A stretch of 64,000 nucleotides of DNA from Anaerobacillus isosaccharinicus. Its GTDB lineage: Bacteria; Bacillota; Bacilli; Bacillales; Anaerobacillaceae. Under the pieces are notes generated by a model. The model was not told the origin of the DNA and ran no database searches. It saw only the letters and a list, made by a program, of their open reading frames with translations. Positions 1-64,000 of the stretch are shown here, piece by piece. The stretch is from the NCBI RefSeq assembly GCF_001866075.3, contig NZ_CP063356.1, forward strand, positions 3,586,164 through 3,650,163, read 5' to 3'. The position numbers and the translations under genes were made by a program. Within the stretch, counting starts at the first letter, position 1. The number at the start of each line of letters is the position of its first letter.

Positions 1-1127
1 TGACTGTTGAAATTCAAAACCAGAAATTACTCAACCGAGTGTTGAATGAAATCCGCTCCCGACGGGACGAATTTGAGGAGAAGCGGCACGTGCCTCGAGA
101 CATGGTAGCGCAACTAAAACAGCTGGGTGTATATCGCGCTCACACGCCGCGCTGCTTTGGAGGTGATGCCTGCTCACCCACGGAGTTCCTAAGGCTGATT
201 GAAGACATATCCGAAGCTGACGGCTCAGCAGGATGGGTGGCTAGCTTTGGTTCTGCTGCGGTATACTTAGCGTCACTACCACGTGATACGCTTGCACGCA
301 TATACGCAAATGGCCCGGACGTGTCTTTCGCTGGCGGTCTGTTTCCAGTCCAGCCGGCAGAGAAGGTAGCGAGTGGTTGGCGTGTGAACGGTCTCTGGAA
401 GTTTGCAAGCGGGTGTAAGGGCGCTGACATTCTCGGCGTCGGTATTGGTACTGGGGATGGTGGCAAGCCGCTCACGGCAGTACTCATGCCCGAGGACGTG
501 GAAATTGTTGAGAACTGGGAAGTTTTCGGGATGCGTGGAACGGGAAGTCATGACTTGCGAGTGAAAGACGCATTCGTCTCTGACGATTGGACATTTGTCC
601 GTGGAGGTGTACCTTCTATTGAAGAGCCGATCTTTCAGTATCCATCCATTGCTTATGCATCACAGGTACTGGCGGTAGTCAATCTTGGCGTAGCCCGCGC
701 AGCGCTAAATGAAGTTTCTCAAATGGCAGGGGGCCATCCTAGCATCACTGGTGCACCGAAAATGGCCGATCGCGCTTACATCCGAATCGCCGTGGCAAAG
801 GCAGAAGCTTCGCTAAGGTCGGCGCGTGCCTTCTTCTACGAGGCCACCGACTCTGCTTGGGACTCGATCTTGAGGGGAGATGGTGTCTCCGCTGACCAAA
901 CAAGCATGCTGCGTCTGGCAGCCGTAAAAGCTGCCCGCGCAGGTGCAAGTGCCGTGCAGTCTGCCTACCTGCTTGCCGGAACCGCGGCGATCTACGATGG
1001 GCACCCGCTACAGCGCTATCTGCGCGACGCAATGGTCGTGACCCAGCATGCGTTCCTCAGCGAGGGAATTTATGACGGAGCAGGCTCGGTATTCCTAGGA
1101 GTTCCACCGATGCCAGGCTACATCTAA
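1..1127 (+). CDS. Acyl-CoA dehydrogenase-fold flavin-dependent monooxygenase (5' end cut by window edge)
   Basis: The protein has the acyl-CoA dehydrogenase layout used by group D flavin monooxygenases (HsaA or 4-hydroxyphenylacetate 3-hydroxylase type). An N-terminal helical part runs to about residue 95, a beta domain around 'WRVNGLWKFASGC' follows, and the C-terminal helical bundle fits PF08028. Such enzymes use reduced flavin from a partner reductase; no reductase is in view. The frame is open to base 3, and if the base before the window is A the protein begins MTVEIQNQKLL, so only one base is probably missing. A GTG at 39 is the first complete start. The gene is clearly GC-richer than everything downstream, suggesting transfer. 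Substrate unknown. Confidence 0.85.
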   Translation, partial: TVEIQNQKLLNRVLNEIRSRRDEFEEKRHVPRDMVAQLKQLGVYRAHTPRCFGGDACSPTEFLRLIEDISEADGSAGWVASFGSAAVYLASLPRDTLARIYANGPDVSFAGGLFPVQPAEKVASGWRVNGLWKFASGCKGADILGVGIGTGDGGKPLTAVLMPEDVEIVENWEVFGMRGTGSHDLRVKDAFVSDDWTFVRGGVPSIEEPIFQYPSIAYASQVLAVVNLGVARAALNEVSQMAGGHPSITGAPKMADRAYIRIAVAKAEASLRSARAFFYEATDSAWDSILRGDGVSADQTSMLRLAAVKAARAGASAVQSAYLLAGTAAIYDGHPLQRYLRDAMVVTQHAFLSEGIYDGAGSVFLGVPPMPGYI

Positions 1128-1159
1128 TTCCTAGACTGATAAGTACGATTGAGCGAGTT

Positions 1160-1196
1160 AAACCCATTACATTTAACCAAAAGATGTAATGGGTTT
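1160..1196 (+). terminator. Intrinsic terminator after the monooxygenase gene
   Basis: AAACCCATTACAT and ATGTAATGGGTTT form a perfect 13-bp stem with an 11-nt loop, 33 nt after the stop codon. The T-run is weak (AATTTGTT). Confidence 0.7.
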
Positions 1197-1397
1197 AATT
1201 TGTTAATAATTCTAATAAAATTGTTTTATTTAAGCACAGATTGTATAGATGCGTACAAATTATGTTGCTGCTTTACATCAGTGTTCGTCAATTGTATATT
1301 TTTGAACTATTGACTATCGTTTAGTTGATTTCTGTGAGCCCTTCAGTTGCTTTAAAAACCATAAGTTTTCTAAGCCTTTTCTGCCCGTTTTTCTCCA
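1197..1397. other. AT-rich intergenic stretch
   Basis: I see no convincing gene here. An open minus-strand frame crosses this stretch, the terminator and part of the tRNA gene, and looks accidental. Confidence 0.5.
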
Positions 1398-1431
1398 TAA
1401 AAAAAACCTCCCTATTTGTATAAAGGAGGAT
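1398..1431 (-). terminator. Terminator of the tRNA-Sec transcript
   Basis: On the minus strand CCTCC and GGGAGG pair around a short AT-rich loop and are followed by eight T residues. It lies about 125 nt beyond the tRNA 3' end and is the first rho-independent signal there. Confidence 0.7.
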
Positions 1432-1484
1432 ACAGTTTGAATATTTATGTAATTGAGCCCCAATGGTCAGCCAAAAAGGTCTCC

Positions 1485-1708
1485 CAAGGTTAGCCAAAGT
1501 CAGCCCTGAAACCTCTTGATATCTAAAACCACAAAAGCCATGAAAACCTTGATTTGGCGGGACTGTGTGGGAATCGAACCCACCGAAGACGGCACGCGCC
1601 TCCCATAAGGTTTTGAAGACCTCGGCAAACACCAGTTACACAACCAGCCCCATTAAAGGTTAATTTAACAGGCTTCTTGGGCTTTATCAAGAGGTTACGT
1701 TGGCTACT
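1485..1708. repeat. Inverted repeat bracketing the tRNA-Sec gene
   Basis: AACCTCTTGATA (1510-1521) and TATCAAGAGGTT (1685-1696) are perfect 12-bp inverted copies on either side of the tRNA. Outside them TTAGCCAA (about 1489) and TTGGCTA (about 1700) also match in inverse orientation. A primary transcript could fold with the tRNA at the end of a long stem, possibly a processing structure. Confidence 0.6.
1555..1651 (-). tRNA. selC: tRNA-Sec (anticodon UCA)
   Basis: The minus strand folds as a selenocysteine tRNA. The acceptor arm pairs GGGGCUG with CAGUCCC, the discriminator is G and CCA is encoded. The anticodon loop CUUCAAA (anticodon UCA) sits on a 5-bp stem (GAGGU/ACCUU), and the T arm is GUGGG-UUCGAUU-CCCAC. 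A long variable arm makes the total 97 nt, the normal size for tRNA-Sec and too long for other tRNAs. Discriminator G and UCA anticodon are hallmarks of SelC. selA, selB and selD are not in this window, so the decoding machinery must be elsewhere if the gene is used. Confidence 0.93.
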
Positions 1709-1736
1709 CCCCAAAGGTTTCAACTGTATCTCCTAT

Positions 1737-1752
1737 GGTCTATTATACATCA
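1737..1752 (-). promoter_or_regulatory. Candidate -10 element upstream of tRNA-Sec
   Basis: The minus strand carries TATAAT within GATGTATAATAGACC, about 90 nt before the tRNA 5' end. A T-rich stretch at the -35 position is only weakly matched. The long leader contains one arm of the bracketing inverted repeat. Confidence 0.45.
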
Positions 1753-1826
1753 TAAAAAACAAAAATAGAAAAATAAAAAAGACAGTTAATTTAAGTTTTT
1801 TAGTGATTATTGTTGGATAAGTAATA

Positions 1827-1853
1827 AAAGGGGCTTTACTAAAGCCCTTTGGC
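1827..1853 (-). terminator. Terminator after the 215-aa minus-strand gene
   Basis: AAAGGGCTTTA and TAAAGCCCCTTTT pair on the minus strand and run into T residues, directly after the stop codon at 1866. Confidence 0.75.
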
Positions 1854-1865
1854 TGGGTTTACCTT

Positions 1866-2513
1866 CTAGATTATGGCTCTATATTTTTCTACATTGAAAA
1901 CCCGAGTTGGCTTTGCTTCAGTCATAGATTTTGCTACTAACAATTTTTTAATTTCTTCTACTGTTTTGCCATGCTCAAGATTATCTTTAATTAATACCCA
2001 TTCTTCCTTTAAATTCTCTTTAACTGAGAACTTATATGTTACGATACTCATACCAAGAAAAATACTATCACCGTTATTGGTTTCTTTTGCTGCAAAGGCT
2101 TCATCTAAGTTCTCAAGAATGAAAATTACGTTAGGGTTTAAATGGTTTTCATGATTGTTAAGAGACGTTGTCTGGCTTTGGACCTTTGTAAAGATTTGGG
2201 TTGGTTGTAAAAATTCTTCTAGCAGTTTTTTTACGTCCATCTCTCGAAGTGGTACCATCTGTGTATTTTTAATTTTTACATATTTAGGTTTTTGTCTGCC
2301 GTAAGGATATTTAATATAGTATATTTTTCCTTCAAATAATTTGTATTTCTTAATACCGGAAGCATTTTTATCTGCTTTTTTGATAATTTCTGGGGAATCG
2401 TCCCATGTGCGGTCAAAGACATAACGGTCATGAAATCCTATAATTTCTGCAACACCACCATTTTGTGTTCTGTCTTTTTCATATTGCATTTCAATAGTTA
2501 TAAAGTTTTTCAT
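1866..2513 (-). CDS. Hypothetical protein, 215 aa
   Basis: I do not recognise this protein. It is soluble, charged and without signal peptide. The N-terminal part (to about residue 90) is basic with aromatic pairs (KYKLFEGKIYYIKYPYG) and the C-terminal part is helical and acidic. GAAGGG lies directly against an earlier ATG at 2522 and nine bases before the ATG at 2513, so I take 2513 (MKNFITIEMQ) as start. It is monocistronic with its own terminator and lies outside the cassette array. Confidence 0.75.
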   Translation of the reverse strand: MKNFITIEMQYEKDRTQNGGVAEIIGFHDRYVFDRTWDDSPEIIKKADKNASGIKKYKLFEGKIYYIKYPYGRQKPKYVKIKNTQMVPLREMDVKKLLEEFLQPTQIFTKVQSQTTSLNNHENHLNPNVIFILENLDEAFAAKETNNGDSIFLGMSIVTYKFSVKENLKEEWVLIKDNLEHGKTVEEIKKLLVAKSMTEAKPTRVFNVEKYRAII

Positions 2514-2742
2514 AAAGTTCATCCCTTCAAATAGTGTTTAAGTTTTTATTTGTGCTTCTACTTTTACTTTACAAAATTAAAAATTAAAATTGTAAAATAT
2601 CGCGAAATTTATTTTTTGGATAGGTTGTATTTTTCTGCCAAAATATAATTTTGTTTGACTTCAACTTGCGTTGTACAGACATTATAACTTTTTTAGAAGT
2701 TCAAAAGATTAATTCGGTTATTTATTTTTTAGGTATATAGAA

Positions 2743-2919
2743 CTATTTTTGTCGCTCGACTTCATAATCTTGTTCCTCTAGAGTTTCGGTTTCGACACGA
2801 CCACCGGTACAACGGAAATCGATGATATTCAGAGTATTTTTTATCTGGAAACGGATTGAAAAGCGTGTATATATATGGTTTGTCGTGCGTGTTGTATCAA
2901 CATTTATTACAACACGCAC
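2743..2919 (-). CDS. Possible small protein or gene fragment, 58 aa
   Basis: An open minus-strand frame from GTG at 2919 has coding-like sequence (NTLNIIDFRCTGGRVETETL) and ends in a charged tail. The ribosome binding site is weak and the frame begins shortly after a stop, so this may be the 3' end of a lost gene. Its first codons lie inside the 15-bp inverted repeat at 2882-2922. Function unknown. Confidence 0.3.
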   Translation of the reverse strand: MRVVINVDTTRTTNHIYTRFSIRFQIKNTLNIIDFRCTGGRVETETLEEQDYEVERQK

Positions 2920-2922
2920 GAC
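2882..2922. repeat. Perfect 15-bp inverted repeat
   Basis: GTCGTGCGTGTTGTA (2882-2896) is repeated in inverse as TACAACACGCACGAC (2908-2922) around an 11-nt loop. It has no adjacent T-run, is GC-richer than its surroundings, and may be an operator, a transposon end remnant or a recombination site. Confidence 0.7.
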
Positions 2923-2994
2923 CTTGGCTAAAACATCTTATCCTTAATGGAAAAATAAACGAATGATTTTTAGTTATGGCTGAGAAAAATATAA

Positions 2995-3260
2995 GGAATA
3001 AAAGAGTACGAATTACCAGTGTTCGACCCTTCAAAGCAGTCGGAATTTTGGGGCAGAAAAACAATTATGGCAGCAATCAATGGATTCCTTCCTATTCTGG
3101 AAAAAAGCACAATGATTAAGTACTACTTCATTAAAGGGATACAAATCACAACTCACACTTTTATACTCGCTTTTATGATATTTGGGCAAGGGGAGAAGAA
3201 ACAAAGAAAGCAATTTTTGCGCATATGGTGGATGAGATAAATCCAGTTACCTACAACTAA
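2995..3260 (+). pseudogene. Frameshifted gene remnant
   Basis: Two overlapping plus frames read like one protein split by a frameshift near 3170. The first contains 'LPVFDPSKQSEFWGRKT' and 'LEKSTMIKYYFIKG'. The second continues 'FYDIWARGEETKKAIFAH' to a stop at 3260. No start codon or ribosome binding site precedes it, so the 5' end also seems lost. I do not recognise the family. Confidence 0.4.
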
Positions 3261-3351
3261 CGGCTTCGGTTTTGAGGTAGAAAAACATATTTAGCAGTTA
3301 AATTTACTATAGTTTTAATAACATCACTTTGAACAGAAAATTAGCATTATA

Positions 3352-3387
3352 AAAAGCAAGGGAAGCAGTAAATTCCTTTGCTTTTTT
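3352..3387 (+). terminator. Intrinsic terminator before array A
   Basis: AAGCAAGGGAA and TTCCTTTGCTT form an 11-bp stem (one G-T pair) followed by TTTT. It isolates the remnant upstream from the first cassette. Confidence 0.75.
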
Positions 3388-3492
3388 AATTTTTTATACA
3401 ATTTGATGAATATTTCCAAAGTTCTTAAAGGTGTATTGGATATTTATGTTAATATAAGATTGTAAGAAATATTATCTTTGTGAAAAGAAACA

Positions 3493-3524
3493 CTTAAACT
3501 AACGAAGCAGTTTACTTCAAGAAG
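3493..3524 (+). repeat. Cassette site A1 (short form, first of array A)
   Basis: CTTAAACTAACGAAGCAG runs straight into TTTACTTCAAGAA: opening and closing arms share one GAAGCAG with no hairpin between. As first site of the array it may be the ancestral or primary site. Confidence 0.75.
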
Positions 3525-3538
3525 AAAGGCTGGGGATA

Positions 3539-4144
3539 ATGAAAAAATTACTTAATATTACGATAGTAACAATATTAGCATTCACTTTAAGTGCATGTGG
3601 GAACAACGTAAAATCAAATACAATAGTAGGTGCGGAGTTAACTGACAGAGAAAAAGGAATACTTTCAACTACATCAAACCAATCATTTGTATTTGACTTC
3701 AATATTGAAGGTGAATATAAAAAAGTATCTGTGTGGGTTGAAAAATATGAATTTGGTAAATTGGTTGATGAACAAATAGGACCTCTTACGACTGAAGTTA
3801 TGAATAATGGTTCTATTATTTTTACAATCATTGAAACAGATACCATTGAAAATCAAACTTTGTTTAATATAGGGATTATCAGTGATGGCATAGGGGGCTC
3901 GATGTCAACCTCTAATATCGTTTCAACTAAAGGTACGGAAGGTAGGTCTATCGTATGGGGCAACATTAGCGAAGAAATGGATGTTCCGAACGAGCAGATG
4001 GTTTTAGCGAGTATAGGGTATTCATGGGATGAAGGTTCAATGGTTTCATTTTCCTCTGAATTTTATAGAGATATTGAGCGTCGTAACATCGAGTTAGAGA
4101 ATCATGAGGTTGTTTATCTACTTAGAAGTAAATTTACGAAATAA
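3539..4144 (+). CDS. Putative lipoprotein, 201 aa (cassette A1)
   Basis: A type II signal peptide with lipobox LSAC (Cys at about residue 20) targets it to the outer face of the membrane. The rest is hydrophilic and beta-rich with no family I recognise. The ribosome binding site is GGGGAT just before ATG. Similar beta-rich 'LxxxC' lipoproteins recur in the array (22752, 33243, 38742). First gene after site A1. Confidence 0.85.
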   Translation: MKKLLNITIVTILAFTLSACGNNVKSNTIVGAELTDREKGILSTTSNQSFVFDFNIEGEYKKVSVWVEKYEFGKLVDEQIGPLTTEVMNNGSIIFTIIETDTIENQTLFNIGIISDGIGGSMSTSNIVSTKGTEGRSIVWGNISEEMDVPNEQMVLASIGYSWDEGSMVSFSSEFYRDIERRNIELENHEVVYLLRSKFTK

Positions 4145-4158
4145 GCAAGTATGGTTGT

Positions 4159-4173
4159 TGCACTAACGGTGAG
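4159..4173 (+). repeat. Cassette site A2, opening arm (split by intron)
   Basis: CACTAACGGTGAG is the opening arm; the group II intron follows and the site resumes at 6823. Intact sites at 39585 and 48961 also read AACGGTGAGC. Confidence 0.75.
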
Positions 4174-6822
4174 GTCCGACATGTTCTGTAATAAACGTCT
4201 TACGACGTGAAAATACAGGGAAGCCAATGCATAATGGCTTCTAACTTTATAATCGAGGATAGGAATGATGTGACCATGTACACAGAAACTATCTCGTCAA
4301 AGCTCCTGCGTGCGTCATGATTGACAGATCATCGGGGTTCGAAGGACAGGTAGAGTCGGCAGAACGAAGGCTGAAGCCATTCCTAAAAGGAAAAGGTATG
4401 CCAACGGATATGCCGGATGGCTGAAAAACTGGATATGGTGAGAATGTTTCAATAAGAAACTGACAAACAACCGAATGTACGGGTCTAAAGTTAGGACATG
4501 CGGAAACGTATGTACCATCACACGATGGGGTGAGCGGCGTAAAGTAAAAGTCTCTCCTATGAAATACGCTATATTGAACAATGGCAATATCCAACTCACA
4601 GGCTCAGAGGAAGCACCTAAGTTCAGAATGGATAGCTAGATTATAAGGAACTTGGAAAGCAAGGAACGTTGTAACTTGGACTGTCAGCCAAAACGGTTGC
4701 TATAAGGCTCAAGCCGAAAAGCATTTATCTTTGTGAGGGTAAGGGCACGACCTATGAAACTCCTGTAATGGGATCGGAGGAACAGCCCTAAGTCTAATTG
4801 TATGAATGATCATTTTCCAAACGTGTATTGCACCGATCTGGTAAGAACGTGGGAACATCACCTTGAACTAAGGGGGTGCCACAGTGCAAACTCTACGATA
4901 TTGGGATTACTATGGCATGACTGAAACCTTTACAGATTTATTTGAAAGATCAAAGAAACAAGAAATTTTCCACTCCTTATATGACACAATTACGTCCAAG
5001 GAAAATATTTTGTTGGCTTATCGCTCAATAAAATCTAATAAAGGGTCGAAGACACCAGGAACTGATGGTAAAACTATCAACGATATCAAAAAACTATCAG
5101 ATGAAGAACTAGTAACGTTAATCCAAGACAAGCTAAAAAATTATCGTCCAAAGAAAGTTAGGCGAAAATTAATTCAGAAGGATAATGGGAAATGGAGACC
5201 TCTTGGTATACCCTGTATTTTTGATCGAGTTATACAACAATGCTTCAAGCAGGTACTTGAACCCATTGCCGAAGCACAATTTTATAAACATAGCTACGGT
5301 TTCAGACCTTTACGGTCTACACACCATGCTATGGCAAGAGTACAATTCTTAGTTAATCAAGCCTCACTACACTTCGTAGTAGATATTGATATTAAAGGCT
5401 TCTTTGACAACATCAATCATACTTTACTTATAAAACAATTGTGGAACTTGGGAATAAGGGATAGAAAAGTGCTAGCATGCATTTTTAAAATGTTAAAAGC
5501 GGAAATTGACGGAGAAGGATCACCAACAAAGGGTTCTCCTCAGGGCGGACTGTTATCGCCCCTACTTTCTAACGTGGTACTCAATGATTTAGATCAATGG
5601 GTTTCTAAACAATGGGAATTTTTCCCCTTAGACAGACCTTTTAAAACAAGAGAAGGCGAACTCCTGGCTAAAAAGCGAACCAATCTGAAAGAGGGTTATC
5701 TTGTACGCTACTGTGACGATTTCAAAATACTTTGTCGAGATTGGAAGACTGCGCAAAAGTGGTATCATGCAGTAAAATCCTATCTGAAACATCGTCTTAA
5801 ACTTGATATTTCACCTGAGAAATCACAGATCATCAATCTGCGAAAAAGAAGTTCTGAATTTTTAGGGTTTACTATTCGTGCGAATAGAAAAAGGAATAAG
5901 AGAGTTGCACACACAGGTATAAAGGATAGTAAAAAGCAGAAAATCATTGCTGAAGCCAAAAAACGCATTCTAAAATTACAAGCTTCACCGACTGCACAAA
6001 ATGCCCTACTCTTTAATAGCTTCGTTCTAGGAATTCACAACTACTTCAATCGAGCAACACATGTAAACAATGAGTTCTCGCGTCTTGCCTACAAACTGCA
6101 TTACTTTATGTATAATCGTCTTAAATCTGTCGGGAAGTATGAACATCCAGCCAATCCACCACCAACCTACAAAAAGTTTTACAGATTAGGTTATAGGACA
6201 TTTAAGGTAGCTAAAGTTTATCTTTACCCAATCGCTGATGTAAGAACAAAAAACAGCATGAACTTCAGTCAAGGACTTACGCCCTTCACCGAAGAGGGAA
6301 GGAAACTCATACAAAAGAAACTTAGAGTTGACATACAACAAGAAATTTCTTTGTTAATGCAATCTAATCTCCCGACACGAAGTGTCGAATATATGGATAA
6401 CAGGATTAGTCGGTACAGCATGAAACTTGGGAAGTGCGAAATCACAGGAATTTTCCTAACCGCTACTAATGTGCACTGTCACCACTTTATCCCGTTACAT
6501 CTCGGTGGGAATGACAGTTTCAACAACCTTCGAATTCTCCACAAAGAAGTACATAAGCTAATTCATATAAAAGACATCAAGACGATTAACACACTCATAA
6601 CCATACTTGGTCTAACCAAGACAATGATAAATAAGATCAACCAATACCGTAAGGAATGTAGCATGGATCAAATCTTATAATCTCAAAAAAATAATGAGTA
6701 ACATGGAACTTATGATTTAAATACATACAATTAGATGGAACGCCGTATGCTGGGAAACTGGCTCGTACGGTGTGGAGCAGGGGAAAAGCTGGAGATCATA
6801 TCAAAGGTTTACCTATTGCTAC
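4174..6822 (+). mobile_element. Group II intron, copy 1
   Basis: A 2649-nt group II intron with its maturase ORF. A GAAA-capped domain V-like hairpin lies at about 6738-6775 and domain VI ends in CCTATTGCTAC, placing a candidate branch A seven bases from the 3' end. Boundaries are deduced from uninterrupted sites reading AACGGTGAG-CTTTAGTG. CTCAC at about 4593 could be the EBS1 pairing with the exon GTGAG. An alternative 5' end, GTGAG at 4169, would match the usual GUGYG start but would leave an atypical site. Copy 2 lies 41,350 bp away in the same orientation. Confidence 0.85.
4884..6680 (+). CDS. ltrA: Group II intron reverse transcriptase/maturase with HNH endonuclease, 598 aa
   Basis: Multifunctional intron-encoded protein for splicing and retrohoming. 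The reverse transcriptase domain spans about residues 60-340, with SPQGGLLSPLLSN and the catalytic YCDD box at 276-279 (YADD in most relatives). A maturase/X region follows (about 370-480), then a C-terminal HNH endonuclease with CEITG at 518 and HCHHFIPLHLGG near 531. GTG start with AAGGGGGTG in front. Full length and apparently active. HNH-bearing proteins are usual for introns that cut the second DNA strand themselves. Identical in sequence to the copy at 46234. Confidence 0.95.
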   Translation: MQTLRYWDYYGMTETFTDLFERSKKQEIFHSLYDTITSKENILLAYRSIKSNKGSKTPGTDGKTINDIKKLSDEELVTLIQDKLKNYRPKKVRRKLIQKDNGKWRPLGIPCIFDRVIQQCFKQVLEPIAEAQFYKHSYGFRPLRSTHHAMARVQFLVNQASLHFVVDIDIKGFFDNINHTLLIKQLWNLGIRDRKVLACIFKMLKAEIDGEGSPTKGSPQGGLLSPLLSNVVLNDLDQWVSKQWEFFPLDRPFKTREGELLAKKRTNLKEGYLVRYCDDFKILCRDWKTAQKWYHAVKSYLKHRLKLDISPEKSQIINLRKRSSEFLGFTIRANRKRNKRVAHTGIKDSKKQKIIAEAKKRILKLQASPTAQNALLFNSFVLGIHNYFNRATHVNNEFSRLAYKLHYFMYNRLKSVGKYEHPANPPPTYKKFYRLGYRTFKVAKVYLYPIADVRTKNSMNFSQGLTPFTEEGRKLIQKKLRVDIQQEISLLMQSNLPTRSVEYMDNRISRYSMKLGKCEITGIFLTATNVHCHHFIPLHLGGNDSFNNLRILHKEVHKLIHIKDIKTINTLITILGLTKTMINKINQYRKECSMDQIL

Positions 6823-6868
6823 CTTTACTGGAACAGCAGTAAAGTTTTTGTTGAAGTATTGAAGAAGG
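6823..6868 (+). repeat. Cassette site A2, closing part (split by intron)
   Basis: CTTTACTGGAACAGCAGTAAAG forms the usual inner hairpin; TTGAAGTATTGAAGAAGG stands in for the closing arm. Joined to 4159-4173 it restores a normal site. Confidence 0.7.
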
Positions 6869-6894
6869 ATTGAAAACAGTAGGAGGAAGTTAAG

Positions 6895-7350
6895 TTGAGG
6901 GAAGCAAATAAATTAAGTATATATATTGTGTGTTTAATCATCTCATTTTTTTCTTGTTATGCTCTGTATAAACTTTACGAAACATCACTTATTCTACTAG
7001 AAAAGTATCCTGAAATTGACAATGTTGCAATAGTAGGTTTTGCTATGGTTTTTGCTCCTGTAATGTTATTTATATTTAATGTCGTATTCTACTTATTTGT
7101 ATACGAGAAAAGCATTAAAAAATCTCCTAAGCAAATATCTTCTTGGAGAATATTACTTCTAAATAAGGACCGTTGGAGTTTAAATCTTATTAGAGTCTTG
7201 TTGTATTTACTATGTTTTTGGATAATAGCGGATAATTTTGGTGCGGTTCCAATTTGGATTGTTATTACATTATTAATTAATATCGTTTCATACGGATATT
7301 GGACACTGCAAATGGTCAGAGAAAGTTTATTATTCGAACGTACCTATTAA
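6895..7350 (+). CDS. Four-helix integral membrane protein, 151 aa (cassette A2)
   Basis: Hydrophobic segments at about 7-27, 43-67, 95-112 and 116-136 predict four membrane helices, with a positively charged middle loop (KSIKKSPKQ). TTG start behind AGTAGGAGG. Family not recognised. It follows the intron-split site A2, so before the intron inserted it was an ordinary cassette. Confidence 0.8.
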   Translation: MREANKLSIYIVCLIISFFSCYALYKLYETSLILLEKYPEIDNVAIVGFAMVFAPVMLFIFNVVFYLFVYEKSIKKSPKQISSWRILLLNKDRWSLNLIRVLLYLLCFWIIADNFGAVPIWIVITLLINIVSYGYWTLQMVRESLLFERTY

Positions 7351-7397
7351 AGCAGGGATTTTTTATTAACATCTTCAAAGAGTTTGTAAATTTATAT

Positions 7398-7445
7398 ACT
7401 TAAACAAACGAAGAGCTATAGTGAGAAGTAAGGCAAACTCTATAA
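7398..7445 (+). repeat. Cassette site A3
   Basis: Opening arm TTAAACAAACGAAGAGC followed by TATAGTGAGAAG; the closing arm is degenerate. Confidence 0.6.
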
Positions 7446-7482
7446 TTACACATTGTTTCAATATTAGTGAATGGAGTTTAAA

Positions 7483-7842
7483 ATGAAAAAAAATAAAAGT
7501 TTACTTATTATAATTTTTATTATATTTATGTTAGCGATTATTAATAGTTATTCCAACCCGCAAATTTATATTGGATTTTTCCAAGTTAATGAAAAAGAAA
7601 TAAATAATAATGAATATAGAATTGTCTTAAGCGCAGAACCCGTGGGTGATTTTAACCTAATTTTTAGAGAAAATCATAGTTTTTTATACAGAGAAACTGA
7701 AAGAAAAAGTAAGGAAGTTCATATAGGTGAAATTTGGGACGAACTCGTAGTTGGTAAGAACTATTATGTTAGATTTGAAAATTATTATTACCCGTGGCGG
7801 ATAATTCAAAAAACGAAACTTACATCTTTGGATAATTTTTGA
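7483..7842 (+). CDS. Membrane-anchored small protein, 119 aa (cassette A3)
   Basis: An N-terminal hydrophobic helix (residues 7-24) without a clear signal peptidase site suggests a membrane anchor and an extracellular domain of about 95 residues rich in Tyr, Phe and Asn. GGAG six bases upstream supports the ATG at 7483 (MKKNKSLLI) rather than the one at 7471. No family recognised. Confidence 0.75.
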   Translation: MKKNKSLLIIIFIIFMLAIINSYSNPQIYIGFFQVNEKEINNNEYRIVLSAEPVGDFNLIFRENHSFLYRETERKSKEVHIGEIWDELVVGKNYYVRFENYYYPWRIIQKTKLTSLDNF

Positions 7843-7892
7843 TGCTTCCTCTTGTGAGTAGAGGTATGGTTTCAATCAACTTGTGATATATA

Positions 7893-7972
7893 CACTTAAA
7901 GTAACGAAGTGCGAATGTTGAACAAGGGTATTCGCCTTTCTTTGTTGAAGTAAAGAAGCAGGATAATTCAAT
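7893..7972 (+). repeat. Cassette site A4
   Basis: Opening arm CTTAAAGTAACGAAGTGC; inner pairing GCGAAT/ATTCGC and GAACAAGG/CTTTGTT; closing arm GAAGCAGGATAATTCAA. Same subtype as A51, A54 and A55. Confidence 0.85.
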
Positions 7973-7990
7973 AAAATAGGAGGTGTGGTT

Positions 7991-8338
7991 ATGAATAGAT
8001 TAACTTTACTAATGCTATCATTCTCTTTATCAACATTTTTAATTAGTGGCTGCTCTTCTAATACCTATCAAGAATTAATGCCAGGTAGTAAAGGAGAGTT
8101 TTCTGTTTTATGGATAACGGAAAAAACGGGTGGTTACAATGCTTTTCCATCTGTTTTCAATAAAGTGGATAAAGTTACAATGCCTAAAAGTTTAGAAGAG
8201 ATTAATAAAAAATACCCCAAATTAGAACTTAAAAGAGCACCTGTAATCGTGATTTTTAATGAAAATGGTGTAGTTTTAACGACTTATAACTTAGATGAAG
8301 CGGTGGAATTCTTAGAAAATGAATACGGTGATAGTTAA
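7991..8338 (+). CDS. Putative lipoprotein, 115 aa (cassette A4)
   Basis: Lipobox ISGC (Cys near residue 23) after a standard signal peptide. The short mature part ends in a thioredoxin-like tail (PVIVIFNENGVVLTTYNLDE), resembling the last strands of a thioredoxin fold, but no CXXC is present. AGGAGGTG precedes ATG at 7991. The stop codon falls directly before the short site A5. Confidence 0.8.
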   Translation: MNRLTLLMLSFSLSTFLISGCSSNTYQELMPGSKGEFSVLWITEKTGGYNAFPSVFNKVDKVTMPKSLEEINKKYPKLELKRAPVIVIFNENGVVLTTYNLDEAVEFLENEYGDS

Positions 8339-8352
8339 AGTAACGGGGGTGA
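8336..8352 (+). repeat. Cassette site A5 (short form)
   Basis: AAAGTAACGGGGGTG then the next cassette (GAATATAG). Compare 34051, where the same cassette follows CAACTAATGAATGC. Confidence 0.65.
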
Positions 8353-8398
8353 ATATAGAATAAGGAAATGCATGGTCAGTGTGAGGGGGGACAGTAAA

Positions 8399-8815
8399 AT
8401 GACTAATACAGATTTAAGAGTAGCTTTGTTGTTAGGTGTCTTATATTCTATTGCTATATCGAGTGCAATATATTTTGTAGGTAATTTAATGTTTGCTGAA
8501 TGGATTTCGTATATTTTCTTTCTCGTTATTTCTACTGTCCCTTCTATTGCTGTGTTTACTTATTTAAGTAAAATAAATACCAAAAGAGATAATATTGGAT
8601 TGGTGTTACATAGCCTTTGGATAGGTTTTACTGTTTCGTTTATATCGATGCTTGCATCTACAATTTTACATGATACATTCAAAGAAAGAATTTACTGGGA
8701 CATATCATCTTTAGAGGGGTTCATTTGGTTTTTATCATTTGCAATTATTGGTTCCCTTCTTTTCACCCCAATTAGTTATATGTTTGTTAGAGTAAAAAAT
8801 AGGTTAACAGCGTAG
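8399..8815 (+). CDS. Four-helix membrane protein, 138 aa (cassette A5; near-identical copy at 34113)
   Basis: Four predicted membrane helices (about 9-30, 35-56, 68-90, 108-130) with a short polar C-tail. GAGGGGGG eight bases upstream fixes ATG at 8399 (MTNTDLRVAL). The same cassette recurs at 34113-34529 with only a few substitutions (for example YLSKIN versus FLNKIN), and a degraded tail of a third relative lies at 35813. Family not recognised. Confidence 0.85.
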   Translation: MTNTDLRVALLLGVLYSIAISSAIYFVGNLMFAEWISYIFFLVISTVPSIAVFTYLSKINTKRDNIGLVLHSLWIGFTVSFISMLASTILHDTFKERIYWDISSLEGFIWFLSFAIIGSLLFTPISYMFVRVKNRLTA

Positions 8816-8825
8816 GAGTCGTTAT

Positions 8826-8848
8826 TGCATTAACGAAGAGCAATACTT
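8826..8848 (+). repeat. Cassette site A6 (short form)
   Basis: CATTAACGAAGAGC joins directly to AATACTTCAAGAACGG. In the second copy of the upstream cassette (34541) the same arm continues into a complete hairpin site. Confidence 0.8.
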
Positions 8849-8872
8849 CAAGAACGGAGGTGTTTATGTTTT

Positions 8873-9229
8873 ATGACTACTTTAATACTTATTTTAATCC
8901 TAATAATTAGTATTGCAGATAATCTACTACGAAAACGGCTTGTGACAGGTATGTTTAAATCACTACAAGAAACAGATGCAGAAAAAGTATACCTAGGACT
9001 AAGGGTAATATTTACTGTCGTATTTATACCGCTTATCGTGTTTGTCTATAAGACTTATGATTACAGTGTAATCAAATGGGTTTATGTAGTTGCAATGATA
9101 ACATTTCTTTCCTCTCAATCCTTAATTGAACGGAAGTATCTAGAAGGAAAAAAGCATATTGCCACTATTTCCTTGATGGCTATTGGTATCATTGCAATTT
9201 TAAGTATTTTTGGCATAAACGGTTATTAA
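8873..9229 (+). CDS. DUF4181 family membrane protein, 118 aa (cassette A6; copy at 32709)
   Basis: The 'LRKRLVTGMFKSLQETDAEK' block followed by three membrane helices matches my knowledge of DUF4181 proteins, common in Bacillaceae and without assigned function. Helices lie at about 3-17, 42-60, 67-84 and 97-115. GGAGGTG precedes the start. Its twin at 32709 differs by a few residues, and the shared DNA begins at AATACTTCAAG and runs through the following site, defining this cassette's limits. Confidence 0.85.
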   Translation: MTTLILILILIISIADNLLRKRLVTGMFKSLQETDAEKVYLGLRVIFTVVFIPLIVFVYKTYDYSVIKWVYVVAMITFLSSQSLIERKYLEGKKHIATISLMAIGIIAILSIFGINGY

Positions 9230-9234
9230 TCCTA

Positions 9235-9302
9235 TCTAATTAAACTATCGAGTGCGATAGTGGAACAGAGTTGACGCTTGTTCAACCATTGAGCAGGTTT
9301 GC
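9235..9302 (+). repeat. Cassette site A7
   Basis: Opening arm AATTAAACTATCGAGTGC (ATCG instead of AACG); closing arm GAGCAGGTTTGC. Diverged twin of A34. Confidence 0.8.
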
Positions 9303-9338
9303 ATAAAAGTACGGTAAATAAGAGAGGAGGAGAATTGT

Positions 9339-9539
9339 ATGTTAATTGGTTTGTTGCAAGGTATAGGTATATTCTATTATTGGACTTGGTTTGTCTGGCC
9401 TTTTGTTTTTATTCTTTCATTGGTTTATGCAATTTCATCTTTAGTAAAAGACGATACAGCATCGATAAAACCAGCCATTGTTGCTTCGATATCACTTTTA
9501 ATTATTCTGGCTGGTATCACTGCTCCTAATTTTAATTGA
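9339..9539 (+). CDS. Small membrane protein, 66 aa (cassette A7)
   Basis: Two membrane helices (about 5-33 and 46-62) joined by a short acidic/basic linker (VKDDTASIK). AGAGAGGAGG precedes ATG. Unknown function; typical of the many two-helix mini-proteins in this array. Confidence 0.8.
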   Translation: MLIGLLQGIGIFYYWTWFVWPFVFILSLVYAISSLVKDDTASIKPAIVASISLLIILAGITAPNFN

Positions 9540-9566
9540 TTATTTGTATGAGGAAGATTAGAGCAT

Positions 9567-9613
9567 AACATAAAACATTTATTTAGACTTCATTTCTATT
9601 TTATGTTTTAAAG
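9567..9613. terminator. Terminator-like hairpin
   Basis: AACATAAAA and TTTTATGTT pair around an AT-rich loop between the A7 gene and site A8. Confidence 0.5.
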
Positions 9614-9628
9614 TATGTGAAGGGATGT

Positions 9629-9716
9629 ACTTAAATTAACGAGAGCAATAGTTGAAAAGCAGAAACAGTCATAAGAGTGGTTGTTTCTGTTTTTTTATTC
9701 AATTCTTGAACAGGAT
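9629..9716 (+). repeat. Cassette site A8
   Basis: Opening arm CTTAAATTAACGAGAGC; inner hairpin CAGAAAC/GTTTCTG with a T-run that could terminate transcription; closing arm GAACAGGATAGCG. Confidence 0.8.
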
Positions 9717-9784
9717 AGCGAAAAGTGAATATTTGTTAATTTACAGGTTAAGGTAATACCTAAAAACAGTTAGGGTGATGTAAA

Positions 9785-10354
9785 TTGACGAAGAATATTT
9801 TTCTTGTAATGCTTATTTTTAATACCTTTATTTGTGGAGTAAACAATGAAACAGCTTCTGCAAAAACAATCAGTGAGACTCGACCTTTTGAAGAAATATA
9901 TCCTGAAATTGGTTATAAAACGGTTGAGGAAGCTGTTAAAGAATTTGAAAATCATTTCAAAAAAGACTTAAAACTACCGCTTAGACTCCCGCCTTTAAAC
10001 TTTACACACCATTTTGGAAGGTTTACAGACACAGAAGGTGACATAAACGATTCTCTTGAATTAGAGTTTATCAATGATAAGTCACCAGAAAATCATTATT
10101 TTATCTTTGTTCGACCTATTGAGCATAAAATTCCAATTAAAGAAAAGCGGATTGTTAAACTACTCAAACTTAAAAACGGGAATGAAGCGAAGTTTATTAA
10201 CGTTTCAGACTCTTTCGAAGCCCTCGTTTTCGAAAGAGATGATTGGCAATATATGTTTAATATTCCTAAGAAGATTTCAAAAAAGGTCACTCCTGAAATG
10301 TTAGTTGAAATAGCTGATTCAATTGATTATCCAAGAAAAAGAAAAATCCATTAG
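9785..10354 (+). CDS. Secreted protein, 189 aa (cassette A8; paralogue of 48389)
   Basis: An N-terminal signal peptide (about 25 residues, cleavage near TASAK) precedes a soluble domain. It shares a layout with the protein at 48389: a 'TVEEAVKEFENHF' type helix, a 'LKLPLRLPPLNFTHHFGRF' block and a C-terminal helix ending 'EIADSI'. TTG start with AGGGTGAT upstream. Family not named by me; the second copy shows the fold is maintained by selection. Confidence 0.8.
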   Translation: MTKNIFLVMLIFNTFICGVNNETASAKTISETRPFEEIYPEIGYKTVEEAVKEFENHFKKDLKLPLRLPPLNFTHHFGRFTDTEGDINDSLELEFINDKSPENHYFIFVRPIEHKIPIKEKRIVKLLKLKNGNEAKFINVSDSFEALVFERDDWQYMFNIPKKISKKVTPEMLVEIADSIDYPRKRKIH

Positions 10355-10396
10355 AGTAAAAGGTATTGTTTATCTATCAACGAGTGCTGTTTTCTT

Positions 10397-10475
10397 ATTA
10401 AAATAACGGGTGGCTTTTAGTTCAGTAAACTGTCGCTGCTTTTGTCTGTTTAACAAACCGAATTAACAAAATTTT
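10397..10475 (+). repeat. Cassette site A9
   Basis: Opening arm AAATAACGGGTGGC; inner AGTAAACTGTCGCTGC; closing arm AACCGAATTAAC, in which the usual GCAG has mutated. Confidence 0.65.
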
Positions 10476-10554
10476 TTCTTTGGTTGCTGTATAGGACAGG
10501 TGTGCAAAAGGAAATTTGCGTAGTAAAGATATTTTATTTGGAGGGAAATTGTTA

Positions 10555-10893
10555 GTGAATAATTTAGACCCAGGCTATGTTTGGTCTTTTATGTCTATGC
10601 TAGTACTTATTTTTTCAATGCCAGTAGTAGTTGTTGTTTTTTATTATCTGCGAAACCGATTTAAGAAAGATTATTACTGGGTTGTTATTTCTTTACTCAT
10701 TATCTTAATTATGTTCATTATATCTTTAGGTATCTCTTCCTGGTTTTCTATGGAGTATCACTTGAGTACAAGTGAAAAATTAATTAAAACTTTAATTGAA
10801 ATATGGACGGAAATTCTAAGGTTTATAATTTTTGGTTTAATTATGGCAGGAGTATATGTTTTTTCTAGGAAGAAAGAAAATAAAGAGCCATGA
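10555..10893 (+). CDS. Three-helix membrane protein, 112 aa (cassette A9)
   Basis: Helices at about 9-31, 42-64 and 88-105 with a basic C-tail (SRKKENKEP). GGAGGG lies nine bases before GTG at 10555 (MNNLDPGYVW); an earlier in-frame TTG at 10516 has no ribosome binding site. Unknown function. Confidence 0.75.
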   Translation: MNNLDPGYVWSFMSMLVLIFSMPVVVVVFYYLRNRFKKDYYWVVISLLIILIMFIISLGISSWFSMEYHLSTSEKLIKTLIEIWTEILRFIIFGLIMAGVYVFSRKKENKEP

Positions 10894-10915
10894 TTATTTT
10901 ACAAATGTGAAAAGG

Positions 10916-10950
10916 TGTACTTAAACTATTGAATGCGTTAATGGAATAGT
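10916..10950 (+). repeat. Cassette site A10 (short form)
   Basis: TTAAACTATTGAATGC then GTTAATGGAATAG. The second copy of the next cassette (array B, 55850) shares sequence from GAATGC onward but has different DNA before it. Confidence 0.75.
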
Positions 10951-10985
10951 AAAAAATAGAAAAATGGTGGGAGTGGTCAAACTTT

Positions 10986-11171
10986 ATGGATGATTTCTTA
11001 TTTACTGTGGCTTCGACACTTAATTTAGTGATTGCTTTATCTGTTATTTATGGAGTTATTTTATTAATTAGATACGTAAAAAACAACCAAAGTAAGCAGA
11101 ATCAATTAAGCGAATTGAATGAAAAGGTAGACAAAATTCTTGAACATATCGAAAGGAATAATAAATCTTAG
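10986..11171 (+). CDS. Small membrane protein with coiled-coil tail, 61 aa (cassette A10)
   Basis: One membrane helix (about 7-29) is followed by a heptad-like charged tail (LSELNEKVDKILEHIE) suited to oligomerisation. A near-identical copy lies in array B on the minus strand, split there by an IS21 element; this intact copy shows the empty target. Function unknown. Confidence 0.85.
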   Translation: MDDFLFTVASTLNLVIALSVIYGVILLIRYVKNNQSKQNQLSELNEKVDKILEHIERNNKS

Positions 11172-11259
11172 GTTTTTAATCGTTATTATTTTTCGAGATT
11201 TCTTTGGTTGAAAAATTTCCTATTCTTCTAAGTTTAATTTAACTTTACCCTAAAAAAAT

Positions 11260-11330
11260 TTCACTAACGAAGAGCGTTACTGGAACAACAACAGTGACGC
11301 TTTCTTTGTAACTATTGATAGTAGAAATCA
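11260..11330 (+). repeat. Cassette site A11
   Basis: Opening arm CACTAACGAAGAGC; inner hairpin GCGTTACTG/CAGTGACGC; closing arm degenerate. Confidence 0.75.
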
Positions 11331-11336
11331 AAAGGA

Positions 11337-11409
11337 GGAAAAATTTAAAAAGTTTATCATAACTTGTTTATTAGTTTGCATGCAACTGCATAAAAGAATA
11401 AGAAGATGA
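11337..11409 (+). pseudogene. Short lipoprotein-like remnant
   Basis: After AAAAGGAGG a frame reads KKFIITCLLVC and stops after about 22 codons. It resembles a lipoprotein signal peptide whose mature part is gone. Confidence 0.35.
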
Positions 11410-11448
11410 AGTTGGTTAATTTTTTTGATGATTTACCAACTCTTCTTC
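11402..11448. terminator. Bidirectional terminator
   Basis: GAAGATGAAGTTGGTTAAT and ATTTACCAACTCTTCTTC pair around TTTTTTG, overlapping the 3' end of the minus-strand gene at 11433. Confidence 0.65.
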
Positions 11449-11653
11449 TTATACTCTATTAATTGTATTTTATTATTGCTATGGAATTTGAACTTTAAAA
11501 TGTCGTTTCCTAAGTCCCTTTTGGTATCATGAGCAACTATATAAAACTCTATAATAAATTCAGTACTATCGTGCAAAGTACGAGTTAATTTAATATGTTT
11601 ATTTGGTTCTACTTTAAAACCATAACTCTCATTTAAACCATATTGTTGACCGA
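11433..11653 (-). pseudogene. 3' half of a cassette gene split by IS21 (continues at 14484)
   Basis: This encodes the C-terminal ~73 residues (QQYGLNESYGFKVEPNKHIK onward) of a protein whose N-terminus is at 14484-14678. Removing the insertion element and one ACCGA copy restores a continuous frame (...LTAIGQQYG...). The rebuilt protein is about 138 residues: an N-terminal membrane helix and a basic, beta-like extracellular domain. It points against the array direction. Confidence 0.85.
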
Positions 11654-11753
11654 TGATTACAGCCACTCGAATTTACCACCCTCGCCATGTTTTTTACCAC
11701 CGAATGCCAAGGATTTTACCATGTAACGCCAGTGTATTTACCATTGAATAAAA

Positions 11754-11794
11754 AAGTCCTACAGATTAATAGTTTTATAATCTTGTAGGACTTT
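11754..11794. terminator. Terminator inside IS21 copy A
   Basis: AAGTCCTACA and TGTAGGACTT pair around an AT loop with T-runs on both sides, after the third IS ORF. Confidence 0.75.
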
Positions 11795-11813
11795 TCTTTT
11801 GTGTTCAATTAGT

Positions 11814-12020
11814 TTATTTGTTTTTGAAGTACTCCATGATCATCTTTCTGGAACCCTCCCAAATATCATGTTCGGTCCAGGTATAAGGTAAAGGCTCCTT
11901 TCCATAAACACTCAAAAGCTTTCCTTTTAGTTCTTTAGGAAATGGATACCAGTCATTGTAACCACTCCAATAATAGTACTCTTCTAATTTACGTAGTTCC
12001 TTTCTCGTTAAAGTGGCCAT
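11814..12020 (-). CDS. Small accessory ORF of IS21 copy A, 68 aa
   Basis: Soluble 68-residue protein rich in Trp and Tyr (EYYYWSGYNDWYPFP), starting seven bases after the istB stop and ending before the IS terminator. IS21 elements usually have only istA and istB, so this may be an accessory or passenger gene. An identical copy is in IS copy B, so it is conserved with the element. Function unknown. Confidence 0.7.
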   Translation of the reverse strand: MATLTRKELRKLEEYYYWSGYNDWYPFPKELKGKLLSVYGKEPLPYTWTEHDIWEGSRKMIMEYFKNK

Positions 12021-12027
12021 ATTAAAC

Positions 12028-12777
12028 TTAGCTACCTAATCCATGACGCTCACGCATAGATACTTCTCCGTCTATTAGAATTTGATATGAATCATGGATA
12101 ATACGATCTAGAATAGCCTCCGCAATTGTTTCATTCCCCAATTTTATATGCCAACCACTAGGGTCAATTTGTGAACAGAAAATAGTCGAAGCTATCTTAT
12201 GACGAGATTCTGTGATTTCTAATAGAATTGCTGCTTCATTCGTTGATAAATCTGTTAGTAACCATTCATCAAGGATGAGTAGATCTACTTTCGTATACTT
12301 TTTAATCAATTTTCGATAGCTTCCATCTGCAGCTAATTTTGCGAGAGACAGTTCATCTAATAATTCCGGTAAGCGAATGTATTTAACATTATAGAATTGT
12401 CGACAAGCAGATACTCCAAAGGCAGTTGCTAAAAATGTTTTTCCCGAACCAGTAGGTCCTTTCAATATGATATTGTGACTGTCATGGATATAGGTACCGC
12501 TGGCCAGTTTTAATATCAAATTTTTATCTAATCTTCGGTCTTCGTGATATTCCATATCTTCGATACAAGCATTTGAGTTTAAAAAAGTGGCTGTATTGAT
12601 CAAGCGTTGAAGCTTATTACTCTTACGACGGGAATGTTCTAAATCGACAAGTAAACTAAAGCGTTCTTCGAAACTCAACTTTTGAAACTCTTTATTAGTT
12701 GATTGTTCCTTATAGGCTTCCGCCATTCCACTTAATTTCAATTCGTGTAGTTTGGTTAATGTCTGCTCATTCATCAT
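12028..12777 (-). CDS. istB: IS21 helper ATPase IstB, 249 aa
   Basis: AAA+ ATPase that assists IstA in target capture and strand transfer. Walker A is GPTGSGKT (about residues 106-113) and Walker B is DLLILDEW. Normal length for the family. The start ATGATG overlaps the istA stop, implying translational coupling, with GGAGG upstream inside istA. Confidence 0.95.
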   Translation of the reverse strand: MMNEQTLTKLHELKLSGMAEAYKEQSTNKEFQKLSFEERFSLLVDLEHSRRKSNKLQRLINTATFLNSNACIEDMEYHEDRRLDKNLILKLASGTYIHDSHNIILKGPTGSGKTFLATAFGVSACRQFYNVKYIRLPELLDELSLAKLAADGSYRKLIKKYTKVDLLILDEWLLTDLSTNEAAILLEITESRHKIASTIFCSQIDPSGWHIKLGNETIAEAILDRIIHDSYQILIDGEVSMRERHGLGS

Positions 12778-14324
12778 TTATCCGTTCCTCCATAGTAAGA
12801 AGCTCCACGTGTGAAGCCATAATTATTTTTGCTAATATCTGTTTGACGTTTCAATTCTTGTTCGGCATCACTTTTTTTGTTGTTCTTTAAGATCGTTTGA
12901 ATACTTTTGACCGTAGGTCTTTTAGTCATAGAAACTACCATTTTGCAAGCACGCTCAATCTCATATTTTGTGTAATTACGCTCAGACTTTTTCAAAGAAA
13001 ATATAGACTGTAACGCTTGTTTTTCATTTTGCGAAGTATCTAAAAGATAGCGAATAACGCTTAAGGTTGATGCACCAATACTTTCAGCCCATTCTATTGC
13101 AGTTTCTGGCGTTTGATCCACGTATAACTTATGATTATCAGGCATGTGGTCACGAAGGGTGGAAGATTGTCCAAACTTCCCGTATAGTCGTTTATGTGAT
13201 GCCACACGCATATGATTAAAAAAGATTTCAACGAGGTTATCGGAAAGTTTCACCTCGACTTCTCGATTAATATATTCGTACGGCACAGAATAAAACATGC
13301 TCTCGATAGAAAGATGATAGTCAGGGCGTACTTTTGTTTTTTTCCATTCAGACATTTTAAAATGTGCGATTGGAAGAGGAGAAAGCGCAAATTTCTCCTC
13401 TTCTTCAAATGCTGACAATCGAGAGCCTTTTTTTCGAGTAAAGGGACGGCGATTGAATTCATCTAATTTCTTCCAAACTTCCTCGTTCAATTCATCAATA
13501 CTAAAGCAATGTGTATTTCTTAATGCTGCTATAATCCATGTAGAGATAACACCAACGGAACCTTCAACACTTGCTTTATCTTTCGGAGTACGAACACGTG
13601 CAGGCATAACGACTGTATTATAGTATTCTGCCATTTCTCTGTAGGTAGGATTCAAAATCAATTCACGTGTGGTATGTTTTGTTACACTCGTTTTTAGGTT
13701 ATCCGGTACAACAATTTGTGTAGATCCTCCAAAATACTTATACGCACTATTGTGAGCATTAATCCATGACTGTGAATCCATTGATAAGCTTGCTTCCGCA
13801 TAAGAGAATTGACTACAAGGCAAAGTCGCAACGAAAATATAGGCTTTAACCTTCTCCCCAGTATCTCTATCAATGATAAAAGATGTGGAACCTGCCCAGT
13901 CAACTTCCATTATTTCACCTGGTTTTCTGCGAATACGCAATGTAGCTTTGTACTTGTCAGCGTACCTGCTATAGTGCCGCAAAAAACTACGGTATGAGTA
14001 CGGTATTTTTTGACTGGCTCGACATTCAGCTTCATACTCATGATGCAGAAGCGAAAGTGTCACATTAGGTTTGGCCAACTCTTCATGAATATAGTCAAAG
14101 TTCAATGGTTTTCGACCAGAAGCCTCCAAGCTCTTCTCTGGAAAAAGAAATTCCTCAATCCACTTATCCGTCATTTCTTCCTCTAATGGACAATCTAATC
14201 CTTTCTTTTCGGCTAGGGAAATAACCTCTGTTATTTTTTGGCGAGAGTGACCTGTACTGGCGGCAATGCCCCTAAGACTGATCCCCTCATCGTGCAATTC
14301 CAATATCTTTCGATAATGAATCAT
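12774..14324 (-). CDS. istA: IS21 transposase IstA, 516 aa
   Basis: DDE transposase. The N-terminal helix-turn-helix (GISLRGIAASTGHSRQKI) binds the element ends. The retroviral-integrase-like core shows the first Asp in MEVDWAG, the second in VVPDNLK and the Glu in KASVEGSVG. A C-terminal beta-barrel region follows. The start at 14324 (MIHYRKILEL) has AGGAGG nine bases upstream; the longer reading from 14357 lacks one. Confidence 0.95.
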   Translation of the reverse strand: MIHYRKILELHDEGISLRGIAASTGHSRQKITEVISLAEKKGLDCPLEEEMTDKWIEEFLFPEKSLEASGRKPLNFDYIHEELAKPNVTLSLLHHEYEAECRASQKIPYSYRSFLRHYSRYADKYKATLRIRRKPGEIMEVDWAGSTSFIIDRDTGEKVKAYIFVATLPCSQFSYAEASLSMDSQSWINAHNSAYKYFGGSTQIVVPDNLKTSVTKHTTRELILNPTYREMAEYYNTVVMPARVRTPKDKASVEGSVGVISTWIIAALRNTHCFSIDELNEEVWKKLDEFNRRPFTRKKGSRLSAFEEEEKFALSPLPIAHFKMSEWKKTKVRPDYHLSIESMFYSVPYEYINREVEVKLSDNLVEIFFNHMRVASHKRLYGKFGQSSTLRDHMPDNHKLYVDQTPETAIEWAESIGASTLSVIRYLLDTSQNEKQALQSIFSLKKSERNYTKYEIERACKMVVSMTKRPTVKSIQTILKNNKKSDAEQELKRQTDISKNNYGFTRGASYYGGTDK

Positions 14325-14483
14325 ACAAAAATACCTCCTATATAAAAAATGGCACACTCGAAGGTGTGCTCACTAATTATACAAAAGGCAAACTGGTAAA
14401 CAGCGTGGCATTTACTGGTACATTCTTTGTCATTCGATGGTAAGAACTATGTCACTGATGGTACATTTCGTTGGCTGTAATCA

Positions 14484-14678
14484 ACCGATGGCAGTTAATA
14501 TTGGTGTTGAAAATAACTCCCATAAAAATCCAGGGAAATGTTCATTTAATAGCTCTGTATGTTCTTCCAAAAACACAATTTCTTGATTTAATCTCATTTT
14601 TGTTTGTTCACTACTCCAAACATACGATCCGAACATAATAACAACCATTAAAACTATTGTTGAAATTAACCATTTCAT
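14484..14678 (-). pseudogene. 5' half of the cassette gene split by IS21 copy A
   Basis: Codes for the N-terminal ~65 residues: a membrane helix (MKWLISTIVLMVVIMFGSYV) followed by a polar segment ending at ...TPILTAIG, where the IS begins. GAGGTGG before ATG at 14678 fixes the start. The 3' half is at 11433-11653. Confidence 0.85.
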
Positions 14679-14697
14679 TTGCATCCACCTCTATAAA

Positions 14698-14835
14698 ATG
14701 TTATGTCCAAATGCTAAAGGATATGATTGTCTATTACAAGGTGGTGTACTTGAATTTTATAATGTTGTGGGAGAAAATGTGATAACTCCTTCAGTGATGA
14801 ACGGTCTAAAAATAGATAAAAAATTTGATTTCTGA
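14698..14835 (+). pseudogene. Possible gene fragment, 45 codons
   Basis: A plus-strand frame reading 'GGVLEFYNVVGENVITPSVM' to a stop at 14835 looks coding, but its ATG has no ribosome binding site and abuts the divergent gene start. Probably the 3' tail of a lost cassette gene. Confidence 0.3.
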
Positions 14836-14879
14836 ATTATTAAACTTAAAGTTAACCTGCAAATAGAAGCTCGGTTCTT

Positions 14880-14962
14880 TTTGCGTTAACGAGTGCTTTA
14901 CTTTTAAGAAGGTTTCATTCATAAACACTTGAATAGAATCAAGTGTTTACGCTAAGTCAAAG
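14880..14962 (+). repeat. Cassette site A12
   Basis: Opening arm GTTAACGAGTGC, then a separate hairpin AAACACTTGA/TCAAGTGTTT; closing arm unclear. Confidence 0.6.
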
Positions 14963-14980
14963 AATTAGGGATGAATAATA

Positions 14981-15382
14981 ATGACACGTAATCGTGAGTT
15001 ACCTCAATTTGAAATCCTAGCTATTTCAAAAGATGATAACGGGAGATATGCAAAGATAAAAGCTGTGTATCCAGACGGAGAAATAATTATACGTTGGGGA
15101 CTAGATTCTTTAACTTATGTAAATTTTAAAGATGCATTTGCAGCTCGTATTTTTGATAAAATGCCAAATTTAAACTATGAGTATAAACTTTTGACTTTTT
15201 ATAGTTCTTCACGTAACCCTGATGAAACAAGGGATTACTCAGGGTTTATTGAGTGTATCCTCGGAAAACAAATAAAACAGATCGAATTTAAATGCTCAGA
15301 AATATTTGCAGGGAATATTAAGTGGATGTCAGAAGTAAAAAGCTGCGAAGAGTTAAATCATTTAAAGTGGATGATGGACTAA
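14981..15382 (+). CDS. Hypothetical cytosolic protein, 133 aa (cassette A12)
   Basis: Soluble, no signal peptide. An N-terminal beta-rich part (FEILAISKDDNGRYAKIKAV) and a C-terminal region with two Cys resemble small immunity-type proteins in size and composition, but I cannot name a family. ATG follows AGGGATG. Next comes site A13, which the DDE insertion sequence has entered. Confidence 0.75.
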   Translation: MTRNRELPQFEILAISKDDNGRYAKIKAVYPDGEIIIRWGLDSLTYVNFKDAFAARIFDKMPNLNYEYKLLTFYSSSRNPDETRDYSGFIECILGKQIKQIEFKCSEIFAGNIKWMSEVKSCEELNHLKWMMD

Positions 15383-15412
15383 GCAGTGGAGACTTCGAGA
15401 AGGAAATTACTA

Positions 15413-15438
15413 GAGTTAACGAAAGCTTAACTAAAATA
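15413..15438 (+). repeat. Cassette site A13 (interrupted by IS)
   Basis: GTTAACGAAAGCTTAAC opening arm, followed after 10 bases by the left end of the DDE-transposase element. Confidence 0.6.
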
Positions 15439-15441
15439 GAG

Positions 15442-17266
15442 ACTCGGAAATTAAATGATTAAATTTAGGTCTCCTGGAGCTTATGAGCTTGTTTTAAGAG
15501 GAAAGCGTGGGATTTTCAAAGTCATTTTCAAAAAAATGAATGACAAATAAACCACATGAAGTGGATTTTTTGAAAATTATATTTTAAGATGACTTTATAA
15601 GGACAAAAAGGACTGAATAATCGGGTTGGTAGCCACAAAATTATTCTTTTTTGCTTCCTTTATCCATGCATCGGCATGCTGACACATGCCGATGATATAT
15701 GTACGAATATTCCAATGTCTAGAACTTCGTCCTCTTGAATCTTCTAAACGATAATCCACTTTTTGCCGTTTAATACAACGCTCAACTCCAGTTCGCAAAG
15801 AATAGCGTTTTCGCCATTCCTTACTATCACGTTTGATACGTGGAAAGAGACGAGGATTATCCTTCGTCGCTGTATAAAATGTTCGACCATAATCTGAATC
15901 TGAACACGGATTTGGGCATTCCCATTTTCCGCATACGGCTGGACAACGCCATTTGCGCCGATAGGTTTTTTGATTTAATCCCCAGTGGATCATCTCTCGA
16001 CCAATAGGGCAGACTGGAACACCTTTAAGATTTATATCCATTTGTTTATGCTGAAATTGTTTAGAACGTCTTGGATTAAGGTCAATGATGGCTGAAACAT
16101 CATAGTGTTCTAACATTTCATAGATGGGAAAAGCATCTAGAGCAGAATCTAAGATGACTTCACTGATTTTCCAATCAGAATACCAATGTTTGAGTTCATG
16201 AAACGTACTTACAAATAAAACTGAGTCATGTTTACTGGCTCTGTAGAGCCTTGGATAAATAGGTAAGTCATAAGGACTATCAGATGCAGTTACCATGAAT
16301 AGGCTTCGCCCATAATAGTACTTTTCTCTAGAACTATCCCAACCGTAATCAGCGTCAGGGTCTGAGAATTGTCTCTTGCATTGGCATTTCCAATTTCCTT
16401 GTTTACGACAATCGCATAGAAACTTACCATAAGGTCTTCCACCAGTAACAACGGGAGATCCATCACCGAGGATGCTTAAGGACATGGTGTCACCTAGTAA
16501 TCCTTGTGTTGCTGATTTATTGACGAACAAGGATTGAAAGATCATTTGAAGTTGGTCATGGGCTTTCGGTGTATATTTAATATCCTTATTTTTCAAGGCG
16601 CGTTTAACTAGTTTTTCAACAATCTTAGGGTTTTTAGGCTCTTGTTTCTGATTCTTTTTGCCTTTCTTTCTTGGTTTCTTTAGCTTTCTGTTATTTCTAT
16701 TCGATAGATGTGGAGTTGAACCAAGCCATAGCCGATTAAAAAAATCGTAAAAGGTACCTACTCCAGGAACATTGTATGGAGAAAAACCACTAAGGACCGC
16801 AAGAACTGGCGTTGTCTTTAATGTATAAACCCACTTGTCAATACTTGAGATATGGTGGTAATGCATGAGCATTAAACTCCGAAGCATATCACACGGCTGC
16901 CGCGGTTTTCTTCCTCTTGGATTAGAGGAATAACGGTGTCTAAGCAACATGGTGGCATCGGTTAGGTCAATCAAGGAACACCAAATTATTGGTTCAGAGT
17001 AAAAGGTTTTTAAAAATGCTTTATCCTTATAGAGTTCATCTAATTGCTCGACAACAAAAGACAGATAGGATTCATGAGAACGGACGTTTTTTAGCATAAA
17101 AATTCCCCCAATACGAGTTTTTTAATGTCTTCAACTCGATTATTGGGGCGTTCTGAATTTGTCAAGAGGAAAATGTGTTCGCCCCCTTTAAATAGGGGTA
17201 AAACAATAAAAAGCCCTAGTCGAAAGACTAGAGCTGAAGCGGAAATTTAATTTCCGAGAGACTATC
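15442..17266 (-). mobile_element. Insertion sequence with DDE transposase (about 1.8 kb)
   Basis: CTCGGAAATTAAAT near 15443 is repeated in inverse as ATTTAATTTCCGAG near 17252-17265. With the transposase filling the interior, these are the likely terminal repeats. I could not settle a target duplication. A 31-codon ORF at 15456 inside the left end is probably meaningless. Confidence 0.6.
15595..17097 (-). CDS. DDE transposase, 500 aa (IS1182/IS5-like)
   Basis: N-terminal DUF772-like region (RKPRQPCDMLRSLMLMHYH) with the conserved 'PGVGTFYDFFNRLW' segment. The DDE domain starts near LGDGSPVV with the first Asp, a second Asp lies in 'ILDSALDAFP', and Glu in 'RTGVERCIKRQK'. Two Cys-rich patches (CDCRKQGNWKCQCK and CPAVCGKWECPNPC) suggest zinc binding. 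Full length. I place it in the IS1182/IS5-like group without certainty on the subgroup. Confidence 0.85.
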   Translation of the reverse strand: MLKNVRSHESYLSFVVEQLDELYKDKAFLKTFYSEPIIWCSLIDLTDATMLLRHRYSSNPRGRKPRQPCDMLRSLMLMHYHHISSIDKWVYTLKTTPVLAVLSGFSPYNVPGVGTFYDFFNRLWLGSTPHLSNRNNRKLKKPRKKGKKNQKQEPKNPKIVEKLVKRALKNKDIKYTPKAHDQLQMIFQSLFVNKSATQGLLGDTMSLSILGDGSPVVTGGRPYGKFLCDCRKQGNWKCQCKRQFSDPDADYGWDSSREKYYYGRSLFMVTASDSPYDLPIYPRLYRASKHDSVLFVSTFHELKHWYSDWKISEVILDSALDAFPIYEMLEHYDVSAIIDLNPRRSKQFQHKQMDINLKGVPVCPIGREMIHWGLNQKTYRRKWRCPAVCGKWECPNPCSDSDYGRTFYTATKDNPRLFPRIKRDSKEWRKRYSLRTGVERCIKRQKVDYRLEDSRGRSSRHWNIRTYIIGMCQHADAWIKEAKKNNFVATNPIIQSFLSL

Positions 17267-17288
17267 TAAAATATCAGAGGTGAATTTT

Positions 17289-17846
17289 ATGAATTTTGAA
17301 TATAGGTTAAGCGGTTTAGGGTGGGCAGATGGATTTATAGAGGTAAACTTGCAAAGACATTCTTTTACTATTAGCTATTTAAACGATGGATTAGGAGACT
17401 TCCTCTATGCGCTAATGGAGTTAAATTCAAAATGTGTTCCTAATGATGAAGTAAAATCACAAACTACTTGTATATGGTATGCTGAACCAGCTGGAACAAA
17501 ATTAGAATTTAATCGAACAGATGAGTGGTTGAACATAAAAGTAACTAGTTATGAAGACATTGACCTAAATATAAACGCAAAAATTGAGATGGACACCTCA
17601 GTTCTTTATGACGAGTTATTATTTATTGTCATTAAAGAGGTTGATTTACTTTTAAAAACCCACGGTATTGTTGGGTACAGGGAGACTTGGTATGAACATG
17701 ATTTTCCGCTAAGCACCTTTTTGAAATTAAAAGGGTATTTAATATCAAAGAATAAGTATTCGATAACATCTTTTCAAGAAATGGGCTGGGAGTTGCAGAA
17801 AAGCGAATTAAAAGAGGACATAAATTTACTGTTCAAGGATTTATGA
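17289..17846 (+). CDS. Hypothetical cytosolic protein, 185 aa (cassette A13)
   Basis: Soluble and acidic with no signal peptide. It contains 'YRLSGLGWADGFIEVN' and 'LGDFLYALMEL' segments typical of small immunity-like proteins near toxin loci, but I cannot assign a family. AGAGGTG favours ATG at 17289 over GTG at 17280. Followed by site A14. Confidence 0.8.
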   Translation: MNFEYRLSGLGWADGFIEVNLQRHSFTISYLNDGLGDFLYALMELNSKCVPNDEVKSQTTCIWYAEPAGTKLEFNRTDEWLNIKVTSYEDIDLNINAKIEMDTSVLYDELLFIVIKEVDLLLKTHGIVGYRETWYEHDFPLSTFLKLKGYLISKNKYSITSFQEMGWELQKSELKEDINLLFKDL

Positions 17847-17848
17847 CT

Positions 17849-17925
17849 CTTAAACTAACGGATGCATTAGTTTAGGAACTGTTGTAGTAGCAGTTCCTTT
17901 AATTGTTTTAAGAGTAATTTAATAA
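17849..17925 (+). repeat. Cassette site A14
   Basis: CTTAAACTAACGGATGC opening arm; strong inner hairpin AGGAACTG/CAGTTCCT; closing arm GAGTAATTTAATAATAA. Confidence 0.85.
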
Positions 17926-17973
17926 TAACATGATAAACGAAAATGGGATTTCAAGTTATTTTACCCTAATACC

Positions 17974-18002
17974 TTGCAATACATAGTATATTGTTATATA
18001 AG
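17974..18002 (+). promoter_or_regulatory. Promoter of the PadR operon
   Basis: TTGCAA, 17 bases, TATAAG: a sigma-A type promoter about 20 bases before the ribosome binding site. The spacer contains the palindrome-like ATACATAGTATAT, a plausible PadR operator for autorepression. Confidence 0.65.
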
Positions 18003-18022
18003 TTATATAGGAGGTGTGAATT

Positions 18023-18370
18023 TTGGAAATTGAAAAAGAATCTTTAAAAGGTTATATAGATTCTATCTTACTTTCATTAGTGGAAAACAAACCGATGTAT
18101 GGTTACTCCTTATCAAAAGAGATAACAGAATTAACAGGAGGCTTATTTGAAATAAAAGAAGCAACGTTGTATCTCTCGTTAAAAAGATTAGAGAAAAACG
18201 GTTTTGTTTACTCATATTGGGATGACTCTTCTGGTGCAGGTGGTAGGAGGAAGTATTATTCAATAACACCAGTAGGTTCGGAGAGATTGGAGAAGCAAAA
18301 AAAAGAATGGGTTGTGTTTAAAGAAATCATAGATAGGTTTCTGGGGAGGGATATTTCTAATGATATATAA
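18023..18370 (+). CDS. PadR family transcriptional regulator, 115 aa
   Basis: Winged-helix repressor with the diagnostic blocks: 'SLVENKPMYGYSLSKEI' (helix 1-2), 'EATLYLSLKRLEKNGFV' (recognition helix and wing) and 'GGRRKYYSITPVGSERL' (wing tip). One C-terminal helix for dimerisation. TTG start after AGGAGGTG. It overlaps the next gene by 11 bases; PadR plus permease-prefix membrane protein is a standing pair in Bacillaceae. Probably represses its own promoter. Confidence 0.93.
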   Translation: MEIEKESLKGYIDSILLSLVENKPMYGYSLSKEITELTGGLFEIKEATLYLSLKRLEKNGFVYSYWDDSSGAGGRRKYYSITPVGSERLEKQKKEWVVFKEIIDRFLGRDISNDI

Positions 18371-19220
18371 TAAATCAAATTCTATAAGGATTTTTTGTGA
18401 TAGGGTTTGTATGAAAATTAAGGAACCAAAGGAAACATTAAATGATATTCATGAAGAGTTGTCCTCAAATATGGAAGATGAAGTACAACAGTTAATTGAG
18501 AATGGTCTTGATGAAAAACAAGCTATAATAAAAACTATCCAAAAACATGGGTCTCCACAACATGTAGTAGATGAACTTAGTCTAATATACAAAACAAGAA
18601 GGTTTATTCTTCCTGTCTTTGGAATAACTGCGATTAGCTTACTTATTATTAGTGTCTTTTTAATTTCTATCTTTTATTATTGGAACTATAGTCTACACTC
18701 ACAACAAATTCACAAATTCTCTGGCTTTTTAATGGGTTTGCATGCTGAAAGTAATCACGATGAAATTAACGAAGCTGTTAAGGAATTTGTAAGTGTACAT
18801 TTTGTGGATGATTCTTTTTACAATGATGCTATTTGGTTAGGTGTACGAAGTATCGAAGACCAACAAGAATATACATTTGTATATCCTCCAAGTGCTGGAT
18901 TAAATATTGCAAAGTATCCAAGAACGGAAGGCATATTTACACAAACTTTCTTTAGCGGTGTATCAGTAAATCTGCCAAATACTAATATTATTGTTGATGG
19001 TGATATAGCCCAAGTTTTAATCAAACACAATGTTATATATATAGGTTTTTTTATGTTCTTATTATATTGGGTAACATTTTCAATTTGGGCATTAAATAAT
19101 ATAAAGTATATAAATGGAAAAAATACAATGACATCAACGGCATTGATAGTATTGTTTAATTTCATTGGTTTTATAATTTATTATAAATACTGTCCGCAGT
19201 CTCGAAAATTGTCATATTAA
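18360..19220 (+). CDS. Permease prefix (HAAS)-type membrane protein partnered with PadR, 286 aa
   Basis: Residues 1-75 hold a HAAS-like helical prefix ('NDIHEELSSNMEDEVQQLIE', 'GSPQHVVDELSLIYKTRR'), known in DUF1700-type partners of PadR. Membrane helices at about 80-105, 225-245 and 255-275 flank an extracytoplasmic domain of about 110 residues. Start overlaps padR. An internal ATG at 18411 (MKIKEPKETL) would also fit the family. The last residues run up to the neighbouring transposon and may be altered by it. Confidence 0.8.
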   Translation: MIYNKSNSIRIFCDRVCMKIKEPKETLNDIHEELSSNMEDEVQQLIENGLDEKQAIIKTIQKHGSPQHVVDELSLIYKTRRFILPVFGITAISLLIISVFLISIFYYWNYSLHSQQIHKFSGFLMGLHAESNHDEINEAVKEFVSVHFVDDSFYNDAIWLGVRSIEDQQEYTFVYPPSAGLNIAKYPRTEGIFTQTFFSGVSVNLPNTNIIVDGDIAQVLIKHNVIYIGFFMFLLYWVTFSIWALNNIKYINGKNTMTSTALIVLFNFIGFIIYYKYCPQSRKLSY

Positions 19221-19319
19221 CTGCCAGTGACATTGACGTGGCTTGTTATGTAGAGTCACACTCATTGCCACTGGCGATTGATTTAGTCACTTAATTTGGC
19301 GCATCCAAAGCGGAAGAAC

Positions 19320-19517
19320 CTAGATGAAATTTCTAAGATCGTTTTTAAACACTTCAACTACTTTTTCTAATGCTACCTTTTTCTCCAATAAATCGTGTAT
19401 TTCAGCTCTTAATTGATCAACCATAGTCTCCATTTCGCCGATCCCATCTTCAAGCTGGTTCTTATAATCTTCTAAGTTATTAATCATCTTCGATGTTACT
19501 TTCCCCTTATAATTCAT
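19320..19517 (-). CDS. Coiled-coil protein, 65 aa (transposon-borne)
   Basis: Almost entirely heptad-patterned helix (LEDYKNQLEDGIGEMETMVD). Its start overlaps the ATPase stop by 11 bases, so it is translated with it. Possibly a transposition co-factor or regulator; no family recognised. Confidence 0.65.
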   Translation of the reverse strand: MNYKGKVTSKMINNLEDYKNQLEDGIGEMETMVDQLRAEIHDLLEKKVALEKVVEVFKNDLRNFI

Positions 19518-20298
19518 TGATTACACGGTGAATGTGGGATTCTCCTACAACTTTATTTCCTTGAAGAAATGCATCTAAAAGACTTTGACTACATAGAGTA
19601 TTAATTTTTCTCGGAATCCCCTGGCTAAAGTTATGAATTGCCTGAATGGCTTCTTCTGAAAAAATCTCATATGGTGTTTCAACTACTATCAATTGATGTT
19701 TAATGTAAGCTTTTGTTTCTTGCTCAGTTAGCCCTGTTACTTGGTATCGCATTTGTATCCTTTGATCGATAGCTTCTAGGTGCTTCACTTTTAATTGATT
19801 TCGTAGACTAGGTTGCCCAACGACAATAAGGGTAAGAGGAGACATAGAATCTTCTTTAAAGTTAAGTATGAAGCGTAACTCTTGCAACATCGGCTCCGAG
19901 AAATGGTGTGCTTCATCAATAACAATAACTGGTGTTTTTCTCTCATTCTCATAAATATCTAACATTAAAGATTGGTACTGTCGTTTCGCTTCGGTTGATC
20001 GAAATGCAGGGTGAATTCCAAAGTTTTGTAAAACTTCTCGATAAAATAGTTTAGGAGTTAGTTCAGAGTCACATAAATATAAATAACGGTATTTTGTACG
20101 ATCTAGTTTTTGTACTAATGATCTTACAGCCGTTGATTTTCCCATACCAGCCTCACCAGTTAATAAGCAAAACTGTCGATTTTCAGCAGCGTACTCTAAT
20201 CGAGCTGTTGCTTCATTGTAGCTAGATGAGCTATATAGTTGTTCAATTAAAATCTCACGAGTAAATGGAACACCTTTCATTTCGAAGAAATCTAACAT
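19507..20298 (-). CDS. ExeA/TniB-like AAA ATPase, 263 aa
   Basis: Walker A GEAGMGKST (about 48-56), Walker B VIVIDEAHH (about 126-134) and a sensor region 'LTLIVVGQPSLRNQL'. These place it with MuB/TniB/ExeA-type AAA ATPases that choose target DNA for DDE transposases. Start overlaps the transposase frame by 7 bases. Full length. Confidence 0.9.
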   Translation of the reverse strand: MLDFFEMKGVPFTREILIEQLYSSSSYNEATARLEYAAENRQFCLLTGEAGMGKSTAVRSLVQKLDRTKYRYLYLCDSELTPKLFYREVLQNFGIHPAFRSTEAKRQYQSLMLDIYENERKTPVIVIDEAHHFSEPMLQELRFILNFKEDSMSPLTLIVVGQPSLRNQLKVKHLEAIDQRIQMRYQVTGLTEQETKAYIKHQLIVVETPYEIFSEEAIQAIHNFSQGIPRKINTLCSQSLLDAFLQGNKVVGESHIHRVINEL

Positions 20299-21678
20299 TC
20301 GCTACGCCCCCTTGATTTTTCTTTCCATTGGACAAAACTTGTGGTTCCTAGTTGTTTTCGCTTTTCCTCATCCTGCTGTTTTTTCAACCGATCTAAATAA
20401 TCCGATACAGCCGTTGGTGAGGACTTTTCATCATATGGTTCATGAAGTTTTGAATGACTTTGATTTCGCAGTTCAGCTGGTTTTGCATCTGGGTAGCGCA
20501 AGTCATCTTTCCAAACCTGTACATAGGATAAATCAAATGGGTTATAACGAACGATAATTTTTTTACCCCGTAAAGACGATCTACATCGTAAAGATTTCCC
20601 TCTAATTCAATCACCGCTGTTTTTCTAACTGAACGGTCTTCTTCCCATAAAAAGATTTCTTTTAACTCTTCAGGAGAAAGAAACCGTTGTTCCTCTTGTT
20701 TCGCTTCATATCGCTTTTTGGTGTTTGTCCAGTCCCGCGGTGAACCCGATGATCGTAGGCATCCAACCATGATCGCAAGTACTCATTTAACGATTTTAAT
20801 GTCGTCAACTTGCCTTGATTAATGAGAAGATTTGCTTCACCGGTAAAGCTTGAATCAACATATTGGAAAAACTTTTCAACCTTGCCTTTTGATTCTGGCG
20901 AGTACGGGCTTGCATGGATTAACTTCGTCCCCATACGCGCGCAAATCACTTTAAACTGTTTTGCGCTATAAACAGAGCCATTATCACAGAAAAACAAATG
21001 GGGCACACCATACTTTAATACCGCTTTTTGAACACATCTTTCAAGACGTGGATAACGTTCTTCAAAAAAGAATTCAGCGTGCATAATCCGACGACTATAA
21101 TCATCAATAATTGCTATTAAGTATGCTTTCTTTCTTCGCCCCGAATGATTTGGATCGGGTAAATAAAGGGCATGTTGTGTATCTGCTTGCCAACAATCAT
21201 TAGGAGCTGCGTGTTCGAAATGTTGAAATTCTTTCTTTACCGCACGGTAAATATCTCGCTTACTCCAACCCTGTTCTTGAAAATATCTTGAGAGCGTACG
21301 TGTTTTGAGGACACCAACCGGAACACGTTCTTCTAATTCCAAAATTCGAATTACCTGTTCCACACTACGGCTAGGAAGTTCTTTTCTTAATTCCACAGCT
21401 CGTTTCAATATAGAGTGGTCCACATATTGAAGACTTCCCTTTTTCTCTCTTTTTTGAGGCTTTAATGCATCAAATCCATCTTTTTCATAGTTTTTCAAAT
21501 ATCTTTCTAATGATCTAAGGCTAATTGTGGTTTTCTCACTGCCTGGGATGGAATATCTTTGTGCTGCAATCTCCTTTAAAAGGTTATATTTCTCCCCAGC
21601 ATTAAGCTTTCGCTGAACAACTTGGGCAATTAACCCAAAACGAAATGCTGCGATTTCATTGCGTAAATTTTCATCCAC
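20292..21678 (-). pseudogene. DDE (rve) transposase with two frameshifts
   Basis: N-terminal helix-turn-helix regions precede an integrase core with the DDE triad: Asp in CWQADTQHA, Asp in LFFCDNGSV and Glu in ESKGKVEKFF. The reading frame breaks twice. Near 20700 one A seems lost (TPK-SD instead of TPKKRYEAK); near 20565 one T seems lost (DRLYG instead of DRSLRG), after which the third frame gives 'LRYPDAKPAELRNQ' to the end at 20292. Both are one-base losses in short homopolymers, so true mutation or sequencing error. If real, the element depends on another copy. Confidence 0.8.
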
Positions 21679-21816
21679 TCGTTTTCCTCTCCTTTTTTAC
21701 AAATGTAAACACTCTTAATTTTCTTCTGTTTTTAAGGAAAGGAAAACAGACATATTTTGTGTAGTAAAAAAGGGGTAGAAACCAATTTTATGCAATTGAA
21801 ACGACATTCCTGGTGG

Positions 21817-22413
21817 CTACCAGAATAACCCTTTGTGTTGACGAAGATTGAGTGATGAGAATAACTTTCCTTTTCCAGGAATATGTTTTTTTCCATGAAA
21901 CAAAATCTTGAAGTAAAGCTCACACTCTTGGATAAGACTAATTCCCTTACGGTAAAGTTCAAGTAAATCATCACCTGCTTGGTAATCATGCGCCAATCTA
22001 ACACGTTGCTTGGCAATCCACTGATTAAAGCGAGAGGTTAATTTCATTTTCCAACGACGTAAAGTCCGTAAGGAAATGATTGGGACTGTACAATGAGAAA
22101 GTCGCTTAGTGAGATGCGTTAACGGAACTCCCATTAACAACCACCGTGCAATAAATTCACGAAAAACATTTGAAAAACGAGACCAAGGAGTAAGAAAACA
22201 AGGGAGTAACGAAAACGTACGATCACAAGAACCACAACGCCTTCTTAACACAAAGATTATCGAGGACTGGTGTTTCATATGAACCCATCTTTTATATTTG
22301 CCGTGTTTTTTCATTCTTCTACCGCAGCACGGACATCGTAATTCAACATCATACTTATTAATGGAATCATTATACTTCTTGATAGAACGAGGCGAATCTA
22401 GTAAAATAATCAT
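21817..22413 (-). CDS. DUF6431-like zinc-ribbon protein, 198 aa (transposon-borne)
   Basis: An N-terminal zinc ribbon (CPCCG near 28, CGSCDRTF near 81) and helix-turn-helix-like segment 'ISLRTLRRWKMKL' suggest DNA binding. It heads the transposon operon, as DUF6431 genes do in related Bacillus elements by my recollection. TTG/ATG start near a terminator hairpin. Could bind transposon ends or choose targets. Confidence 0.7.
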   Translation of the reverse strand: MIILLDSPRSIKKYNDSINKYDVELRCPCCGRRMKKHGKYKRWVHMKHQSSIIFVLRRRCGSCDRTFSLLPCFLTPWSRFSNVFREFIARWLLMGVPLTHLTKRLSHCTVPIISLRTLRRWKMKLTSRFNQWIAKQRVRLAHDYQAGDDLLELYRKGISLIQECELYFKILFHGKKHIPGKGKLFSSLNLRQHKGLFW

Positions 22414-22423
22414 AGTTGTTAGA

Positions 22424-22466
22424 GGTCATTTGTCCAGCCGCCAAGCTATTGAGACAAATGACCTTT
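22424..22466. terminator. Terminator beside the DUF6431-like gene
   Basis: AGGTCATTTGTC and GACAAATGACCT pair around a 20-nt loop and run into TTTTCC on the plus strand. Confidence 0.65.
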
Positions 22467-22481
22467 TCCTTTTCTAAAGTT

Positions 22482-22540
22482 TAAGAGCCGTCAACTCTAA
22501 CGACCATTATACTATGGTCGTTAGAGTTGACGGGCTCTTA
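22482..22540. repeat. Long near-perfect inverted repeat at transposon/cassette border
   Basis: TAAGAGCC-GTCAACTCTAAC and GTTAGAGTTGACGGGCTCTTA pair over about 26 bp with one bulged base and a 6-nt loop. It contains CTAACGACC, resembling a cassette-site arm. It may be a terminator, transposon end or symmetrical site. Confidence 0.75.
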
Positions 22541-22636
22541 TATTATATTTTTTGCGACAAAAAAGGCAGCTAAAATTTTACCAATTACGACGTTGGAGGT
22601 GACCCCCAACAAAATACCGCAAAAAAGATTCTTGTT

Positions 22637-22706
22637 GTGTTAACGGATAGGAACAGTCATAAAAGCGGTTGTTTCTGTTTATTGAGTTATAGAGTAGGTT
22701 AGTGAA
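22637..22706 (+). repeat. Cassette site A15
   Basis: Opening arm GTTAACGGATAG; inner GGAACAGTC / GGTTGTTTCTG; closing arm GTAGGTTAGTG. Confidence 0.75.
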
Positions 22707-22751
22707 AGAAGACTATACGGCTTATCTAAGATGATTTAATGGAGGATACAT

Positions 22752-23222
22752 ATGCAAAAGAATGCAATAGTTGCGTGTTTTTTATTGGTTATACTATTTC
22801 TCTCTGCATGTAATATTGAATTTGAAAATCAACCAGGAGAAAGTGTAGAAGCATCAAACAATCAAACAGAAGATAGAGATTACGAAGCTCGATTGCTAAA
22901 GGTTGATACAGATTTAGAAAAGGAACATGTTTGGCATTTTGTTCCAGAGGGTGTCAGTACAATGACTATTTCTGTGGAAGCAGAAAATGTTGAAACAATA
23001 CTCTTTTGGATAACCGAAACAGGAACAGGGACTTGGGCTGAAAGAACACTTATTGGTTACGACATAGATGGAAGTGATGGATGGTCTATTACATGGGAAT
23101 TCGGTAATAGGATATTCCTCGACTACATTACTATTCAGGCTTTGGGAAATGATGGTGCTACACAAGCAACAGAGTCAATCAATATCCGTTCCCGTTCTGC
23201 TGTTGAAAAAGATAGAGATTAA
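22752..23222 (+). CDS. Putative lipoprotein, 156 aa (cassette A15)
   Basis: Lipobox LSAC (Cys near 20). The mature part is acidic, then a beta-rich domain with many Trp, Thr and Ile (VETILFWITETGTGTWAERT) like a small beta-sandwich. ATG behind TGGAGG. Resembles the lipoprotein at 3539 in plan. Function unknown. Confidence 0.85.
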   Translation: MQKNAIVACFLLVILFLSACNIEFENQPGESVEASNNQTEDRDYEARLLKVDTDLEKEHVWHFVPEGVSTMTISVEAENVETILFWITETGTGTWAERTLIGYDIDGSDGWSITWEFGNRIFLDYITIQALGNDGATQATESINIRSRSAVEKDRD

Positions 23223-23258
23223 ATTTAGTATGGTATTTATTAGTTTTGTGAATCATTA

Positions 23259-23336
23259 CACTTAAATTAACGGAGGCTTTCCTTGAATAATGAATGCACT
23301 CCTTGTTCCACTATTTGGCAGGATAGTTCAATAACA
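23259..23336 (+). repeat. Cassette site A16
   Basis: CTTAAATTAACGGAGGC opening arm; closing arm GGCAGGATAGTTC. Confidence 0.8.
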
Positions 23337-23388
23337 AATATGAAAAAATAGGACAAATTATCTATATCAGTTTTAAAAGGGGGCGATT

Positions 23389-23904
23389 ATGAGAAAAGAA
23401 ATTAAATCACAAGTAGAAAAATTAGTGGGTTTAAAATTACAGCTTGCTGGACGGGCATCTAACCTCTTTTGGATTGGTTTTGGGGATATAGTTCAAATAA
23501 TTCGAAGAGGCAAAACTGTGGAAACATCTGAGTATGCTTTAAATATCCAATGTTCTTGGAGAATTACTTGTGGAAAGAAAATAGTTGTTGCTTCAAGGGA
23601 TTTCTATTCGCCAAACTCAGCTTTGGAAGACAATTTCGGGGATTTTGATTGGGATATACAAGGTAACAATAGATTTGATGAACGTATTAAAACTTTTTTA
23701 GAAGTCAATGGGAACATAATTGTAGAACAGGTTGAATCCGACAGTGTAGGAGGTTTAAAGGTCATTTTATCTGGTGGTTATATGTTAGAAGTATTTCCAG
23801 ATAGTTCTGAAGATGATGAACATAGTGAACACTGGAGATTTTTTAACCGAAAAGATAATAGTCCTCACTTTGTTGTTACTGGAATGGGAATTGAAAGAGT
23901 TTGA
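23389..23904 (+). CDS. Hypothetical cytosolic protein, 171 aa (cassette A16)
   Basis: Soluble; the N-terminal part has 'VEKLVGLKLQLAGRASNLFW' and 'YALNIQCSWRI', the C-terminal part is acidic (PDSSEDDEHSEHWRFF). The layout looks like an immunity-type SUKH-sized protein but I cannot place it. AAGGGGGCG before ATG. Downstream site A17 is degenerate. Confidence 0.8.
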   Translation: MRKEIKSQVEKLVGLKLQLAGRASNLFWIGFGDIVQIIRRGKTVETSEYALNIQCSWRITCGKKIVVASRDFYSPNSALEDNFGDFDWDIQGNNRFDERIKTFLEVNGNIIVEQVESDSVGGLKVILSGGYMLEVFPDSSEDDEHSEHWRFFNRKDNSPHFVVTGMGIERV

Positions 23905-23926
23905 ATAATAAATTGTGAAGAAATGT

Positions 23927-23992
23927 ACTTATAGTAAAGGGTAGCTTTACTGGAACAACAATAGTAAAGTTTTTCTGAAGAATGAGTAGTTA
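23927..23992 (+). repeat. Cassette site A17 (degenerate)
   Basis: TATAGTAAAGGGTAGC stands for the opening arm; CTTTACTG / CAATAGTAAAG is the inner pairing; no clear GCAG. Confidence 0.5.
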
Positions 23993-24037
23993 CTTTTGAG
24001 AAAGGCGACTTATATAAAGGGAGGAATGAATCGTCAG

Positions 24038-24478
24038 ATGAGAGTATGGGGCTTATTATATTTATCTATTTTAATTTTATTATTAGGATGCACTAATACA
24101 ACAATCAAGGGGGAAGCCCTCGAACCCAATCAAATAATTAAAGTAAATAATACGATTGTAAAAGAAAGAGTAGAAAAGTTAGAGGTTCAAAAACGTATTG
24201 GCGAAGATAATAAATACGAATTATTAAGAGAAATAACGAACCCAGAAAAAGTAGAGAAGATATTACTGATGCTTGAAAAAGCAAATTGGATAAATGCAAA
24301 AGTTGAAATGGCTTCCCCACCTAATTATAAAATTAACAATAAATATGAAATTTGGTTAACTCCTCTAAATAACATGCTAGAAGTGGTAATTCCAAGTCAG
24401 AGTAAGTATATAAAACTCTGGGGAGAAGAAGCAGCGATTTTATTTGAAATCATAGCAGATGAAAAACTTAATGAATAG
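24038..24478 (+). CDS. Putative lipoprotein, 146 aa (cassette A17)
   Basis: The lipobox LLGC follows a leucine-rich signal (WGLLYLSILILLLGC). The mature domain is mixed alpha/beta with 'KYEIWLTPLNNMLEV'. Several in-frame starts exist (23996, 24026, 24038); GGGAGG lies against 24026 and 13 bases before 24038, and the 24038 start gives the most normal signal peptide. Confidence 0.75.
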   Translation: MRVWGLLYLSILILLLGCTNTTIKGEALEPNQIIKVNNTIVKERVEKLEVQKRIGEDNKYELLREITNPEKVEKILLMLEKANWINAKVEMASPPNYKINNKYEIWLTPLNNMLEVVIPSQSKYIKLWGEEAAILFEIIADEKLNE

Positions 24479-24487
24479 AATTGTTTT

Positions 24488-24560
24488 TTGTTAACGGAGA
24501 GCATTAGTTTAGGAACTGTTGGAACGACAGTTCCCAGTGCTATATATCAGAATGAACAAG
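24488..24560 (+). repeat. Cassette site A18
   Basis: Opening arm GTTAACGGAGAGC; inner hairpin GGAACTGTTG/CGACAGTTCC. Related to the array B site at 52640. Confidence 0.8.
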
Positions 24561-24568
24561 ATAAAACA

Positions 24569-24907
24569 TTAACGATTTAATTCCTTGCGTATAAACTCTA
24601 TCTTTTTTTCTATATCTTTCATCCTACTTTTAATAGCATTAACCGCCTTTAGTTGTTCCAAAGTTATATCCTCATCAGCTTTTAAATCTGAAGTCAATAC
24701 TTCTAATTCATTAAGTAACCGTGAAATTTGGTTGATTTCAGTTTTTATATATTTTTTTGTTTCTGAGCAATTATCTAAATTAAACAACGAGAATATTTCA
24801 TTTGATTGAGGTAAATCTGATACTGCTTTGGTGTCTCTTTCTAAAAAAGCAGAAACGGACAAAAGAAACACAATTACTACTATAATTTTTGTAACCTTCT
24901 CTTTCAA
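24569..24907 (-). CDS. Secreted or anchored coiled-coil protein, 112 aa (cassette A18, reversed)
   Basis: An N-terminal hydrophobic signal (KIIVVIVFLLSVSAFL) and a long helical, heptad-rich domain with a single Cys (DNCSETKKYIKTEINQ). TTG start behind AGGAGG. It points against the array, unlike most cassettes. A copy with a few substitutions lies at 52281 on the plus strand in array B, where it is also reversed relative to its sites, so the whole cassette moved as a unit. Confidence 0.85.
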   Translation of the reverse strand: MKEKVTKIIVVIVFLLSVSAFLERDTKAVSDLPQSNEIFSLFNLDNCSETKKYIKTEINQISRLLNELEVLTSDLKADEDITLEQLKAVNAIKSRMKDIEKKIEFIRKELNR

Positions 24908-25019
24908 TTTAGATGCCTCCTAAGAATAATGGTACTAGTATTTTCTATCAATAAATTAAAATTATTCTTTTCATTAAGTAAACTAATTAATTTTTAAACA
25001 AGGGTGACGCTATCTTGTT

Positions 25020-25105
25020 ATTAAAGTAACGAGTGGCATTAGCTTAGGAACTGTTGGAATCGCAGTTCCTACTGTTGTTGATGTATCGAAGCGTTAGAAT
25101 TTAAT
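25020..25105 (+). repeat. Cassette site A19
   Basis: AAGTAACGAGTGGC; inner hairpin GGAACTGTTG/CGCAGTTCC; closing arm GAAGCGTTAGAATT. Confidence 0.75.
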
Positions 25106-25144
25106 AAAAAATTTTCTCGTGAAAAGTAGAGAGGAAGTGCGTTA

Positions 25145-25492
25145 TTGAGAAATGTATTTACTATATTATTACTCTTATTTTTATTGATGGGTTGTACTAA
25201 TACTAATAGTCAATCTTCATATCCGAGTTTACCATATGGAGACGCAGTAGTTTGGGACAACAAAGCATTTTCTGTTACTGAAGAAATAGTTTCTCCAGAC
25301 AGTCTGGATATGGAAATTGGTGAAGTTAAACGATATATTGACGGAAATAAGCAACTCCCTGAAAAAGATTTAGACTCTACAATAGCACCTGTTGGGAGTA
25401 AGTTGTTTAAAATTAAAGACATGAACTTAAAAGAGGTTTTAGCTATTGAGTTAAATGGAAAATTCTACAAGGCGGTACATAGTGAACCATAA
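25145..25492 (+). CDS. Putative lipoprotein, 115 aa (cassette A19)
   Basis: Lipobox LMGC after an all-hydrophobic signal. The mature part has 'PYGDAVVWDNKAFSVTEE' and ends 'IELNGKFYKAVHSEP'. TTG start with GAGGA upstream. No family recognised. Confidence 0.8.
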   Translation: MRNVFTILLLLFLLMGCTNTNSQSSYPSLPYGDAVVWDNKAFSVTEEIVSPDSLDMEIGEVKRYIDGNKQLPEKDLDSTIAPVGSKLFKIKDMNLKEVLAIELNGKFYKAVHSEP

Positions 25493-25544
25493 AACTACGT
25501 TGGAAATTGTTTTAAAATTTTGTTGAATATAATCATATAATTAT

Positions 25545-25618
25545 CTTCGACTAACGGATGGATGCTTATCTTCAACAAGGGATACAATCCTTGTTGTGTT
25601 AAAAAGCAGAAGAGTTAA
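25545..25618 (+). repeat. Cassette site A20
   Basis: GACTAACGGATGGATGC (GGAT duplicated); inner hairpin CAACAAGG/CCTTGTTG; closing arm AAGCAGAAGAGTT. Confidence 0.8.
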
Positions 25619-25660
25619 GGAAGCTATTAATTAAATAATGACTTTTAGGTGTGATGAAAA

Positions 25661-26026
25661 TTGAAAAGAAGATTAAAGAAGAAATTTGAAAATAGATATA
25701 ATATTTTAAAAGAGGCAGAACGTCAAAATCATAAGCGAAAAGGAAATCGGTGCATTCAGTATGAACTTTTACCAATAGGAGAAGCCGATAAAAATGCTAT
25801 GTTAAACGATGAAATTACTCCTGACTACCCTAAAGCTACACATTGGCTTTTAGACGTGTACTATTGGAAATTAAATAACATTTATCAAATCCGAGTATTT
25901 CCTTGTACTAAATTTGGTGGTAGTCCAACTAAATCACCTGTTCGAATGATTTTCAGTAGTGAGAATATGTTCGAAAAAGTGGTTGAAGATATGAAAAAGG
26001 ATAAGTTTTGGGATGCTGATTATTAA
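25661..26026 (+). CDS. Hypothetical cytosolic protein, 121 aa (cassette A20)
   Basis: Very basic N-terminal helix (KRRLKKKFENRYN), then a mixed domain with 'YPKATHWLLDVYYWKLNN'. No signal peptide. TTG start with AGGTGTGATG upstream. Unknown; immunity-like size. Confidence 0.75.
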   Translation: MKRRLKKKFENRYNILKEAERQNHKRKGNRCIQYELLPIGEADKNAMLNDEITPDYPKATHWLLDVYYWKLNNIYQIRVFPCTKFGGSPTKSPVRMIFSSENMFEKVVEDMKKDKFWDADY

Positions 26027-26050
26027 CTATATTATTACGATGTTGTTATT

Positions 26051-26080
26051 CAAGTAACGAAAGCATTAGTTCCAGAAAGG
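26051..26080 (+). repeat. Cassette site A21 (short form)
   Basis: AAGTAACGAAAGCATTAGTTCC, immediately followed by the next gene's ribosome binding site. Confidence 0.7.
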
Positions 26081-26087
26081 TGATGTT

Positions 26088-26507
26088 ATGACTCATTTAT
26101 GGGATAGTTTTTTAGACGAAATGGGGCTGGATAAAGTTTACAGGGAAAATGCTATTATAACGACACTGATTGAAGAATTTTCAGGTGAACCAAAAGAACA
26201 AGTTTTATATGAGATATTTGATTTTGTGAAAAAGTTATATGGTGATGAAGAATGTACTATCCTTTGGTGGGATGGTAATACAACACCTTCTACAAAAATA
26301 GTCAGCAAAGCCGACATTGGTTATTTACAAAATTTATGGTCAAGGATTGCAGGGAATTATCTTATATTTTTACCGATAAACTTTTATGAGAGCAAAATTA
26401 ATGTTGAAGATGAAGAAGAATTCATTGGAAGAATTTTAGTTTTGTACTCTCATTTAATATTGAAGTCACCTGACGCATACGAAATTTTGTATTTTAAAAT
26501 AAATTAA
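26088..26507 (+). CDS. Hypothetical cytosolic protein, 139 aa (cassette A21)
   Basis: Acidic, helical, no signal peptide; motifs 'IEEFSGEPKEQVLYEIF' and 'CTILWWDGNTTPS'. GGTGATGTT before ATG. Composition fits an acidic immunity protein, but the family is unknown to me. Confidence 0.8.
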   Translation: MTHLWDSFLDEMGLDKVYRENAIITTLIEEFSGEPKEQVLYEIFDFVKKLYGDEECTILWWDGNTTPSTKIVSKADIGYLQNLWSRIAGNYLIFLPINFYESKINVEDEEEFIGRILVLYSHLILKSPDAYEILYFKIN

Positions 26508-26516
26508 AATTAAACG

Positions 26517-26598
26517 TTATTTAATTAACGAATGCATTAGTTGAGGAACTACCAATACAACAGGTCATTCTGTTGTTGAACGGACAGGTTAATTTTCT
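26517..26598 (+). repeat. Cassette site A22
   Basis: TTAATTAACGAATGC; inner ACAACAG/CTGTTGT; closing arm GGACAGGTTAATTT. Confidence 0.8.
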
Positions 26599-26627
26599 AT
26601 TATAAGACTTAAAATACGAGGTGTTCT

Positions 26628-27248
26628 ATGAGGTTTTATGTAATAGATAATTCAAGTCGTTTTAAAGATGATATATATGCATTTGGTGAACAGGTAGAAC
26701 AAAAAACAGGAGATTTTGAAGTGTGCATAAAATGTGAATTACCTGTGGGAATGAGAAAGTGGCTTTCTCCAAGAATGGTCAAGCTATCTAAACTTTCATT
26801 TGGCGATTTTGTTTTCGGTACATTCACCACATTTCTTTGTTCTGAAAGTTTCAAGGTTGCATATGAAAAATCAGACCTTATAGGAATAACTGATTTTCAG
26901 GATGTTCAAATCCTAAAAGTAAATAATTCGAGTAAATCAATAGTTCTTCCTCAAAAATATTATCACGTTACAATCAAAAGAGGTGGGACAAGGATTGATG
27001 AACATAAATCAAATTTAATAAGAGAAGTCGAAGAAGAACTTTGCGATATTTGTAGAGTAGGTACTATTAAATCATTTGATTCAATTCACATAGACATTCC
27101 TACCTGGAATGGTGATGATATACTCTATCCCACAGGCTTACCAGGAACAATCCTAACCTCTGAAAAATTTTATGACTTTATAAAAAAATATAAATTTACA
27201 AATATAAACCTTATCCCTGCAAAAGAATATAAGTCAAAGTGGTATTAA
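26628..27248 (+). CDS. Imm11-like immunity family protein, 206 aa (cassette A22)
   Basis: Layout of the Imm11 / double-CXXCG proteins: an N-terminal strand opening 'MRFYVIDNSSRFKDDIYAF', a large alpha/beta middle, and a Cys-containing block 'EEELCDICRVGTIKSF' near residue 135 followed by 'DDILYPTGLPGTILTSEKF', typical of this family's C-terminal half. Imm11 proteins neutralise polymorphic toxins; no toxin is nearby, as for other cassettes. AGGTGTTC before ATG. Confidence 0.7.
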   Translation: MRFYVIDNSSRFKDDIYAFGEQVEQKTGDFEVCIKCELPVGMRKWLSPRMVKLSKLSFGDFVFGTFTTFLCSESFKVAYEKSDLIGITDFQDVQILKVNNSSKSIVLPQKYYHVTIKRGGTRIDEHKSNLIREVEEELCDICRVGTIKSFDSIHIDIPTWNGDDILYPTGLPGTILTSEKFYDFIKKYKFTNINLIPAKEYKSKWY

Positions 27249-27269
27249 AAATTATGTTATGTGATGATT

Positions 27270-27346
27270 TTCACTTAAACTATCGGAGGCAATAGTGAAA
27301 GAAGCTGCCCCTGCTCTTGTTCCAGTTTTGGTGCAGGTTAATGTAA
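27270..27346 (+). repeat. Cassette site A23
   Basis: TTAAACTATCGGAGGC; closing arm TGCAGGTTAATG. Confidence 0.75.
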
Positions 27347-27365
27347 TAAAAATGGAGGAAGAGTG

Positions 27366-27611
27366 ATGAGAATATATGATGAGGATAATGATAAATCCTT
27401 AGAAAACGTATCATTATTTCTAACAATTGAAGAGGCTAAAGAAATGGTTGATACTTTAGAGGGGCTTTTGGTACAGGCAAAAAATACTGCTACACATGCC
27501 CATCTTAATGATGACAATTATGAGCATGAAATTACTGTGACCATTTATGACGAGAAAAAATTAGACGGATTGCATGAGCGTATTAAGAAGTTAATTATTG
27601 ATAATAGATAA
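27366..27611 (+). CDS. Hypothetical small acidic protein, 81 aa (cassette A23)
   Basis: Starts MRIYDEDNDKSLENVSLFLT, then a helix 'EEAKEMVDTLEGLLVQA' and a His/Asp-rich stretch (ATHAHLNDDNYEHEIT) ending in a second helix. GGAGG seven bases before ATG at 27366. Resembles Imm-type or toxin-binding mini-proteins; not identified. Confidence 0.8.
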   Translation: MRIYDEDNDKSLENVSLFLTIEEAKEMVDTLEGLLVQAKNTATHAHLNDDNYEHEITVTIYDEKKLDGLHERIKKLIIDNR

Positions 27612-27635
27612 ATGATTTAACGGGATTTAAAAACC

Positions 27636-27672
27636 TTGTCTAACTATCGGTTGCTTTACTTGAACAATTAAT
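27636..27672 (+). repeat. Cassette site A24 (short form)
   Basis: CTAACTATCGGTTGCTTTACTTGAAC; no closing arm. Confidence 0.6.
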
Positions 27673-27691
27673 CTTTCTTAGGGGTGGTTGG

Positions 27692-27871
27692 TTGAAGAAA
27701 CCAGTTGGAGTTCAATTAGAAGGAACTATATATAGTAACGACGGTAAGGATTTAGGAAGTAATCAGTTTATGGATGAGTTTATTAAATTTAATGAAAGCA
27801 AGGGTTGGAGTTTTGGTGGAGGTATATACCAGATAAATGAAGAAGGTAGCAAAATAGATGATATTGATTAG
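27692..27871 (+). CDS. Hypothetical small protein, 59 aa (cassette A24)
   Basis: TTG start eight bases after AGGGGTGG; the protein begins MKKPVGVQLEGTIYSNDGKD and ends in an acidic tail (KIDDID). Between two cassette sites, with coding-like composition, so I take it as the cassette gene. Unknown function. Confidence 0.65.
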   Translation: MKKPVGVQLEGTIYSNDGKDLGSNQFMDEFIKFNESKGWSFGGGIYQINEEGSKIDDID

Positions 27872-27877
27872 GTTGTC

Positions 27878-27925
27878 ACAAGTAACGGATTGCGTTAGTT
27901 GAGTAGTTTGTAATGAGAGTGCTTC
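27878..27925 (+). repeat. Cassette site A25
   Basis: AAGTAACGGATTGCGTTAGTTGAG; closing arm not recognisable. Confidence 0.6.
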
Positions 27926-27956
27926 CTTTTAAAAAATAAAAGCAATTTTGTAAAAA

Positions 27957-27994
27957 AAACCAGAAGTGTATTTTAGAAAATCACTTCTGGTCTC
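27957..27994. terminator. Terminator-like hairpin
   Basis: ACCAGAAGTG and CACTTCTGGT pair around an AT loop, flanked by an A-run (serving the minus-strand gene at 28012) and TCTCG. Confidence 0.7.
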
Positions 27995-28011
27995 GTTCAC
28001 TGATTTATAGT

Positions 28012-28467
28012 CTAATGCACTAACATAGGCTTATCAAATTTTTTACGCATTTCTAAAAAATCACCCTCGAAAAATGGGTTTGATACCATATACGCTTGAA
28101 TAACTTCGTTTTGCACAGATATTAGGGCTTCTATAATTTCACCGTCACGTTCACCTTCTAATAAAACTGTGATACCTCCATTAGCATTTTCGAACGTTCC
28201 AAAAAAAGTAGGGTTCTTAAATAAATCAACTTTTCTTGGGTGATGATTTTTTAGATAGATATCTTTTTCAAAATCAGTAAGGTGTTTTTCTGCAAATTCC
28301 AGCTGTTGTTCTGCTGTGGAATATGAATTCCATAATATATTAACGTAATCATATGCAACTTGCTCATCAGCCGATAATGTTTTTTCAGTAGTAGATTGAT
28401 TATTACAACCTGAGTTAATAATTAGTACACAACTTATCATTATTGCAAATATAATTTTACAACCCAA
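28012..28467 (-). CDS. Putative lipoprotein, 151 aa (cassette A25, reversed)
   Basis: Lipobox NSGC near residue 21. The mature part is helical then beta, with 'ADEQVAYDYVNILWNSYSTA' and 'ENANGGITVLLEGERDGEI'. TTG start behind AAGGAGG. It is one of the few array genes against the array direction and has its own terminator. Confidence 0.8.
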   Translation of the reverse strand: MGCKIIFAIMISCVLIINSGCNNQSTTEKTLSADEQVAYDYVNILWNSYSTAEQQLEFAEKHLTDFEKDIYLKNHHPRKVDLFKNPTFFGTFENANGGITVLLEGERDGEIIEALISVQNEVIQAYMVSNPFFEGDFLEMRKKFDKPMLVH

Positions 28468-28597
28468 TTATGTAACCTCCTTATTAGAATAAATAAAAGC
28501 AAATAACAATATTTGATTATATCATACATAATTCGTAATAAAGGATGTTAACTTTAACCAATAAAATGTATGATATTATATATGGAATTTGTGAATA

Positions 28598-28640
28598 AAT
28601 GTACTTAACCTAAAGAAAGCAATAGTAGTACAAGAGGTTT
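28598..28640 (+). repeat. Cassette site A26 (degenerate)
   Basis: ACTTAACCTAAAGAAAGC stands for the opening arm; no clear closing arm. Confidence 0.5.
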
Positions 28641-28732
28641 TGTAGTGTACAATAACGCTAAAATTTATAAAAAAATGGCAATTTTAGTCCAAACATTTTA
28701 ACAAGATAAATTTTTTGGAGAGGTGATTTATT

Positions 28733-29053
28733 TTGGCTGTAAACTTTTATGTTGCAAATAATGTCAAAGAAGCGTTTATTTCTAAATTGTATGTTCCAGT
28801 TGATGATGAATTAGAAGTTTTAATTTACAAGAATAAACATATTATTTCGCCTGAGGCAGATTTACTGTTAAATTTAGACCCTTATGGAGATAAAGTATTT
28901 AGTATTAGTGAAATAGATTTACTTATGGATATTTCAAACCTACTATATGAAAGAGTTTCTGAAAGTGAAGTAAAAAAATTTGCCAAAGACTTATTTTCTT
29001 TATGTGAAACAGCTAAAAAGCAAAAAAAATTAATTGTCGCCTTAGGAGACTAA
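28733..29053 (+). CDS. Hypothetical cytosolic protein, 106 aa (cassette A26)
   Basis: Soluble, helical and acidic, with 'DLLLNLDPYGDKVFSISEI' and 'LMDISNLLYERVSESEVKKF'. TTG start with GAGAGGTGA. The pattern resembles immunity proteins that count on a C-terminal helix bundle; family unknown. Confidence 0.8.
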   Translation: MAVNFYVANNVKEAFISKLYVPVDDELEVLIYKNKHIISPEADLLLNLDPYGDKVFSISEIDLLMDISNLLYERVSESEVKKFAKDLFSLCETAKKQKKLIVALGD

Positions 29054-29125
29054 CCTATGATTAGGATAAAACGGAAAAAATAATTACCATTGATGTAATA
29101 TCAATCAGTTAATTGTAGGGCTTAT

Positions 29126-29205
29126 TCAATTAACGGGAGCATTAGTGCAAGAAGCCTTTGCTTCCCGTTGTGGTGCTTACAGGCAGTTTACTTCAAGATA
29201 GGGAA
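29126..29205 (+). repeat. Cassette site A27
   Basis: CAATTAACGGGAGC; inner GAAGC/GCTTC; closing arm GGCAGTTTACTTC. Confidence 0.8.
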
Positions 29206-29294
29206 TGGTTTGTTCTTGTAATAACTGTATAGGTAGTAGCATAAATGAAACTTTTATTTTATTATGCCGTCTCCTAAATAAAGGGGGAAGAAAA

Positions 29295-29746
29295 ATGAGT
29301 AAGGCAAAAAAAGTAATCATTGGTTCTGTCATAATTTTTTTGCAGTAATTGTGTTTATTTCAACTCGTTCATATGATTTTGAAGAGTCTATTGCCCAAGG
29401 AGATGTTGTTAATGTGCATGGTCAAGTTTACAACTACTTCGTTCTTGAAACCTTTGTAGAAAATGTTGAAGCGAAAAAAAGAGATAAAATACGCATTGTT
29501 AATTATACGATAGAAGGCGACCCAATATTTACTCATTTATATCATGATGGAAATTTAATAAAGATAGAGATTGACAATTCCAAAGACAAGTTTGGTGGAA
29601 ATCGTTGGTTTAATACCAAAGATAAGTGTATTGAACTTGTGAAGGAAGATGGAAATTTAACTGAATACAGGCTTGAAAATTGTGACAACATTTCTTCTGC
29701 ACAAAGTTATCATTTATTAACTATGAGCGAAATAAAAGATAAGTAA
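29295..29746 (+). pseudogene. Membrane-anchored protein with a frameshift in a T-run (cassette A27)
   Basis: ATG at 29295, behind AAGGGGGAAG, opens MSKAKKVIIGSVIIF, then hits a stop. One extra T in the seven-T run at 29335-29341 would continue into the open frame FISTRSYDFEESIAQGD and give a protein of about 150 residues with an N-terminal membrane helix. So this is a one-base loss, a sequencing error or slippage-controlled expression. The downstream domain is intact. Confidence 0.7.
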
Positions 29747-29757
29747 ATTCTTTTTCT

Positions 29758-29912
29758 TATTCAACAAACGGATAGCTAAAGTAAAAATCCGCAGTGTGAC
29801 CTGGTTGCTTAGTAACCAGGATTATTTATTTTTCTTGAAAAAATTGTCTTTTGACAAATGGTAGAAAGTGTTAAAATTTACTTGTTCAAGTAAAAAAGCA
29901 GGTTACTTGAAG
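29758..29912 (+). repeat. Cassette site A28 (long form)
   Basis: AACAAACGGATAGC, then terminator hairpin ACCTGGTTGC/GTAACCAGG with T-run, then TTGACA and TGTTAAAAT (possible promoter, 15-base spacer), then closing arm AAGCAGGTTACTTG. Confidence 0.75.
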
Positions 29913-29939
29913 AAGATGGTTTTTACAAGGAGGGGTAAT

Positions 29940-30486
29940 TTGGGAAAGAAACTATTATTTTTTTTCACCGCAATAATTGCTTTAATTATAATCGGCTTCT
30001 TAACTTTTATATTTATGATGAAATATGAACCTACTCCAAGAAAAGGTGAAGTGGAAGAAATGGTTAACGCAAATGACCTTGTGGAATTTGGGTATGTTGA
30101 AGGTTCGTATCTGTACACACCCAGAAACTATGGATATTACAATGATAACAGTAATCGTTGAGAAATCTTTGGGCGAAGGAGAACAATATGATGACCAGTA
30201 TGTTGTCATAAAACAGGGTGAAGAAATAACAGACAATGACAAATTGTTAGTGGAGCAGATTAAAAACAAATATAAGTCTTCTGATAAATTAAAGAATGTT
30301 CAAGTTAAATCAAAGCACAAAATTCTTGTCTATAAAGATAATGAAAAGGTTAAAGAAGAGTGGTTTTTTAAAGTAGCCTATGCTTACAATAATGATAAAT
30401 TTTTATCTTTTATATCACCTAAACAAGAAGAAGAAGAGAAATTTAACTTTTTTACAAAAGGATATGAACAGTTTCTAAACTTTTAA
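29940..30486 (+). pseudogene. Membrane-anchored protein with a frameshift (cassette A28)
   Basis: TTG start after AGGAGGGG gives GKKLLFFFTAIIALIIIGFL (membrane helix) and runs to YTPRNYGYYNDNSNR. The frame one base over, reading MDITMITVIVEKSLGEG onward to 30486, is clearly the continuation. An extra base near 30120 separates them. Restored, it is an anchored protein of about 180 residues with a charged extracellular domain. Confidence 0.7.
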
Positions 30487-30490
30487 TTTC

Positions 30491-30582
30491 TTATTCAAAT
30501 AACGGGCGCAATAGTTGAGGAGCTGTCGTTGCAACGGTCCTCTACATATAGAAGTTTGGAGCAGAAGAGTTTAACATTTTCC
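30491..30582 (+). repeat. Cassette site A29
   Basis: AAATAACGGGCGC; inner GAGGAGCTG / CGGTCCTC; closing arm GAGCAGAAGAG. Confidence 0.75.
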
Positions 30583-30610
30583 AAAGTTTTTTTGGGGAAA
30601 GAGGAATGGA

Positions 30611-31060
30611 ATGAGTGATGATAACAGTTCATTTCGAGACATGAATTTAATAGAAAAGGTTATTGCGGTTACAGCAATCATATTCCTTATTGTCTTTTCC
30701 ATTTCCTTTGCATTAGGAATTGTTTATTTTGGATTTGCAGGTATTTTCAGTTTATTAGGAGTAAAATATGATTCTTTTTATTCGCTTTTAATATTCGTCT
30801 TGATTTACTATATTGTGGGTATTATCACTGATATATTTTCTAAGGCTTTTGTTAAAATATCTTCTCAGTTTATTTCAGGGAAATTGAACTTATTTTTTAC
30901 AAGAATGATTATTGATTGTACATTTACTTGGCTGTTAATATTTACAATTGATGAATTTATGAATAGCATTACCATTCCGTTTTTAATAGAAATCCTTCTT
31001 GCCTTATTATTATTTATTATTGAAATAGCTTTTGAAGATAAGAAAGCTAAGCATAGTTAA
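30611..31060 (+). CDS. YrvL-like membrane protein, 149 aa (cassette A29)
   Basis: Four membrane helices (about 15-43, 55-78, 96-118, 122-140) with the 'FGFAGIFSLLGVKYDSFYSL' and 'IVGIITDIFSKAFVKI' blocks I associate with Bacillus YrvL, a membrane-bound antagonist of the SigO-RsoA sigma factor. No such sigma factor is in the window. ATG behind AAAGAGG. The family call is from memory. Confidence 0.65.
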   Translation: MSDDNSSFRDMNLIEKVIAVTAIIFLIVFSISFALGIVYFGFAGIFSLLGVKYDSFYSLLIFVLIYYIVGIITDIFSKAFVKISSQFISGKLNLFFTRMIIDCTFTWLLIFTIDEFMNSITIPFLIEILLALLLFIIEIAFEDKKAKHS

Positions 31061-31065
31061 CTTAA

Positions 31066-31155
31066 TAAGCTAACGAAATAGTGGAACAACAGGAGCGCAG
31101 TCAAAGAATGGTTGTTCCTGCTTACTTTTTTCAACTCTTGAGCTGCATTCCTGTA
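31066..31155 (+). repeat. Cassette site A30
   Basis: AGCTAACGAAATAG; inner GGAACAAC / GGTTGTTCC; closing arm GAGCTGCATTCC. Confidence 0.75.
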
Positions 31156-31227
31156 TTAAATATATAATCAAGGTGTCTTAAAATTCTTTTAAAATCTATA
31201 TAACTATCTATTGGTGGGGATAAAAAA

Positions 31228-31620
31228 GTGAAGAATAAACTAACTTTAATTATTACTTTTTTGGTGATTGCACTAGGTACAATAGCTTTGATTTACCAGT
31301 CAAAGCAAATGGAATATCAAAAATTACTGGAAGATAGAAGACAAGAATTAATTATATTGTTAGCAGAAAACTTAGACCAATTTGACCCTACTCTTGCTAA
31401 TTTTGTTGATGATAATTATAAAACTCTTACCACTTCTGAAATCAGTTCAGAAGGTATAGTTGAATTAAATAGAGGATTAGCCAAAAACGAAGACCCATTT
31501 GGTAATTATATTGTTAAATATGATTTGGAAAATATGGAGGTACTCTTTGTAGAATTAGAAGTAACTAACCCAAAATACTCAGAAGAGTGGCGAGAATTTA
31601 AAAAAGCAAACAATAAGTAA
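31228..31620 (+). CDS. Membrane-anchored coiled-coil protein, 130 aa (cassette A30)
   Basis: One N-terminal membrane helix (about 4-21) then a charged helix 'MEYQKLLEDRRQELIILLAE' and an acidic domain. GTG start with GGTGGGG. Unknown. Confidence 0.8.
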   Translation: MKNKLTLIITFLVIALGTIALIYQSKQMEYQKLLEDRRQELIILLAENLDQFDPTLANFVDDNYKTLTTSEISSEGIVELNRGLAKNEDPFGNYIVKYDLENMEVLFVELEVTNPKYSEEWREFKKANNK

Positions 31621-31622
31621 CT

Positions 31623-31665
31623 TTTTACTAACGAGAGCATTAGTTCAAAAAGTAATTAGTATGTT
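31623..31665 (+). repeat. Cassette site A31 (short form)
   Basis: ACTAACGAGAGCATTAGTTC; no GCAG arm. Confidence 0.6.
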
Positions 31666-31692
31666 GTGCAACCTCAAAGGAGCGATTTTTTA

Positions 31693-31977
31693 TTGTCAAA
31701 TAAACATCTTAAAGAGAAATATAATGAGACTTTTAATATAGTAAAAAAGATAGTAAATGACTGGGACCCTGTTGGATTGCTGCCTTCTGCACCTGACGAT
31801 GAATATGAGTTTGAAATAACAAGAATTGTTTCTTTACTAAGTAATGTTGACTCTGTAAATACCCTTTCAGATGGCATTGCACAGATTTTTACTAAAGCGT
31901 TTGATTGGAGCTTTTCATTGGAAGAGTGTTTGCCAGTTGCCCGAATAATATGGGCAGAAACTAAACAGAAAAAGTAA
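31693..31977 (+). CDS. DUF1871 family protein, 94 aa (cassette A31)
   Basis: Matches my memory of DUF1871: 'VNDWDPVGLLPSAPDDEYE' is the family's hallmark, followed by an 'IAQIFTKAFDW' helix. Small soluble protein of unknown role. TTG at 31693 has AAAGGAGCG nine bases upstream; the in-frame start at 31666 does not. Confidence 0.8.
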   Translation: MSNKHLKEKYNETFNIVKKIVNDWDPVGLLPSAPDDEYEFEITRIVSLLSNVDSVNTLSDGIAQIFTKAFDWSFSLEECLPVARIIWAETKQKK

Positions 31978-31982
31978 TTTCT

Positions 31983-32062
31983 TCTTAAACAAACGGAGGC
32001 AATAGCACAATAAACGCTGTTGCTTTTGTTGTTATTGAAGCAGGTTAATTTAGTAAATAAAA
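31983..32062 (+). repeat. Cassette site A32
   Basis: TTAAACAAACGGAGGC; closing arm GAAGCAGGTTAATTTAG. Confidence 0.85.
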
Positions 32063-32080
32063 TATTTTGGGAGTGATATT

Positions 32081-32569
32081 TTGAAAAAATTATTTCTATT
32101 ATTTTTTTCCATTACATTTTTAGTAGGTTGTACTCAGGATAGCTCTAATTGGTATAACAAAAAAGAAGATGCAATTAAATACGGACTGGAACAAGAAGGT
32201 ACAAATGCCACTTTATTATCTGTTGAGGAATATAGTGGTGAAACAATAGTGTTTTTCGAACGAAATAAAGCGTTAGGTGTTTCGAGTATAACAGAAGGTA
32301 AAAAGGGGTTTAGTTGGTATAGGGACAAGGGATATAGTGATTTAGAGAGTGAAAGTCCTTATTCAACAATGGGATTTGAAATGGAGACTAAGCAAGGTAC
32401 AAAGATTTCAATTTTAGTAGGGAAAGCATTTGATAAAAGTATAAAACAAATGAAAATACTTGATGATGGAAATGAAAAAGTATTACCTATAACTGAAAAC
32501 TCTCGATTATTTTACACCATACACAATGCTCCTTTTAGTTCCCTTGAAATTATTACAATTGTGGATTAA
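32081..32569 (+). CDS. Putative lipoprotein, 162 aa (cassette A32)
   Basis: Lipobox LVGC (Cys near 17). The mature domain has 'AIKYGLEQEGTNATLLSVEE' and 'SYSDLESESPYSTMGFE'-type beta segments. TTG start behind GGGAGTG. Unknown. Confidence 0.85.
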   Translation: MKKLFLLFFSITFLVGCTQDSSNWYNKKEDAIKYGLEQEGTNATLLSVEEYSGETIVFFERNKALGVSSITEGKKGFSWYRDKGYSDLESESPYSTMGFEMETKQGTKISILVGKAFDKSIKQMKILDDGNEKVLPITENSRLFYTIHNAPFSSLEIITIVD

Positions 32570-32614
32570 TAAAAACCTGTATTTCAACTTTAACTCTCCA
32601 ACATACAGGTGTTC

Positions 32615-32697
32615 TTGTGCTAACGGATTCTTTGCTGGAACAGCAGCATTAAAGCTTTTGTCTCATTATTGAAGCAGAATACTTCAAGAACGGAGGT
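32615..32697 (+). repeat. Cassette site A33
   Basis: GTGCTAACGGATTC; inner TTTGCTGGAACAGCAG; closing arm GAAGCAGAATACTTCAAGAA. The next cassette is the DUF4181 twin. Confidence 0.85.
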
Positions 32698-32708
32698 GTT
32701 TAAGTTTT

Positions 32709-33065
32709 ATGACTTCTTTAATAATTTTTTTAATCCTTATAATCAGTATTGCAGATAATCTACTAAGAAAACGACTTGTGACAGGTATGTTTAAATCTCT
32801 AAAAGAAACAGATGCAGAAAAACTATATCTAGGACTAAGGGTAATATTTACTGTCGTATTTATACCGCTTATCGTGTTTGTCTATAAGACTTATGATTAC
32901 AGTGTAATCAAATGGGTTTATGTAGCTGCAATGATAACATTTCTTTCCTCTCAATTCTTTATGGAACGTAAGTATCTAGAAGGAAAAAAGCATATTGCCA
33001 CTATTTCCTTAATGGCTATTGGTATCATTGCAATTTTAAGTATTTTTCGCTTAAACGGTTATTAA
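32709..33065 (+). CDS. DUF4181 family membrane protein, 118 aa (cassette A33; copy of 8873)
   Basis: Same protein as at 8873 with about ten substitutions (for example KSLKETDAEKLYL and SQFFMERKYL). Shared DNA starts at AATACTTCAAG, right after GAAGCAG, and includes the following site, so the unit 'gene plus downstream site' was duplicated. Here the upstream site is complete; at 8826 it is the short form. Confidence 0.85.
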   Translation: MTSLIIFLILIISIADNLLRKRLVTGMFKSLKETDAEKLYLGLRVIFTVVFIPLIVFVYKTYDYSVIKWVYVAAMITFLSSQFFMERKYLEGKKHIATISLMAIGIIAILSIFRLNGY

Positions 33066-33072
33066 TCCTATC

Positions 33073-33142
33073 TAATTAAACTATCGAATGAGATAGTGGA
33101 ACAGAGCTGTCGCTTTTCAACTATTGAGCAGGATAGTTAAAG
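33073..33142 (+). repeat. Cassette site A34
   Basis: TTAAACTATCGAATGAG opening arm; GATAGTGGAACAG; closing arm GAGCAGGATAG. Twin of A7. Confidence 0.8.
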
Positions 33143-33242
33143 ATGAAAAGAGTTAATACTGAAACTTTATTTCCATCTAATCCGTCTAAATTAAGTGATA
33201 ACAGCAATAAAAAAATTTAATCTTATGGGGGAATATTTGTAA

Positions 33243-33731
33243 ATGAAAATTAAATACTTACTAATTCTTTTTAGTTTGATGTTATCAGTAATTGGTTGCA
33301 GTAATGAAACTGATGTATCTAATAAAGTGAATGGCGAAAACGAAGAACAGCAAGAAAGTACCTACAAAAATCCACCTAAAGTTTCAATTTCTAATGGTGA
33401 AGAAAAAATTAATGGTGTACTTGGAATATACAGCTGGACTCATTGTTGCGATAATGGGCAAACAACAAGTATTGAAGCGTCTTCAGACGCACCGCCGAAC
33501 TTAGTTCAAAACAAAGAACCCTTCAAAGTAACTTCTGGTACGCCTGTATCCATTGATTTTGAGACACCTCCGATTAGATATGAAGTGAAGACTTGGAATG
33601 AAAATAATGATGTTACTGGCAAATATGCTGAAATAGACACTTTTAATCATAAAGGGAGAACTGTTTTTGAGGTTTTTGCGACTTGGGAACAAGGTAATGC
33701 CAGTTATTCTTTTTTATTGGATATTGATTAG
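33243..33731 (+). CDS. Putative lipoprotein, 162 aa (cassette A34)
   Basis: Lipobox VIGC (Cys near 19), a Glu/Asn-rich linker, then a beta-sandwich-like domain with 'GVLGIYSWTHCCDNGQ' and 'GTPVSIDFETPPIRYEVK'. ATG with GGGGGAAT upstream. Shares the beta plan of 3539 and 41612. Unknown. Confidence 0.85.
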   Translation: MKIKYLLILFSLMLSVIGCSNETDVSNKVNGENEEQQESTYKNPPKVSISNGEEKINGVLGIYSWTHCCDNGQTTSIEASSDAPPNLVQNKEPFKVTSGTPVSIDFETPPIRYEVKTWNENNDVTGKYAEIDTFNHKGRTVFEVFATWEQGNASYSFLLDID

Positions 33732-33739
33732 TTTTGGTT

Positions 33740-33822
33740 AATTGCATTAACGGATGCTTTAGTGGAACAGTGCAGTAACGCCTTTATTGATATATTGAGG
33801 TAGAAATGTTGAAAAAGGAGCT
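33740..33822 (+). repeat. Cassette site A35
   Basis: CATTAACGGATGC; TTTAGTGGAACAG; closing arm GAGGTAGAAATG. Confidence 0.75.
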
Positions 33823-33841
33823 TAAATAAGGGGAGAAGTTA

Positions 33842-34057
33842 ATGAGTGACAATAAAGAAAAACCAGAGGATAAGCGGGAAAGATTAAGACAAGAAGAAAT
33901 CAAAAGAAATCTTGCAAGTAATATAGGAGACGGTTTTAATCGTGCTCAAAGTGGTAGTCTTGTTGATTTAGTCGGTAGCTTAGGATGGAAAGGCACAGGG
34001 ATTTTAATTATTGTAATCATAGTTGGATATATAATTGTATCCTTGTTCTTCAACTAA
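33842..34057 (+). CDS. DUF6366 family protein, 71 aa (cassette A35)
   Basis: Charged N-terminal helix (KPEDKRERLRQEEIKRN), a middle 'GDGFNRAQSGSLVDLVG' motif and a C-terminal membrane helix (GTGILIIVIIVGYIIVSLF). This order fits DUF6366, a Bacillus family of unknown function. AGGGGAG before ATG. Its stop codon lies inside the short site A36. Confidence 0.8.
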   Translation: MSDNKEKPEDKRERLRQEEIKRNLASNIGDGFNRAQSGSLVDLVGSLGWKGTGILIIVIIVGYIIVSLFFN

Positions 34058-34064
34058 TGAATGC
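34051..34064 (+). repeat. Cassette site A36 (short form)
   Basis: CAACTAATGAATGC, followed by GAATATAG of the next cassette; overlaps the preceding stop codon. Confidence 0.7.
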
Positions 34065-34112
34065 GAATATAGAATAAGGAAATGCATGGTCAGTGTGAGG
34101 GGGGACAGTAAA

Positions 34113-34529
34113 ATGACTAATACAGATTTAAGAGTAGCTTTGTTGTTAGGTGTCTTATATTCTATTGCTATATCGAGTGCAATATATTTTGTAGGTAATT
34201 TAATGTTTGCTGAATGGATTTCGTATATTTTCTTTCTCGTTATTTCTACTGTCCCTTCTATTGCTGTGTTTACTTTTTTAAATAAAATAAATACCAAAAG
34301 AGGTAATATTGGATTGGTGTTACATAGCCTTTGGATAGGTTTTACTGTTTCGTTTATGTCGATGCTTGCATCTACAATTTTACATGATACATTCAAAGAA
34401 AGAATTTACTGGGACATATCATCTTTAGAGGGGTTCATTTGGTTTTTATCATTTGCAATTATTGGTTCACTTCTTTTCACCCCAATTAGTTATATGTTTG
34501 TTAGAGTAAAAAATAGGTTAACAGCGTAG
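34113..34529 (+). CDS. Four-helix membrane protein, 138 aa (cassette A36; copy of 8399)
   Basis: Near-identical to 8399 in protein and DNA. The common DNA runs from GAATATAG to the TAACGAAGAGC arm of the next site, after which the two copies differ. GAGGGGGG fixes the start at 34113. Confidence 0.85.
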   Translation: MTNTDLRVALLLGVLYSIAISSAIYFVGNLMFAEWISYIFFLVISTVPSIAVFTFLNKINTKRGNIGLVLHSLWIGFTVSFMSMLASTILHDTFKERIYWDISSLEGFIWFLSFAIIGSLLFTPISYMFVRVKNRLTA

Positions 34530-34539
34530 GAGTCGTTAT

Positions 34540-34618
34540 TGCATTAACGAAGAGCGATTGTTTAGCAAGCTGTCATTGCTGTTGTGGTGCTAACAAGCAG
34601 AAGAGTTTAAAAAGGAGT
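34540..34618 (+). repeat. Cassette site A37
   Basis: CATTAACGAAGAGC; inner TTAGCA/TGCTAA; closing arm AAGCAGAAGAGTTT. Confidence 0.85.
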
Positions 34619-34671
34619 AAACGATTAAGGTATTACATTTTAAATAATATGATACTCTTGGAGGTGTTAAG

Positions 34672-35223
34672 TTGAAAAAATTAAATATATTAGCATACAT
34701 TGTTTTAATATTAGTGTCTACCATTTTAATCAATCAGTTAATTAGTGCCAATAAAACAATAGAGCTATATAAGCAAAAAGAAGTTGGTTTATTTTCCAGG
34801 GCTATTTGGGATTATACGGGTGATTTATCACTTGTTGCAGAAACGTTGTTAGATTATAGTGAAGGCTATACTGACGAAGAAAAGGATTTATATGATAAAC
34901 TTTTATCTTCACATGGTCTAAGGTTGAATAGACATATGAATAACTTAGATTCATTAAGACATCTTAGTCCAACTTATGGTTCAGTTTATGAAATGTATTT
35001 TTACTATATTGATTACTTACTTTTGAAAGATATAAAAAATTTGAGCGAAAGAGAAGTACATATTATAGGTAACATAATTAATACATACGGAAGTGAACTT
35101 TATGCCGAAATACGTGAAGTTGACTATAGTATGTTGACTTCGGATGAGACCGAAATGAGAAGAATATTAGATATTGTTAGTAAAATGAATAATGATATTT
35201 TGAAAGTAGTAAATGGTGAATAA
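34672..35223 (+). CDS. Membrane-anchored helical protein, 183 aa (cassette A37)
   Basis: One N-terminal membrane helix (LNILAYIVLILVSTILI) and a long all-helical extracellular domain. TTG start behind TTGGAGGTG. Could be a sensor-like or scaffold domain; family unknown. Confidence 0.8.
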   Translation: MKKLNILAYIVLILVSTILINQLISANKTIELYKQKEVGLFSRAIWDYTGDLSLVAETLLDYSEGYTDEEKDLYDKLLSSHGLRLNRHMNNLDSLRHLSPTYGSVYEMYFYYIDYLLLKDIKNLSEREVHIIGNIINTYGSELYAEIREVDYSMLTSDETEMRRILDIVSKMNNDILKVVNGE

Positions 35224-35237
35224 AGAAAGACAGTATT

Positions 35238-35330
35238 TTACTAACGGAAGCAATAGTCGAAGATTAGGAGTTGTCGATGCGATAACTCCTATCGCCTATT
35301 GAAGTAAAGAAGCAGTTTAGTGCAACAAGG
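35238..35330 (+). repeat. Cassette site A38
   Basis: ACTAACGGAAGC; inner AGGAGTTGTCG/CGATAACTCCT; closing arm GAAGCAGTTTAGTG. Confidence 0.85.
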
Positions 35331-35387
35331 GTCAGTATAATTATTTGGAACATTGGTCAAGATTTTTATTAAAAAAGAGGTGCTTGT

Positions 35388-35795
35388 ATGAAAACATTTC
35401 TATCAATGATTTTCTTGATTTTATTACTAATAGGGTGTTCGAATCGTACAGGGCAATTTGATTTTTCACAACTTGTAAAACAACTTGAAGAAGTAAACAT
35501 GAATTTTACCGTTATCAATAATGACGAAATGGACCATTTCTTTTCAGTTGTTCCTAAAGTAATTCAAGTTGAAGGAGAGTATATCTTGATTTATGAGTAT
35601 CCATCTTATGAGGATATGGAAAGAGAAGCTTCAACAATACACGGAGATGGAAACATAGGAAATGCTTCAATAAGCTATTTTTCAACTCCTCATTATTTTA
35701 AAAAGGGGAACATTATTGTTCAATATGCCGGTAAAAACGAATTGATATTAAAATATTTAGAAGGAATATTTGGAAAGCAATTTGCAGGTCGTTAG
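35388..35795 (+). CDS. Putative lipoprotein, 135 aa (cassette A38)
   Basis: Lipobox LIGC (Cys near 17). 'FSVVPKVIQVEGEYILIYEY' and 'MEREASTIHGDG' recall the short lipoproteins of Bacillus with a ferredoxin-like fold, but I cannot name one. AAGAGGTG before ATG. Confidence 0.8.
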   Translation: MKTFLSMIFLILLLIGCSNRTGQFDFSQLVKQLEEVNMNFTVINNDEMDHFFSVVPKVIQVEGEYILIYEYPSYEDMEREASTIHGDGNIGNASISYFSTPHYFKKGNIIVQYAGKNELILKYLEGIFGKQFAGR

Positions 35796-35812
35796 TTTTT
35801 ATAATTTAACTT

Positions 35813-35896
35813 TATCCTTTTCATTCATTGGTTCAATTCTAACTATCCCGATTAGTTATCTCTTTCTCAAGTTAAATAATAGGTTAATTGTTTAGA
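35813..35896 (+). pseudogene. Degraded 3' end of a third 8399-type gene
   Basis: The reading 'SFSFIGSILTIPISYLFLKL' to a stop at 35896 lines up with 'LSFAIIGSLLFTPISYMFVR' at the end of the proteins at 8399 and 34113. The DNA also matches imperfectly, and only this tail remains. It shows older turnover of the same cassette family. Confidence 0.6.
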
Positions 35897-35906
35897 CTTA
35901 TTTATA

Positions 35907-35980
35907 GAAACTAACGAGTGGCAATAGCACAATAAGCGCTGTTGCTTTTGTTGCTATTGAGCAGGTTTATTAAAGAAGAA
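35907..35980 (+). repeat. Cassette site A39
   Basis: ACTAACGAGTGGCAATAGC; closing arm GAGCAGGTTTATT. Similar interior to A32. Confidence 0.8.
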
Positions 35981-36018
35981 AGTTTAATTTTAGGTTTGAT
36001 TAAACAGGGGGTAATCTT

Positions 36019-36285
36019 ATTAGAATTATTAAGTCTTTAAAATTTTGGCTAACAATAATAGTTTTGGGAGTATGTTTATTTAATTGGTTAGGTTATGACG
36101 ATAAAAATGTTTTACTTTATTTAATAAGTATTACAAATCCACTTTTTCATTTATTACAGGCATTATATGAACCAATAAAATTTTACGCGGTTCATGATTT
36201 ATATTTTGCAGTTTATTTTATTAACATATCCTACTGGCTTTTAGTTGGAACGATTATTGATTTTATAAAAAAGAGAGTAAGATAA
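36019..36285 (+). CDS. Small membrane protein, 88 aa (cassette A39, possible ATT start)
   Basis: Three hydrophobic segments (about 8-24, 34-52, 62-80). AGGGGG sits seven bases before ATT at 36019, the first codon of an N-terminus (RIIKSLKFWLTIIVLG) that looks like a proper anchor. The TTG at 36064 lacks a ribosome binding site and would cut the first helix. Unknown family. Confidence 0.6.
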   Translation: MRIIKSLKFWLTIIVLGVCLFNWLGYDDKNVLLYLISITNPLFHLLQALYEPIKFYAVHDLYFAVYFINISYWLLVGTIIDFIKKRVR

Positions 36286-36306
36286 AATTTCTTAGATTTG
36301 TTCTTA

Positions 36307-36350
36307 TTTAATTAACGGATGCGATAGTTAAATTAATGAAATTTTAACTT
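36307..36350 (+). repeat. Cassette site A40 (partial)
   Basis: TTTAATTAACGGATGCGATAG; no closing arm seen. Confidence 0.65.
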
Positions 36351-36413
36351 ACCAACAATAGTTTTGGGTATAGTAACACTTTAGATTTCAATTTGACTAA
36401 TTCTTAGGTAGTT

Positions 36414-36665
36414 TTGAACTTGGTGACTATCGAAATTATAATTGCAATGTTAATAATTTTCTTTGGAATAGCTTGTATTTGTTTGGGTTTTTATATGACC
36501 AAATACCGCTTTTTCAAAAAGGAGACTTTTGAAATTTTTAGGGACATGACACCGTTACCATCTGTTGTAAATTATTGGTTATTAAAACTATTACTTATTC
36601 TTGGTGGTGTTTTTTTAACAGTGTTTACTGTTATGGGAGCGTATCTTCAGTTTGCTAATCTATAA
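36414..36665 (+). CDS. Two-helix membrane protein, 83 aa (cassette A40)
   Basis: Helices at about 6-28 and 56-80 around a polar segment 'YRFFKKETFEIFRDMTPLP'. TTG start; ribosome binding site weak (TAGG). Unknown. Confidence 0.7.
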   Translation: MNLVTIEIIIAMLIIFFGIACICLGFYMTKYRFFKKETFEIFRDMTPLPSVVNYWLLKLLLILGGVFLTVFTVMGAYLQFANL

Positions 36666-36693
36666 ATTAAACATTAATAAAAGGGATTAAAAG

Positions 36694-36772
36694 TAATTCA
36701 ACTATAGGAGGCAATAGTTTAGTAAGCTGTTGCCGCTGTTATGGTGCTAACGAAGCAGTTTACTTTAGCAAT
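36694..36772 (+). repeat. Cassette site A41
   Basis: CAACTATAGGAGGC; inner TTAGTAAGCTG...GTGCTAACG; closing arm GAAGCAGTTTACTT. Confidence 0.8.
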
Positions 36773-36821
36773 AAATATTTAATAAGGATAAAGTGAAAAT
36801 TAGGTACTGAGGTGATTTTTT

Positions 36822-37253
36822 ATGAAAAAGCTGCTTATTTTAATTTTCATTTTTTTATTTTTTTCTATTCCAATATCCGTCTATGCTCAACCAGAAAAAT
36901 GCCCTGATGTCAGCGATTTAGAAGATGTCACTGTTGAAGGTAGGGCGGAATTTCTAAAAGCATTAGAAACTTTAATTCCCTTGACCTATGAAAAGGGAGA
37001 ATTAGCAGAGTTCTACTCAGATTGGAAAGTTATAACCGCTCTTCCTTTTCCGAAGACTGTTGGGAGGGAAAAGGATGAGGGTTATTATGGAATGGCTAAA
37101 AACTTTTGTGGTAAAGAAGTTGCAGATAAGTCTTGGTTAGCAAGAATATACTTCCCGAAGTGGGAAGGGATAAGTGCCAGTTCTCTTGAAGGGCAAATAT
37201 TTGTAGCAAAAAGTAAAGAGAAAGGTTGGTATGTGTGGTTTAGGTATCATTAA
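36822..37253 (+). CDS. Secreted protein, 143 aa (cassette A41)
   Basis: Classical signal peptide ending VYAQ (type I cleavage near residue 24) and a small domain with two Cys (KCPDVSDL and NFCGKEV) that could form a disulphide. 'ALPFPKTVGREKDEGYYGMA' lies in the middle. GAGGTGAT before ATG. Unknown. Confidence 0.85.
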   Translation: MKKLLILIFIFLFFSIPISVYAQPEKCPDVSDLEDVTVEGRAEFLKALETLIPLTYEKGELAEFYSDWKVITALPFPKTVGREKDEGYYGMAKNFCGKEVADKSWLARIYFPKWEGISASSLEGQIFVAKSKEKGWYVWFRYH

Positions 37254-37270
37254 CATTAAGTTTTCTTTTT

Positions 37271-37345
37271 TCACTAACGAATGCAAGAGTTGAAGAGGCT
37301 CTCGCTGCTTTTGTTGAGCACGGGGAGTTTAACACAAGAAGCCGT
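37271..37345 (+). repeat. Cassette site A42
   Basis: CACTAACGAATGC; AGAGTTGAAGAGGCTCTCG; closing arm GGGGAGTTTAAC. Confidence 0.75.
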
Positions 37346-37425
37346 CGTTATTCCAGTTTAGAAGGGTTATTTAGGAGGATGTATATTGCGGGGCACAAAT
37401 AAACATAAACAAAAGTGCAGGTGAT

Positions 37426-37695
37426 ATGTCTGTTAAGGAAGAACAAGAATTAAATAAAATAAAGAAGCAGAACCCTTATGGAATGATAGTACTAATAATG
37501 GGGCTCGTATCGTTTCTATTTGGTCCACGATTTGTCATTATCTCTGTTATAACTATTATTTTTGGGCTATTAACTATTAGAACTTTCGATAAGAAAACTG
37601 AGGATAACCCTTGGACATTTTATATTGGATTGGCATTAGCATCATCTGGTTTATATTTATTTATCAAGGGTTACATACATGAAGTGATAATATAG
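37426..37695 (+). CDS. Small membrane protein, 89 aa (cassette A42)
   Basis: Charged N-terminus (KEEQELNKIKKQNPYG), then helices at about 20-36, 38-52 and 68-84. AGGTG lies very close to the ATG, so the start is less certain. DUF-type mini membrane protein of unknown function. Confidence 0.75.
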   Translation: MSVKEEQELNKIKKQNPYGMIVLIMGLVSFLFGPRFVIISVITIIFGLLTIRTFDKKTEDNPWTFYIGLALASSGLYLFIKGYIHEVII

Positions 37696-37703
37696 TAGTT
37701 TTT

Positions 37704-37860
37704 CACTTACGAGTGCTGGTTTTAGTGAAAAATTTGGCAGTGGAGGACCTGGATACTTATTAAGCCAGGTCCTTTTATTTTTCTTTTAAAATTGTCTTTT
37801 TGTAATTGGTAGATAGTGTTAAAATTTACTTATTCAAGTAAAGAAGCAGAATAATTTAAC
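37704..37860 (+). repeat. Cassette site A43 (long form)
   Basis: CACTTACGAGTGC; GGACCTGG/CCAGGTCC hairpin with T-run; TGTTAAAAT (extended -10-like); closing arm GAAGCAGAATAATTTAAC. Confidence 0.85.
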
Positions 37861-37903
37861 AACGCTCCACAGTTAGATAAGAATATGAAAAGGGGGGAAC
37901 AAG

Positions 37904-38170
37904 ATGGATGCTTTAATGTTAGAAGGATGGACACCGATATTGCTCATTGGGATTGTTGTTGCAATTGTCATCTTTTTTATATCTCGTAAGATTTCTAAAA
38001 AAGCCCTATTTTTAATTTCCATTGTATTGAGTTTAGTTTGTGTCGGAATCGTTTTTTATAGCAGAGAAGTTATTGGTGGTTGGGATGGTATTGGATTAGC
38101 ATTTGTTACATTCAGTGGTTTAATTGGAATATGGGTAGGTACTATAAGTGGAGTGAGTATTAAAAAATAA
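37904..38170 (+). CDS. Three-helix membrane protein, 88 aa (cassette A43)
   Basis: Helices at about 10-26, 32-50 and 62-83. AGGGGGG before ATG. Unknown. Confidence 0.8.
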   Translation: MDALMLEGWTPILLIGIVVAIVIFFISRKISKKALFLISIVLSLVCVGIVFYSREVIGGWDGIGLAFVTFSGLIGIWVGTISGVSIKK

Positions 38171-38186
38171 ATATGTAATGTAATTT

Positions 38187-38275
38187 GTTCAATAAACGGA
38201 TGCTTATTTAGTTGAGGAACTGTTGTAATAGCAGTTCCTATTTATTGGGGCAACAGAGCAGGAAATTGAAGAAGG
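38187..38275 (+). repeat. Cassette site A44
   Basis: AATAAACGGATGC; inner hairpin GGAACTGTTG/GCAGTTCC; closing arm GAGCAGGAAATTG. Confidence 0.8.
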
Positions 38276-38309
38276 AAATAGTGTTAAACTTTTATGAAAC
38301 AGAGTGATT

Positions 38310-38651
38310 ATGGTGAAAAAAATTATAATGTTTTTGTTTATTGGAATTTTGTTTATTGTTTTTTATGAATACCAAAAACCAATAATGAATTCTGGAGAAG
38401 CAATGATTAGTGCAGTGGATTGCTTAAATAACCCACCAAACCAATTGGGTATATTTGCTGATAATATTGAAATAGAAACGATACCTAATGAAAATATTTA
38501 TACTTACTTATCTCAACAGGATGGGTTCTATAATAAGTTAATGAATAAACAAAAGTGGGAAATTAATCTTAAATACGGTGATAAAGCACCTACTGTTGTT
38601 ATTAATGCTTATTCGGGAAAGTGTATTAATGTTTATGGTCCAGTTAATTAA
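38310..38651 (+). CDS. Membrane-anchored small protein, 113 aa (cassette A44)
   Basis: N-terminal membrane helix (KKIIMFLFIGILFIVFY) and a small extracellular domain with two Cys (VDCLNNPPNQ, GKCINVYG). ATG at 38310 has AGTGAT close upstream; the in-frame start at 38304 is an alternative. Unknown. Confidence 0.75.
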   Translation: MVKKIIMFLFIGILFIVFYEYQKPIMNSGEAMISAVDCLNNPPNQLGIFADNIEIETIPNENIYTYLSQQDGFYNKLMNKQKWEINLKYGDKAPTVVINAYSGKCINVYGPVN

Positions 38652-38660
38652 TTCCGTTAT

Positions 38661-38730
38661 TAAATTAACGAAAGCATTACTCGAACAGCTACATGCTCTT
38701 TTGTTTTAGCATTAAAAATAAAGTAAGGAA
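38661..38730 (+). repeat. Cassette site A45
   Basis: AAATTAACGAAAGCATTAC; inner GCTACATGCTC; closing arm weak (AAAGTAAGG). Confidence 0.65.
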
Positions 38731-38741
38731 GGTGAAAAAAT

Positions 38742-39116
38742 ATGTGCCGAAAGATATTAATATTATTTGTACTTTTATTATTATCGTTAGCAGCTTGTAG
38801 CTCCAAGACCTTAACTTTTTCTGGACAGACAGATAATTGGTCAGCAAATTTAAAAGTAATACAAACTAGTGACTATGAAACACAGGAATTTGTACTTCAA
38901 TATAAGGGAAATGATGTCAACTCTGTTGGAAAAATCACTTACAGTGTCGATAGTGTTGGAGGCTTCGGTAGGAGTGGTGCCACATTAGCCGAAAACGGCA
39001 CCCTTAAAGATAGTAGTGAAGCTAATCCAACGAATGCCAAAGTTAGTGTACATACTGAAATCGAAGTAACAGTTGAATGGAATGGTAATATTGAGAAAAT
39101 CAAACTCAGTAAGTAA
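38742..39116 (+). CDS. Putative lipoprotein, 124 aa (cassette A45)
   Basis: Lipobox LAAC (Cys near 19) and a beta-sandwich-like domain: 'FSGQTDNWSANLKVIQTS' and 'EIEVTVEWNGNIEKIKL'. The FSG-x-NW-x-A pattern resembles small surface lipoproteins of Bacillus. GGAAGGTG before ATG. Confidence 0.85.
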   Translation: MCRKILILFVLLLLSLAACSSKTLTFSGQTDNWSANLKVIQTSDYETQEFVLQYKGNDVNSVGKITYSVDSVGGFGRSGATLAENGTLKDSSEANPTNAKVSVHTEIEVTVEWNGNIEKIKLSK

Positions 39117-39126
39117 TAAGTAGATA

Positions 39127-39230
39127 TTAAGCTAACGAAGAGCTTTAGTGGAACAGCAGGAACATTAAAAGAGTGGTTGTTCCTGTTATTTATATTCAAC
39201 TCATGAGCAGGAATGTTGAAGAAGCAAGAT
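39127..39230 (+). repeat. Cassette site A46
   Basis: AAGCTAACGAAGAGC; inner GGAACAGCAGGAAC / GTTGTTCCTG; closing arm GAGCAGGAATGTTG. Confidence 0.85.
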
Positions 39231-39264
39231 GTTATAATTTAAAGCACATTATTTATGATGATAA

Positions 39265-39552
39265 ATGGGGTGGTGTTTTATTTTTCATTTTAGTTCTCTT
39301 TCTTCGAGTTATTTATTTTTAGCTTGTACAATTTGTTTGTTTATTTCTAACTTGTTTGGACTAAAAATGTTGAAAAGCAAGTTTCCGTTAGGAGAGTCAT
39401 TATTCACAATAATTTCAATTATTTTAGTTGATGCTTTTATTTATTTTGAGTTTGGGGATTTTCTAGTACGGACTATTTTTGAGTTAAAGTATATTTTTGC
39501 ACATTTAAGTTTAATTTCATTAAATATATTTGTCATTTATCGAGTAATTTAA
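39265..39552 (+). CDS. Small membrane protein, 95 aa (cassette A46)
   Basis: Three hydrophobic segments (about 3-34, 45-65, 74-93). The ATG at 39265 lacks a ribosome binding site; GGGGTGGTG lies just inside, so translation may begin at the ATT at 39280 instead. Unknown. Confidence 0.6.
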   Translation: MGWCFIFHFSSLSSSYLFLACTICLFISNLFGLKMLKSKFPLGESLFTIISIILVDAFIYFEFGDFLVRTIFELKYIFAHLSLISLNIFVIYRVI

Positions 39553-39579
39553 GACATTATAAATTATAAAAAATAATTT

Positions 39580-39740
39580 CACTAACGGTGAGCTTTAGTG
39601 AAAAATTTTGGCAGTGGAGGACCTGGATACTTATTAAGCCAGGTCCTTTTATTTTTCTTTCAAAATTGTCTTTTTGTAATAGGCAGATAGTGTTAAAATT
39701 TACTTATTCAAGTAAAGAAGCAGAATACTTGAATAAGCAT
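39580..39740 (+). repeat. Cassette site A47 (long form)
   Basis: CACTAACGGTGAGCTTTAGTG is the uninterrupted version of the intron target; GGACCTGG/CCAGGTCC hairpin; TGTTAAAAT; closing arm GAAGCAGAATACTTG. Confidence 0.88.
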
Positions 39741-39842
39741 TTTTAACTTTGAAACCATATATTGTACACTTTCGTAAAAGAGCATATAGAAAAATCAGGA
39801 AATTTTTAAACGGCATTGTAACTAAAAAAGGAGATGAGTTTA

Positions 39843-40046
39843 ATGAGAAAAAAGTTAGTAGGCAATGGCATTAGTTCTTTTGGGTTGGGTTTAATAGTAA
39901 GTTCAATTGTTTATCCTCTCGGTTTTATGAGCTCACAATCCTTTTTTTATGGAATGCTGGTAATCGGAGCAGTTTTACTTCTAACTGGTAAATTTATTGG
40001 TAAAATGCAGAACGAGATTGAAGTTATTAGTACCAAAATACAATAA
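39843..40046 (+). CDS. Two-helix membrane protein, 67 aa (cassette A47)
   Basis: Helices at about 9-29 and 33-52, then a polar tail. AAGGAG eleven bases before ATG at 39843; the ATG at 39834 is too close to it. Unknown. Confidence 0.8.
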   Translation: MRKKLVGNGISSFGLGLIVSSIVYPLGFMSSQSFFYGMLVIGAVLLLTGKFIGKMQNEIEVISTKIQ

Positions 40047-40060
40047 CGTTACCATCATTA

Positions 40061-40125
40061 TAGTAACGAAAGCGAGAGTTTAGCAAAGTGTCGCTACTAT
40101 TAGGGAACTAATAAGAAGTAAAATA
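40061..40125 (+). repeat. Cassette site A48
   Basis: AGTAACGAAAGCGAGAG; inner TTAGCAAAGTG; closing arm degenerate (GAAGTAAAATAG). Confidence 0.65.
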
Positions 40126-40189
40126 GTCATTACTCGAAACTTTTTATGTTAATTCTTATAATGCTATTGTGAAGGAGGTTTTACCGAAA

Positions 40190-40741
40190 TTGAGAGTTGT
40201 TAAATTTACGTTTATTGTATGTTTGACTTTGTTTTTCTTGTCAGCTTGTTCTACTGATAATTCTAATCTTTTTGATACTTCAAGTTTAGAAGAGGTAGAA
40301 AATAATATGTCGGGTCGGGAATTTAAACCTGTACCAAAGGAGGTCGCAATCACTGCTCTACCCTTCGAGGCTAAATTCCCAAAATATCTACCTTTTTTAT
40401 ATGAAGAGTCAGCTGTAACCATAGGAGATTGGGATAGAGATTTAAAAAAGATTATATATAGTATAACTTACCATTCTAATGAGGATGAAAGGGTAATAGA
40501 GTTCATCGTAGCAAATTTTGACCGTAATTTTAGTATATTTAAAGAAGATAATACATATGAGGAAATAACATTAGATGACGGAACAGTGGCTCTTTTCCAA
40601 GAAACGCCATTCCCATCAGCCCAACTACACTGGTTAAAAGATAACATCGAGTATAATTTACATTATATCTTCGTTTCTAATGAAGATAATCAAGCAAAAG
40701 ATGAACTTTTTAAAATAGCTAATTCACTGAAAAATTACTAA
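40190..40741 (+). CDS. Putative lipoprotein, 183 aa (cassette A48)
   Basis: Lipobox LSAC (Cys near 20). The domain 'LPFEAKFPKYLPFLYEESA' to the end resembles DUF4367-type surface domains in plan. GGAGG lies eleven bases before TTG at 40190, giving a clean signal peptide; the longer reading from 40169 contains the ribosome binding site itself. Confidence 0.8.
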   Translation: MRVVKFTFIVCLTLFFLSACSTDNSNLFDTSSLEEVENNMSGREFKPVPKEVAITALPFEAKFPKYLPFLYEESAVTIGDWDRDLKKIIYSITYHSNEDERVIEFIVANFDRNFSIFKEDNTYEEITLDDGTVALFQETPFPSAQLHWLKDNIEYNLHYIFVSNEDNQAKDELFKIANSLKNY

Positions 40742-40746
40742 ATCTT

Positions 40747-40825
40747 ATTGAAGTAACGGATGCGATAGCTAAACAGAGCTGTCGCTTTTCAACTATTGGA
40801 AGCAGGTTAGTGGTACAAGCTATTA
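40747..40825 (+). repeat. Cassette site A49
   Basis: GAAGTAACGGATGC; inner GATAGC...GCTGTCGC; closing arm GGAAGCAGGTTAGTG. Confidence 0.85.
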
Positions 40826-40907
40826 CATGAAATTTTTATTCTTTCGACAACTAAATTATGGTAAATTATAGTTTGAATTATAATTTACGGAAAAGAGGTT
40901 GCACGTT

Positions 40908-41441
40908 TTGGAACAATTGTGGAGAGCCTTTAACCAAGTTATACCTATATTTTTGATTTGCATTCCCTTTATAATTTTAATAGGGTGGTTTCTGTATTAT
41001 AGAAAAGTAAAAGCAGGAGAAGAGAAAAAGAAAGCACTTATTTATTCAATAATTAACATCTTTTTAGTTCTTTCAATTATAGGGATTCTAATGGTGACTA
41101 TGCTTCCTGGTTCTTTATCAGGAATTCAATTAGTTCCGTTTGTAAGTAGTATAGATGTGCTTTTTAATTCTGTGGACTATACAGTACCAATTAGAATTTT
41201 AGGATTCAATGTGGTTTTATTTATTCCATTCGGAGTTTTTATGGCGTTAAGAATATATTCAAAAAGAAAAGTGATATTGTTGACAACTTTAATAGGAATG
41301 TTGCTTTCTATTATTATTGAATTCCTACAATACGCTTTAGCAATTGGAAGAATTTCAAATATAGACGATGTAATACTTAATTCTTTTGGTGCATTTTTGG
41401 GAGCAATTATAGGATATTTATTAGGAAAACGATTTTTGTGA
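40908..41441 (+). CDS. VanZ-like family membrane protein, 177 aa (cassette A49)
   Basis: Four to five helices with the VanZ hallmarks: 'MLPGSLSGIQLVPF' after helix 2, 'NVVLFIPFGVFMALRIY', and 'IIIEFLQYALAIGRISNIDD'. VanZ members contribute to teicoplanin resistance in enterococci, but most relatives have no known role. AGAGG nine bases before TTG at 40908 is preferred to TTG at 40899. Confidence 0.88.
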   Translation: MEQLWRAFNQVIPIFLICIPFIILIGWFLYYRKVKAGEEKKKALIYSIINIFLVLSIIGILMVTMLPGSLSGIQLVPFVSSIDVLFNSVDYTVPIRILGFNVVLFIPFGVFMALRIYSKRKVILLTTLIGMLLSIIIEFLQYALAIGRISNIDDVILNSFGAFLGAIIGYLLGKRFL

Positions 41442-41448
41442 TGAATTT

Positions 41449-41595
41449 CACTTAAAGTAACGGAAGCTTTAGTGAAAAATTTGGCAGTGGAGGACCTGGA
41501 TACTTATTAAGCCAGGTCCTTTTATTTTTCTTTTTAATTGGTAAATAGTGTTAAAATTTACTTATTCAAGTAAAGAGCAGTTTAGTGAAAGTAAT
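41449..41595 (+). repeat. Cassette site A50 (long form)
   Basis: CTTAAAGTAACGGAAGCTTTAG; GGACCTGG/CCAGGTCC; shortened spacer; TGTTAAAAT; closing arm GAGCAGTTTAGTG. Confidence 0.85.
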
Positions 41596-41611
41596 TTTGA
41601 GGAGGAGAGAT

Positions 41612-42028
41612 ATGAAGAAAAGTTTATGGCTTTTATCATTATTAATTATAACGCTTATGTTAGTGGGATGTAATTCGGATATTATAATAAGCCCCAATAT
41701 AACTGTTGAAGGGGAATCTGTAAATTATATTGGTTATGTTGGTTCAAATGCTGGTCCACAAGGGAATAACCCACCAAATATTTATGATGATGTAGAGGTG
41801 ACTGTGGTTAAGCCTAGTTCAATAGTTAATATTAATTATGAGGAAATGCCTAAAAATGTCTATTTGATGTCTTGGTTTAATGGTGAATTATTTGAAGAGC
41901 GTAAGAAGTTAGATGAATTAAAAATTAATGTTCCGAGCGATGAAGGTATTTACATTTATGACCTTTCTGCAAGATGGAATTCTAGAACAGCTGGCAGTGT
42001 AGTATTTGTATTAGAGGTAAAAGAATAG
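41612..42028 (+). CDS. Putative lipoprotein, 138 aa (cassette A50)
   Basis: Lipobox LVGC (Cys near 19), then a beta-sandwich-like domain (NITVEGESVNYIGYVGSN; VVFVLEVKE at the end). GAGGAGGAG before ATG at 41612. Same general plan as 33243. Unknown. Confidence 0.85.
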   Translation: MKKSLWLLSLLIITLMLVGCNSDIIISPNITVEGESVNYIGYVGSNAGPQGNNPPNIYDDVEVTVVKPSSIVNINYEEMPKNVYLMSWFNGELFEERKKLDELKINVPSDEGIYIYDLSARWNSRTAGSVVFVLEVKE

Positions 42029-42044
42029 TTTTACTAACACTTTC

Positions 42045-42120
42045 TTCAATTAACGGATGCGAATGCTTAACTAAGGGTATTCGCCTTTTCTTGTTAAAGT
42101 AACGTGGTAAATACTTGAAT
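42045..42120 (+). repeat. Cassette site A51
   Basis: CAATTAACGGATGC; GCGAAT/ATTCGC inner pairing; closing arm weak (GTGGTAAATACTTG). Confidence 0.8.
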
Positions 42121-42162
42121 AAACCTTTTTAGTTATTAGGAAACTAAAATGAGGTGATAGTT

Positions 42163-42549
42163 ATGAAAAAATTTTCAGTTATGTTTATGATTGGGTTGCT
42201 TTTTGTGTTCCCCAATCTAACAGTAAATGCAAAAACAATCAATGAATCTGATACGGAATTATGCGAAACGCTAAAATATGCACTTATAGGTAGCCTAAGA
42301 GAACCAGTAGATAAAGCAATTGTTGAAATCTACAAAGACGACAAAAATGCACCAGAAGGTCTTACTTGGGCAACATATGACACAGAAATTCTTAAAATAA
42401 AGCAGGTGTACGGGGTTGGCGGATTATATGAGTTAACGCTAAAAATATATCCTTATTATCAAGCACATATGAGTTATGGGGAAGATGAGGTAGTGATAAA
42501 TACAATGGGTGAATTAATAAGTTTTACGCACTTGAAGACATATCCTTAA
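42163..42549 (+). CDS. Secreted DUF3888-like protein, 128 aa (cassette A51)
   Basis: Signal peptide ending VNAK (near residue 24). The domain 'ETLKYALIGSLREPVDKAIV', a middle 'VYGVGGLYELTLKIYPYYQA' and the C-terminal 'VVINTMGELISFTHLKTYP' recall DUF3888 proteins of sporeformers. GAGGTGAT before ATG at 42163. Moderate confidence in the family. Confidence 0.75.
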   Translation: MKKFSVMFMIGLLFVFPNLTVNAKTINESDTELCETLKYALIGSLREPVDKAIVEIYKDDKNAPEGLTWATYDTEILKIKQVYGVGGLYELTLKIYPYYQAHMSYGEDEVVINTMGELISFTHLKTYP

Positions 42550-42550
42550 A

Positions 42551-42595
42551 CTTAACTAACAGAAGCAAACGTTCAACAATTATCCGATTTGCTAA
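42551..42595 (+). repeat. Cassette site A52 (short form)
   Basis: CTTAACTAACAGAAGC; no hairpin or GCAG. Confidence 0.6.
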
Positions 42596-42610
42596 GGAGT
42601 AAGATAATAG

Positions 42611-43552
42611 ATGCTTCAAATGAATATTGTAAAAAAGTTAAAAACATCATATGAGATAAAATTATCATTTGATAGGAAATTGTTATGTCACACTATGGGC
42701 AGCAAAACAATCGTGTACAATACAAAATCATGGGAAAAGGCAGCCGAACTTCAAAAGCCAAAACATCCTGGGTTCGTAACTTTTACGAGTGATAGTAAAT
42801 ATATTTACATTAAAAGTACAAATGGTACTATTTGTGTTTATGACACTGATACCTTTCAGTTAGTCAATAGTATTCAACCTAATAAATCATTACATATAAT
42901 CGAAGGGAAATTTGCAGTAACACAAAAACCTTTCCAAATAATTGATGCTATTAGGACTAAAGAGGGAAACCAGCTTGTTGAAATGGATATTGATAAAGGC
43001 GAATACAGGATAATAACTGATTTGGAAGACTTAATTACGATGTTCAACTATCATCAGTATATTTCTGCTGAAAAAAAACATTTATTTACTGTAAGTTATG
43101 TAAATAAAGAAACTGATTTACGAGAACACAAGTTAATGAAGTTTAATGAGTATAATAAGGAAGTTACTTTAATCAAGCATCCTACCTTTTGGTATTGGGA
43201 TGCTGTAATTTATGACCCTATCCATGAAGTATTCATTATGGTTCATAATGATTTTGACATCATTATTTTAGACTCAACATTCAACAGAGTTATAAAAAAG
43301 AAGACTTTACTTCCAGAATATAATGAAAAAAAAGAAGCGGGACATTACAAACATATTCACCAGTCATCTGATGGGAAAAATATTTTAATCACTTATAGTG
43401 AGATGGTTTTTATATTACGTTACGAAGATTTAGAAACCTTAGTAATTCACCCTCTTCAAAATGCAAGTTTTGCTGAGTTTAGCAATGATAATCATTATAT
43501 CCTTGTTGGTACTTGGAATAATGGTTTCGTCCTAGAAAATAATTTAGAGTAA
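42611..43552 (+). CDS. WD40-like beta-propeller protein, 313 aa (cassette A52)
   Basis: The largest cassette protein. Repeats of four-strand type can be seen: 'KLSFDRKLLCHTMGSKTIVY', 'FTSDSKYIYIKSTNGTICVY', 'HQSSDGKNILITYSEMVFIL' and 'FSNDNHYILVGTWNNGFVL'. No signal peptide, so probably cytosolic. ATG with AAGGAG upstream. Possibly a protein-interaction scaffold; partner unknown. Confidence 0.75.
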   Translation: MLQMNIVKKLKTSYEIKLSFDRKLLCHTMGSKTIVYNTKSWEKAAELQKPKHPGFVTFTSDSKYIYIKSTNGTICVYDTDTFQLVNSIQPNKSLHIIEGKFAVTQKPFQIIDAIRTKEGNQLVEMDIDKGEYRIITDLEDLITMFNYHQYISAEKKHLFTVSYVNKETDLREHKLMKFNEYNKEVTLIKHPTFWYWDAVIYDPIHEVFIMVHNDFDIIILDSTFNRVIKKKTLLPEYNEKKEAGHYKHIHQSSDGKNILITYSEMVFILRYEDLETLVIHPLQNASFAEFSNDNHYILVGTWNNGFVLENNLE

Positions 43553-43597
43553 ATTAATTGCAATAATTCTGTTGACCATTTTGGAGAGTTTTCTTAT

Positions 43598-43675
43598 TGT
43601 AGTAACGGATGCTTATCTTCAATAAGGAAAATAAGCCTTGTTCCGTTAACGTGGAAGTTTAGTAAAATGGGTGTC
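43598..43675 (+). repeat. Cassette site A53
   Basis: GTAGTAACGGATGC; inner CTTCAATAAGG / CCTTGTTCCG; closing arm GGAAGTTTAGTAAAA. Confidence 0.75.
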
Positions 43676-43720
43676 AAGGTTTTAATTATTGAAGATTGAT
43701 GCTTGTTCGTCACAATAGTG

Positions 43721-44125
43721 TTACCATCGTGGGTGATATTCAATTTTAATTTCATCTGCTTCTTCATTGTTAAACAAATAATCTGTGATAATATAATCTT
43801 CAGTCGTGCGAGGAAGAAGAGCGTACCTTACCGAATTTTTTGTATCTACAAGGACAAGCAAAAAATTCAAATCGTCCGATGCCAAAGATGGACCACGAAA
43901 CTTCCTACCAAGTTTCTCTTCTATCATTTCATTAGTTGTGTAAGGTCCGAACGTATGCATTTCCTTCCACTCCCCGTATTCAGAAAGTGATAGGGAATCT
44001 TCTTTCGATGCAACAGCCTCCTTTATAGTTTTCTCCAATTGGGGATGTTGCTTTGCTAAGCCTATATACCAAAATATGCTTGCAGTTAATATCAGCATGA
44101 CAAAAGTCAACCATACGTATTTCAT
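43721..44125 (-). CDS. Membrane-anchored protein, 134 aa (cassette A53, reversed)
   Basis: N-terminal membrane helix (VWLTFVMLILTASIFWYIGL) and an extracellular domain with 'SEYGEWKEMHTFGPYTTNEM' and 'NSVRYALLPRTTEDY'. AAGGAG before ATG on the minus strand. One of the few reversed cassettes. Confidence 0.8.
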   Translation of the reverse strand: MKYVWLTFVMLILTASIFWYIGLAKQHPQLEKTIKEAVASKEDSLSLSEYGEWKEMHTFGPYTTNEMIEEKLGRKFRGPSLASDDLNFLLVLVDTKNSVRYALLPRTTEDYIITDYLFNNEEADEIKIEYHPRW

Positions 44126-44192
44126 ATCGATACTCCTTTTGTATCTTTAATAATTTCAATGTTCATTTTACCATAGAATAGATGCAAACTAT

Positions 44193-44275
44193 TACACTAA
44201 CGAGAGCGAATTTTGAACAAGGGTATTCGCCTTTCTTTGTTGAAGTAAAGAAGCAAAGAGTTGAATAAAATTTCT
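44193..44275 (+). repeat. Cassette site A54
   Basis: CACTAACGAGAGC; GCGAAT/ATTCGC; closing arm GAAGCAAAGAGTTG. Confidence 0.8.
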
Positions 44276-44320
44276 AAAATCGAATGCTTTAGGCAACTTT
44301 ATTATTTGGAGGGATAAAGG

Positions 44321-44743
44321 TTGAATTATCTATTAAAGTGCATTATGTGGATTTTTTTCCTACTTAGTTCAGCGTGGCTTTTCGAAACATCCTGGGGATG
44401 GGAAAATACCGCATTTTGGCCTACAACACCATTTTTACATTTTTTATCAATTGTAACGCCAATATCGATACTAATTTTGTTTGGGGTTCTTCTTGGTGGA
44501 GGGCATTTGATTAAAGAGTTAAAAGCAGATGGAAGATGGAAAATTAACTTTAAAATGATGATTACGCTTGGCATCTTACCACTTGGAATAGTTCTACTCC
44601 TATTAACTTTTTATGTAAAAGGTTTAGTGGATTTAGGTAGATTTAATCATATCTATTTACGGAACTTTGCTTTGATTTTATGTGGTTACTATATTTCCCA
44701 TAGCATACATAAAGTAAAAAAAAAATTATCGCTATTGAACTAA
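44321..44743 (+). CDS. Four-helix membrane protein, 140 aa (cassette A54)
   Basis: Helices at about 5-22, 37-60, 80-102 and 112-130. TTG start behind GGAGGG. The stop codon TAA is part of the opening arm of site A55. Unknown. Confidence 0.8.
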   Translation: MNYLLKCIMWIFFLLSSAWLFETSWGWENTAFWPTTPFLHFLSIVTPISILILFGVLLGGGHLIKELKADGRWKINFKMMITLGILPLGIVLLLLTFYVKGLVDLGRFNHIYLRNFALILCGYYISHSIHKVKKKLSLLN

Positions 44744-44815
44744 CGAATAGCGAATGCTTAACAAGGGTATTCGCCTTTTCTTTTTGAAGTAAAGAGCAGG
44801 AATGTTGAACAAGGA
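44738..44815 (+). repeat. Cassette site A55
   Basis: GAACTAACGAATAGC; GCGAAT/ATTCGC; closing arm GAGCAGGAATG. Confidence 0.85.
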
Positions 44816-44839
44816 AATTTATAGATTGGGGGCGAAAGA

Positions 44840-45109
44840 ATGAAAAGGACAGTAATTGGCGGTTTTATAATGTTAGGAGGATTATTTACTACATTAACTA
44901 TAATTGTGGTGGCAGCAACATATATTCCCAGCATGACTAGATGGTCTGGTTCACAGTTGTGGTATGCAATTTTTGGGGGAAAGCAATATGGGAATGATAC
45001 TGTTCAAAGTTTATTCCTAGGTTTCCCATTTGTTGTAGGATTGTTGTTGTCGATTTTGGGGCTAGTAATACTAGTAATGGAGTATTTTGACAAGTCCTTT
45101 TTAAAGTAA
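44840..45109 (+). CDS. Two-helix membrane protein, 89 aa (cassette A55)
   Basis: Helices at about 6-28 and 60-80 with an extracytoplasmic Trp/Tyr-rich loop (MTRWSGSQLWYAIFGG). GGGGGCG before ATG. Unknown. Confidence 0.8.
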   Translation: MKRTVIGGFIMLGGLFTTLTIIVVAATYIPSMTRWSGSQLWYAIFGGKQYGNDTVQSLFLGFPFVVGLLLSILGLVILVMEYFDKSFLK

Positions 45110-45111
45110 GT

Positions 45112-45195
45112 TTTTTACTAACGGATGCATTACTTCAAGTAGGTGTAATGCTTTCTTTTGCTGAATTAAAACACAGTTTAAGGAAGAAGAGAGTT
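45112..45195 (+). repeat. Cassette site A56
   Basis: ACTAACGGATGC; inner GCATTAC / GTAATGC; closing arm ACACAGTTTAAGG. Confidence 0.8.
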
Positions 45196-45258
45196 AGGAC
45201 TTTTAAAGAAATAATTAATTCATGTTAATGAAAAATGTAAGCAAGGAGGTGTTAAATT

Positions 45259-45459
45259 ATGAAAAAGTTGATTAAGGGTTTTTTGGTAGTTATCTTTTTC
45301 CTTTTATATATTTTAATTTTTGAAAGAACTATACATTATACTATTGGTGGGTTTGGGTCTTCTGGCATGGCGTTGATTGGTACCGCAATTATGATTGTTA
45401 TAGCAGTAGTTTTATCAATATTAACCACTGACAAAGTTGTTGAAGTTTTAAAAAATTAA
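45259..45459 (+). CDS. Two-helix membrane protein, 66 aa (cassette A56)
   Basis: Helices at about 5-24 and 33-54 with a short C-tail (TTDKVVEVLKN). AAGGAGGTG before ATG. Unknown. Confidence 0.8.
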   Translation: MKKLIKGFLVVIFFLLYILIFERTIHYTIGGFGSSGMALIGTAIMIVIAVVLSILTTDKVVEVLKN

Positions 45460-45507
45460 TAATAGTCTATTCCAGCACAAGTAAACTAACATAATAAATT
45501 AGAAGTG

Positions 45508-45523
45508 TTGAACTAACGGTGAG
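45508..45523 (+). repeat. Cassette site A57, opening arm (split by intron)
   Basis: TTGAACTAACGGTGAG, then the second group II intron. Confidence 0.75.
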
Positions 45524-48172
45524 GTCCGACATGTTCTGTAATAAACGTCTTACGACGTGAAAATACAGGGAAGCCAATGCATAATGGCTTCTAACTTTAT
45601 AATCGAGGATAGGAATGATGTGACCATGTACACAGAAACTATCTCGTCAAAGCTCCTGCGTGCGTCATGATTGACAGATCATCGGGGTTCGAAGGACAGG
45701 TAGAGTCGGCAGAACGAAGGCTGAAGCCATTCCTAAAAGGAAAAGGTATGCCAACGGATATGCCGGATGGCTGAAAAACTGGATATGGTGAGAATGTTTC
45801 AATAAGAAACTGACAAACAACCGAATGTACGGGTCTAAAGTTAGGACATGCGGAAACGTATGTACCATCACACGATGGGGTGAGCGGCGTAAAGTAAAAG
45901 TCTCTCCTATGAAATACGCTATATTGAACAATGGCAATATCCAACTCACAGGCTCAGAGGAAGCACCTAAGTTCAGAATGGATAGCTAGATTATAAGGAA
46001 CTTGGAAAGCAAGGAACGTTGTAACTTGGACTGTCAGCCAAAACGGTTGCTATAAGGCTCAAGCCGAAAAGCATTTATCTTTGTGAGGGTAAGGGCACGA
46101 CCTATGAAACTCCTGTAATGGGATCGGAGGAACAGCCCTAAGTCTAATTGTATGAATGATCATTTTCCAAACGTGTATTGCACCGATCTGGTAAGAACGT
46201 GGGAACATCACCTTGAACTAAGGGGGTGCCACAGTGCAAACTCTACGATATTGGGATTACTATGGCATGACTGAAACCTTTACAGATTTATTTGAAAGAT
46301 CAAAGAAACAAGAAATTTTCCACTCCTTATATGACACAATTACGTCCAAGGAAAATATTTTGTTGGCTTATCGCTCAATAAAATCTAATAAAGGGTCGAA
46401 GACACCAGGAACTGATGGTAAAACTATCAACGATATCAAAAAACTATCAGATGAAGAACTAGTAACGTTAATCCAAGACAAGCTAAAAAATTATCGTCCA
46501 AAGAAAGTTAGGCGAAAATTAATTCAGAAGGATAATGGGAAATGGAGACCTCTTGGTATACCCTGTATTTTTGATCGAGTTATACAACAATGCTTCAAGC
46601 AGGTACTTGAACCCATTGCCGAAGCACAATTTTATAAACATAGCTACGGTTTCAGACCTTTACGGTCTACACACCATGCTATGGCAAGAGTACAATTCTT
46701 AGTTAATCAAGCCTCACTACACTTCGTAGTAGATATTGATATTAAAGGCTTCTTTGACAACATCAATCATACTTTACTTATAAAACAATTGTGGAACTTG
46801 GGAATAAGGGATAGAAAAGTGCTAGCATGCATTTTTAAAATGTTAAAAGCGGAAATTGACGGAGAAGGATCACCAACAAAGGGTTCTCCTCAGGGCGGAC
46901 TGTTATCGCCCCTACTTTCTAACGTGGTACTCAATGATTTAGATCAATGGGTTTCTAAACAATGGGAATTTTTCCCCTTAGACAGACCTTTTAAAACAAG
47001 AGAAGGCGAACTCCTGGCTAAAAAGCGAACCAATCTGAAAGAGGGTTATCTTGTACGCTACTGTGACGATTTCAAAATACTTTGTCGAGATTGGAAGACT
47101 GCGCAAAAGTGGTATCATGCAGTAAAATCCTATCTGAAACATCGTCTTAAACTTGATATTTCACCTGAGAAATCACAGATCATCAATCTGCGAAAAAGAA
47201 GTTCTGAATTTTTAGGGTTTACTATTCGTGCGAATAGAAAAAGGAATAAGAGAGTTGCACACACAGGTATAAAGGATAGTAAAAAGCAGAAAATCATTGC
47301 TGAAGCCAAAAAACGCATTCTAAAATTACAAGCTTCACCGACTGCACAAAATGCCCTACTCTTTAATAGCTTCGTTCTAGGAATTCACAACTACTTCAAT
47401 CGAGCAACACATGTAAACAATGAGTTCTCGCGTCTTGCCTACAAACTGCATTACTTTATGTATAATCGTCTTAAATCTGTCGGGAAGTATGAACATCCAG
47501 CCAATCCACCACCAACCTACAAAAAGTTTTACAGATTAGGTTATAGGACATTTAAGGTAGCTAAAGTTTATCTTTACCCAATCGCTGATGTAAGAACAAA
47601 AAACAGCATGAACTTCAGTCAAGGACTTACGCCCTTCACCGAAGAGGGAAGGAAACTCATACAAAAGAAACTTAGAGTTGACATACAACAAGAAATTTCT
47701 TTGTTAATGCAATCTAATCTCCCGACACGAAGTGTCGAATATATGGATAACAGGATTAGTCGGTACAGCATGAAACTTGGGAAGTGCGAAATCACAGGAA
47801 TTTTCCTAACCGCTACTAATGTGCACTGTCACCACTTTATCCCGTTACATCTCGGTGGGAATGACAGTTTCAACAACCTTCGAATTCTCCACAAAGAAGT
47901 ACATAAGCTAATTCATATAAAAGACATCAAGACGATTAACACACTCATAACCATACTTGGTCTAACCAAGACAATGATAAATAAGATCAACCAATACCGT
48001 AAGGAATGTAGCATGGATCAAATCTTATAATCTCAAAAAAATAATGAGTAACATGGAACTTATGATTTAAATACATACAATTAGATGGAACGCCGTATGC
48101 TGGGAAACTGGCTCGTACGGTGTGGAGCAGGGGAAAAGCTGGAGATCATATCAAAGGTTTACCTATTGCTAC
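45524..48172 (+). mobile_element. Group II intron, copy 2
   Basis: Same 2649-nt intron as at 4174: identical encoded protein and no difference in the flanking RNA that I could see by eye. It sits at the same point of a cassette site (GGTGAG / CTTTAGTG). The 3' exon here is a long-form site, while copy 1's is an ordinary one, so both insertions recognise the site rather than the cassette. Confidence 0.88.
46234..48030 (+). CDS. ltrA: Group II intron reverse transcriptase/maturase with HNH, 598 aa
   Basis: Identical in protein sequence to 4884-6680: reverse transcriptase with YCDD at 276-279, maturase region and C-terminal HNH (HCHHFIPLHLGG). Both copies are full length, so either could serve both introns. 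The identity implies a recent move or gene conversion. Confidence 0.95.
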   Translation: MQTLRYWDYYGMTETFTDLFERSKKQEIFHSLYDTITSKENILLAYRSIKSNKGSKTPGTDGKTINDIKKLSDEELVTLIQDKLKNYRPKKVRRKLIQKDNGKWRPLGIPCIFDRVIQQCFKQVLEPIAEAQFYKHSYGFRPLRSTHHAMARVQFLVNQASLHFVVDIDIKGFFDNINHTLLIKQLWNLGIRDRKVLACIFKMLKAEIDGEGSPTKGSPQGGLLSPLLSNVVLNDLDQWVSKQWEFFPLDRPFKTREGELLAKKRTNLKEGYLVRYCDDFKILCRDWKTAQKWYHAVKSYLKHRLKLDISPEKSQIINLRKRSSEFLGFTIRANRKRNKRVAHTGIKDSKKQKIIAEAKKRILKLQASPTAQNALLFNSFVLGIHNYFNRATHVNNEFSRLAYKLHYFMYNRLKSVGKYEHPANPPPTYKKFYRLGYRTFKVAKVYLYPIADVRTKNSMNFSQGLTPFTEEGRKLIQKKLRVDIQQEISLLMQSNLPTRSVEYMDNRISRYSMKLGKCEITGIFLTATNVHCHHFIPLHLGGNDSFNNLRILHKEVHKLIHIKDIKTINTLITILGLTKTMINKINQYRKECSMDQIL

Positions 48173-48312
48173 CTTTAGTGAAAAATTTGGCAGTAGAGGA
48201 CCTGGATACTTATTAAGCCTGGTCCTTTTATTTTTCTTTTAAAATTGTCTTTTTGTAATTGGTAGATAGTGTTAAAATTTACTTATTCAAGTAAAGAAGC
48301 AGGTTAGTACAA
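48173..48312 (+). repeat. Cassette site A57, closing part (long form, split by intron)
   Basis: CTTTAGTGAAAAATTTGGCAG; GGACCTGG and CCTGGTCC hairpin; TGTTAAAAT; closing arm GAAGCAGGTTAGTAC. Confidence 0.85.
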
Positions 48313-48388
48313 TACTGTTCATTCTCCATCAGGATATATTTGATTTAATTACACATATTAAAACCAAATGTCTAAATGGAGGGATTTT

Positions 48389-48919
48389 ATGAAGCATTAT
48401 AAGGTTATTTTTTTGGTGACTATGTTTATTTTAAGTTTCACTATGTTGATTAGTGCCAATGAATCACAAGGAAAAACTCATGAAGAAAAACAGATTGAAG
48501 AATTTATAAAGGGGAATGACTATATTCCTGCTAAAAAAGCAATTGCACAATTTCAAAAAATGTATGGTGAAAAGGTAAACCTTCCAAGAAAGTTGCCTTT
48601 TGAGCCAACCCATCGGTTCGGAAATATTGATAAAGATGGTAGGTTAAAACTACATTTTCTAAGACCAGGTAAAATTGATGAATACCCTACACTTGATTTC
48701 GTTTTTTATGTAATGCCTCAAAAAGACTTAGATATGATTGTTCATTCAAATGATAAAGTTTATAACCTGAAAAATGAAGAAAAGGCTTTTTACAGAAAGC
48801 ATCATAATGATTTTCACTCTTTGGCTTTTGTTCAAAATAAGTTAGGGTATTATTTTGGTGCGAATCCTGACAAAATTGATTTAGATTCTTTCACAGAAAT
48901 TGCTGAGTCCATAAAATAG
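48389..48919 (+). CDS. Secreted protein, 176 aa (cassette A57; paralogue of 9785)
   Basis: Signal peptide (about 25 residues), then a domain parallel to the protein at 9785: 'PAKKAIAQFQKMYGEKVNLP', 'RKLPFEPTHRFGNIDKDG' and a C-terminal 'FTEIAESIK'. The shared blocks show one family carried by two distant cassettes. GGAGGG before ATG at 48389. Family name unknown to me. Confidence 0.82.
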   Translation: MKHYKVIFLVTMFILSFTMLISANESQGKTHEEKQIEEFIKGNDYIPAKKAIAQFQKMYGEKVNLPRKLPFEPTHRFGNIDKDGRLKLHFLRPGKIDEYPTLDFVFYVMPQKDLDMIVHSNDKVYNLKNEEKAFYRKHHNDFHSLAFVQNKLGYYFGANPDKIDLDSFTEIAESIK

Positions 48920-48955
48920 AAAAGAAAAATAATTCAGGACAACAGCTTCATTATC

Positions 48956-49042
48956 TTCAACAAACGGTGAGCAATAGTTGAACAAGGAGTTGTCGATGCG
49001 ACAGAAGCTCTTTGCTGAAGAGGTTAGTCCAATAATAAGAAG
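48956..49042 (+). repeat. Cassette site A58
   Basis: CAACAAACGGTGAGC; inner GGAGTTGTCG / CGACAGAAGCTC; closing arm GAAGAGGTTAGTCC. Confidence 0.8.
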
Positions 49043-49050
49043 GTGAGAAG

Positions 49051-49320
49051 ATGGACCAGATAAAGATTAAAGTTAATAACAAGAGTTTATATATTAACAA
49101 TAGCAATAACATAGTCGGGGAAATATGCATTGAAAAGAACGGATATATCTTCTTTCCTGATGAAAAATGGACTGACTTTGTGGTTGTAATACTGTCTTGG
49201 TGGAACAAAAAACTTCGATATTTTAAGTATTTAAAAATTGAAGAGAGATTAGATTTTGATTTTATGGATGGTCCGCTCAAAAACATTGATTTGGTGTATC
49301 TTTTATCTTTGTTTACATGA
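49051..49320 (+). CDS. Hypothetical small protein, 89 aa (cassette A58)
   Basis: Soluble beta-rich start (MDQIKIKVNNKSLYINNSNN) and a 'KWTDFVVVILSWWNKKLRYF' segment typical of short immunity-like proteins. GAAGGTGAG before ATG. The end of the gene touches the first of three related short repeats, so the native C-terminus may have been altered. Confidence 0.75.
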   Translation: MDQIKIKVNNKSLYINNSNNIVGEICIEKNGYIFFPDEKWTDFVVVILSWWNKKLRYFKYLKIEERLDFDFMDGPLKNIDLVYLLSLFT

Positions 49321-49550
49321 AACCGTAGATAAGCGTTTAAGGGCTTGACTTGGAGCCTCTGTGGGCATGATTTGTCTTGAAAGGCTGAAGCCGTTGTTTC
49401 ATCAGGCATGCCAGCCTATCATACCCACCCCTCCAAGTAAAGTCCTATCTTTGTTAACGTTGAAAACTATAATTACTAACTAAATATAATTAGTAAATAA
49501 AGTTGGGGACTAGGCTGTTTTTGTATCTTTATTTACGTTGAATACGGTCC
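49302..49550. repeat. Three related blocks around a structured element
   Basis: TATCTTTGTTTACATGAA (about 49304), TATCTTTGTTAACGTTGAAA (about 49447) and TATCTTTATTTACGTTGAAT (about 49530) are clear relatives, suggesting repeated insertion or duplication at one target. Confidence 0.55.
49340..49440. other. Structured, GC-richer element of about 100 bp
   Basis: Nested inverted repeats (ACTTGGAG/CTCCAAGT and GTGGGCATGAT/ATCATACCCAC) enclose an AAGGCTGAAGCC hairpin. No coding frame. Looks like a small non-autonomous element or structured RNA. Confidence 0.5.
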
Positions 49551-49567
49551 AAAACCATAGTACATAT

Positions 49568-49600
49568 AAGAGTAGCTTTAGTTGAAGAAGCGATTGAAAA
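49568..49600 (+). repeat. Cassette site A59 (degenerate)
   Basis: AAGAGTAGCTTTAGTTGAAGAAGCG retains the middle and closing parts without TAACG. Confidence 0.45.
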
Positions 49601-49612
49601 TAATAATACAAG

Positions 49613-49646
49613 TAATGGTCCAGTTCTTGAAACTGGACCATTTTTA
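49613..49646 (+). terminator. Strong intrinsic terminator
   Basis: ATGGTCCAGTT and AACTGGACCAT with a 6-nt loop, followed by TTTTTAT. Confidence 0.8.
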
Positions 49647-49652
49647 TATACA

Positions 49653-49694
49653 AAAAGCACCCCATTATGCGGTGCAATTAGGAGTGCTTTTTGT
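49653..49694. terminator. Bidirectional terminator-like hairpin
   Basis: AAAAAGCACCCC and GGAGTGCTTTTT pair (one mismatch) with A- and T-runs on the two sides. Confidence 0.7.
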
Positions 49695-49719
49695 TGCGTA
49701 AATTATAGTTTTGCGATAG

Positions 49720-49868
49720 TTAACGGAACCCGTTAGCAAAATCTGTTTCTCTTTTATTTAACCAAAACAAAGCTTCTGCATAATATGCATGTTTAAAGAA
49801 ATTTTGATTTGCTAATATTTTTTTAGGGAAAACGTCACGATAAGTTAAATTTAATGTTTTTCGGGAGA
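49720..49868 (-). pseudogene. 3' end of a lost minus-strand gene
   Basis: An open frame without any start codon reads 'TYRDVFPKKILANQNFFKHA' to 'KRETDFANGFR' before a stop, with coding-like composition. The upstream part is missing. The family is unknown to me. Confidence 0.45.
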
Positions 49869-49879
49869 GTGCTCACCAG

Positions 49880-50974
49880 TTATTATTACTATACAAAATA
49901 AATATTCACTTGTGTAAAATCGTTAAAAAAATTATTTCTTGAGTAAATATTTGATTTGGATTTTTTTACAATAAAATTAATCAGCGAAAATCCACAATTT
50001 CGATTTTCAGTGTGTATACTTAAAGGTAATTGATATATAAGAGATATGAAGATATGTCGATTTTGAGAGAATTGCAAATAGGAGCGAGTCTAGAAAGGAC
50101 CGGCATGTATCAACAAAACTATGTTGTTGAACAGAAAAACGTTTCTGCAATTCTAATATCCATACAACTTAGATGTGGTGAAGCACCTCATGACGCGGAA
50201 AATGGCAGGCATTTTTGGTCGTGGATAAATTGACGTTAAACAAAAGTTGGTCGCCCGTCAGCCACTGCTATGCTTAACCGGTGTAGTTTGTCGTCCGTTA
50301 GAGGGACATTCCTTTTCCCAGATTTAATCCCGTCTCTGTCACGAAAGTGAGGTAGGACAAAATACATTCTCGTTGGTTGAGGATGACCGGTAAAGCAGAA
50401 CCTGGGCGGTTTGAAGGGAGAAGCTCTCTCCAATTTCAGTATTTTGTCGTAATACTCGACCGAAGCGCACCCATATAGCGTTTCTAAAGAGGATAGAATT
50501 AGGTTTAGTAAAAGCCTAGTTCCATCCTTCTTTTGGTTATTTTTCCCTACCCTTTGTAAAGGGGTAGTACGTTTATCCCATCTCCCTCTCGCCCCATTAC
50601 AAAAAATATTCCTTAACCCTTGTACGAAAATAAAGAACTTTGTATTCCCGTACGGTATTAAAAAAACAATAAATTGAAATAAAATTAAAAGTAAAAAGTG
50701 TTCAAGAAACAGATTAACGAAAAGAGTTACTGTACTAGGTAATAAAAAAAAGTATTTATCATCGTATTATTAATAACTCGGTACGGTAATATCGTAACAG
50801 GTTATAGAGTTTAAGGAGAAAATCTAATCAATCGAAAGAAGAGAAGTTTAGAAGATTATATTTAAAATTTGAGTGTTTTTTCAAAAAAAAATAAAGCTAG
50901 GACAAAGGAGCCAAATTATGCATTTAACTGAATAAATTAGTGCATAATTTGGCTTTTGTAAATTTGTAATTTTT
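49880..50974. other. Region between the converging arrays, no confident gene
   Basis: The stretch 50050-50560 is GC-richer. On the minus strand it holds a long frame without an early start, whose last part reads 'SLETLYGCASVEYYDKILKL' and ends 'LSIAVADGRPTFV' (stop 50236). A 59-codon plus-strand frame at 50054 is also open. TTAACGAAAAGAGTTACTG at 50713 resembles a cassette arm. I cannot identify the source; a decayed mobile element is likely. Confidence 0.35.
50908..50955. terminator. Perfect 14-bp inverted repeat, terminator-like
   Basis: AGCCAAATTATGCA and TGCATAATTTGGCT around an 18-nt loop, followed by TTTTGT on the plus strand; it marks the distal end of array B. Confidence 0.7.
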
Positions 50975-51004
50975 TTCCTAACGACTCCGTTAGTTAAATA
51001 GCTT
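50975..51004 (-). repeat. Cassette site B11
   Basis: Minus strand: ATTTAACTAACGGAGTCG; last site of array B. Confidence 0.65.
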
Positions 51005-51006
51005 TA

Positions 51007-51258
51007 TTATTCATTTTTACCTTTTTGCTTTTTATATTGATAAAGTCCATTAATCCCTTGGATTGTAAAAATAATTATCATTACAATACCGTACCACGTT
51101 GCTCTTAGTAAATCCCCTGTATCTGGTGGAGTCCAATAAATTCGCTTTGGAGTTTTCAGATAATTAACCTGTAATACTAAAAGTATAGACATCACTATTG
51201 CCCCCACAAAAGGAACCCAATACCAAGTTTTTTTAGGTTCTCTTTTTTTATTTAGCAT
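51007..51258 (-). CDS. Two-helix membrane protein, 83 aa (array B)
   Basis: Basic N-terminus (LNKKREPKKTWYW), helices at about 14-30 and 54-70, basic tail. GGGGGATGAA before the start on the minus strand. Unknown. Confidence 0.75.
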   Translation of the reverse strand: MLNKKREPKKTWYWVPFVGAIVMSILLVLQVNYLKTPKRIYWTPPDTGDLLRATWYGIVMIIIFTIQGINGLYQYKKQKGKNE

Positions 51259-51295
51259 TTCATCCCCCAGTCATATAAAAAATTAAAAGTAATCC

Positions 51296-51335
51296 TTCTT
51301 AAAGATTAGCATTCGTTAATTCAATAAAAACAATT
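51296..51335 (-). repeat. Cassette site B10
   Basis: Minus strand: GAATTAACGAATGC; short form. Confidence 0.7.
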
Positions 51336-51345
51336 TTTAAATTTA

Positions 51346-51528
51346 TCACTTCAAGTTTTTAGTCCTAGCTAAAATTTCAGAAACACCAATTGCTATACTT
51401 GCATTTAGCATTGCAAATATTGAGATAACCATAGCTACACCATCATGTTCAGCAAAAAAACTCATTACAAAAAATATAAAAGCAAAGAAAAATACAAGTA
51501 TGCCAAAAACAAATAAAAATCTGTCCAT
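51346..51528 (-). CDS. Two-helix membrane protein, 60 aa (array B)
   Basis: Helices at about 4-24 and 32-50, ending in a basic tail (RTKNLK). GAGGTGGG before ATG at 51528 (MDRFLFVFG); an upstream in-frame start lies before this ribosome binding site. Unknown. Confidence 0.75.
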   Translation of the reverse strand: MDRFLFVFGILVFFFAFIFFVMSFFAEHDGVAMVISIFAMLNASIAIGVSEILARTKNLK

Positions 51529-51557
51529 TATTTCCCACCTCAATCATTTCAATAAGT

Positions 51558-51602
51558 GTTTCTTTAACAATCGCTCACCGTTACTTTAGGTACAATTCTT
51601 CA
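51558..51602 (-). repeat. Cassette site B9
   Basis: Minus strand: CTAAAGTAACGGTGAGCG; short form with the GGTGAG variant used by the introns. Confidence 0.7.
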
Positions 51603-51622
51603 CAATCCCATTTTGTTTTTTA

Positions 51623-52177
51623 CTATTTCGTAAAAAAAGCCATTTCAATTAAGTCATAGTAGTTTTCATTGCTAATTTTTATTGCTTTTACTCTTTTTCC
51701 TTCTTCAACAAACCCGAACTTTTTGTATAACGAAATGGCACTTTCATTATCTGAAAATACTTCGAGACAAATTTTTTCAATTATAGGATGTTCCTTTCCC
51801 CAATCCAATAAAGTGGTTAGTAGAGCTATTCCAACCCCTTGACTTCTGAATTGATTACTTACACTCATACCAAAAGAACCTTGGTGTTTTATTCGTTGTT
51901 TAAAGCCACTGTGAAAGTCCAAAAACCCAATAATCTCATTTTGATATTCAGCGATTATGGCTAATTTACCACTGTCATCTATCATCTGTTTTAAAAATTG
52001 GTTCTCCTGCTCTAGAGTTAATGTGAATTCTTCTTCTGTTGTTAATAAATAAGGAGCTTCCTTTATAATTTCTTTATTAAAATTTAATAGGTTTTCTGCA
52101 TCATGTACAAATGCGGTTCTTAATAAAATAGTTTCACCATTTTTCATCTTGTAGTGTCGTGGTTTAATAGCTCCCAT
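51623..52177 (-). CDS. GNAT family N-acetyltransferase, 184 aa (array B)
   Basis: GNAT fold with acetyl-CoA binding motif A ('FGMSVSNQFRSQGVGIALLT') and motif B ('KICLEVFSDNESAISLYKKFGFVEEGKR'). Closest in style to RimJ/RimL or SpeG-like acetyltransferases; the substrate cannot be read from sequence. GGGAGTG before ATG at 52177. A true enzyme, unusual among these mostly structural cassettes. Confidence 0.93.
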   Translation of the reverse strand: MGAIKPRHYKMKNGETILLRTAFVHDAENLLNFNKEIIKEAPYLLTTEEEFTLTLEQENQFLKQMIDDSGKLAIIAEYQNEIIGFLDFHSGFKQRIKHQGSFGMSVSNQFRSQGVGIALLTTLLDWGKEHPIIEKICLEVFSDNESAISLYKKFGFVEEGKRVKAIKISNENYYDLIEMAFFTK

Positions 52178-52280
52178 ATTTTTCACTCCCAATATCAATT
52201 TTTAGTTTATCTATATGAAAAGAATAATTTTAATTTATTGATAGAAAATACTAGTAACATTATTCTTAGGAGGCATCTAA

Positions 52281-52619
52281 TTGAAAGAGAAGGTTACAAA
52301 AATTATAGTAGTAATTGTGTTTCTTTTGTCCGTTTCTGCTTTTTTAGAAAGAGACACCAAAGCAGTATCAGATTTACCTCAATCAAATGAAATATCCTCA
52401 TTGTTTAATTTCGATAATTGCTCAGAAACAAAAAAATATATAAATACTGAAATCAACCAAATTTCACGGTTACTTAATGAATTAGAAGTATTGACTTCAG
52501 ATTTAGAAGCTGATGAGGATATAACTTTGGAACAACTAAAGGCGGTTAATGCTATTAACAGTAGGATGAGAGATATAGAAAAAAAGATAGAGTTTATTCG
52601 CAAGGAATTAAACCGTTAA
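52281..52619 (+). CDS. Secreted or anchored coiled-coil protein, 112 aa (array B; copy of 24569)
   Basis: Near-identical to 24569-24907 (for example SSLFNFDNC versus FSLFNLDNC). TTG start behind AGGAGG. As in array A it is opposite to its array's direction, so cassette orientation relative to the site is conserved. No recognisable site remains on the side facing the acetyltransferase gene. Confidence 0.85.
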   Translation: MKEKVTKIIVVIVFLLSVSAFLERDTKAVSDLPQSNEISSLFNFDNCSETKKYINTEINQISRLLNELEVLTSDLEADEDITLEQLKAVNAINSRMRDIEKKIEFIRKELNR

Positions 52620-52639
52620 TGTTTTATCTTGTTCATTCT

Positions 52640-52705
52640 GAAATAGCATAGGAAATGTCGTCCAGACAGTTCCTAAACTAAAGCCTCCGTTAGTGAAATT
52701 TTTTT
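52640..52705 (-). repeat. Cassette site B8
   Basis: Minus strand: CACTAACGGAGGC; inner AGGAACTGTC / GACATTTCCT. Diverged copy of A18. Confidence 0.75.
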
Positions 52706-52798
52706 TAGGTAAAGTTAAATTAAACTTAGAAGAATATGAAATTTTTCAACTAAAAAATTCTCGAAAAATAATAACGATTAAAAATCTAAGATTTATTA

Positions 52799-52934
52799 TT
52801 CCTTTCGATATGTTCAAGAATTTTGTCTACTTTTTCATTCAATTCGCTTAATTGATTCTGCTTACTTTGGTTGTTTTTTACGTATCTAATTAGTAAAATA
52901 ACTCCATAAATAACAGATAAAGCAATCACTAAAT
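52799..52934 (-). pseudogene. 3' part of a 61-aa cassette gene split by IS21 copy B
   Basis: The C-terminal ~44 residues (from VIALSVIYGVILLIRYVK to the tail HIERNNKS) match 10986-11171. The 5' part lies at 55765-55823. Removing the IS and one CACTAAAT copy restores exactly the DNA of the intact copy. Confidence 0.9.
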
Positions 52935-53093
52935 TGATTACAGCCAACGAAATGTACCATCAGTGACATAGTTCTTACCATCGAATGACAAAGAATGTAC
53001 CAGTAAATGCCACGCTGTTTACCAGTTTGCCTTTTGTATAATTAGTGAGCACACCTTCGAGTGTGCCATTTTTTATATAGGAGGTATTTTTGT

Positions 53094-54644
53094 ATGATTC
53101 ATTATCGAAAGATATTGGAATTGCACGATGAGGGGATCAGTCTTAGGGGCATTGCCGCCAGTACAGGTCACTCTCGCCAAAAAATAACAGAGGTTATTTC
53201 CCTAGCCGAAAAGAAAGGATTAGATTGTCCATTAGAGGAAGAAATGACGGATAAGTGGATTGAGGAATTTCTTTTTCCAGAGAAGAGCTTGGAGGCTTCT
53301 GGTCGAAAACCATTGAACTTTGACTATATTCATGAAGAGTTGGCCAAACCTAATGTGACACTTTCGCTTCTGCATCATGAGTATGAAGCTGAATGTCGAG
53401 CCAGTCAAAAAATACCGTACTCATACCGTAGTTTTTTGCGGCACTATAGCAGGTACGCTGACAAGTACAAAGCTACATTGCGTATTCGCAGAAAACCAGG
53501 TGAAATAATGGAAGTTGACTGGGCAGGTTCCACATCTTTTATCATTGATAGAGATACTGGGGAGAAGGTTAAAGCCTATATTTTCGTTGCGACTTTGCCT
53601 TGTAGTCAATTCTCTTATGCGGAAGCAAGCTTATCAATGGATTCACAGTCATGGATTAATGCTCACAATAGTGCGTATAAGTATTTTGGAGGATCTACAC
53701 AAATTGTTGTACCGGATAACCTAAAAACGAGTGTAACAAAACATACCACACGTGAATTGATTTTGAATCCTACCTACAGAGAAATGGCAGAATACTATAA
53801 TACAGTCGTTATGCCTGCACGTGTTCGTACTCCGAAAGATAAAGCAAGTGTTGAAGGTTCCGTTGGTGTTATCTCTACATGGATTATAGCAGCATTAAGA
53901 AATACACATTGCTTTAGTATTGATGAATTGAACGAGGAAGTTTGGAAGAAATTAGATGAATTCAATCGCCGTCCCTTTACTCGAAAAAAAGGCTCTCGAT
54001 TGTCAGCATTTGAAGAAGAGGAGAAATTTGCGCTTTCTCCTCTTCCAATCGCACATTTTAAAATGTCTGAATGGAAAAAAACAAAAGTACGCCCTGACTA
54101 TCATCTTTCTATCGAGAGCATGTTTTATTCTGTGCCGTACGAATATATTAATCGAGAAGTCGAGGTGAAACTTTCCGATAACCTCGTTGAAATCTTTTTT
54201 AATCATATGCGTGTGGCATCACATAAACGACTATACGGGAAGTTTGGACAATCTTCCACCCTTCGTGACCACATGCCTGATAATCATAAGTTATACGTGG
54301 ATCAAACGCCAGAAACTGCAATAGAATGGGCTGAAAGTATTGGTGCATCAACCTTAAGCGTTATTCGCTATCTTTTAGATACTTCGCAAAATGAAAAACA
54401 AGCGTTACAGTCTATATTTTCTTTGAAAAAGTCTGAGCGTAATTACACAAAATATGAGATTGAGCGTGCTTGCAAAATGGTAGTTTCTATGACTAAAAGA
54501 CCTACGGTCAAAAGTATTCAAACGATCTTAAAGAACAACAAAAAAAGTGATGCCGAACAAGAATTGAAACGTCAAACAGATATTAGCAAAAATAATTATG
54601 GCTTCACACGTGGAGCTTCTTACTATGGAGGAACGGATAAATGA
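53094..54644 (+). CDS. istA: IS21 transposase IstA, 516 aa
   Basis: Identical to the product of 12774-14324: N-terminal helix-turn-helix, integrase core with Asp in MEVDWAG, Asp in VVPDNLK and Glu in KASVEGSVG. AGGAGG before ATG at 53094. Confidence 0.95.
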   Translation: MIHYRKILELHDEGISLRGIAASTGHSRQKITEVISLAEKKGLDCPLEEEMTDKWIEEFLFPEKSLEASGRKPLNFDYIHEELAKPNVTLSLLHHEYEAECRASQKIPYSYRSFLRHYSRYADKYKATLRIRRKPGEIMEVDWAGSTSFIIDRDTGEKVKAYIFVATLPCSQFSYAEASLSMDSQSWINAHNSAYKYFGGSTQIVVPDNLKTSVTKHTTRELILNPTYREMAEYYNTVVMPARVRTPKDKASVEGSVGVISTWIIAALRNTHCFSIDELNEEVWKKLDEFNRRPFTRKKGSRLSAFEEEEKFALSPLPIAHFKMSEWKKTKVRPDYHLSIESMFYSVPYEYINREVEVKLSDNLVEIFFNHMRVASHKRLYGKFGQSSTLRDHMPDNHKLYVDQTPETAIEWAESIGASTLSVIRYLLDTSQNEKQALQSIFSLKKSERNYTKYEIERACKMVVSMTKRPTVKSIQTILKNNKKSDAEQELKRQTDISKNNYGFTRGASYYGGTDK

Positions 54645-55390
54645 TGAATGAGCAGACATTAACCAAACTACACGAATTGAAATTAAGTGGAATGGCGGAA
54701 GCCTATAAGGAACAATCAACTAATAAAGAGTTTCAAAAGTTGAGTTTCGAAGAACGCTTTAGTTTACTTGTCGATTTAGAACATTCCCGTCGTAAGAGTA
54801 ATAAGCTTCAACGCTTGATCAATACAGCCACTTTTTTAAACTCAAATGCTTGTATCGAAGATATGGAATATCACGAAGACCGAAGATTAGATAAAAATTT
54901 GATATTAAAACTGGCCAGCGGTACCTATATCCATGACAGTCACAATATCATATTGAAAGGACCTACTGGTTCGGGAAAAACATTTTTAGCAACTGCCTTT
55001 GGAGTATCTGCTTGTCGACAATTCTATAATGTTAAATACATTCGCTTACCGGAATTATTAGATGAACTGTCTCTCGCAAAATTAGCTGCAGATGGAAGCT
55101 ATCGAAAATTGATTAAAAAGTATACGAAAGTAGATCTACTCATCCTTGATGAATGGTTACTAACAGATTTATCAACGAATGAAGCAGCAATTCTATTAGA
55201 AATCACAGAATCTCGTCATAAGATAGCTTCGACTATTTTCTGTTCACAAATTGACCCTAGTGGTTGGCATATAAAATTGGGGAATGAAACAATTGCGGAG
55301 GCTATTCTAGATCGTATTATCCATGATTCATATCAAATTCTAATAGACGGAGAAGTATCTATGCGTGAGCGTCATGGATTAGGTAGCTAA
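54641..55390 (+). CDS. istB: IS21 helper ATPase IstB, 249 aa
   Basis: Identical to 12028-12777; Walker A GPTGSGKT, Walker B DLLILDEW. Start overlaps the istA stop by 4 bases. Confidence 0.95.
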   Translation: MMNEQTLTKLHELKLSGMAEAYKEQSTNKEFQKLSFEERFSLLVDLEHSRRKSNKLQRLINTATFLNSNACIEDMEYHEDRRLDKNLILKLASGTYIHDSHNIILKGPTGSGKTFLATAFGVSACRQFYNVKYIRLPELLDELSLAKLAADGSYRKLIKKYTKVDLLILDEWLLTDLSTNEAAILLEITESRHKIASTIFCSQIDPSGWHIKLGNETIAEAILDRIIHDSYQILIDGEVSMRERHGLGS

Positions 55391-55397
55391 GTTTAAT

Positions 55398-55604
55398 ATG
55401 GCCACTTTAACGAGAAAGGAACTACGTAAATTAGAAGAGTACTATTATTGGAGTGGTTACAATGACTGGTATCCATTTCCTAAAGAACTAAAAGGAAAGC
55501 TTTTGAGTGTTTATGGAAAGGAGCCTTTACCTTATACCTGGACCGAACATGATATTTGGGAGGGTTCCAGAAAGATGATCATGGAGTACTTCAAAAACAA
55601 ATAA
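55398..55604 (+). CDS. Small accessory ORF of IS21 copy B, 68 aa
   Basis: Identical to 11814-12020. Follows istB by seven bases; no separate ribosome binding site is evident, so expression probably depends on istB translation. Unknown function. Confidence 0.7.
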   Translation: MATLTRKELRKLEEYYYWSGYNDWYPFPKELKGKLLSVYGKEPLPYTWTEHDIWEGSRKMIMEYFKNK

Positions 55605-55623
55605 ACTAATTGAACACAAAAGA

Positions 55624-55664
55624 AAAGTCCTACAAGATTATAAAACTATTAATCTGTAGGACTT
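55624..55664. terminator. Terminator inside IS21 copy B
   Basis: AAGTCCTACA / TGTAGGACTT hairpin with T-runs, as in copy A. Confidence 0.75.
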
Positions 55665-55764
55665 TTTTATTCAATGGTAAATACACTGGCGTTACATGGT
55701 AAAATCCTTGGCATTCGGTGGTAAAAAACATGGCGAGGGTGGTAAATTCGAGTGGCTGTAATCA

Positions 55765-55823
55765 CACTAAATTAAGTGTCGAAGCCACAGTAAATAAGAA
55801 ATCATCCATAAAGTTTGACCACT
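55765..55823 (-). pseudogene. 5' part of the 61-aa cassette gene split by IS21 copy B
   Basis: Encodes the N-terminal residues MDDFLFTVASTLNLV up to the IS. Near-identical DNA to 10986 onward, including the GGAGTGGTC leader. Confidence 0.9.
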
Positions 55824-55847
55824 CCTACCATTTTTCTATTTCTTACT

Positions 55848-56015
55848 ATTCCATTAACGCATTCGTTACTTGAATAAGTAAATTTTAACACTATCTACCA
55901 ATTACAAAAAGACAATTTTAAAAGAAAAATAAATGGACCTGGTTTAATAAGCAACCAAGTCCATCACTCCAAAATTTTTCACTAAAGCTTACCGTTAATT
56001 TAAGTGTTTTCTTTC
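55848..56015 (-). repeat. Cassette site B7 (long form)
   Basis: Minus strand: CTTAAATTAACGGTAAGC; GGACTTGG/CCAGGTCC hairpin; TGTTAAAAT; then CAAGTAACGAATGC where other long sites read CAAGTAAAGAAGCAG. Confidence 0.85.
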
Positions 56016-56028
56016 ACATTCTTAGTGA

Positions 56029-56229
56029 CTATCTGAGGTGGAAATTTAAGAAGTTCCCAATAAGTCCAAGTAACGGCGTTAAAATAAGAGTCAAAAATAA
56101 GCCAGTAAACATGTATTTTACATACTGATTTCTATTTACACCTTCTCTTAATTCCCAAAGACCTAATGTAATAAAATATAAGCCAATCATAATTGAAATA
56201 AAAGGAAGAATAATAACTAAGCCCCCCAT
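56029..56229 (-). CDS. Two-helix membrane protein, 66 aa (array B)
   Basis: Helices at about 3-24 and 38-58. AGGGG ten bases before ATG at 56229 (MGGLVIILPF). Unknown. Confidence 0.75.
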   Translation of the reverse strand: MGGLVIILPFISIMIGLYFITLGLWELREGVNRNQYVKYMFTGLFLTLILTPLLGLIGNFLNFHLR

Positions 56230-56264
56230 GTAAACACATCCCCTCAACATTTTGTTTTAATTCC

Positions 56265-56300
56265 TATTCAGTTAAATCTACTCGTTATTTGAAATCACTT
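56265..56300 (-). repeat. Cassette site B6
   Basis: Minus strand: CAAATAACGAGTAG; short form. Confidence 0.65.
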
Positions 56301-56475
56301 ATACAGCTTTATTATTTATAGAGATTAGCTTTGTCATAATTAATTGAACAGCAATGACGGTCAAAATAAAGTCAGTATAAGGGGTATCTGTTCCGCCTAA
56401 TAAAGTAGCACCAATGAAAAAAGTTAAGAATGATACAATTAGTAACGCTAAAATATAGGACAGCTGTTTATTTAT
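56299..56475 (-). CDS. Two-helix membrane protein, 58 aa, possible ATA start (array B)
   Basis: AAGAAGGAG is followed by ATAAATAAACAG, the first codons of a frame 'NKQLSYILALLIVSFLTFFI' with a second helix near the end. No ATG/GTG/TTG is suitably placed, so either ATA initiates or the start codon has mutated. It lies between two cassette sites. Confidence 0.55.
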   Translation of the reverse strand: MNKQLSYILALLIVSFLTFFIGATLLGGTDTPYTDFILTVIAVQLIMTKLISINNKAV

Positions 56476-56509
56476 TAGAAGACTCCTTCTTTTAAGCCAC
56501 TTGTGGCTA

Positions 56510-56548
56510 TGTTATTCTACTTAAGCTTATCGTTAATTTAAGTGCGCT
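56510..56548 (-). repeat. Cassette site B5
   Basis: Minus strand: CTTAAATTAACGATAAGC; short form. Confidence 0.7.
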
Positions 56549-56559
56549 TTTTCACAATT

Positions 56560-56673
56560 TTATTTCTTGGCAATTTTAAATAGTAAATAAAAAAATAAAG
56601 AGATACCGCCCGCAATTACTGCTAATATAAATAAAATTAACATTAAACCTGGAATTCCTATATTACTTAACAT
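56560..56673 (-). CDS. TatA-like mini membrane protein, 37 aa (array B)
   Basis: Begins [20 protein letters not shown], which closely resembles the N-terminus of Bacillus TatA proteins (from memory, [20 protein letters not shown] for TatAd), but the FGPxKLPE hinge and amphipathic helix are replaced by a second hydrophobic stretch and KIAKK. AGAGGAG before ATG. It may be a decoy or modulator of twin-arginine translocation, or a coincidence in a short hydrophobic peptide. Confidence 0.6.
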   Translation of the reverse strand: [37 protein letters not shown]

Positions 56674-56702
56674 AATCATTCTCCTCTACAAAAAAAATTA
56701 TA

Positions 56703-56742
56703 GTCTTAGCTTTACTAACGCATCGTTAATTTAAAAAGGTAC
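56703..56742 (-). repeat. Cassette site B4
   Basis: Minus strand: TTAAATTAACGATGCGTTAG; short form. Confidence 0.7.
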
Positions 56743-56746
56743 CTTA

Positions 56747-56977
56747 TCAAGAAAACCAAATTCTCGAAATTTGTAATGGGTTAATAACTGACTTCAATCT
56801 ACCATCGGGATGAAATAATTTTATAGTTTCCATTCTTTTAAAATCGTATGATGCTTCCTCTAAATTCTCCATTAATGTAGTTGTTTCGCTGTCGTCAAGT
56901 TTGAAGGAAAGTGATTGACCAGCCAGTAAAATCTCTGCTTTAATATTATCTTTTGAATCATTCTTTCTATTAAACAT
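56747..56977 (-). CDS. Hypothetical cytosolic protein, 76 aa (array B)
   Basis: Charged start (MFNRKNDSKDNIKAEILLAG), a central 'SFKLDDSETTTLMENLEEAS' helix and a beta end 'LFHPDGRLKSVINPLQISRI'. AGGAGG before ATG. Immunity-like size; unknown. Confidence 0.78.
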   Translation of the reverse strand: MFNRKNDSKDNIKAEILLAGQSLSFKLDDSETTTLMENLEEASYDFKRMETIKLFHPDGRLKSVINPLQISRIWFS

Positions 56978-57017
56978 TTACTAGTGCCTCCTTATGTATT
57001 TCAGATTAAAATACGAA

Positions 57018-57066
57018 TAGTAATTTAACTAACTAATTACTTTTATCGATTTTATTCGTTAAGTAA
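57018..57066 (-). repeat. Cassette site B3
   Basis: Minus strand: CTTAACGAATAAAATCG; weakly conserved. Confidence 0.55.
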
Positions 57067-57088
57067 TCAACTTTTTCTTCTAGATTTT

Positions 57089-57211
57089 TTAATCGCTTTT
57101 ATTTTCTCTACTACTACGTACAATAGAAACAATTAAAAAAATTAACCCCAACCACACCGCAATTACAATCAATTGATACACTGCATTAATAACACTAATA
57201 TCTTCAAACAT
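57089..57211 (-). CDS. Single-helix mini-protein, 40 aa (array B)
   Basis: MFEDISVINAVYQLIVIAVW leads into one membrane helix and a basic/acidic tail (RSSRENKSD). GAGGTG before ATG. Shares topology with the 61-aa protein at 10986. Unknown. Confidence 0.7.
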   Translation of the reverse strand: MFEDISVINAVYQLIVIAVWLGLIFLIVSIVRSSRENKSD

Positions 57212-57221
57212 TTTTTCACCT

Positions 57222-57302
57222 CATATTTTTAACCGCTCATTAGCTGAACAACGGTAGCGACAGCTTTTTTCACTATTGCTATTCGTTACTTCAATGGCTT
57301 TT
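57222..57302 (-). repeat. Cassette site B2
   Basis: Minus strand: GAAGTAACGAATAGC; inner AGCTGTCGCTACC; closing arm AATGAGCGGTTAAA. Confidence 0.75.
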
Positions 57303-57707
57303 ATTAAGAATTTTGCTTAGTTTAGCACTTAAAGAAATAAAATCTTCTTTGGGAACTTTAATCTCAGGCTCTATCCAAGAAAAGCCATCATTTTTAAAAC
57401 GAGGAATAATATGCATATGATAATGCTCAACATCCTTGAAGATTCCGTTGTTTTGCATTATCGTAATTCCATCTATGCTTAATAACTCTTCAAGAGCAGT
57501 CGCTACTTGTTGAGATGCGAGGATAATATTGCTCAAACTTTCTTGGTCAACTTCTCGAAACTCTTGGTAATGTTTCTTAGGAACAACAAGGATGTGTCCC
57601 TTGTTAATAGGGTATTTGTCAAAAAAACAACAAACATATTCATTCTCATAAACTATATAAGCATCATCGGTTTTAGAGATAATGCTACAAAAGATACAAT
57701 CCTCCAT
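57291..57707 (-). CDS. HIT family protein (histidine triad hydrolase), 138 aa (array B)
   Basis: Nucleotide hydrolase/transferase of the Hint/Fhit superfamily. N-terminal 'CIFCSIIS' zinc-type motif, 'PINKGHILVVPKKHY' and the catalytic triad HYHMHIIPR (about residues 94-102) are all present. GGGGGATG before ATG. Full length. First gene of array B after site B1; like the acetyltransferase it is a housekeeping-type enzyme in a cassette. Confidence 0.95.
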   Translation of the reverse strand: MEDCIFCSIISKTDDAYIVYENEYVCCFFDKYPINKGHILVVPKKHYQEFREVDQESLSNIILASQQVATALEELLSIDGITIMQNNGIFKDVEHYHMHIIPRFKNDGFSWIEPEIKVPKEDFISLSAKLSKILNKSH

Positions 57708-57743
57708 TTTTCATCCCCCTATATTCAGTTTTAAACCTTTATT

Positions 57744-57772
57744 GAAGTAAACTGCTCGTTCGTAAATTTTTT
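57744..57772 (-). repeat. Cassette site B1 (short form, first of array B)
   Basis: Minus strand: TTTACGAACGAGCAGTTTACTTCAA, the same collapsed structure as A1 (one GCAG shared by both arms). Confidence 0.75.
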
Positions 57773-58213
57773 AGTTATGTCTGAAATGTATAAATATAGA
57801 AATTATACAAAATGTACCATTTTAATTATACACCATTAAGTAGTGATTGTTATTGGAATTTTTACTTAATAAGAAAATCCAAACTTAGAAAATCTGTATA
57901 TATTGATATGAGAATATGAAGTTATCTTTCGGACAATAAAAAAGAATCCCTTAATTATATGGTGTCGAAGTAGTGTATAGTTTTTTCTTACCATTTTAAT
58001 TACCGCAAAATTAGATGTTATTAAAGCTGCATTTAATTTATGTCTCTAAGGAATATAAATTCAAAAAATGGAGTACTCCGATTTGATTTTTAAAGGATGG
58101 ACTTTTTGAAAAAATAATAAAAAAAATTTTTGAATTCAGAGAAGGATTTATTAAATTCTTTTTAAAACAATAGACAACGCAAAATTAACTGTTATCTATT
58201 GGAGGAAAAGAAT
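57773..58213. other. AT-rich intergenic region, no gene seen
   Basis: No coding frame or strong hairpin; probably the promoter regions of the HIT gene (minus) and the 58214 gene (plus). Confidence 0.5.
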
Positions 58214-58702
58214 ATGGCTCAAACGAAGAAAAAACAACAAAAAAATTATACGTTAAAGAAAATTAATAATAGGTATTACGTTTATACCTGGAGTTACATA
58301 AAAAAAGAAAATCGAATCAAAGATGAAAAAAGGTTTAATTGGAAATATAGAGGTCCACTAGATGGAGACGGTGGTAAGTTTATTGAAAAACTTGAAATTG
58401 TCGATATTAAGACCTTTTGGTCCGAAGTGCATTTCAATGAAGTTAAAGATAATGAATTCCATAGAATAACTTCAGAACTTTATGGAAGTGTACAATTTAA
58501 AGATAGAGTAGCAGCTTTAAATGCAATGGCAGCAAATGATGCTAAAACCTTAGTAGAACGTGAGTTAGAACTGGCAATCAATCATGAAGCAAAAACTTTG
58601 ATTAGGATAATGTTCAAAGGACTAACCTATGAAAATTATCAAGCGTATCTAGACGACTGTGGTTCCATCAAAAAATTACGTGAGAGAATAGAGATTTTAT
58701 AG
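58214..58702 (+). CDS. Hypothetical basic protein, 162 aa (paralogue of 59738)
   Basis: The N-terminal block 'YTLKKINNRYYVYTWSYIKK' with 'KRFNWKYRGPL' recurs in the 141-aa protein at 59738. The C-terminal half is helical. The conserved 'fk-Y-Y-W/S' beta pattern resembles the DUF6788/ParB-adjacent 'YVYRxxxGKVRxxYxG' type of small DNA-associated domain, though not firmly. GGAGG eight bases before ATG at 58214. Confidence 0.7.
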   Translation: MAQTKKKQQKNYTLKKINNRYYVYTWSYIKKENRIKDEKRFNWKYRGPLDGDGGKFIEKLEIVDIKTFWSEVHFNEVKDNEFHRITSELYGSVQFKDRVAALNAMAANDAKTLVERELELAINHEAKTLIRIMFKGLTYENYQAYLDDCGSIKKLRERIEIL

Positions 58703-58719
58703 GATGGGGCTAGAATAAA

Positions 58720-58869
58720 ATGATGACATTTAATTCGTTAGTTGCTGCTGGCATAGTGATTATTCTTAAGGGAAAAGGTAGAGATTTATATGAGATTGAT
58801 AATTTGCTGTTTTATAATGAGGAAGATGTAGAGGATTATTTTTATCGAACCTACATTGAAAATAAATAA
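58720..58869 (+). CDS. Hypothetical small protein, 49 aa
   Basis: Seventeen bases after the previous stop, with AGGATGGGG upstream of ATGATG. Contains a short hydrophobic helix (LVAAGIVIILKG) and an acidic tail (EEDVEDYFYRT). Probably co-transcribed with 58214. Confidence 0.65.
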   Translation: MMTFNSLVAAGIVIILKGKGRDLYEIDNLLFYNEEDVEDYFYRTYIENK

Positions 58870-58870
58870 C

Positions 58871-58911
58871 AAAAAGTAAGTAGGGTAAACGGAAACCCTT
58901 CTTACTTTTAT
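58871..58911. terminator. Bidirectional terminator
   Basis: AAAAGTAAGTAGGGT and AACCCTTCTTACTTTT pair around a 7-nt loop between convergent genes. Confidence 0.8.
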
Positions 58912-58915
58912 TTTG

Positions 58916-59266
58916 TTAGATAAATATATTTCGTAAGCACGTTGTCTCGCTATTGTTTTGCAGTTCATGATATATGTGTGTTTCTTCTAGCAACTTTTCT
59001 CGAACGACTTCAAAAACATCTTTTGTATCAATATTCCTCAGAAATTCATCACAACAGACCCAATCATTTCCGATAATTGATATACCAAGATTGTCTAGTG
59101 AATGAAGACTAATTAAAGCATTGTTAAGTTCCGTTTCGGTAATTAAGATATCAAATTTACACAAAATATTATCAATTGTAACAATAGAGGATATACAAAT
59201 CATATCTAGTAAAATTTGATAATAGACCTCTCTACAAGTAATTTTTGTTGCAGTTTGTGTTGCCAT
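58916..59266 (-). CDS. Hypothetical protein, 116 aa
   Basis: Helical, acidic, four Cys (ICISS, NILCKF, DWVCCDEF). 'REVYYQILLDMICISSI' at the start and 'DVFEVVREKLLEETHIYHEL' at the end. AGAGGTGA before ATG at 59266 (MATQTATKIT); earlier in-frame starts lack a ribosome binding site. Unknown. Confidence 0.7.
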   Translation of the reverse strand: MATQTATKITCREVYYQILLDMICISSIVTIDNILCKFDILITETELNNALISLHSLDNLGISIIGNDWVCCDEFLRNIDTKDVFEVVREKLLEETHIYHELQNNSETTCLRNIFI

Positions 59267-59349
59267 TAGGGTCACCTCTTGTTTTTGTTTTATATTAACG
59301 AATATACGTTCGTTATTCAATGGTATTAAAGAGACAGTTAATTATTAAT

Positions 59350-59372
59350 GAAAGAAAGAGGTCATTAACCTC
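59350..59372 (-). terminator. Terminator-like hairpin before the MazF gene end
   Basis: AAAGAGG and CCTCTTT pair around TCATTAA; A/T-runs on both sides. Confidence 0.6.
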
Positions 59373-59385
59373 TTTTGCTTGCTGC

Positions 59386-59745
59386 CTACATTTTAATGGA
59401 TAGTTGCAGCAGTAGCGCTTCTTCTATTTGTCTTATTTTTAAATCGTTTAATTTACCGACTTTACTATGTATTTCGCTTTTATTAACAGAAAGAATTTGT
59501 TCACAATGCACAATTGATACATTTTTAATTTTGCCGGTACTAAAGTCATCTCTATCAATTTCAATATGAGCGGGTAGTTTATGTTTAGGTTTTTTCGATG
59601 AGATTGGTACAACAAGTACTACCGGAGAAAATCTATTGGCAACTTGGGATGATACAATTAATCCAGGTCTGAAACCACCTATGACATTCCCATCCTTATT
59701 TCCAAAGTTACACATATAAACAGCGCCTCTTGTGATATTATGCAT
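59386..59745 (-). CDS. PemK/MazF-type endoribonuclease toxin, 119 aa
   Basis: MazF fold: 'RGAVYMCNFGN' and 'GGFRPGLIVSSQVANRFSP' (beta1-beta2 with the conserved RP), 'VVLVVPISSKKPKHKLPAHI', and 'KNVSIVHCEQILSVNKSEI' (beta4 region). These toxins cut mRNA at short sequences. AAGGA eleven bases before ATG at 59745; the ATG at 59757 lies on the ribosome binding site. It overlaps the upstream gene's stop, as toxin/antitoxin pairs do. Confidence 0.9.
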   Translation of the reverse strand: MHNITRGAVYMCNFGNKDGNVIGGFRPGLIVSSQVANRFSPVVLVVPISSKKPKHKLPAHIEIDRDDFSTGKIKNVSIVHCEQILSVNKSEIHSKVGKLNDLKIRQIEEALLLQLSIKM

Positions 59746-60163
59746 TATTTTCTTCATCCTTTTCTTGGTGTTTTCTATCGATAATACCTTTAGCTATCGA
59801 TAACATTTTCCTTGCAAATTTTTGCAGCAAGAGATGTTGTTGTTTCAGGTCACTTATTTGATAAATTCTATTTCTTTGGTCACAGTATGGATGCTGAAGC
59901 TCTAACTTTTTTGCAATCTCTATTATTTCAGATAGTTCATTTTTTCTACTTATATATTCTGCATGGATATTTAACTGTTCTTCACCTTCCATTGTGTTAA
60001 TAAAATTATCAGCTTTCTTAGTACCGAATTTCCCTTCGTATTTCCAGATAAATCTTTTGTTTTTTTCACGCCTTTTTCTTAAATGAAGGGGTTTATATTG
60101 ATAGCTGTAGAGGTAAAAATCCTTACCGATTCTTTTTAGAGACCATCTTCCACTTTTTTTCAT
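59738..60163 (-). CDS. Possible antitoxin partner of the MazF gene, 141 aa
   Basis: Overlaps the start of the MazF gene by a few bases, the place normally taken by MazE/PemI. It is larger than MazE and shows no AbrB or ribbon-helix-helix pattern. The N-terminal block 'WSLKRIGKDFYLYSYQYKPL' and 'KRFIWKYEG' match 58214; the C-terminal half is a charged helix (RKMLSIAKGIIDRKHQE). GGTGGAG before ATG. Antitoxin role is inferred from position only. Confidence 0.6.
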   Translation of the reverse strand: MKKSGRWSLKRIGKDFYLYSYQYKPLHLRKRREKNKRFIWKYEGKFGTKKADNFINTMEGEEQLNIHAEYISRKNELSEIIEIAKKLELQHPYCDQRNRIYQISDLKQQHLLLQKFARKMLSIAKGIIDRKHQEKDEENNA

Positions 60164-60332
60164 TTCTCCACCTCGAAATTTTTAACATAATACAATAATT
60201 TAAAATTTTTTGGAGAAAAAAGTATGTTTTTTTGGTTCGAAAAAAAAAAAAAAACGCCAAAACCCGCAATTCTTAAAATTTAAAGTGTATCCTTTAGATA
60301 CAAACAAATTTACTTATTTCGGAGGATACAGA

Positions 60333-60597
60333 GAATGACACAAATTCTTTAATTCAAGAACATCCAAAATTGGACATTAGAAAAGTTGAAAAGTATATAA
60401 AATGGAGATTTAAAAGAATCGAAGAATTAAAAAGAAATAAAGGGGCTTCAAAAGGAGAACTTGTTGCAACGGGTTTTATATCTTCTTCGGTAGACCAAGA
60501 AATTAATTCATTGTATCGCGATATAAATTTTTTGAGAAGGTTAAAGGGGAGCTTGGATGAACACTTCCAAGCTACTACTAGCACTGTTCAAAATTGA
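60333..60597 (+). CDS. Hypothetical basic protein, start uncertain (about 75 aa)
   Basis: The frame 'MDIRKVEKYIKWRFKRIEEL' to 'DEHFQATTSTVQN' is clearly coding, but its TTG at 60370 has no ribosome binding site. A good GGAGG lies before the ATG near 60336, which is in another frame and stops after five codons. A single-base shift would join them. Helical, basic, possibly nucleic-acid binding. Confidence 0.5.
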
Positions 60598-60677
60598 AGC
60601 TAGGACTGTTAATTATTATTTGAAGATGTAATTTGAAAAACATACTTATTTTATTTAGAAATTTGGAGGGTACTAAA

Positions 60678-60800
60678 ATGAGAATTGTAAGTGATAGCGA
60701 TTATTTAGGATTTAATGTAGAAGATGTTTGTGAGCAGAATGATATCAAAAATGCAGGTTTTGTTTTTTTTATAGAGGATGGAGTGTATATAGTAATCTAA
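60678..60800 (+). CDS. Hypothetical small protein, 40 aa
   Basis: ATG seven bases after TTGGAGGG; MRIVSDSDYLGFNVEDVCEQ onwards, ending in a hydrophobic VFFIEDGVYIVI. Good ribosome binding site supports it. Unknown. Confidence 0.6.
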   Translation: MRIVSDSDYLGFNVEDVCEQNDIKNAGFVFFIEDGVYIVI

Positions 60801-60806
60801 AACTGG

Positions 60807-62820
60807 GCCGCAATCGCAACAGAAAATTCCCCCACTGATATAATAAACCCACAGGATTAATTTCCAAATCATGTGGGGAGTTGAAAGTGGTGATTGATTT
60901 GATTAACAAGCAAGAAATTTTACTCATGTATTTTAGGGAGGGGAAATCACAAAGATCTATAGCTAGAGAGGTTGGAGTCGATAGGAAGACTGTCAGTAGT
61001 TATATTAAAGATTACGAAAGTAAACTAGAGAAATTGATTGAACAACATGGTTCAGTAGAAAAGGGGGAACTTATTCAAAGTATAGTAGAGAAACCTAAAT
61101 ACCAATGTCTTAACCGAACGAAAAGAGTGTTAACCGAAGAAATTGAAGAAAGAATTCACTATTTTCTACGAGAAAATGAATTGAAACGCCAAAGGGGGTT
61201 ACATAAACAAACCAAAAAGATTATTGATATTCATGAAGCGTTGGATCAAGAAGGCCATAACGTTAGTTATACTACTGTAAGAAATAAGGTTAATGAAATA
61301 GCAAGAAAGGCAAAAGAAGCTTATATCAAAGGTTCATACAATCCAGGTGGTGTATGTGAATTCGACTGGGGAGAAGTAAAGGTTGTTATAAATGGTAAAC
61401 GAAGAACCTTACAGTTGGCAGTATTTACTTCAGCTTTTGGAAATTATCGTATGGCCTATTTATTTACAAAGCAAAAAACAGAATGCTTTCAAGAAGCACA
61501 TGCTTTATTTTTTGATCATGTTGGCGGAGTGTTTCAATCGATGGTTTATGACAATATGAAAGTAGCTGTAAAGAAGTTTGTAGGAACTGAGAAAGAACCA
61601 ACAGAAGCTTTATTAAAACTATCAATCTATTATATGTTTCAATTTCGCTTCTGTAATGTTCAAAGCGGGAATGAAAAAGGACACGTGGAACGGAGTGTTG
61701 AAGTAATCCGCCGGAAAGCTTTCGCTTTTAGAGATACATTCGAAACTCTAGAGGAAGCCAATCAATACTTATTGGAGGTATGCCATAAGCTAAACAGAAA
61801 ACAAGTAAAGCAAAAGGAAAATAAAACGGCTGAGGAACTATTGAACATTGAAAAGAAAAGCCTTTTACCAATACGCCCTACATTTGACGCGGCAAGAATT
61901 AATCATTTACGTGTAGATAAATATTCAACGGTTATGATAGATCAAAGCCGTTATTCAGTACCGGATCACCTAGTTGGAGAAATGGTTAAAGTAAAAGTTT
62001 ATTCTACAAAAATTCAATGCTTCTATCAGGAGGAGAATGTGGCAGAGCACCACCGGTTGACTGGGTGTCATGAGTGGAGCCTTCAGCTTGAACATTATGT
62101 AAGAACATTAAAGAAAAAGCCTGGTGCATTAGCTGATAGCGCAGCATTACAACAGGCAACTAAAAAAATTAAAAACATTTATGATAATTATTATACCAAT
62201 AATCCCAGAGATTTTGTAGATCTAATTCAATTCATTAAAGATGGAACAAACCTTGACCAGATCGAACAAAGTATAAATGAGTTAAGAAAGATAAATACTC
62301 TGCACGTGACTACAGATAAGATTAAAGTCCTTTGTGAGAAGAAGCAGGAACTACTACACCATTTGCCTCTCTTATCTAAGGAAAGTCTGGACATACAGCA
62401 TTATGCCGAAGAAAATTTACGAAAATATGATGAACTATTTCAAACACAAAGGATTGGAAATAAGGAGGCAATTGCATGAGTCAGAAAAAATCGGTGTGGT
62501 CCGAAAAAGTTATTGAATTTAGTATGGAATTGAAGTTACCTTCGGTACGTAAGTACCTTGATGAGCACGTAAAAGAGGCCGTTCAAAAGGATGCGAGTTA
62601 CGAAGAATTTTTGGCGCTTTTACTACAGAGAGAATCCGACACACGGCATGAAGCAGCTCAATATAATCGAATTCGCCGTGCAGAGTTTCCGTATAAGAAG
62701 CACCTTGAAGACTTACGAGTAGAAGAACTTCCTCCAGATGCACAAAAAAAATACAAGATTTTAAAAACACTAGATTTTATTAAAGAAGGTAAAAATATTA
62801 TTCTAGCAGGTAGCCCAGGA
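60807..62820 (+). mobile_element. Third IS21-family element, truncated on the right
   Basis: Different from copies A and B. A left end near TGGGCCGCAATCGC is followed by istA and istB; istB loses homology right after its Walker A region near 62820, so the right end is missing. The DNA beyond belongs to the tyrosine recombinase element. Confidence 0.75.
60887..62479 (+). CDS. istA: IS21-family transposase IstA, 530 aa
   Basis: N-terminal helix-turn-helix (GKSQRSIAREVGVDRKTV). Integrase core with Asp in CEFDWGEVK, Asp in MVYDNMKVA and Glu in EKGHVERSVEV. Full length. GGGGAG before TTG 60881 / GTG 60887; the GTG has better spacing. Ends in an ATGA overlap with istB. Confidence 0.93.
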   Translation: MVIDLINKQEILLMYFREGKSQRSIAREVGVDRKTVSSYIKDYESKLEKLIEQHGSVEKGELIQSIVEKPKYQCLNRTKRVLTEEIEERIHYFLRENELKRQRGLHKQTKKIIDIHEALDQEGHNVSYTTVRNKVNEIARKAKEAYIKGSYNPGGVCEFDWGEVKVVINGKRRTLQLAVFTSAFGNYRMAYLFTKQKTECFQEAHALFFDHVGGVFQSMVYDNMKVAVKKFVGTEKEPTEALLKLSIYYMFQFRFCNVQSGNEKGHVERSVEVIRRKAFAFRDTFETLEEANQYLLEVCHKLNRKQVKQKENKTAEELLNIEKKSLLPIRPTFDAARINHLRVDKYSTVMIDQSRYSVPDHLVGEMVKVKVYSTKIQCFYQEENVAEHHRLTGCHEWSLQLEHYVRTLKKKPGALADSAALQQATKKIKNIYDNYYTNNPRDFVDLIQFIKDGTNLDQIEQSINELRKINTLHVTTDKIKVLCEKKQELLHHLPLLSKESLDIQHYAEENLRKYDELFQTQRIGNKEAIA

Positions 62821-62880
62821 ACCGGAAATTATCGCAAGTTTTTGTTTATGGCAAGAAATAAGTGTATATTTCCTATTTAA
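62476..62880 (+). pseudogene. istB: Truncated IstB, 134 aa
   Basis: The N-terminal IstB region is intact up to 'KNIILAGSPGTG', where Walker A should continue GKTH but reads NYRKFLFMARNK, unrelated sequence, and stops. Walker B and the rest are gone. The breakpoint near 62820 is where the recombinase element or a deletion begins. Confidence 0.85.
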
Positions 62881-62948
62881 ATTGAAAAATATGTTTATTT
62901 CTTTCCATAACACCCACAATGGATTGTATTCAATCCAGGAGGTGTCAT

Positions 62949-64000
62949 ATGGAAACAAAATTAACCATTGAGGAACTAGTTAGTAAAGTATTATCAGAGC
63001 TCGAAAGGCTAAATTATGCCTACAATACTCTTTGTGGATTTCGGGCTTTTTACAAGAGAGTGGTTGCCTATGCAAATGCAAAAGGTGAGCTCCATTTTTC
63101 GGAAGAGTTTGGAAGGGAATTTTTAAAAGAAAAGTATAACTGCACAGTCAATTATTATAAGGAAGCAATGCCTAAAGGACTAAAAAACCCTATTAGAAGA
63201 ATAAGGATTTTGGGTGATTATCAACTCCATGGTGTGATCATCCGAAGGATGGTAAAAAAACCAGGGTATGTAAAGCCACCACAGTTTGAAAAAGAACTCA
63301 TTGCCTATGAAGTCGAATGCGAAAATAACGAGTATTCTAAAAGAGGCTTACGTACGCGTATGCAACGGTTGTTCTTTTTTATAGATTATCTTAACAACCG
63401 GAAAGTTCAGAGCTCAAACAGTATTACTGCGGCGATAATATCTGATTATGTAATAACAATTTATCCACACCATGAAAAAAGTATTTCATCCATATTAACA
63501 ACACTTAGAGTTTATTTAAGGTTTCTCTATTTGAATGAATATACTGCTGAAGATATGTCCTTAAAAGTTCCAAAACAGACCAAATATTATTATCCATCAG
63601 TCCCTTCTGTCTGGAATAAAGAGGATGTCAAACGTATGCTAGAAGGTATTGATAGAGGAAACCCAACTGGAAAGAGGGACTATGCTATCCTTCTTCTTGT
63701 TTCCAAGCTAGGTATAAGAGTTGGAGATATCAAATCCCTTAGATTATCGGAATTAAAGTGGCAGTCAAAAACCATTGAAATAAAACAGAGTAAAACGAAA
63801 AATACAGTAACGTATCCAATTCTGCATGATATAGGCTGGGCATTGATTGACTATCTTAAAAATGCTCGCCCCAGTAGTAATTCTCCTTTTGTATTTTTGC
63901 GAATGAATGCCCCTTATGAGGAATTTGGTAAAGATGCTAATCTTCATAATATTATTACGAAATATACTAGACTTTCTGGTATTACTATTCCAAAAGGAAA
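62949..64000 (+). CDS. Tyrosine recombinase/integrase, 3' end beyond window (at least 350 aa)
   Basis: Starts at ATG 62949 with AGGAGGTG. Residues 1-200 form an unusual long N-terminal part and a SAM-like core-binding domain. The catalytic domain begins near 225, with the first catalytic Arg in 'VSKLGIRVGDIKSLRLSELK' and the Lys in 'IKQSKTKNTVTYPIL'. The HxxR and Tyr parts lie beyond the window. It resembles recombinases of the RIT (three-in-a-row) or Tn554 type more than IntI. No cassette site is close by. Confidence 0.88.
   Translation, partial: METKLTIEELVSKVLSELERLNYAYNTLCGFRAFYKRVVAYANAKGELHFSEEFGREFLKEKYNCTVNYYKEAMPKGLKNPIRRIRILGDYQLHGVIIRRMVKKPGYVKPPQFEKELIAYEVECENNEYSKRGLRTRMQRLFFFIDYLNNRKVQSSNSITAAIISDYVITIYPHHEKSISSILTTLRVYLRFLYLNEYTAEDMSLKVPKQTKYYYPSVPSVWNKEDVKRMLEGIDRGNPTGKRDYAILLLVSKLGIRVGDIKSLRLSELKWQSKTIEIKQSKTKNTVTYPILHDIGWALIDYLKNARPSSNSPFVFLRMNAPYEEFGKDANLHNIITKYTRLSGITIPKG

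Follow-up and report, generated by a model that had tools for sequence, protein, structure and literature searches.

Introduction

In an integron, the cassette's attC site is laid out as two simple sites with inverse ends, whose core boxes have the consensus sequences RYYYAAC (R'') and GTTRRRY (R'). The attC hairpin belongs to the cassette and moves with the gene, there is one crossover per site, and the integrase gene sits at one end of the array. Group IIC introns are known to insert in attC sites. The I2 domain is named as specific to the integrase IntI in two publications (PMC9668308, PMC4792948). According to the authors of IntegronFinder 2.0, integrons are extremely rare in Firmicutes, where a single complete one, in Limnochorda pilosa, is reported along with a few CALIN (PMC9024848). 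The dif/pdif modules of Acinetobacter follow another plan: according to a recent article, their sites alternate in orientation and have matching spacers, the chromosomal XerC/XerD act on them, and recombination requires identical or near-identical spacers (PMC13141974).

Here we analyse a stretch of 64,000 nucleotides from the genome of Anaerobacillus isosaccharinicus (NZ_CP063356.1, positions 3,586,164 to 3,650,163; hereafter the window), for which the letters alone had suggested an integron-sized cassette array in a Gram-positive genome. The array is real and is borne out by both its sites and its open reading frames; the original prediction as a whole is partly supported. The window probably holds part of a cassette system with sites widespread in Bacillales, in which a recombinase named here IntG (a 279-aa Xer-like tyrosine recombinase located in such arrays) likely cuts and rejoins cores of about 30 bp, so that gene modules and linkers move separately.

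Results

The same diverged palindromic element, reading TTAAACTAACGRNKGC ... GAAGCAGNWTANTTNAANAA on the + strand, follows successive genes, as originally described. A covariance model built from 26 hand-picked sites of the window (R1; 80 positions, 23 pairs, short calibration) matched the window 70 times at E ≤ 1, where about one match is expected by its own rough E-values. Below 49.7 kb, 53 + strand matches merge into 52 places. The figure of about 58 single-gene units is close to these places and to the 57 hand-picked ORFs, given that R1 misses two cores split by introns and some simple cores. Nearly all genes point one way, as had been noted (54 ORFs on the + strand, three on the - strand). 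The limits needed correction: the array starts at 3491, 5' of the first gene, and not at 3493, and there are - strand sites further on. The main features are as follows.

3491..49037, + strand: cassette array, 52 R1 site places and 57 hand-picked ORFs, median site spacing 462 bp (3.4-49.1 kb)
3475..3525, + strand: attI-like simple core at the array start, CTTTGTGAA..AAA.CACTTAAACTAACG-AAGCAG-TTTACTTCAAG, R1 match 3491-3525
7893..7976, + strand: full site (LH core, linker, RH core), 69.7 bits, E 4.2e-14, the genome's best R1 score
33073..33146, + strand: full site, 65.4 bits with R1
44732..44814, + strand: full site with a terminator-like linker hairpin, GCGAATGC..GTATTCGC CTTTTC, 66.9 bits, terminator-like part 44750-44774
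8822..8856, + strand: simple core without a linker within the array (R1); the other copy of the preceding module (34065-34558) precedes a full site
50968..57297, - strand: array part in opposite orientation, seven non-mirror R1 matches, with inverted copies of 24543-24909 and 11022-11272

Beyond the window, sites extend as far as about 3.687 Mb in the host genome; elsewhere in it they cluster near 0.56, 0.90, 1.9 and 2.22-2.28 Mb and are scattered near 2.29, 2.39, 4.26, 4.33, 4.58 and 4.61 Mb. Searches with the 57 ORFs gave matches to 16 Pfam families, most of them without a known function; no ORF matched a PADLOC defence family at E ≤ 1e-3.

The core, about 30 bp long, has the consensus TTNAACTAAC, a G-rich spacer of 6-7 bp and GTTAGTTNAA, and its two arms are copies of one half-site. 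A full site consists of two cores in direct order flanking a linker of median 50 bp, and conservation of the arms to either side of it extends across genera. The site ends are imperfect inverse copies, as predicted (66% of cells paired, against 29-43% when slid), and GC..GC pairing of columns 22-23 with 183-184 occurs in 95.3% of cells. For the palindrome, two direct core copies around a linker are a better reading than one attC hairpin. The sites had also been called non-standard for their inconsistent GTTRRRY core, and indeed the exact box occurs in two of 606 full sites; RYYYAAC is exact in four of 371, the other 235 of the 606, which lack AACG before the LH crossover, having been set aside. 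Covariation between the arms was absent from the 26 window sites and weak among 150 sites (127 two-sided changes against 106 ± 7; 4 of 500 shuffles), so that the substrate may yet be a folded single strand. Ordinary terminators had been named as the reading that would undo the prediction: 190 of 606 linkers are terminator-like, with a hairpin and a T tract (10-20 in ten shuffles), while recombination-type cores flank the linkers.

Two cores are interrupted at the same position by copies of a group II intron, whose borders were set by eye.

4174..6822, + strand: group II intron in an LH core spacer (Rfam RF02004, RF00029), exons CTAACGGTGAG / CTTTACTGG
45524..48172, + strand: second intron copy, same position in another core (Rfam), exons CTAACGGTGAG / CTTTAGTG

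Whether the comparison is across genera or between arrays within one genome, shared segments frequently break in or at the edges of core spacers. Ends of shared segments lay no more than 5 bp from a core crossover in 179 of 2676 cases (21 expected), more than 90% of the ends in this set, which retains transposons, being away from any known core. Among 71 typed segments, which are not all independent and whose type was read from whichever copy had the site, three were RH-RH and 54 had an LH end; LH-to-RH segments numbered seven over all loci. Judged from these borders, exchange of gene modules appears to be separate from that of terminator-like linkers, and faster divergence of linkers could be a partial cause of the LH break points. 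Spacers are unequal at many borders, and simple cores without a hairpin also act as segment borders. Examples within the window are the following.

8351..8844, + strand: gene module, 98.8% identical to its second copy, neighbours differing on both sides
34065..34558, + strand: second copy of 8351..8844 (98.8% identity)
8828..9297, + strand: gene module, 93.4% identical to its second copy, borders at cores
32664..33132, + strand: second copy of 8828..9297 (93.4% identity)
37721..37849, + strand: repeated hairpin linker between LH and RH cores, with more copies at 39602-39736 and 48174-48302 and relatives at 41450-41594 and in loci L040 and L073

The prediction that no IntI is present holds in that nothing in the window or the genome exceeds the cut-off of the IntI model TIGR02249; a candidate recombinase, IntG, is nevertheless encoded at other places in the genome and in relatives. 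R1 sites are present in 72 of 78 IntG loci and absent from six, and 377 of 384 sites run opposite to the IntG gene. In 38 of 56 loci sites flank the recombinase on both sides, and cores can bound the IntG gene at either end. An attI-like simple core lies 55-145 bp upstream of the IntG start in 44 of 77 loci (0 of 50 shuffled sets), and in about half of the loci it lies 66-79 bp 5' of the start codon. Sequence similar to the core at 3475..3525 is found between the IntG gene and its array in loci L031 and L072, split by an insertion in the latter.

Against TIGR02249 the intact IntG of genome G005 scores 96 bits (cut-off 265), and the copy at 917456-918208 (0.92 Mb) has just 14 residues between profile positions 179 and 234, which we read as the place of the I2 domain; IntG appears to be without the IntI-defining domain. 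The G005 protein narrowly exceeds the cut-off of NF040815 (220.4 against 220), a XerA-type model with "integron integrase" as part of its name that the host XerD passes too, and falls far below those of the XerC and XerD equivalog models (217 and 216; cut-offs 335 and 330). IntG is often multi-copy. Of the two copies in the host genome, which also encodes XerC and XerD, one is broken by an insertion and the other has Leu replacing a catalytic Arg; the two G000 copies have no R1 site nearer than 1.5 kb, insertions intervening. Upstream of the window's own attI-like core there is no integrase gene within the window, and no IntG adjoins the array start. With this start empty and both genomic copies defective, the host genome may no longer shuffle.

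The covariance-model search of Bacillales that had been proposed as a check found sites in each of seven genomes from the genus and, across the order, in 125 of 299, about four in ten of those sampled; a draw from the phylum gave three of 299, own genome included. Both of two plasmids examined, out of 22 with a recombinase match, carry sites. Sixteen of 58 genomes with IntG have no site at E ≤ 1e-5, including some whose IntG copies, about 64-67% identical, have a leader without the core, so part of the family has another role or diverged sites. Conversely, 83 of 241 genomes without IntG carry sites, for which loss of IntG or another recombinase is needed as an explanation.

Discussion

Since sites surround IntG genes and shared segments start and stop at sites, IntG likely shuffles genes in an integron-like manner. 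IntG would be the exchange enzyme and the simple double-stranded core its substrate, in which case the attC-like palindrome would be a by-product of two facing cores with palindromic arms. New modules would enter at the core adjoining IntG, linkers would block read-through between genes, and IntG itself may be able to travel as a module.

The system works like an integron, yet it lacks several of the defining features tested. Integrons and CALIN share with it the long one-direction arrays of small single-gene cassettes, the antisense tyrosine recombinase adjoining a simple insertion-type core, and sites made of two simple sites with inverse ends that take up introns; here the group II introns resemble the group IIC introns of attC in being inserted in cassette sites, and sit in the LH core spacer. 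Unlike in integrons, the recombinase stays under the IntI cut-off and is without the IntI-specific stretch, the boxes are not GTTRRRY/RYYYAAC, linker and gene appear to exchange separately, and sites commonly lie on both sides of the recombinase instead of the array running from one end.

A diverged true integron is an unlikely alternative. IntG or a lost IntI would then recombine a folded bottom strand as in attC, and the window would be a CALIN-type array. Such an origin would account for the two-part palindromic sites with their GC..GC pairing and weak covariation, the single-gene cassettes in one direction, the antisense integrase with its attI-like core and the introns in cores; exchange of single strands would, moreover, tolerate non-identical spacers. 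It is at odds with the IntI profile results, the near absence of exact core boxes, the lack of covariation in the window's own sites, the hairpin-free simple cores that serve as borders and the rarity with which the hairpin moves with the gene.

It is much less probable that the host XerCD acts on the cores, making the array a chromosomal relative of Acinetobacter dif modules with IntG a passenger. The cores have the general Xer build of two arms and a 6-7 bp spacer, gene modules lie between Xer-type cores in both systems (in Acinetobacter about 28 bp with a 6-bp spacer), and sites do occur in IntG-free genomes. In contrast to dif modules, however, almost all cores share one orientation, spacers are unequal and a dedicated recombinase gene is found in the array, frequently at a fixed distance from a core; both arms, furthermore, copy one half-site. 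A search of the host genome for a B. subtilis dif pattern, allowing up to three mismatches, gave no hit, which carries little weight. IntG resembles XerA, XerH and XerC/D in its size and domain build, in the residues that are conserved and in the solved structures nearest to it, and differs in its low XerC and XerD equivalog scores, its frequent multiple copies and its tie to cassette arrays.

Hardly credible, finally, is that no cassette system exists and that the sites are terminator or BIME-like repeats dispersed among unrelated genes: the hairpin and T tract of about a third of linkers fit it, while the conserved arms flanking the linkers, the near-uniform antisense orientation to one recombinase family, the excess of segment ends at cores and the existence of cores without linkers speak against it.

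The preferred reading remains a system in which IntG likely acts on double-stranded cores. It had been suggested that this cassette system might be undescribed, and it probably is, no published description having been found in the literature searched. We consider it an evenly balanced proposition that Bacillales hold a second invention of the integron, in which an I2-less Xer-like recombinase moves genes, terminators and its own gene as interchangeable modules between double-stranded cores of about 30 bp, and which may represent a Xer-like pre-integron state. One study has proposed that integrons arose when a Xer-like ancestor acquired an I2-like domain (PMC4792948), an idea that a living system of this kind would allow to be tested. 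An integron-type platform that the IntI model leaves unflagged, yet whose sites are this widespread in the order, would bring a large reservoir of uncharacterised small genes within reach.

Site structure

The window (bases 3586164-3650163) comes from a complete genome of 5.23 Mb assembled as one contig; a relative, G005, is placed in the same genus. Reading of the window's cassette array, together with an alignment of 26 sites, gave the site layout TTNAANTAACGGATGC - NATAGTTGAACAAG - loop - CTTGTTGAACTATTG - AAGCAG - NWTANTTNAANAA. The covariance model made from these 26 hand-picked sites (R1), the E-values of which are rough, yielded 52 site places in the array; genome-wide it gave 93 matches at E<=1. 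A cleaner consensus than that of the window was obtained from 392 matches in other genera, TTAAACTAACG-GGTGC-NTTAGTTCAAGAAG ... CTTATTGAACTAACG-GGGCAG-GTTAGTTGAAGAAG, and on this basis the full site consists of one core present twice, an LH core followed by an RH core that is its direct copy. Each core carries the arms AACTAAC / GTTAGTT flanking a spacer of 6-7 bp, and the linker between them, measured between the two crossovers, has a median length of 50 bp. Since the inner arms are inverse copies facing each other, the full site resembles a hairpin from that alone. Simple cores without a linker also exist (47 of 653 R1 matches, weak and mirror matches included, are at most 55 bases long). 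The arms of the 26 window sites pair by sequence and a search for covariation among them found none; the best 150 sites from other genera showed a small excess (127 vs 106 +- 7), which can stem from relatedness of the sites, and neither result is proof for or against folding.

The IntG recombinase

The window's genome has 50 matches to PF00589 and no IntI above cut-off. One recombinase family, the 279-residue IntG, adjoins arrays:

551582-554253, minus strand, window's genome: IntG interrupted by an insertion, lying upstream of an array that begins with an attI-like core and divergent from that array
326962-327798, minus strand, G005: intact IntG, with an array following on the plus strand and an insertion inside the attI-like core
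12940-14705 of extracted locus L072: insertion element, presumably IS110-like, inside the attI-like core next to the intact G005 IntG

A tmRNA gene is located at 6479-6808 of L072. IntG fragments lie next to arrays in two further relatives (two in G006, one in G001). The second IntG copy of the window's genome (917414-918250; locus L005, 1186-2022) is open throughout, with Leu replacing a catalytic Arg (HQLLHS, vs HQLRHS in 23 of 26 aligned members). Shuffling activity may have been lost in this genome.

By HMM, IntG is Xer-like (XerC 217 bits, XerD 216, the XerA-type NF040815 220 and barely at cut-off, IntI 96). Its closest database members, the best 120 of 6194 matches, are Bacillaceae-type recombinases; the 6194, from 7999 scored candidates, were taken at E<=1e-20 and will include more distant Xer relatives. 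A survey of tyrosine recombinases places short proteins of this kind among the simple, Xer-related enzymes and describes the integron subgroup as carrying a catalytic-domain insertion that is incompletely conserved yet essential (PMC8138268).

Association of IntG with the sites

A species-genome scan returned 453 relatives, of which the best 78 distinct loci were retained. R1, not trained on IntG loci, matches 72 of the 78; no R1 match was found in L086, L104, L155, L156, L160 and L161, although a fuzzy pattern placed an attI-like core near IntG in L086 and L104. Once 8 mirror images were removed, 377 of 384 R1 matches were antisense to IntG, at equal density on either side (0.31 per kb upstream, 0.30 downstream). 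In 44 of 77 loci a strict core is located 55-145 bp upstream of the IntG start, with a distance of 66-79 bp in 39 of them; all 50 shuffled sets lacked a core in the 55-145 bp interval. The control, 105.6 kb surrounding 30 recombinase matches of the window's genome, gave 0 R1 matches at E<=0.05.

An order-wide draw of 299 genomes gave R1 sites in at least 125, spread over 53 of 113 genera, and a phylum draw of 299 gave them in at least 3, two of which are from the same order; these are lower bounds, with 15 candidates scored per genome under strict filters. IntG and sites co-occur, with sites in 42 of 58 IntG genomes vs 83 of 241 without IntG. IntG homologues of about 64-67% identity in L171-L174, L176 and L177 have a leader without a core and are perhaps domesticated relatives with another task. 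Both Bacillales plasmids examined, of 22 with a recombinase match, carry IntG and sites; on the 266-kb plasmid of Sporosarcina psychrophila (L187) sites flank IntG on both sides, and all 27 other annotated genes of the stretch, replication genes and merA/merR among them, run opposite to IntG.

Probable mobility of modules

Within the window's genome one gene module can be found in different arrays with differing neighbours, and modules are also shared between genomes:

40064-40758: shared with 4779-5474 of locus L040, same genome, 94.8%
30500-31079: shared with 191-769 of L040, same genome, 97.6%
44237-44752: shared with locus L078 of G005, 98.1%

Among 725 shared segments of at least 200 bp, 179 of 2676 usable ends, transposon segments included, fall within 5 bp of a crossover, vs 21 expected. 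Segments with both ends at cores (n=71) include 32 RH-to-LH, 20 LH-to-LH, 7 LH-to-RH and 3 RH-to-RH, the last being the classical unit and rare here; these counts are not independent, and the end type was read from either copy, depending on which one had a site at that end. They suggest that the usual moving unit is the gene alone (RH-to-LH) or linker plus gene (LH-to-LH), and that linkers also move alone (LH-to-RH). At single-base level identity ends after TAACG in some pairs and where the spacer ends on its far side in others, which places the breaks within the overlap region or on its borders. The IntG gene itself seems to behave as a module in reverse orientation, because a 1010-bp unit with IntG and a core on each side is shared by Neobacillus bataviensis and Bacillus sp. 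EB600 amid unrelated neighbours.

A strict terminator definition fits 190 of 606 linkers, and 10-20 after shuffling; one linker of 125-150 bp with a strong hairpin is repeated at several places. On this reading, some incoming genes would bring a stop signal of their own and others would not. The 57 array ORFs match 16 mostly uncharacterised Pfam families at E<=1e-3, DUF6366, YrvL, PadR, VanZ and DUF3888 included, all except one family with a single ORF each; PADLOC gave no family match among the 57.

Insertions and flanking features

Further features of the window and of one extracted locus are as follows:

1555-1651, minus strand: selenocysteine tRNA gene (ARAGORN and Rfam), left part of the window
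12028-14357, minus strand, and 53061-55390, plus strand: a two-gene insertion element, which we take to be IS21-like, in two nearly identical copies of opposite orientation
50312-50419, plus strand: EGFOA sRNA match (Rfam), directly right of the array
62950-64000, continuing past the window: beginning of a cluster of three recombinases, presumably Tn554-like
13220-15868 of locus L031: group II intron, third copy of the window's intron, by eye in a core spacer (ACAAACGGAATG / CGTTAGTAAAG)

Near the second insertion-element copy, array parts lie on the minus strand, with 52279-52645 an inverted copy of 24543-24909 and 52685-52935 of 11022-11272; inversion between the two element copies could be the cause. 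Of the recombinase families in the three-recombinase cluster, two recur across the genome, one 4 times and the other 6 times.

Classification

A dif-module system was rejected: unlike dif modules, the sites here have a single orientation and unequal spacers. Tests for the IntI-specific domain, core boxes and cassette border of integrons came out negative, and the system is therefore not filed as an integron. The whole analysis being comparative, we infer IntG as the enzyme, the form of its substrate and the direction of insertion. Judged from sequence, the IntG cassette system appears to work like an integron.
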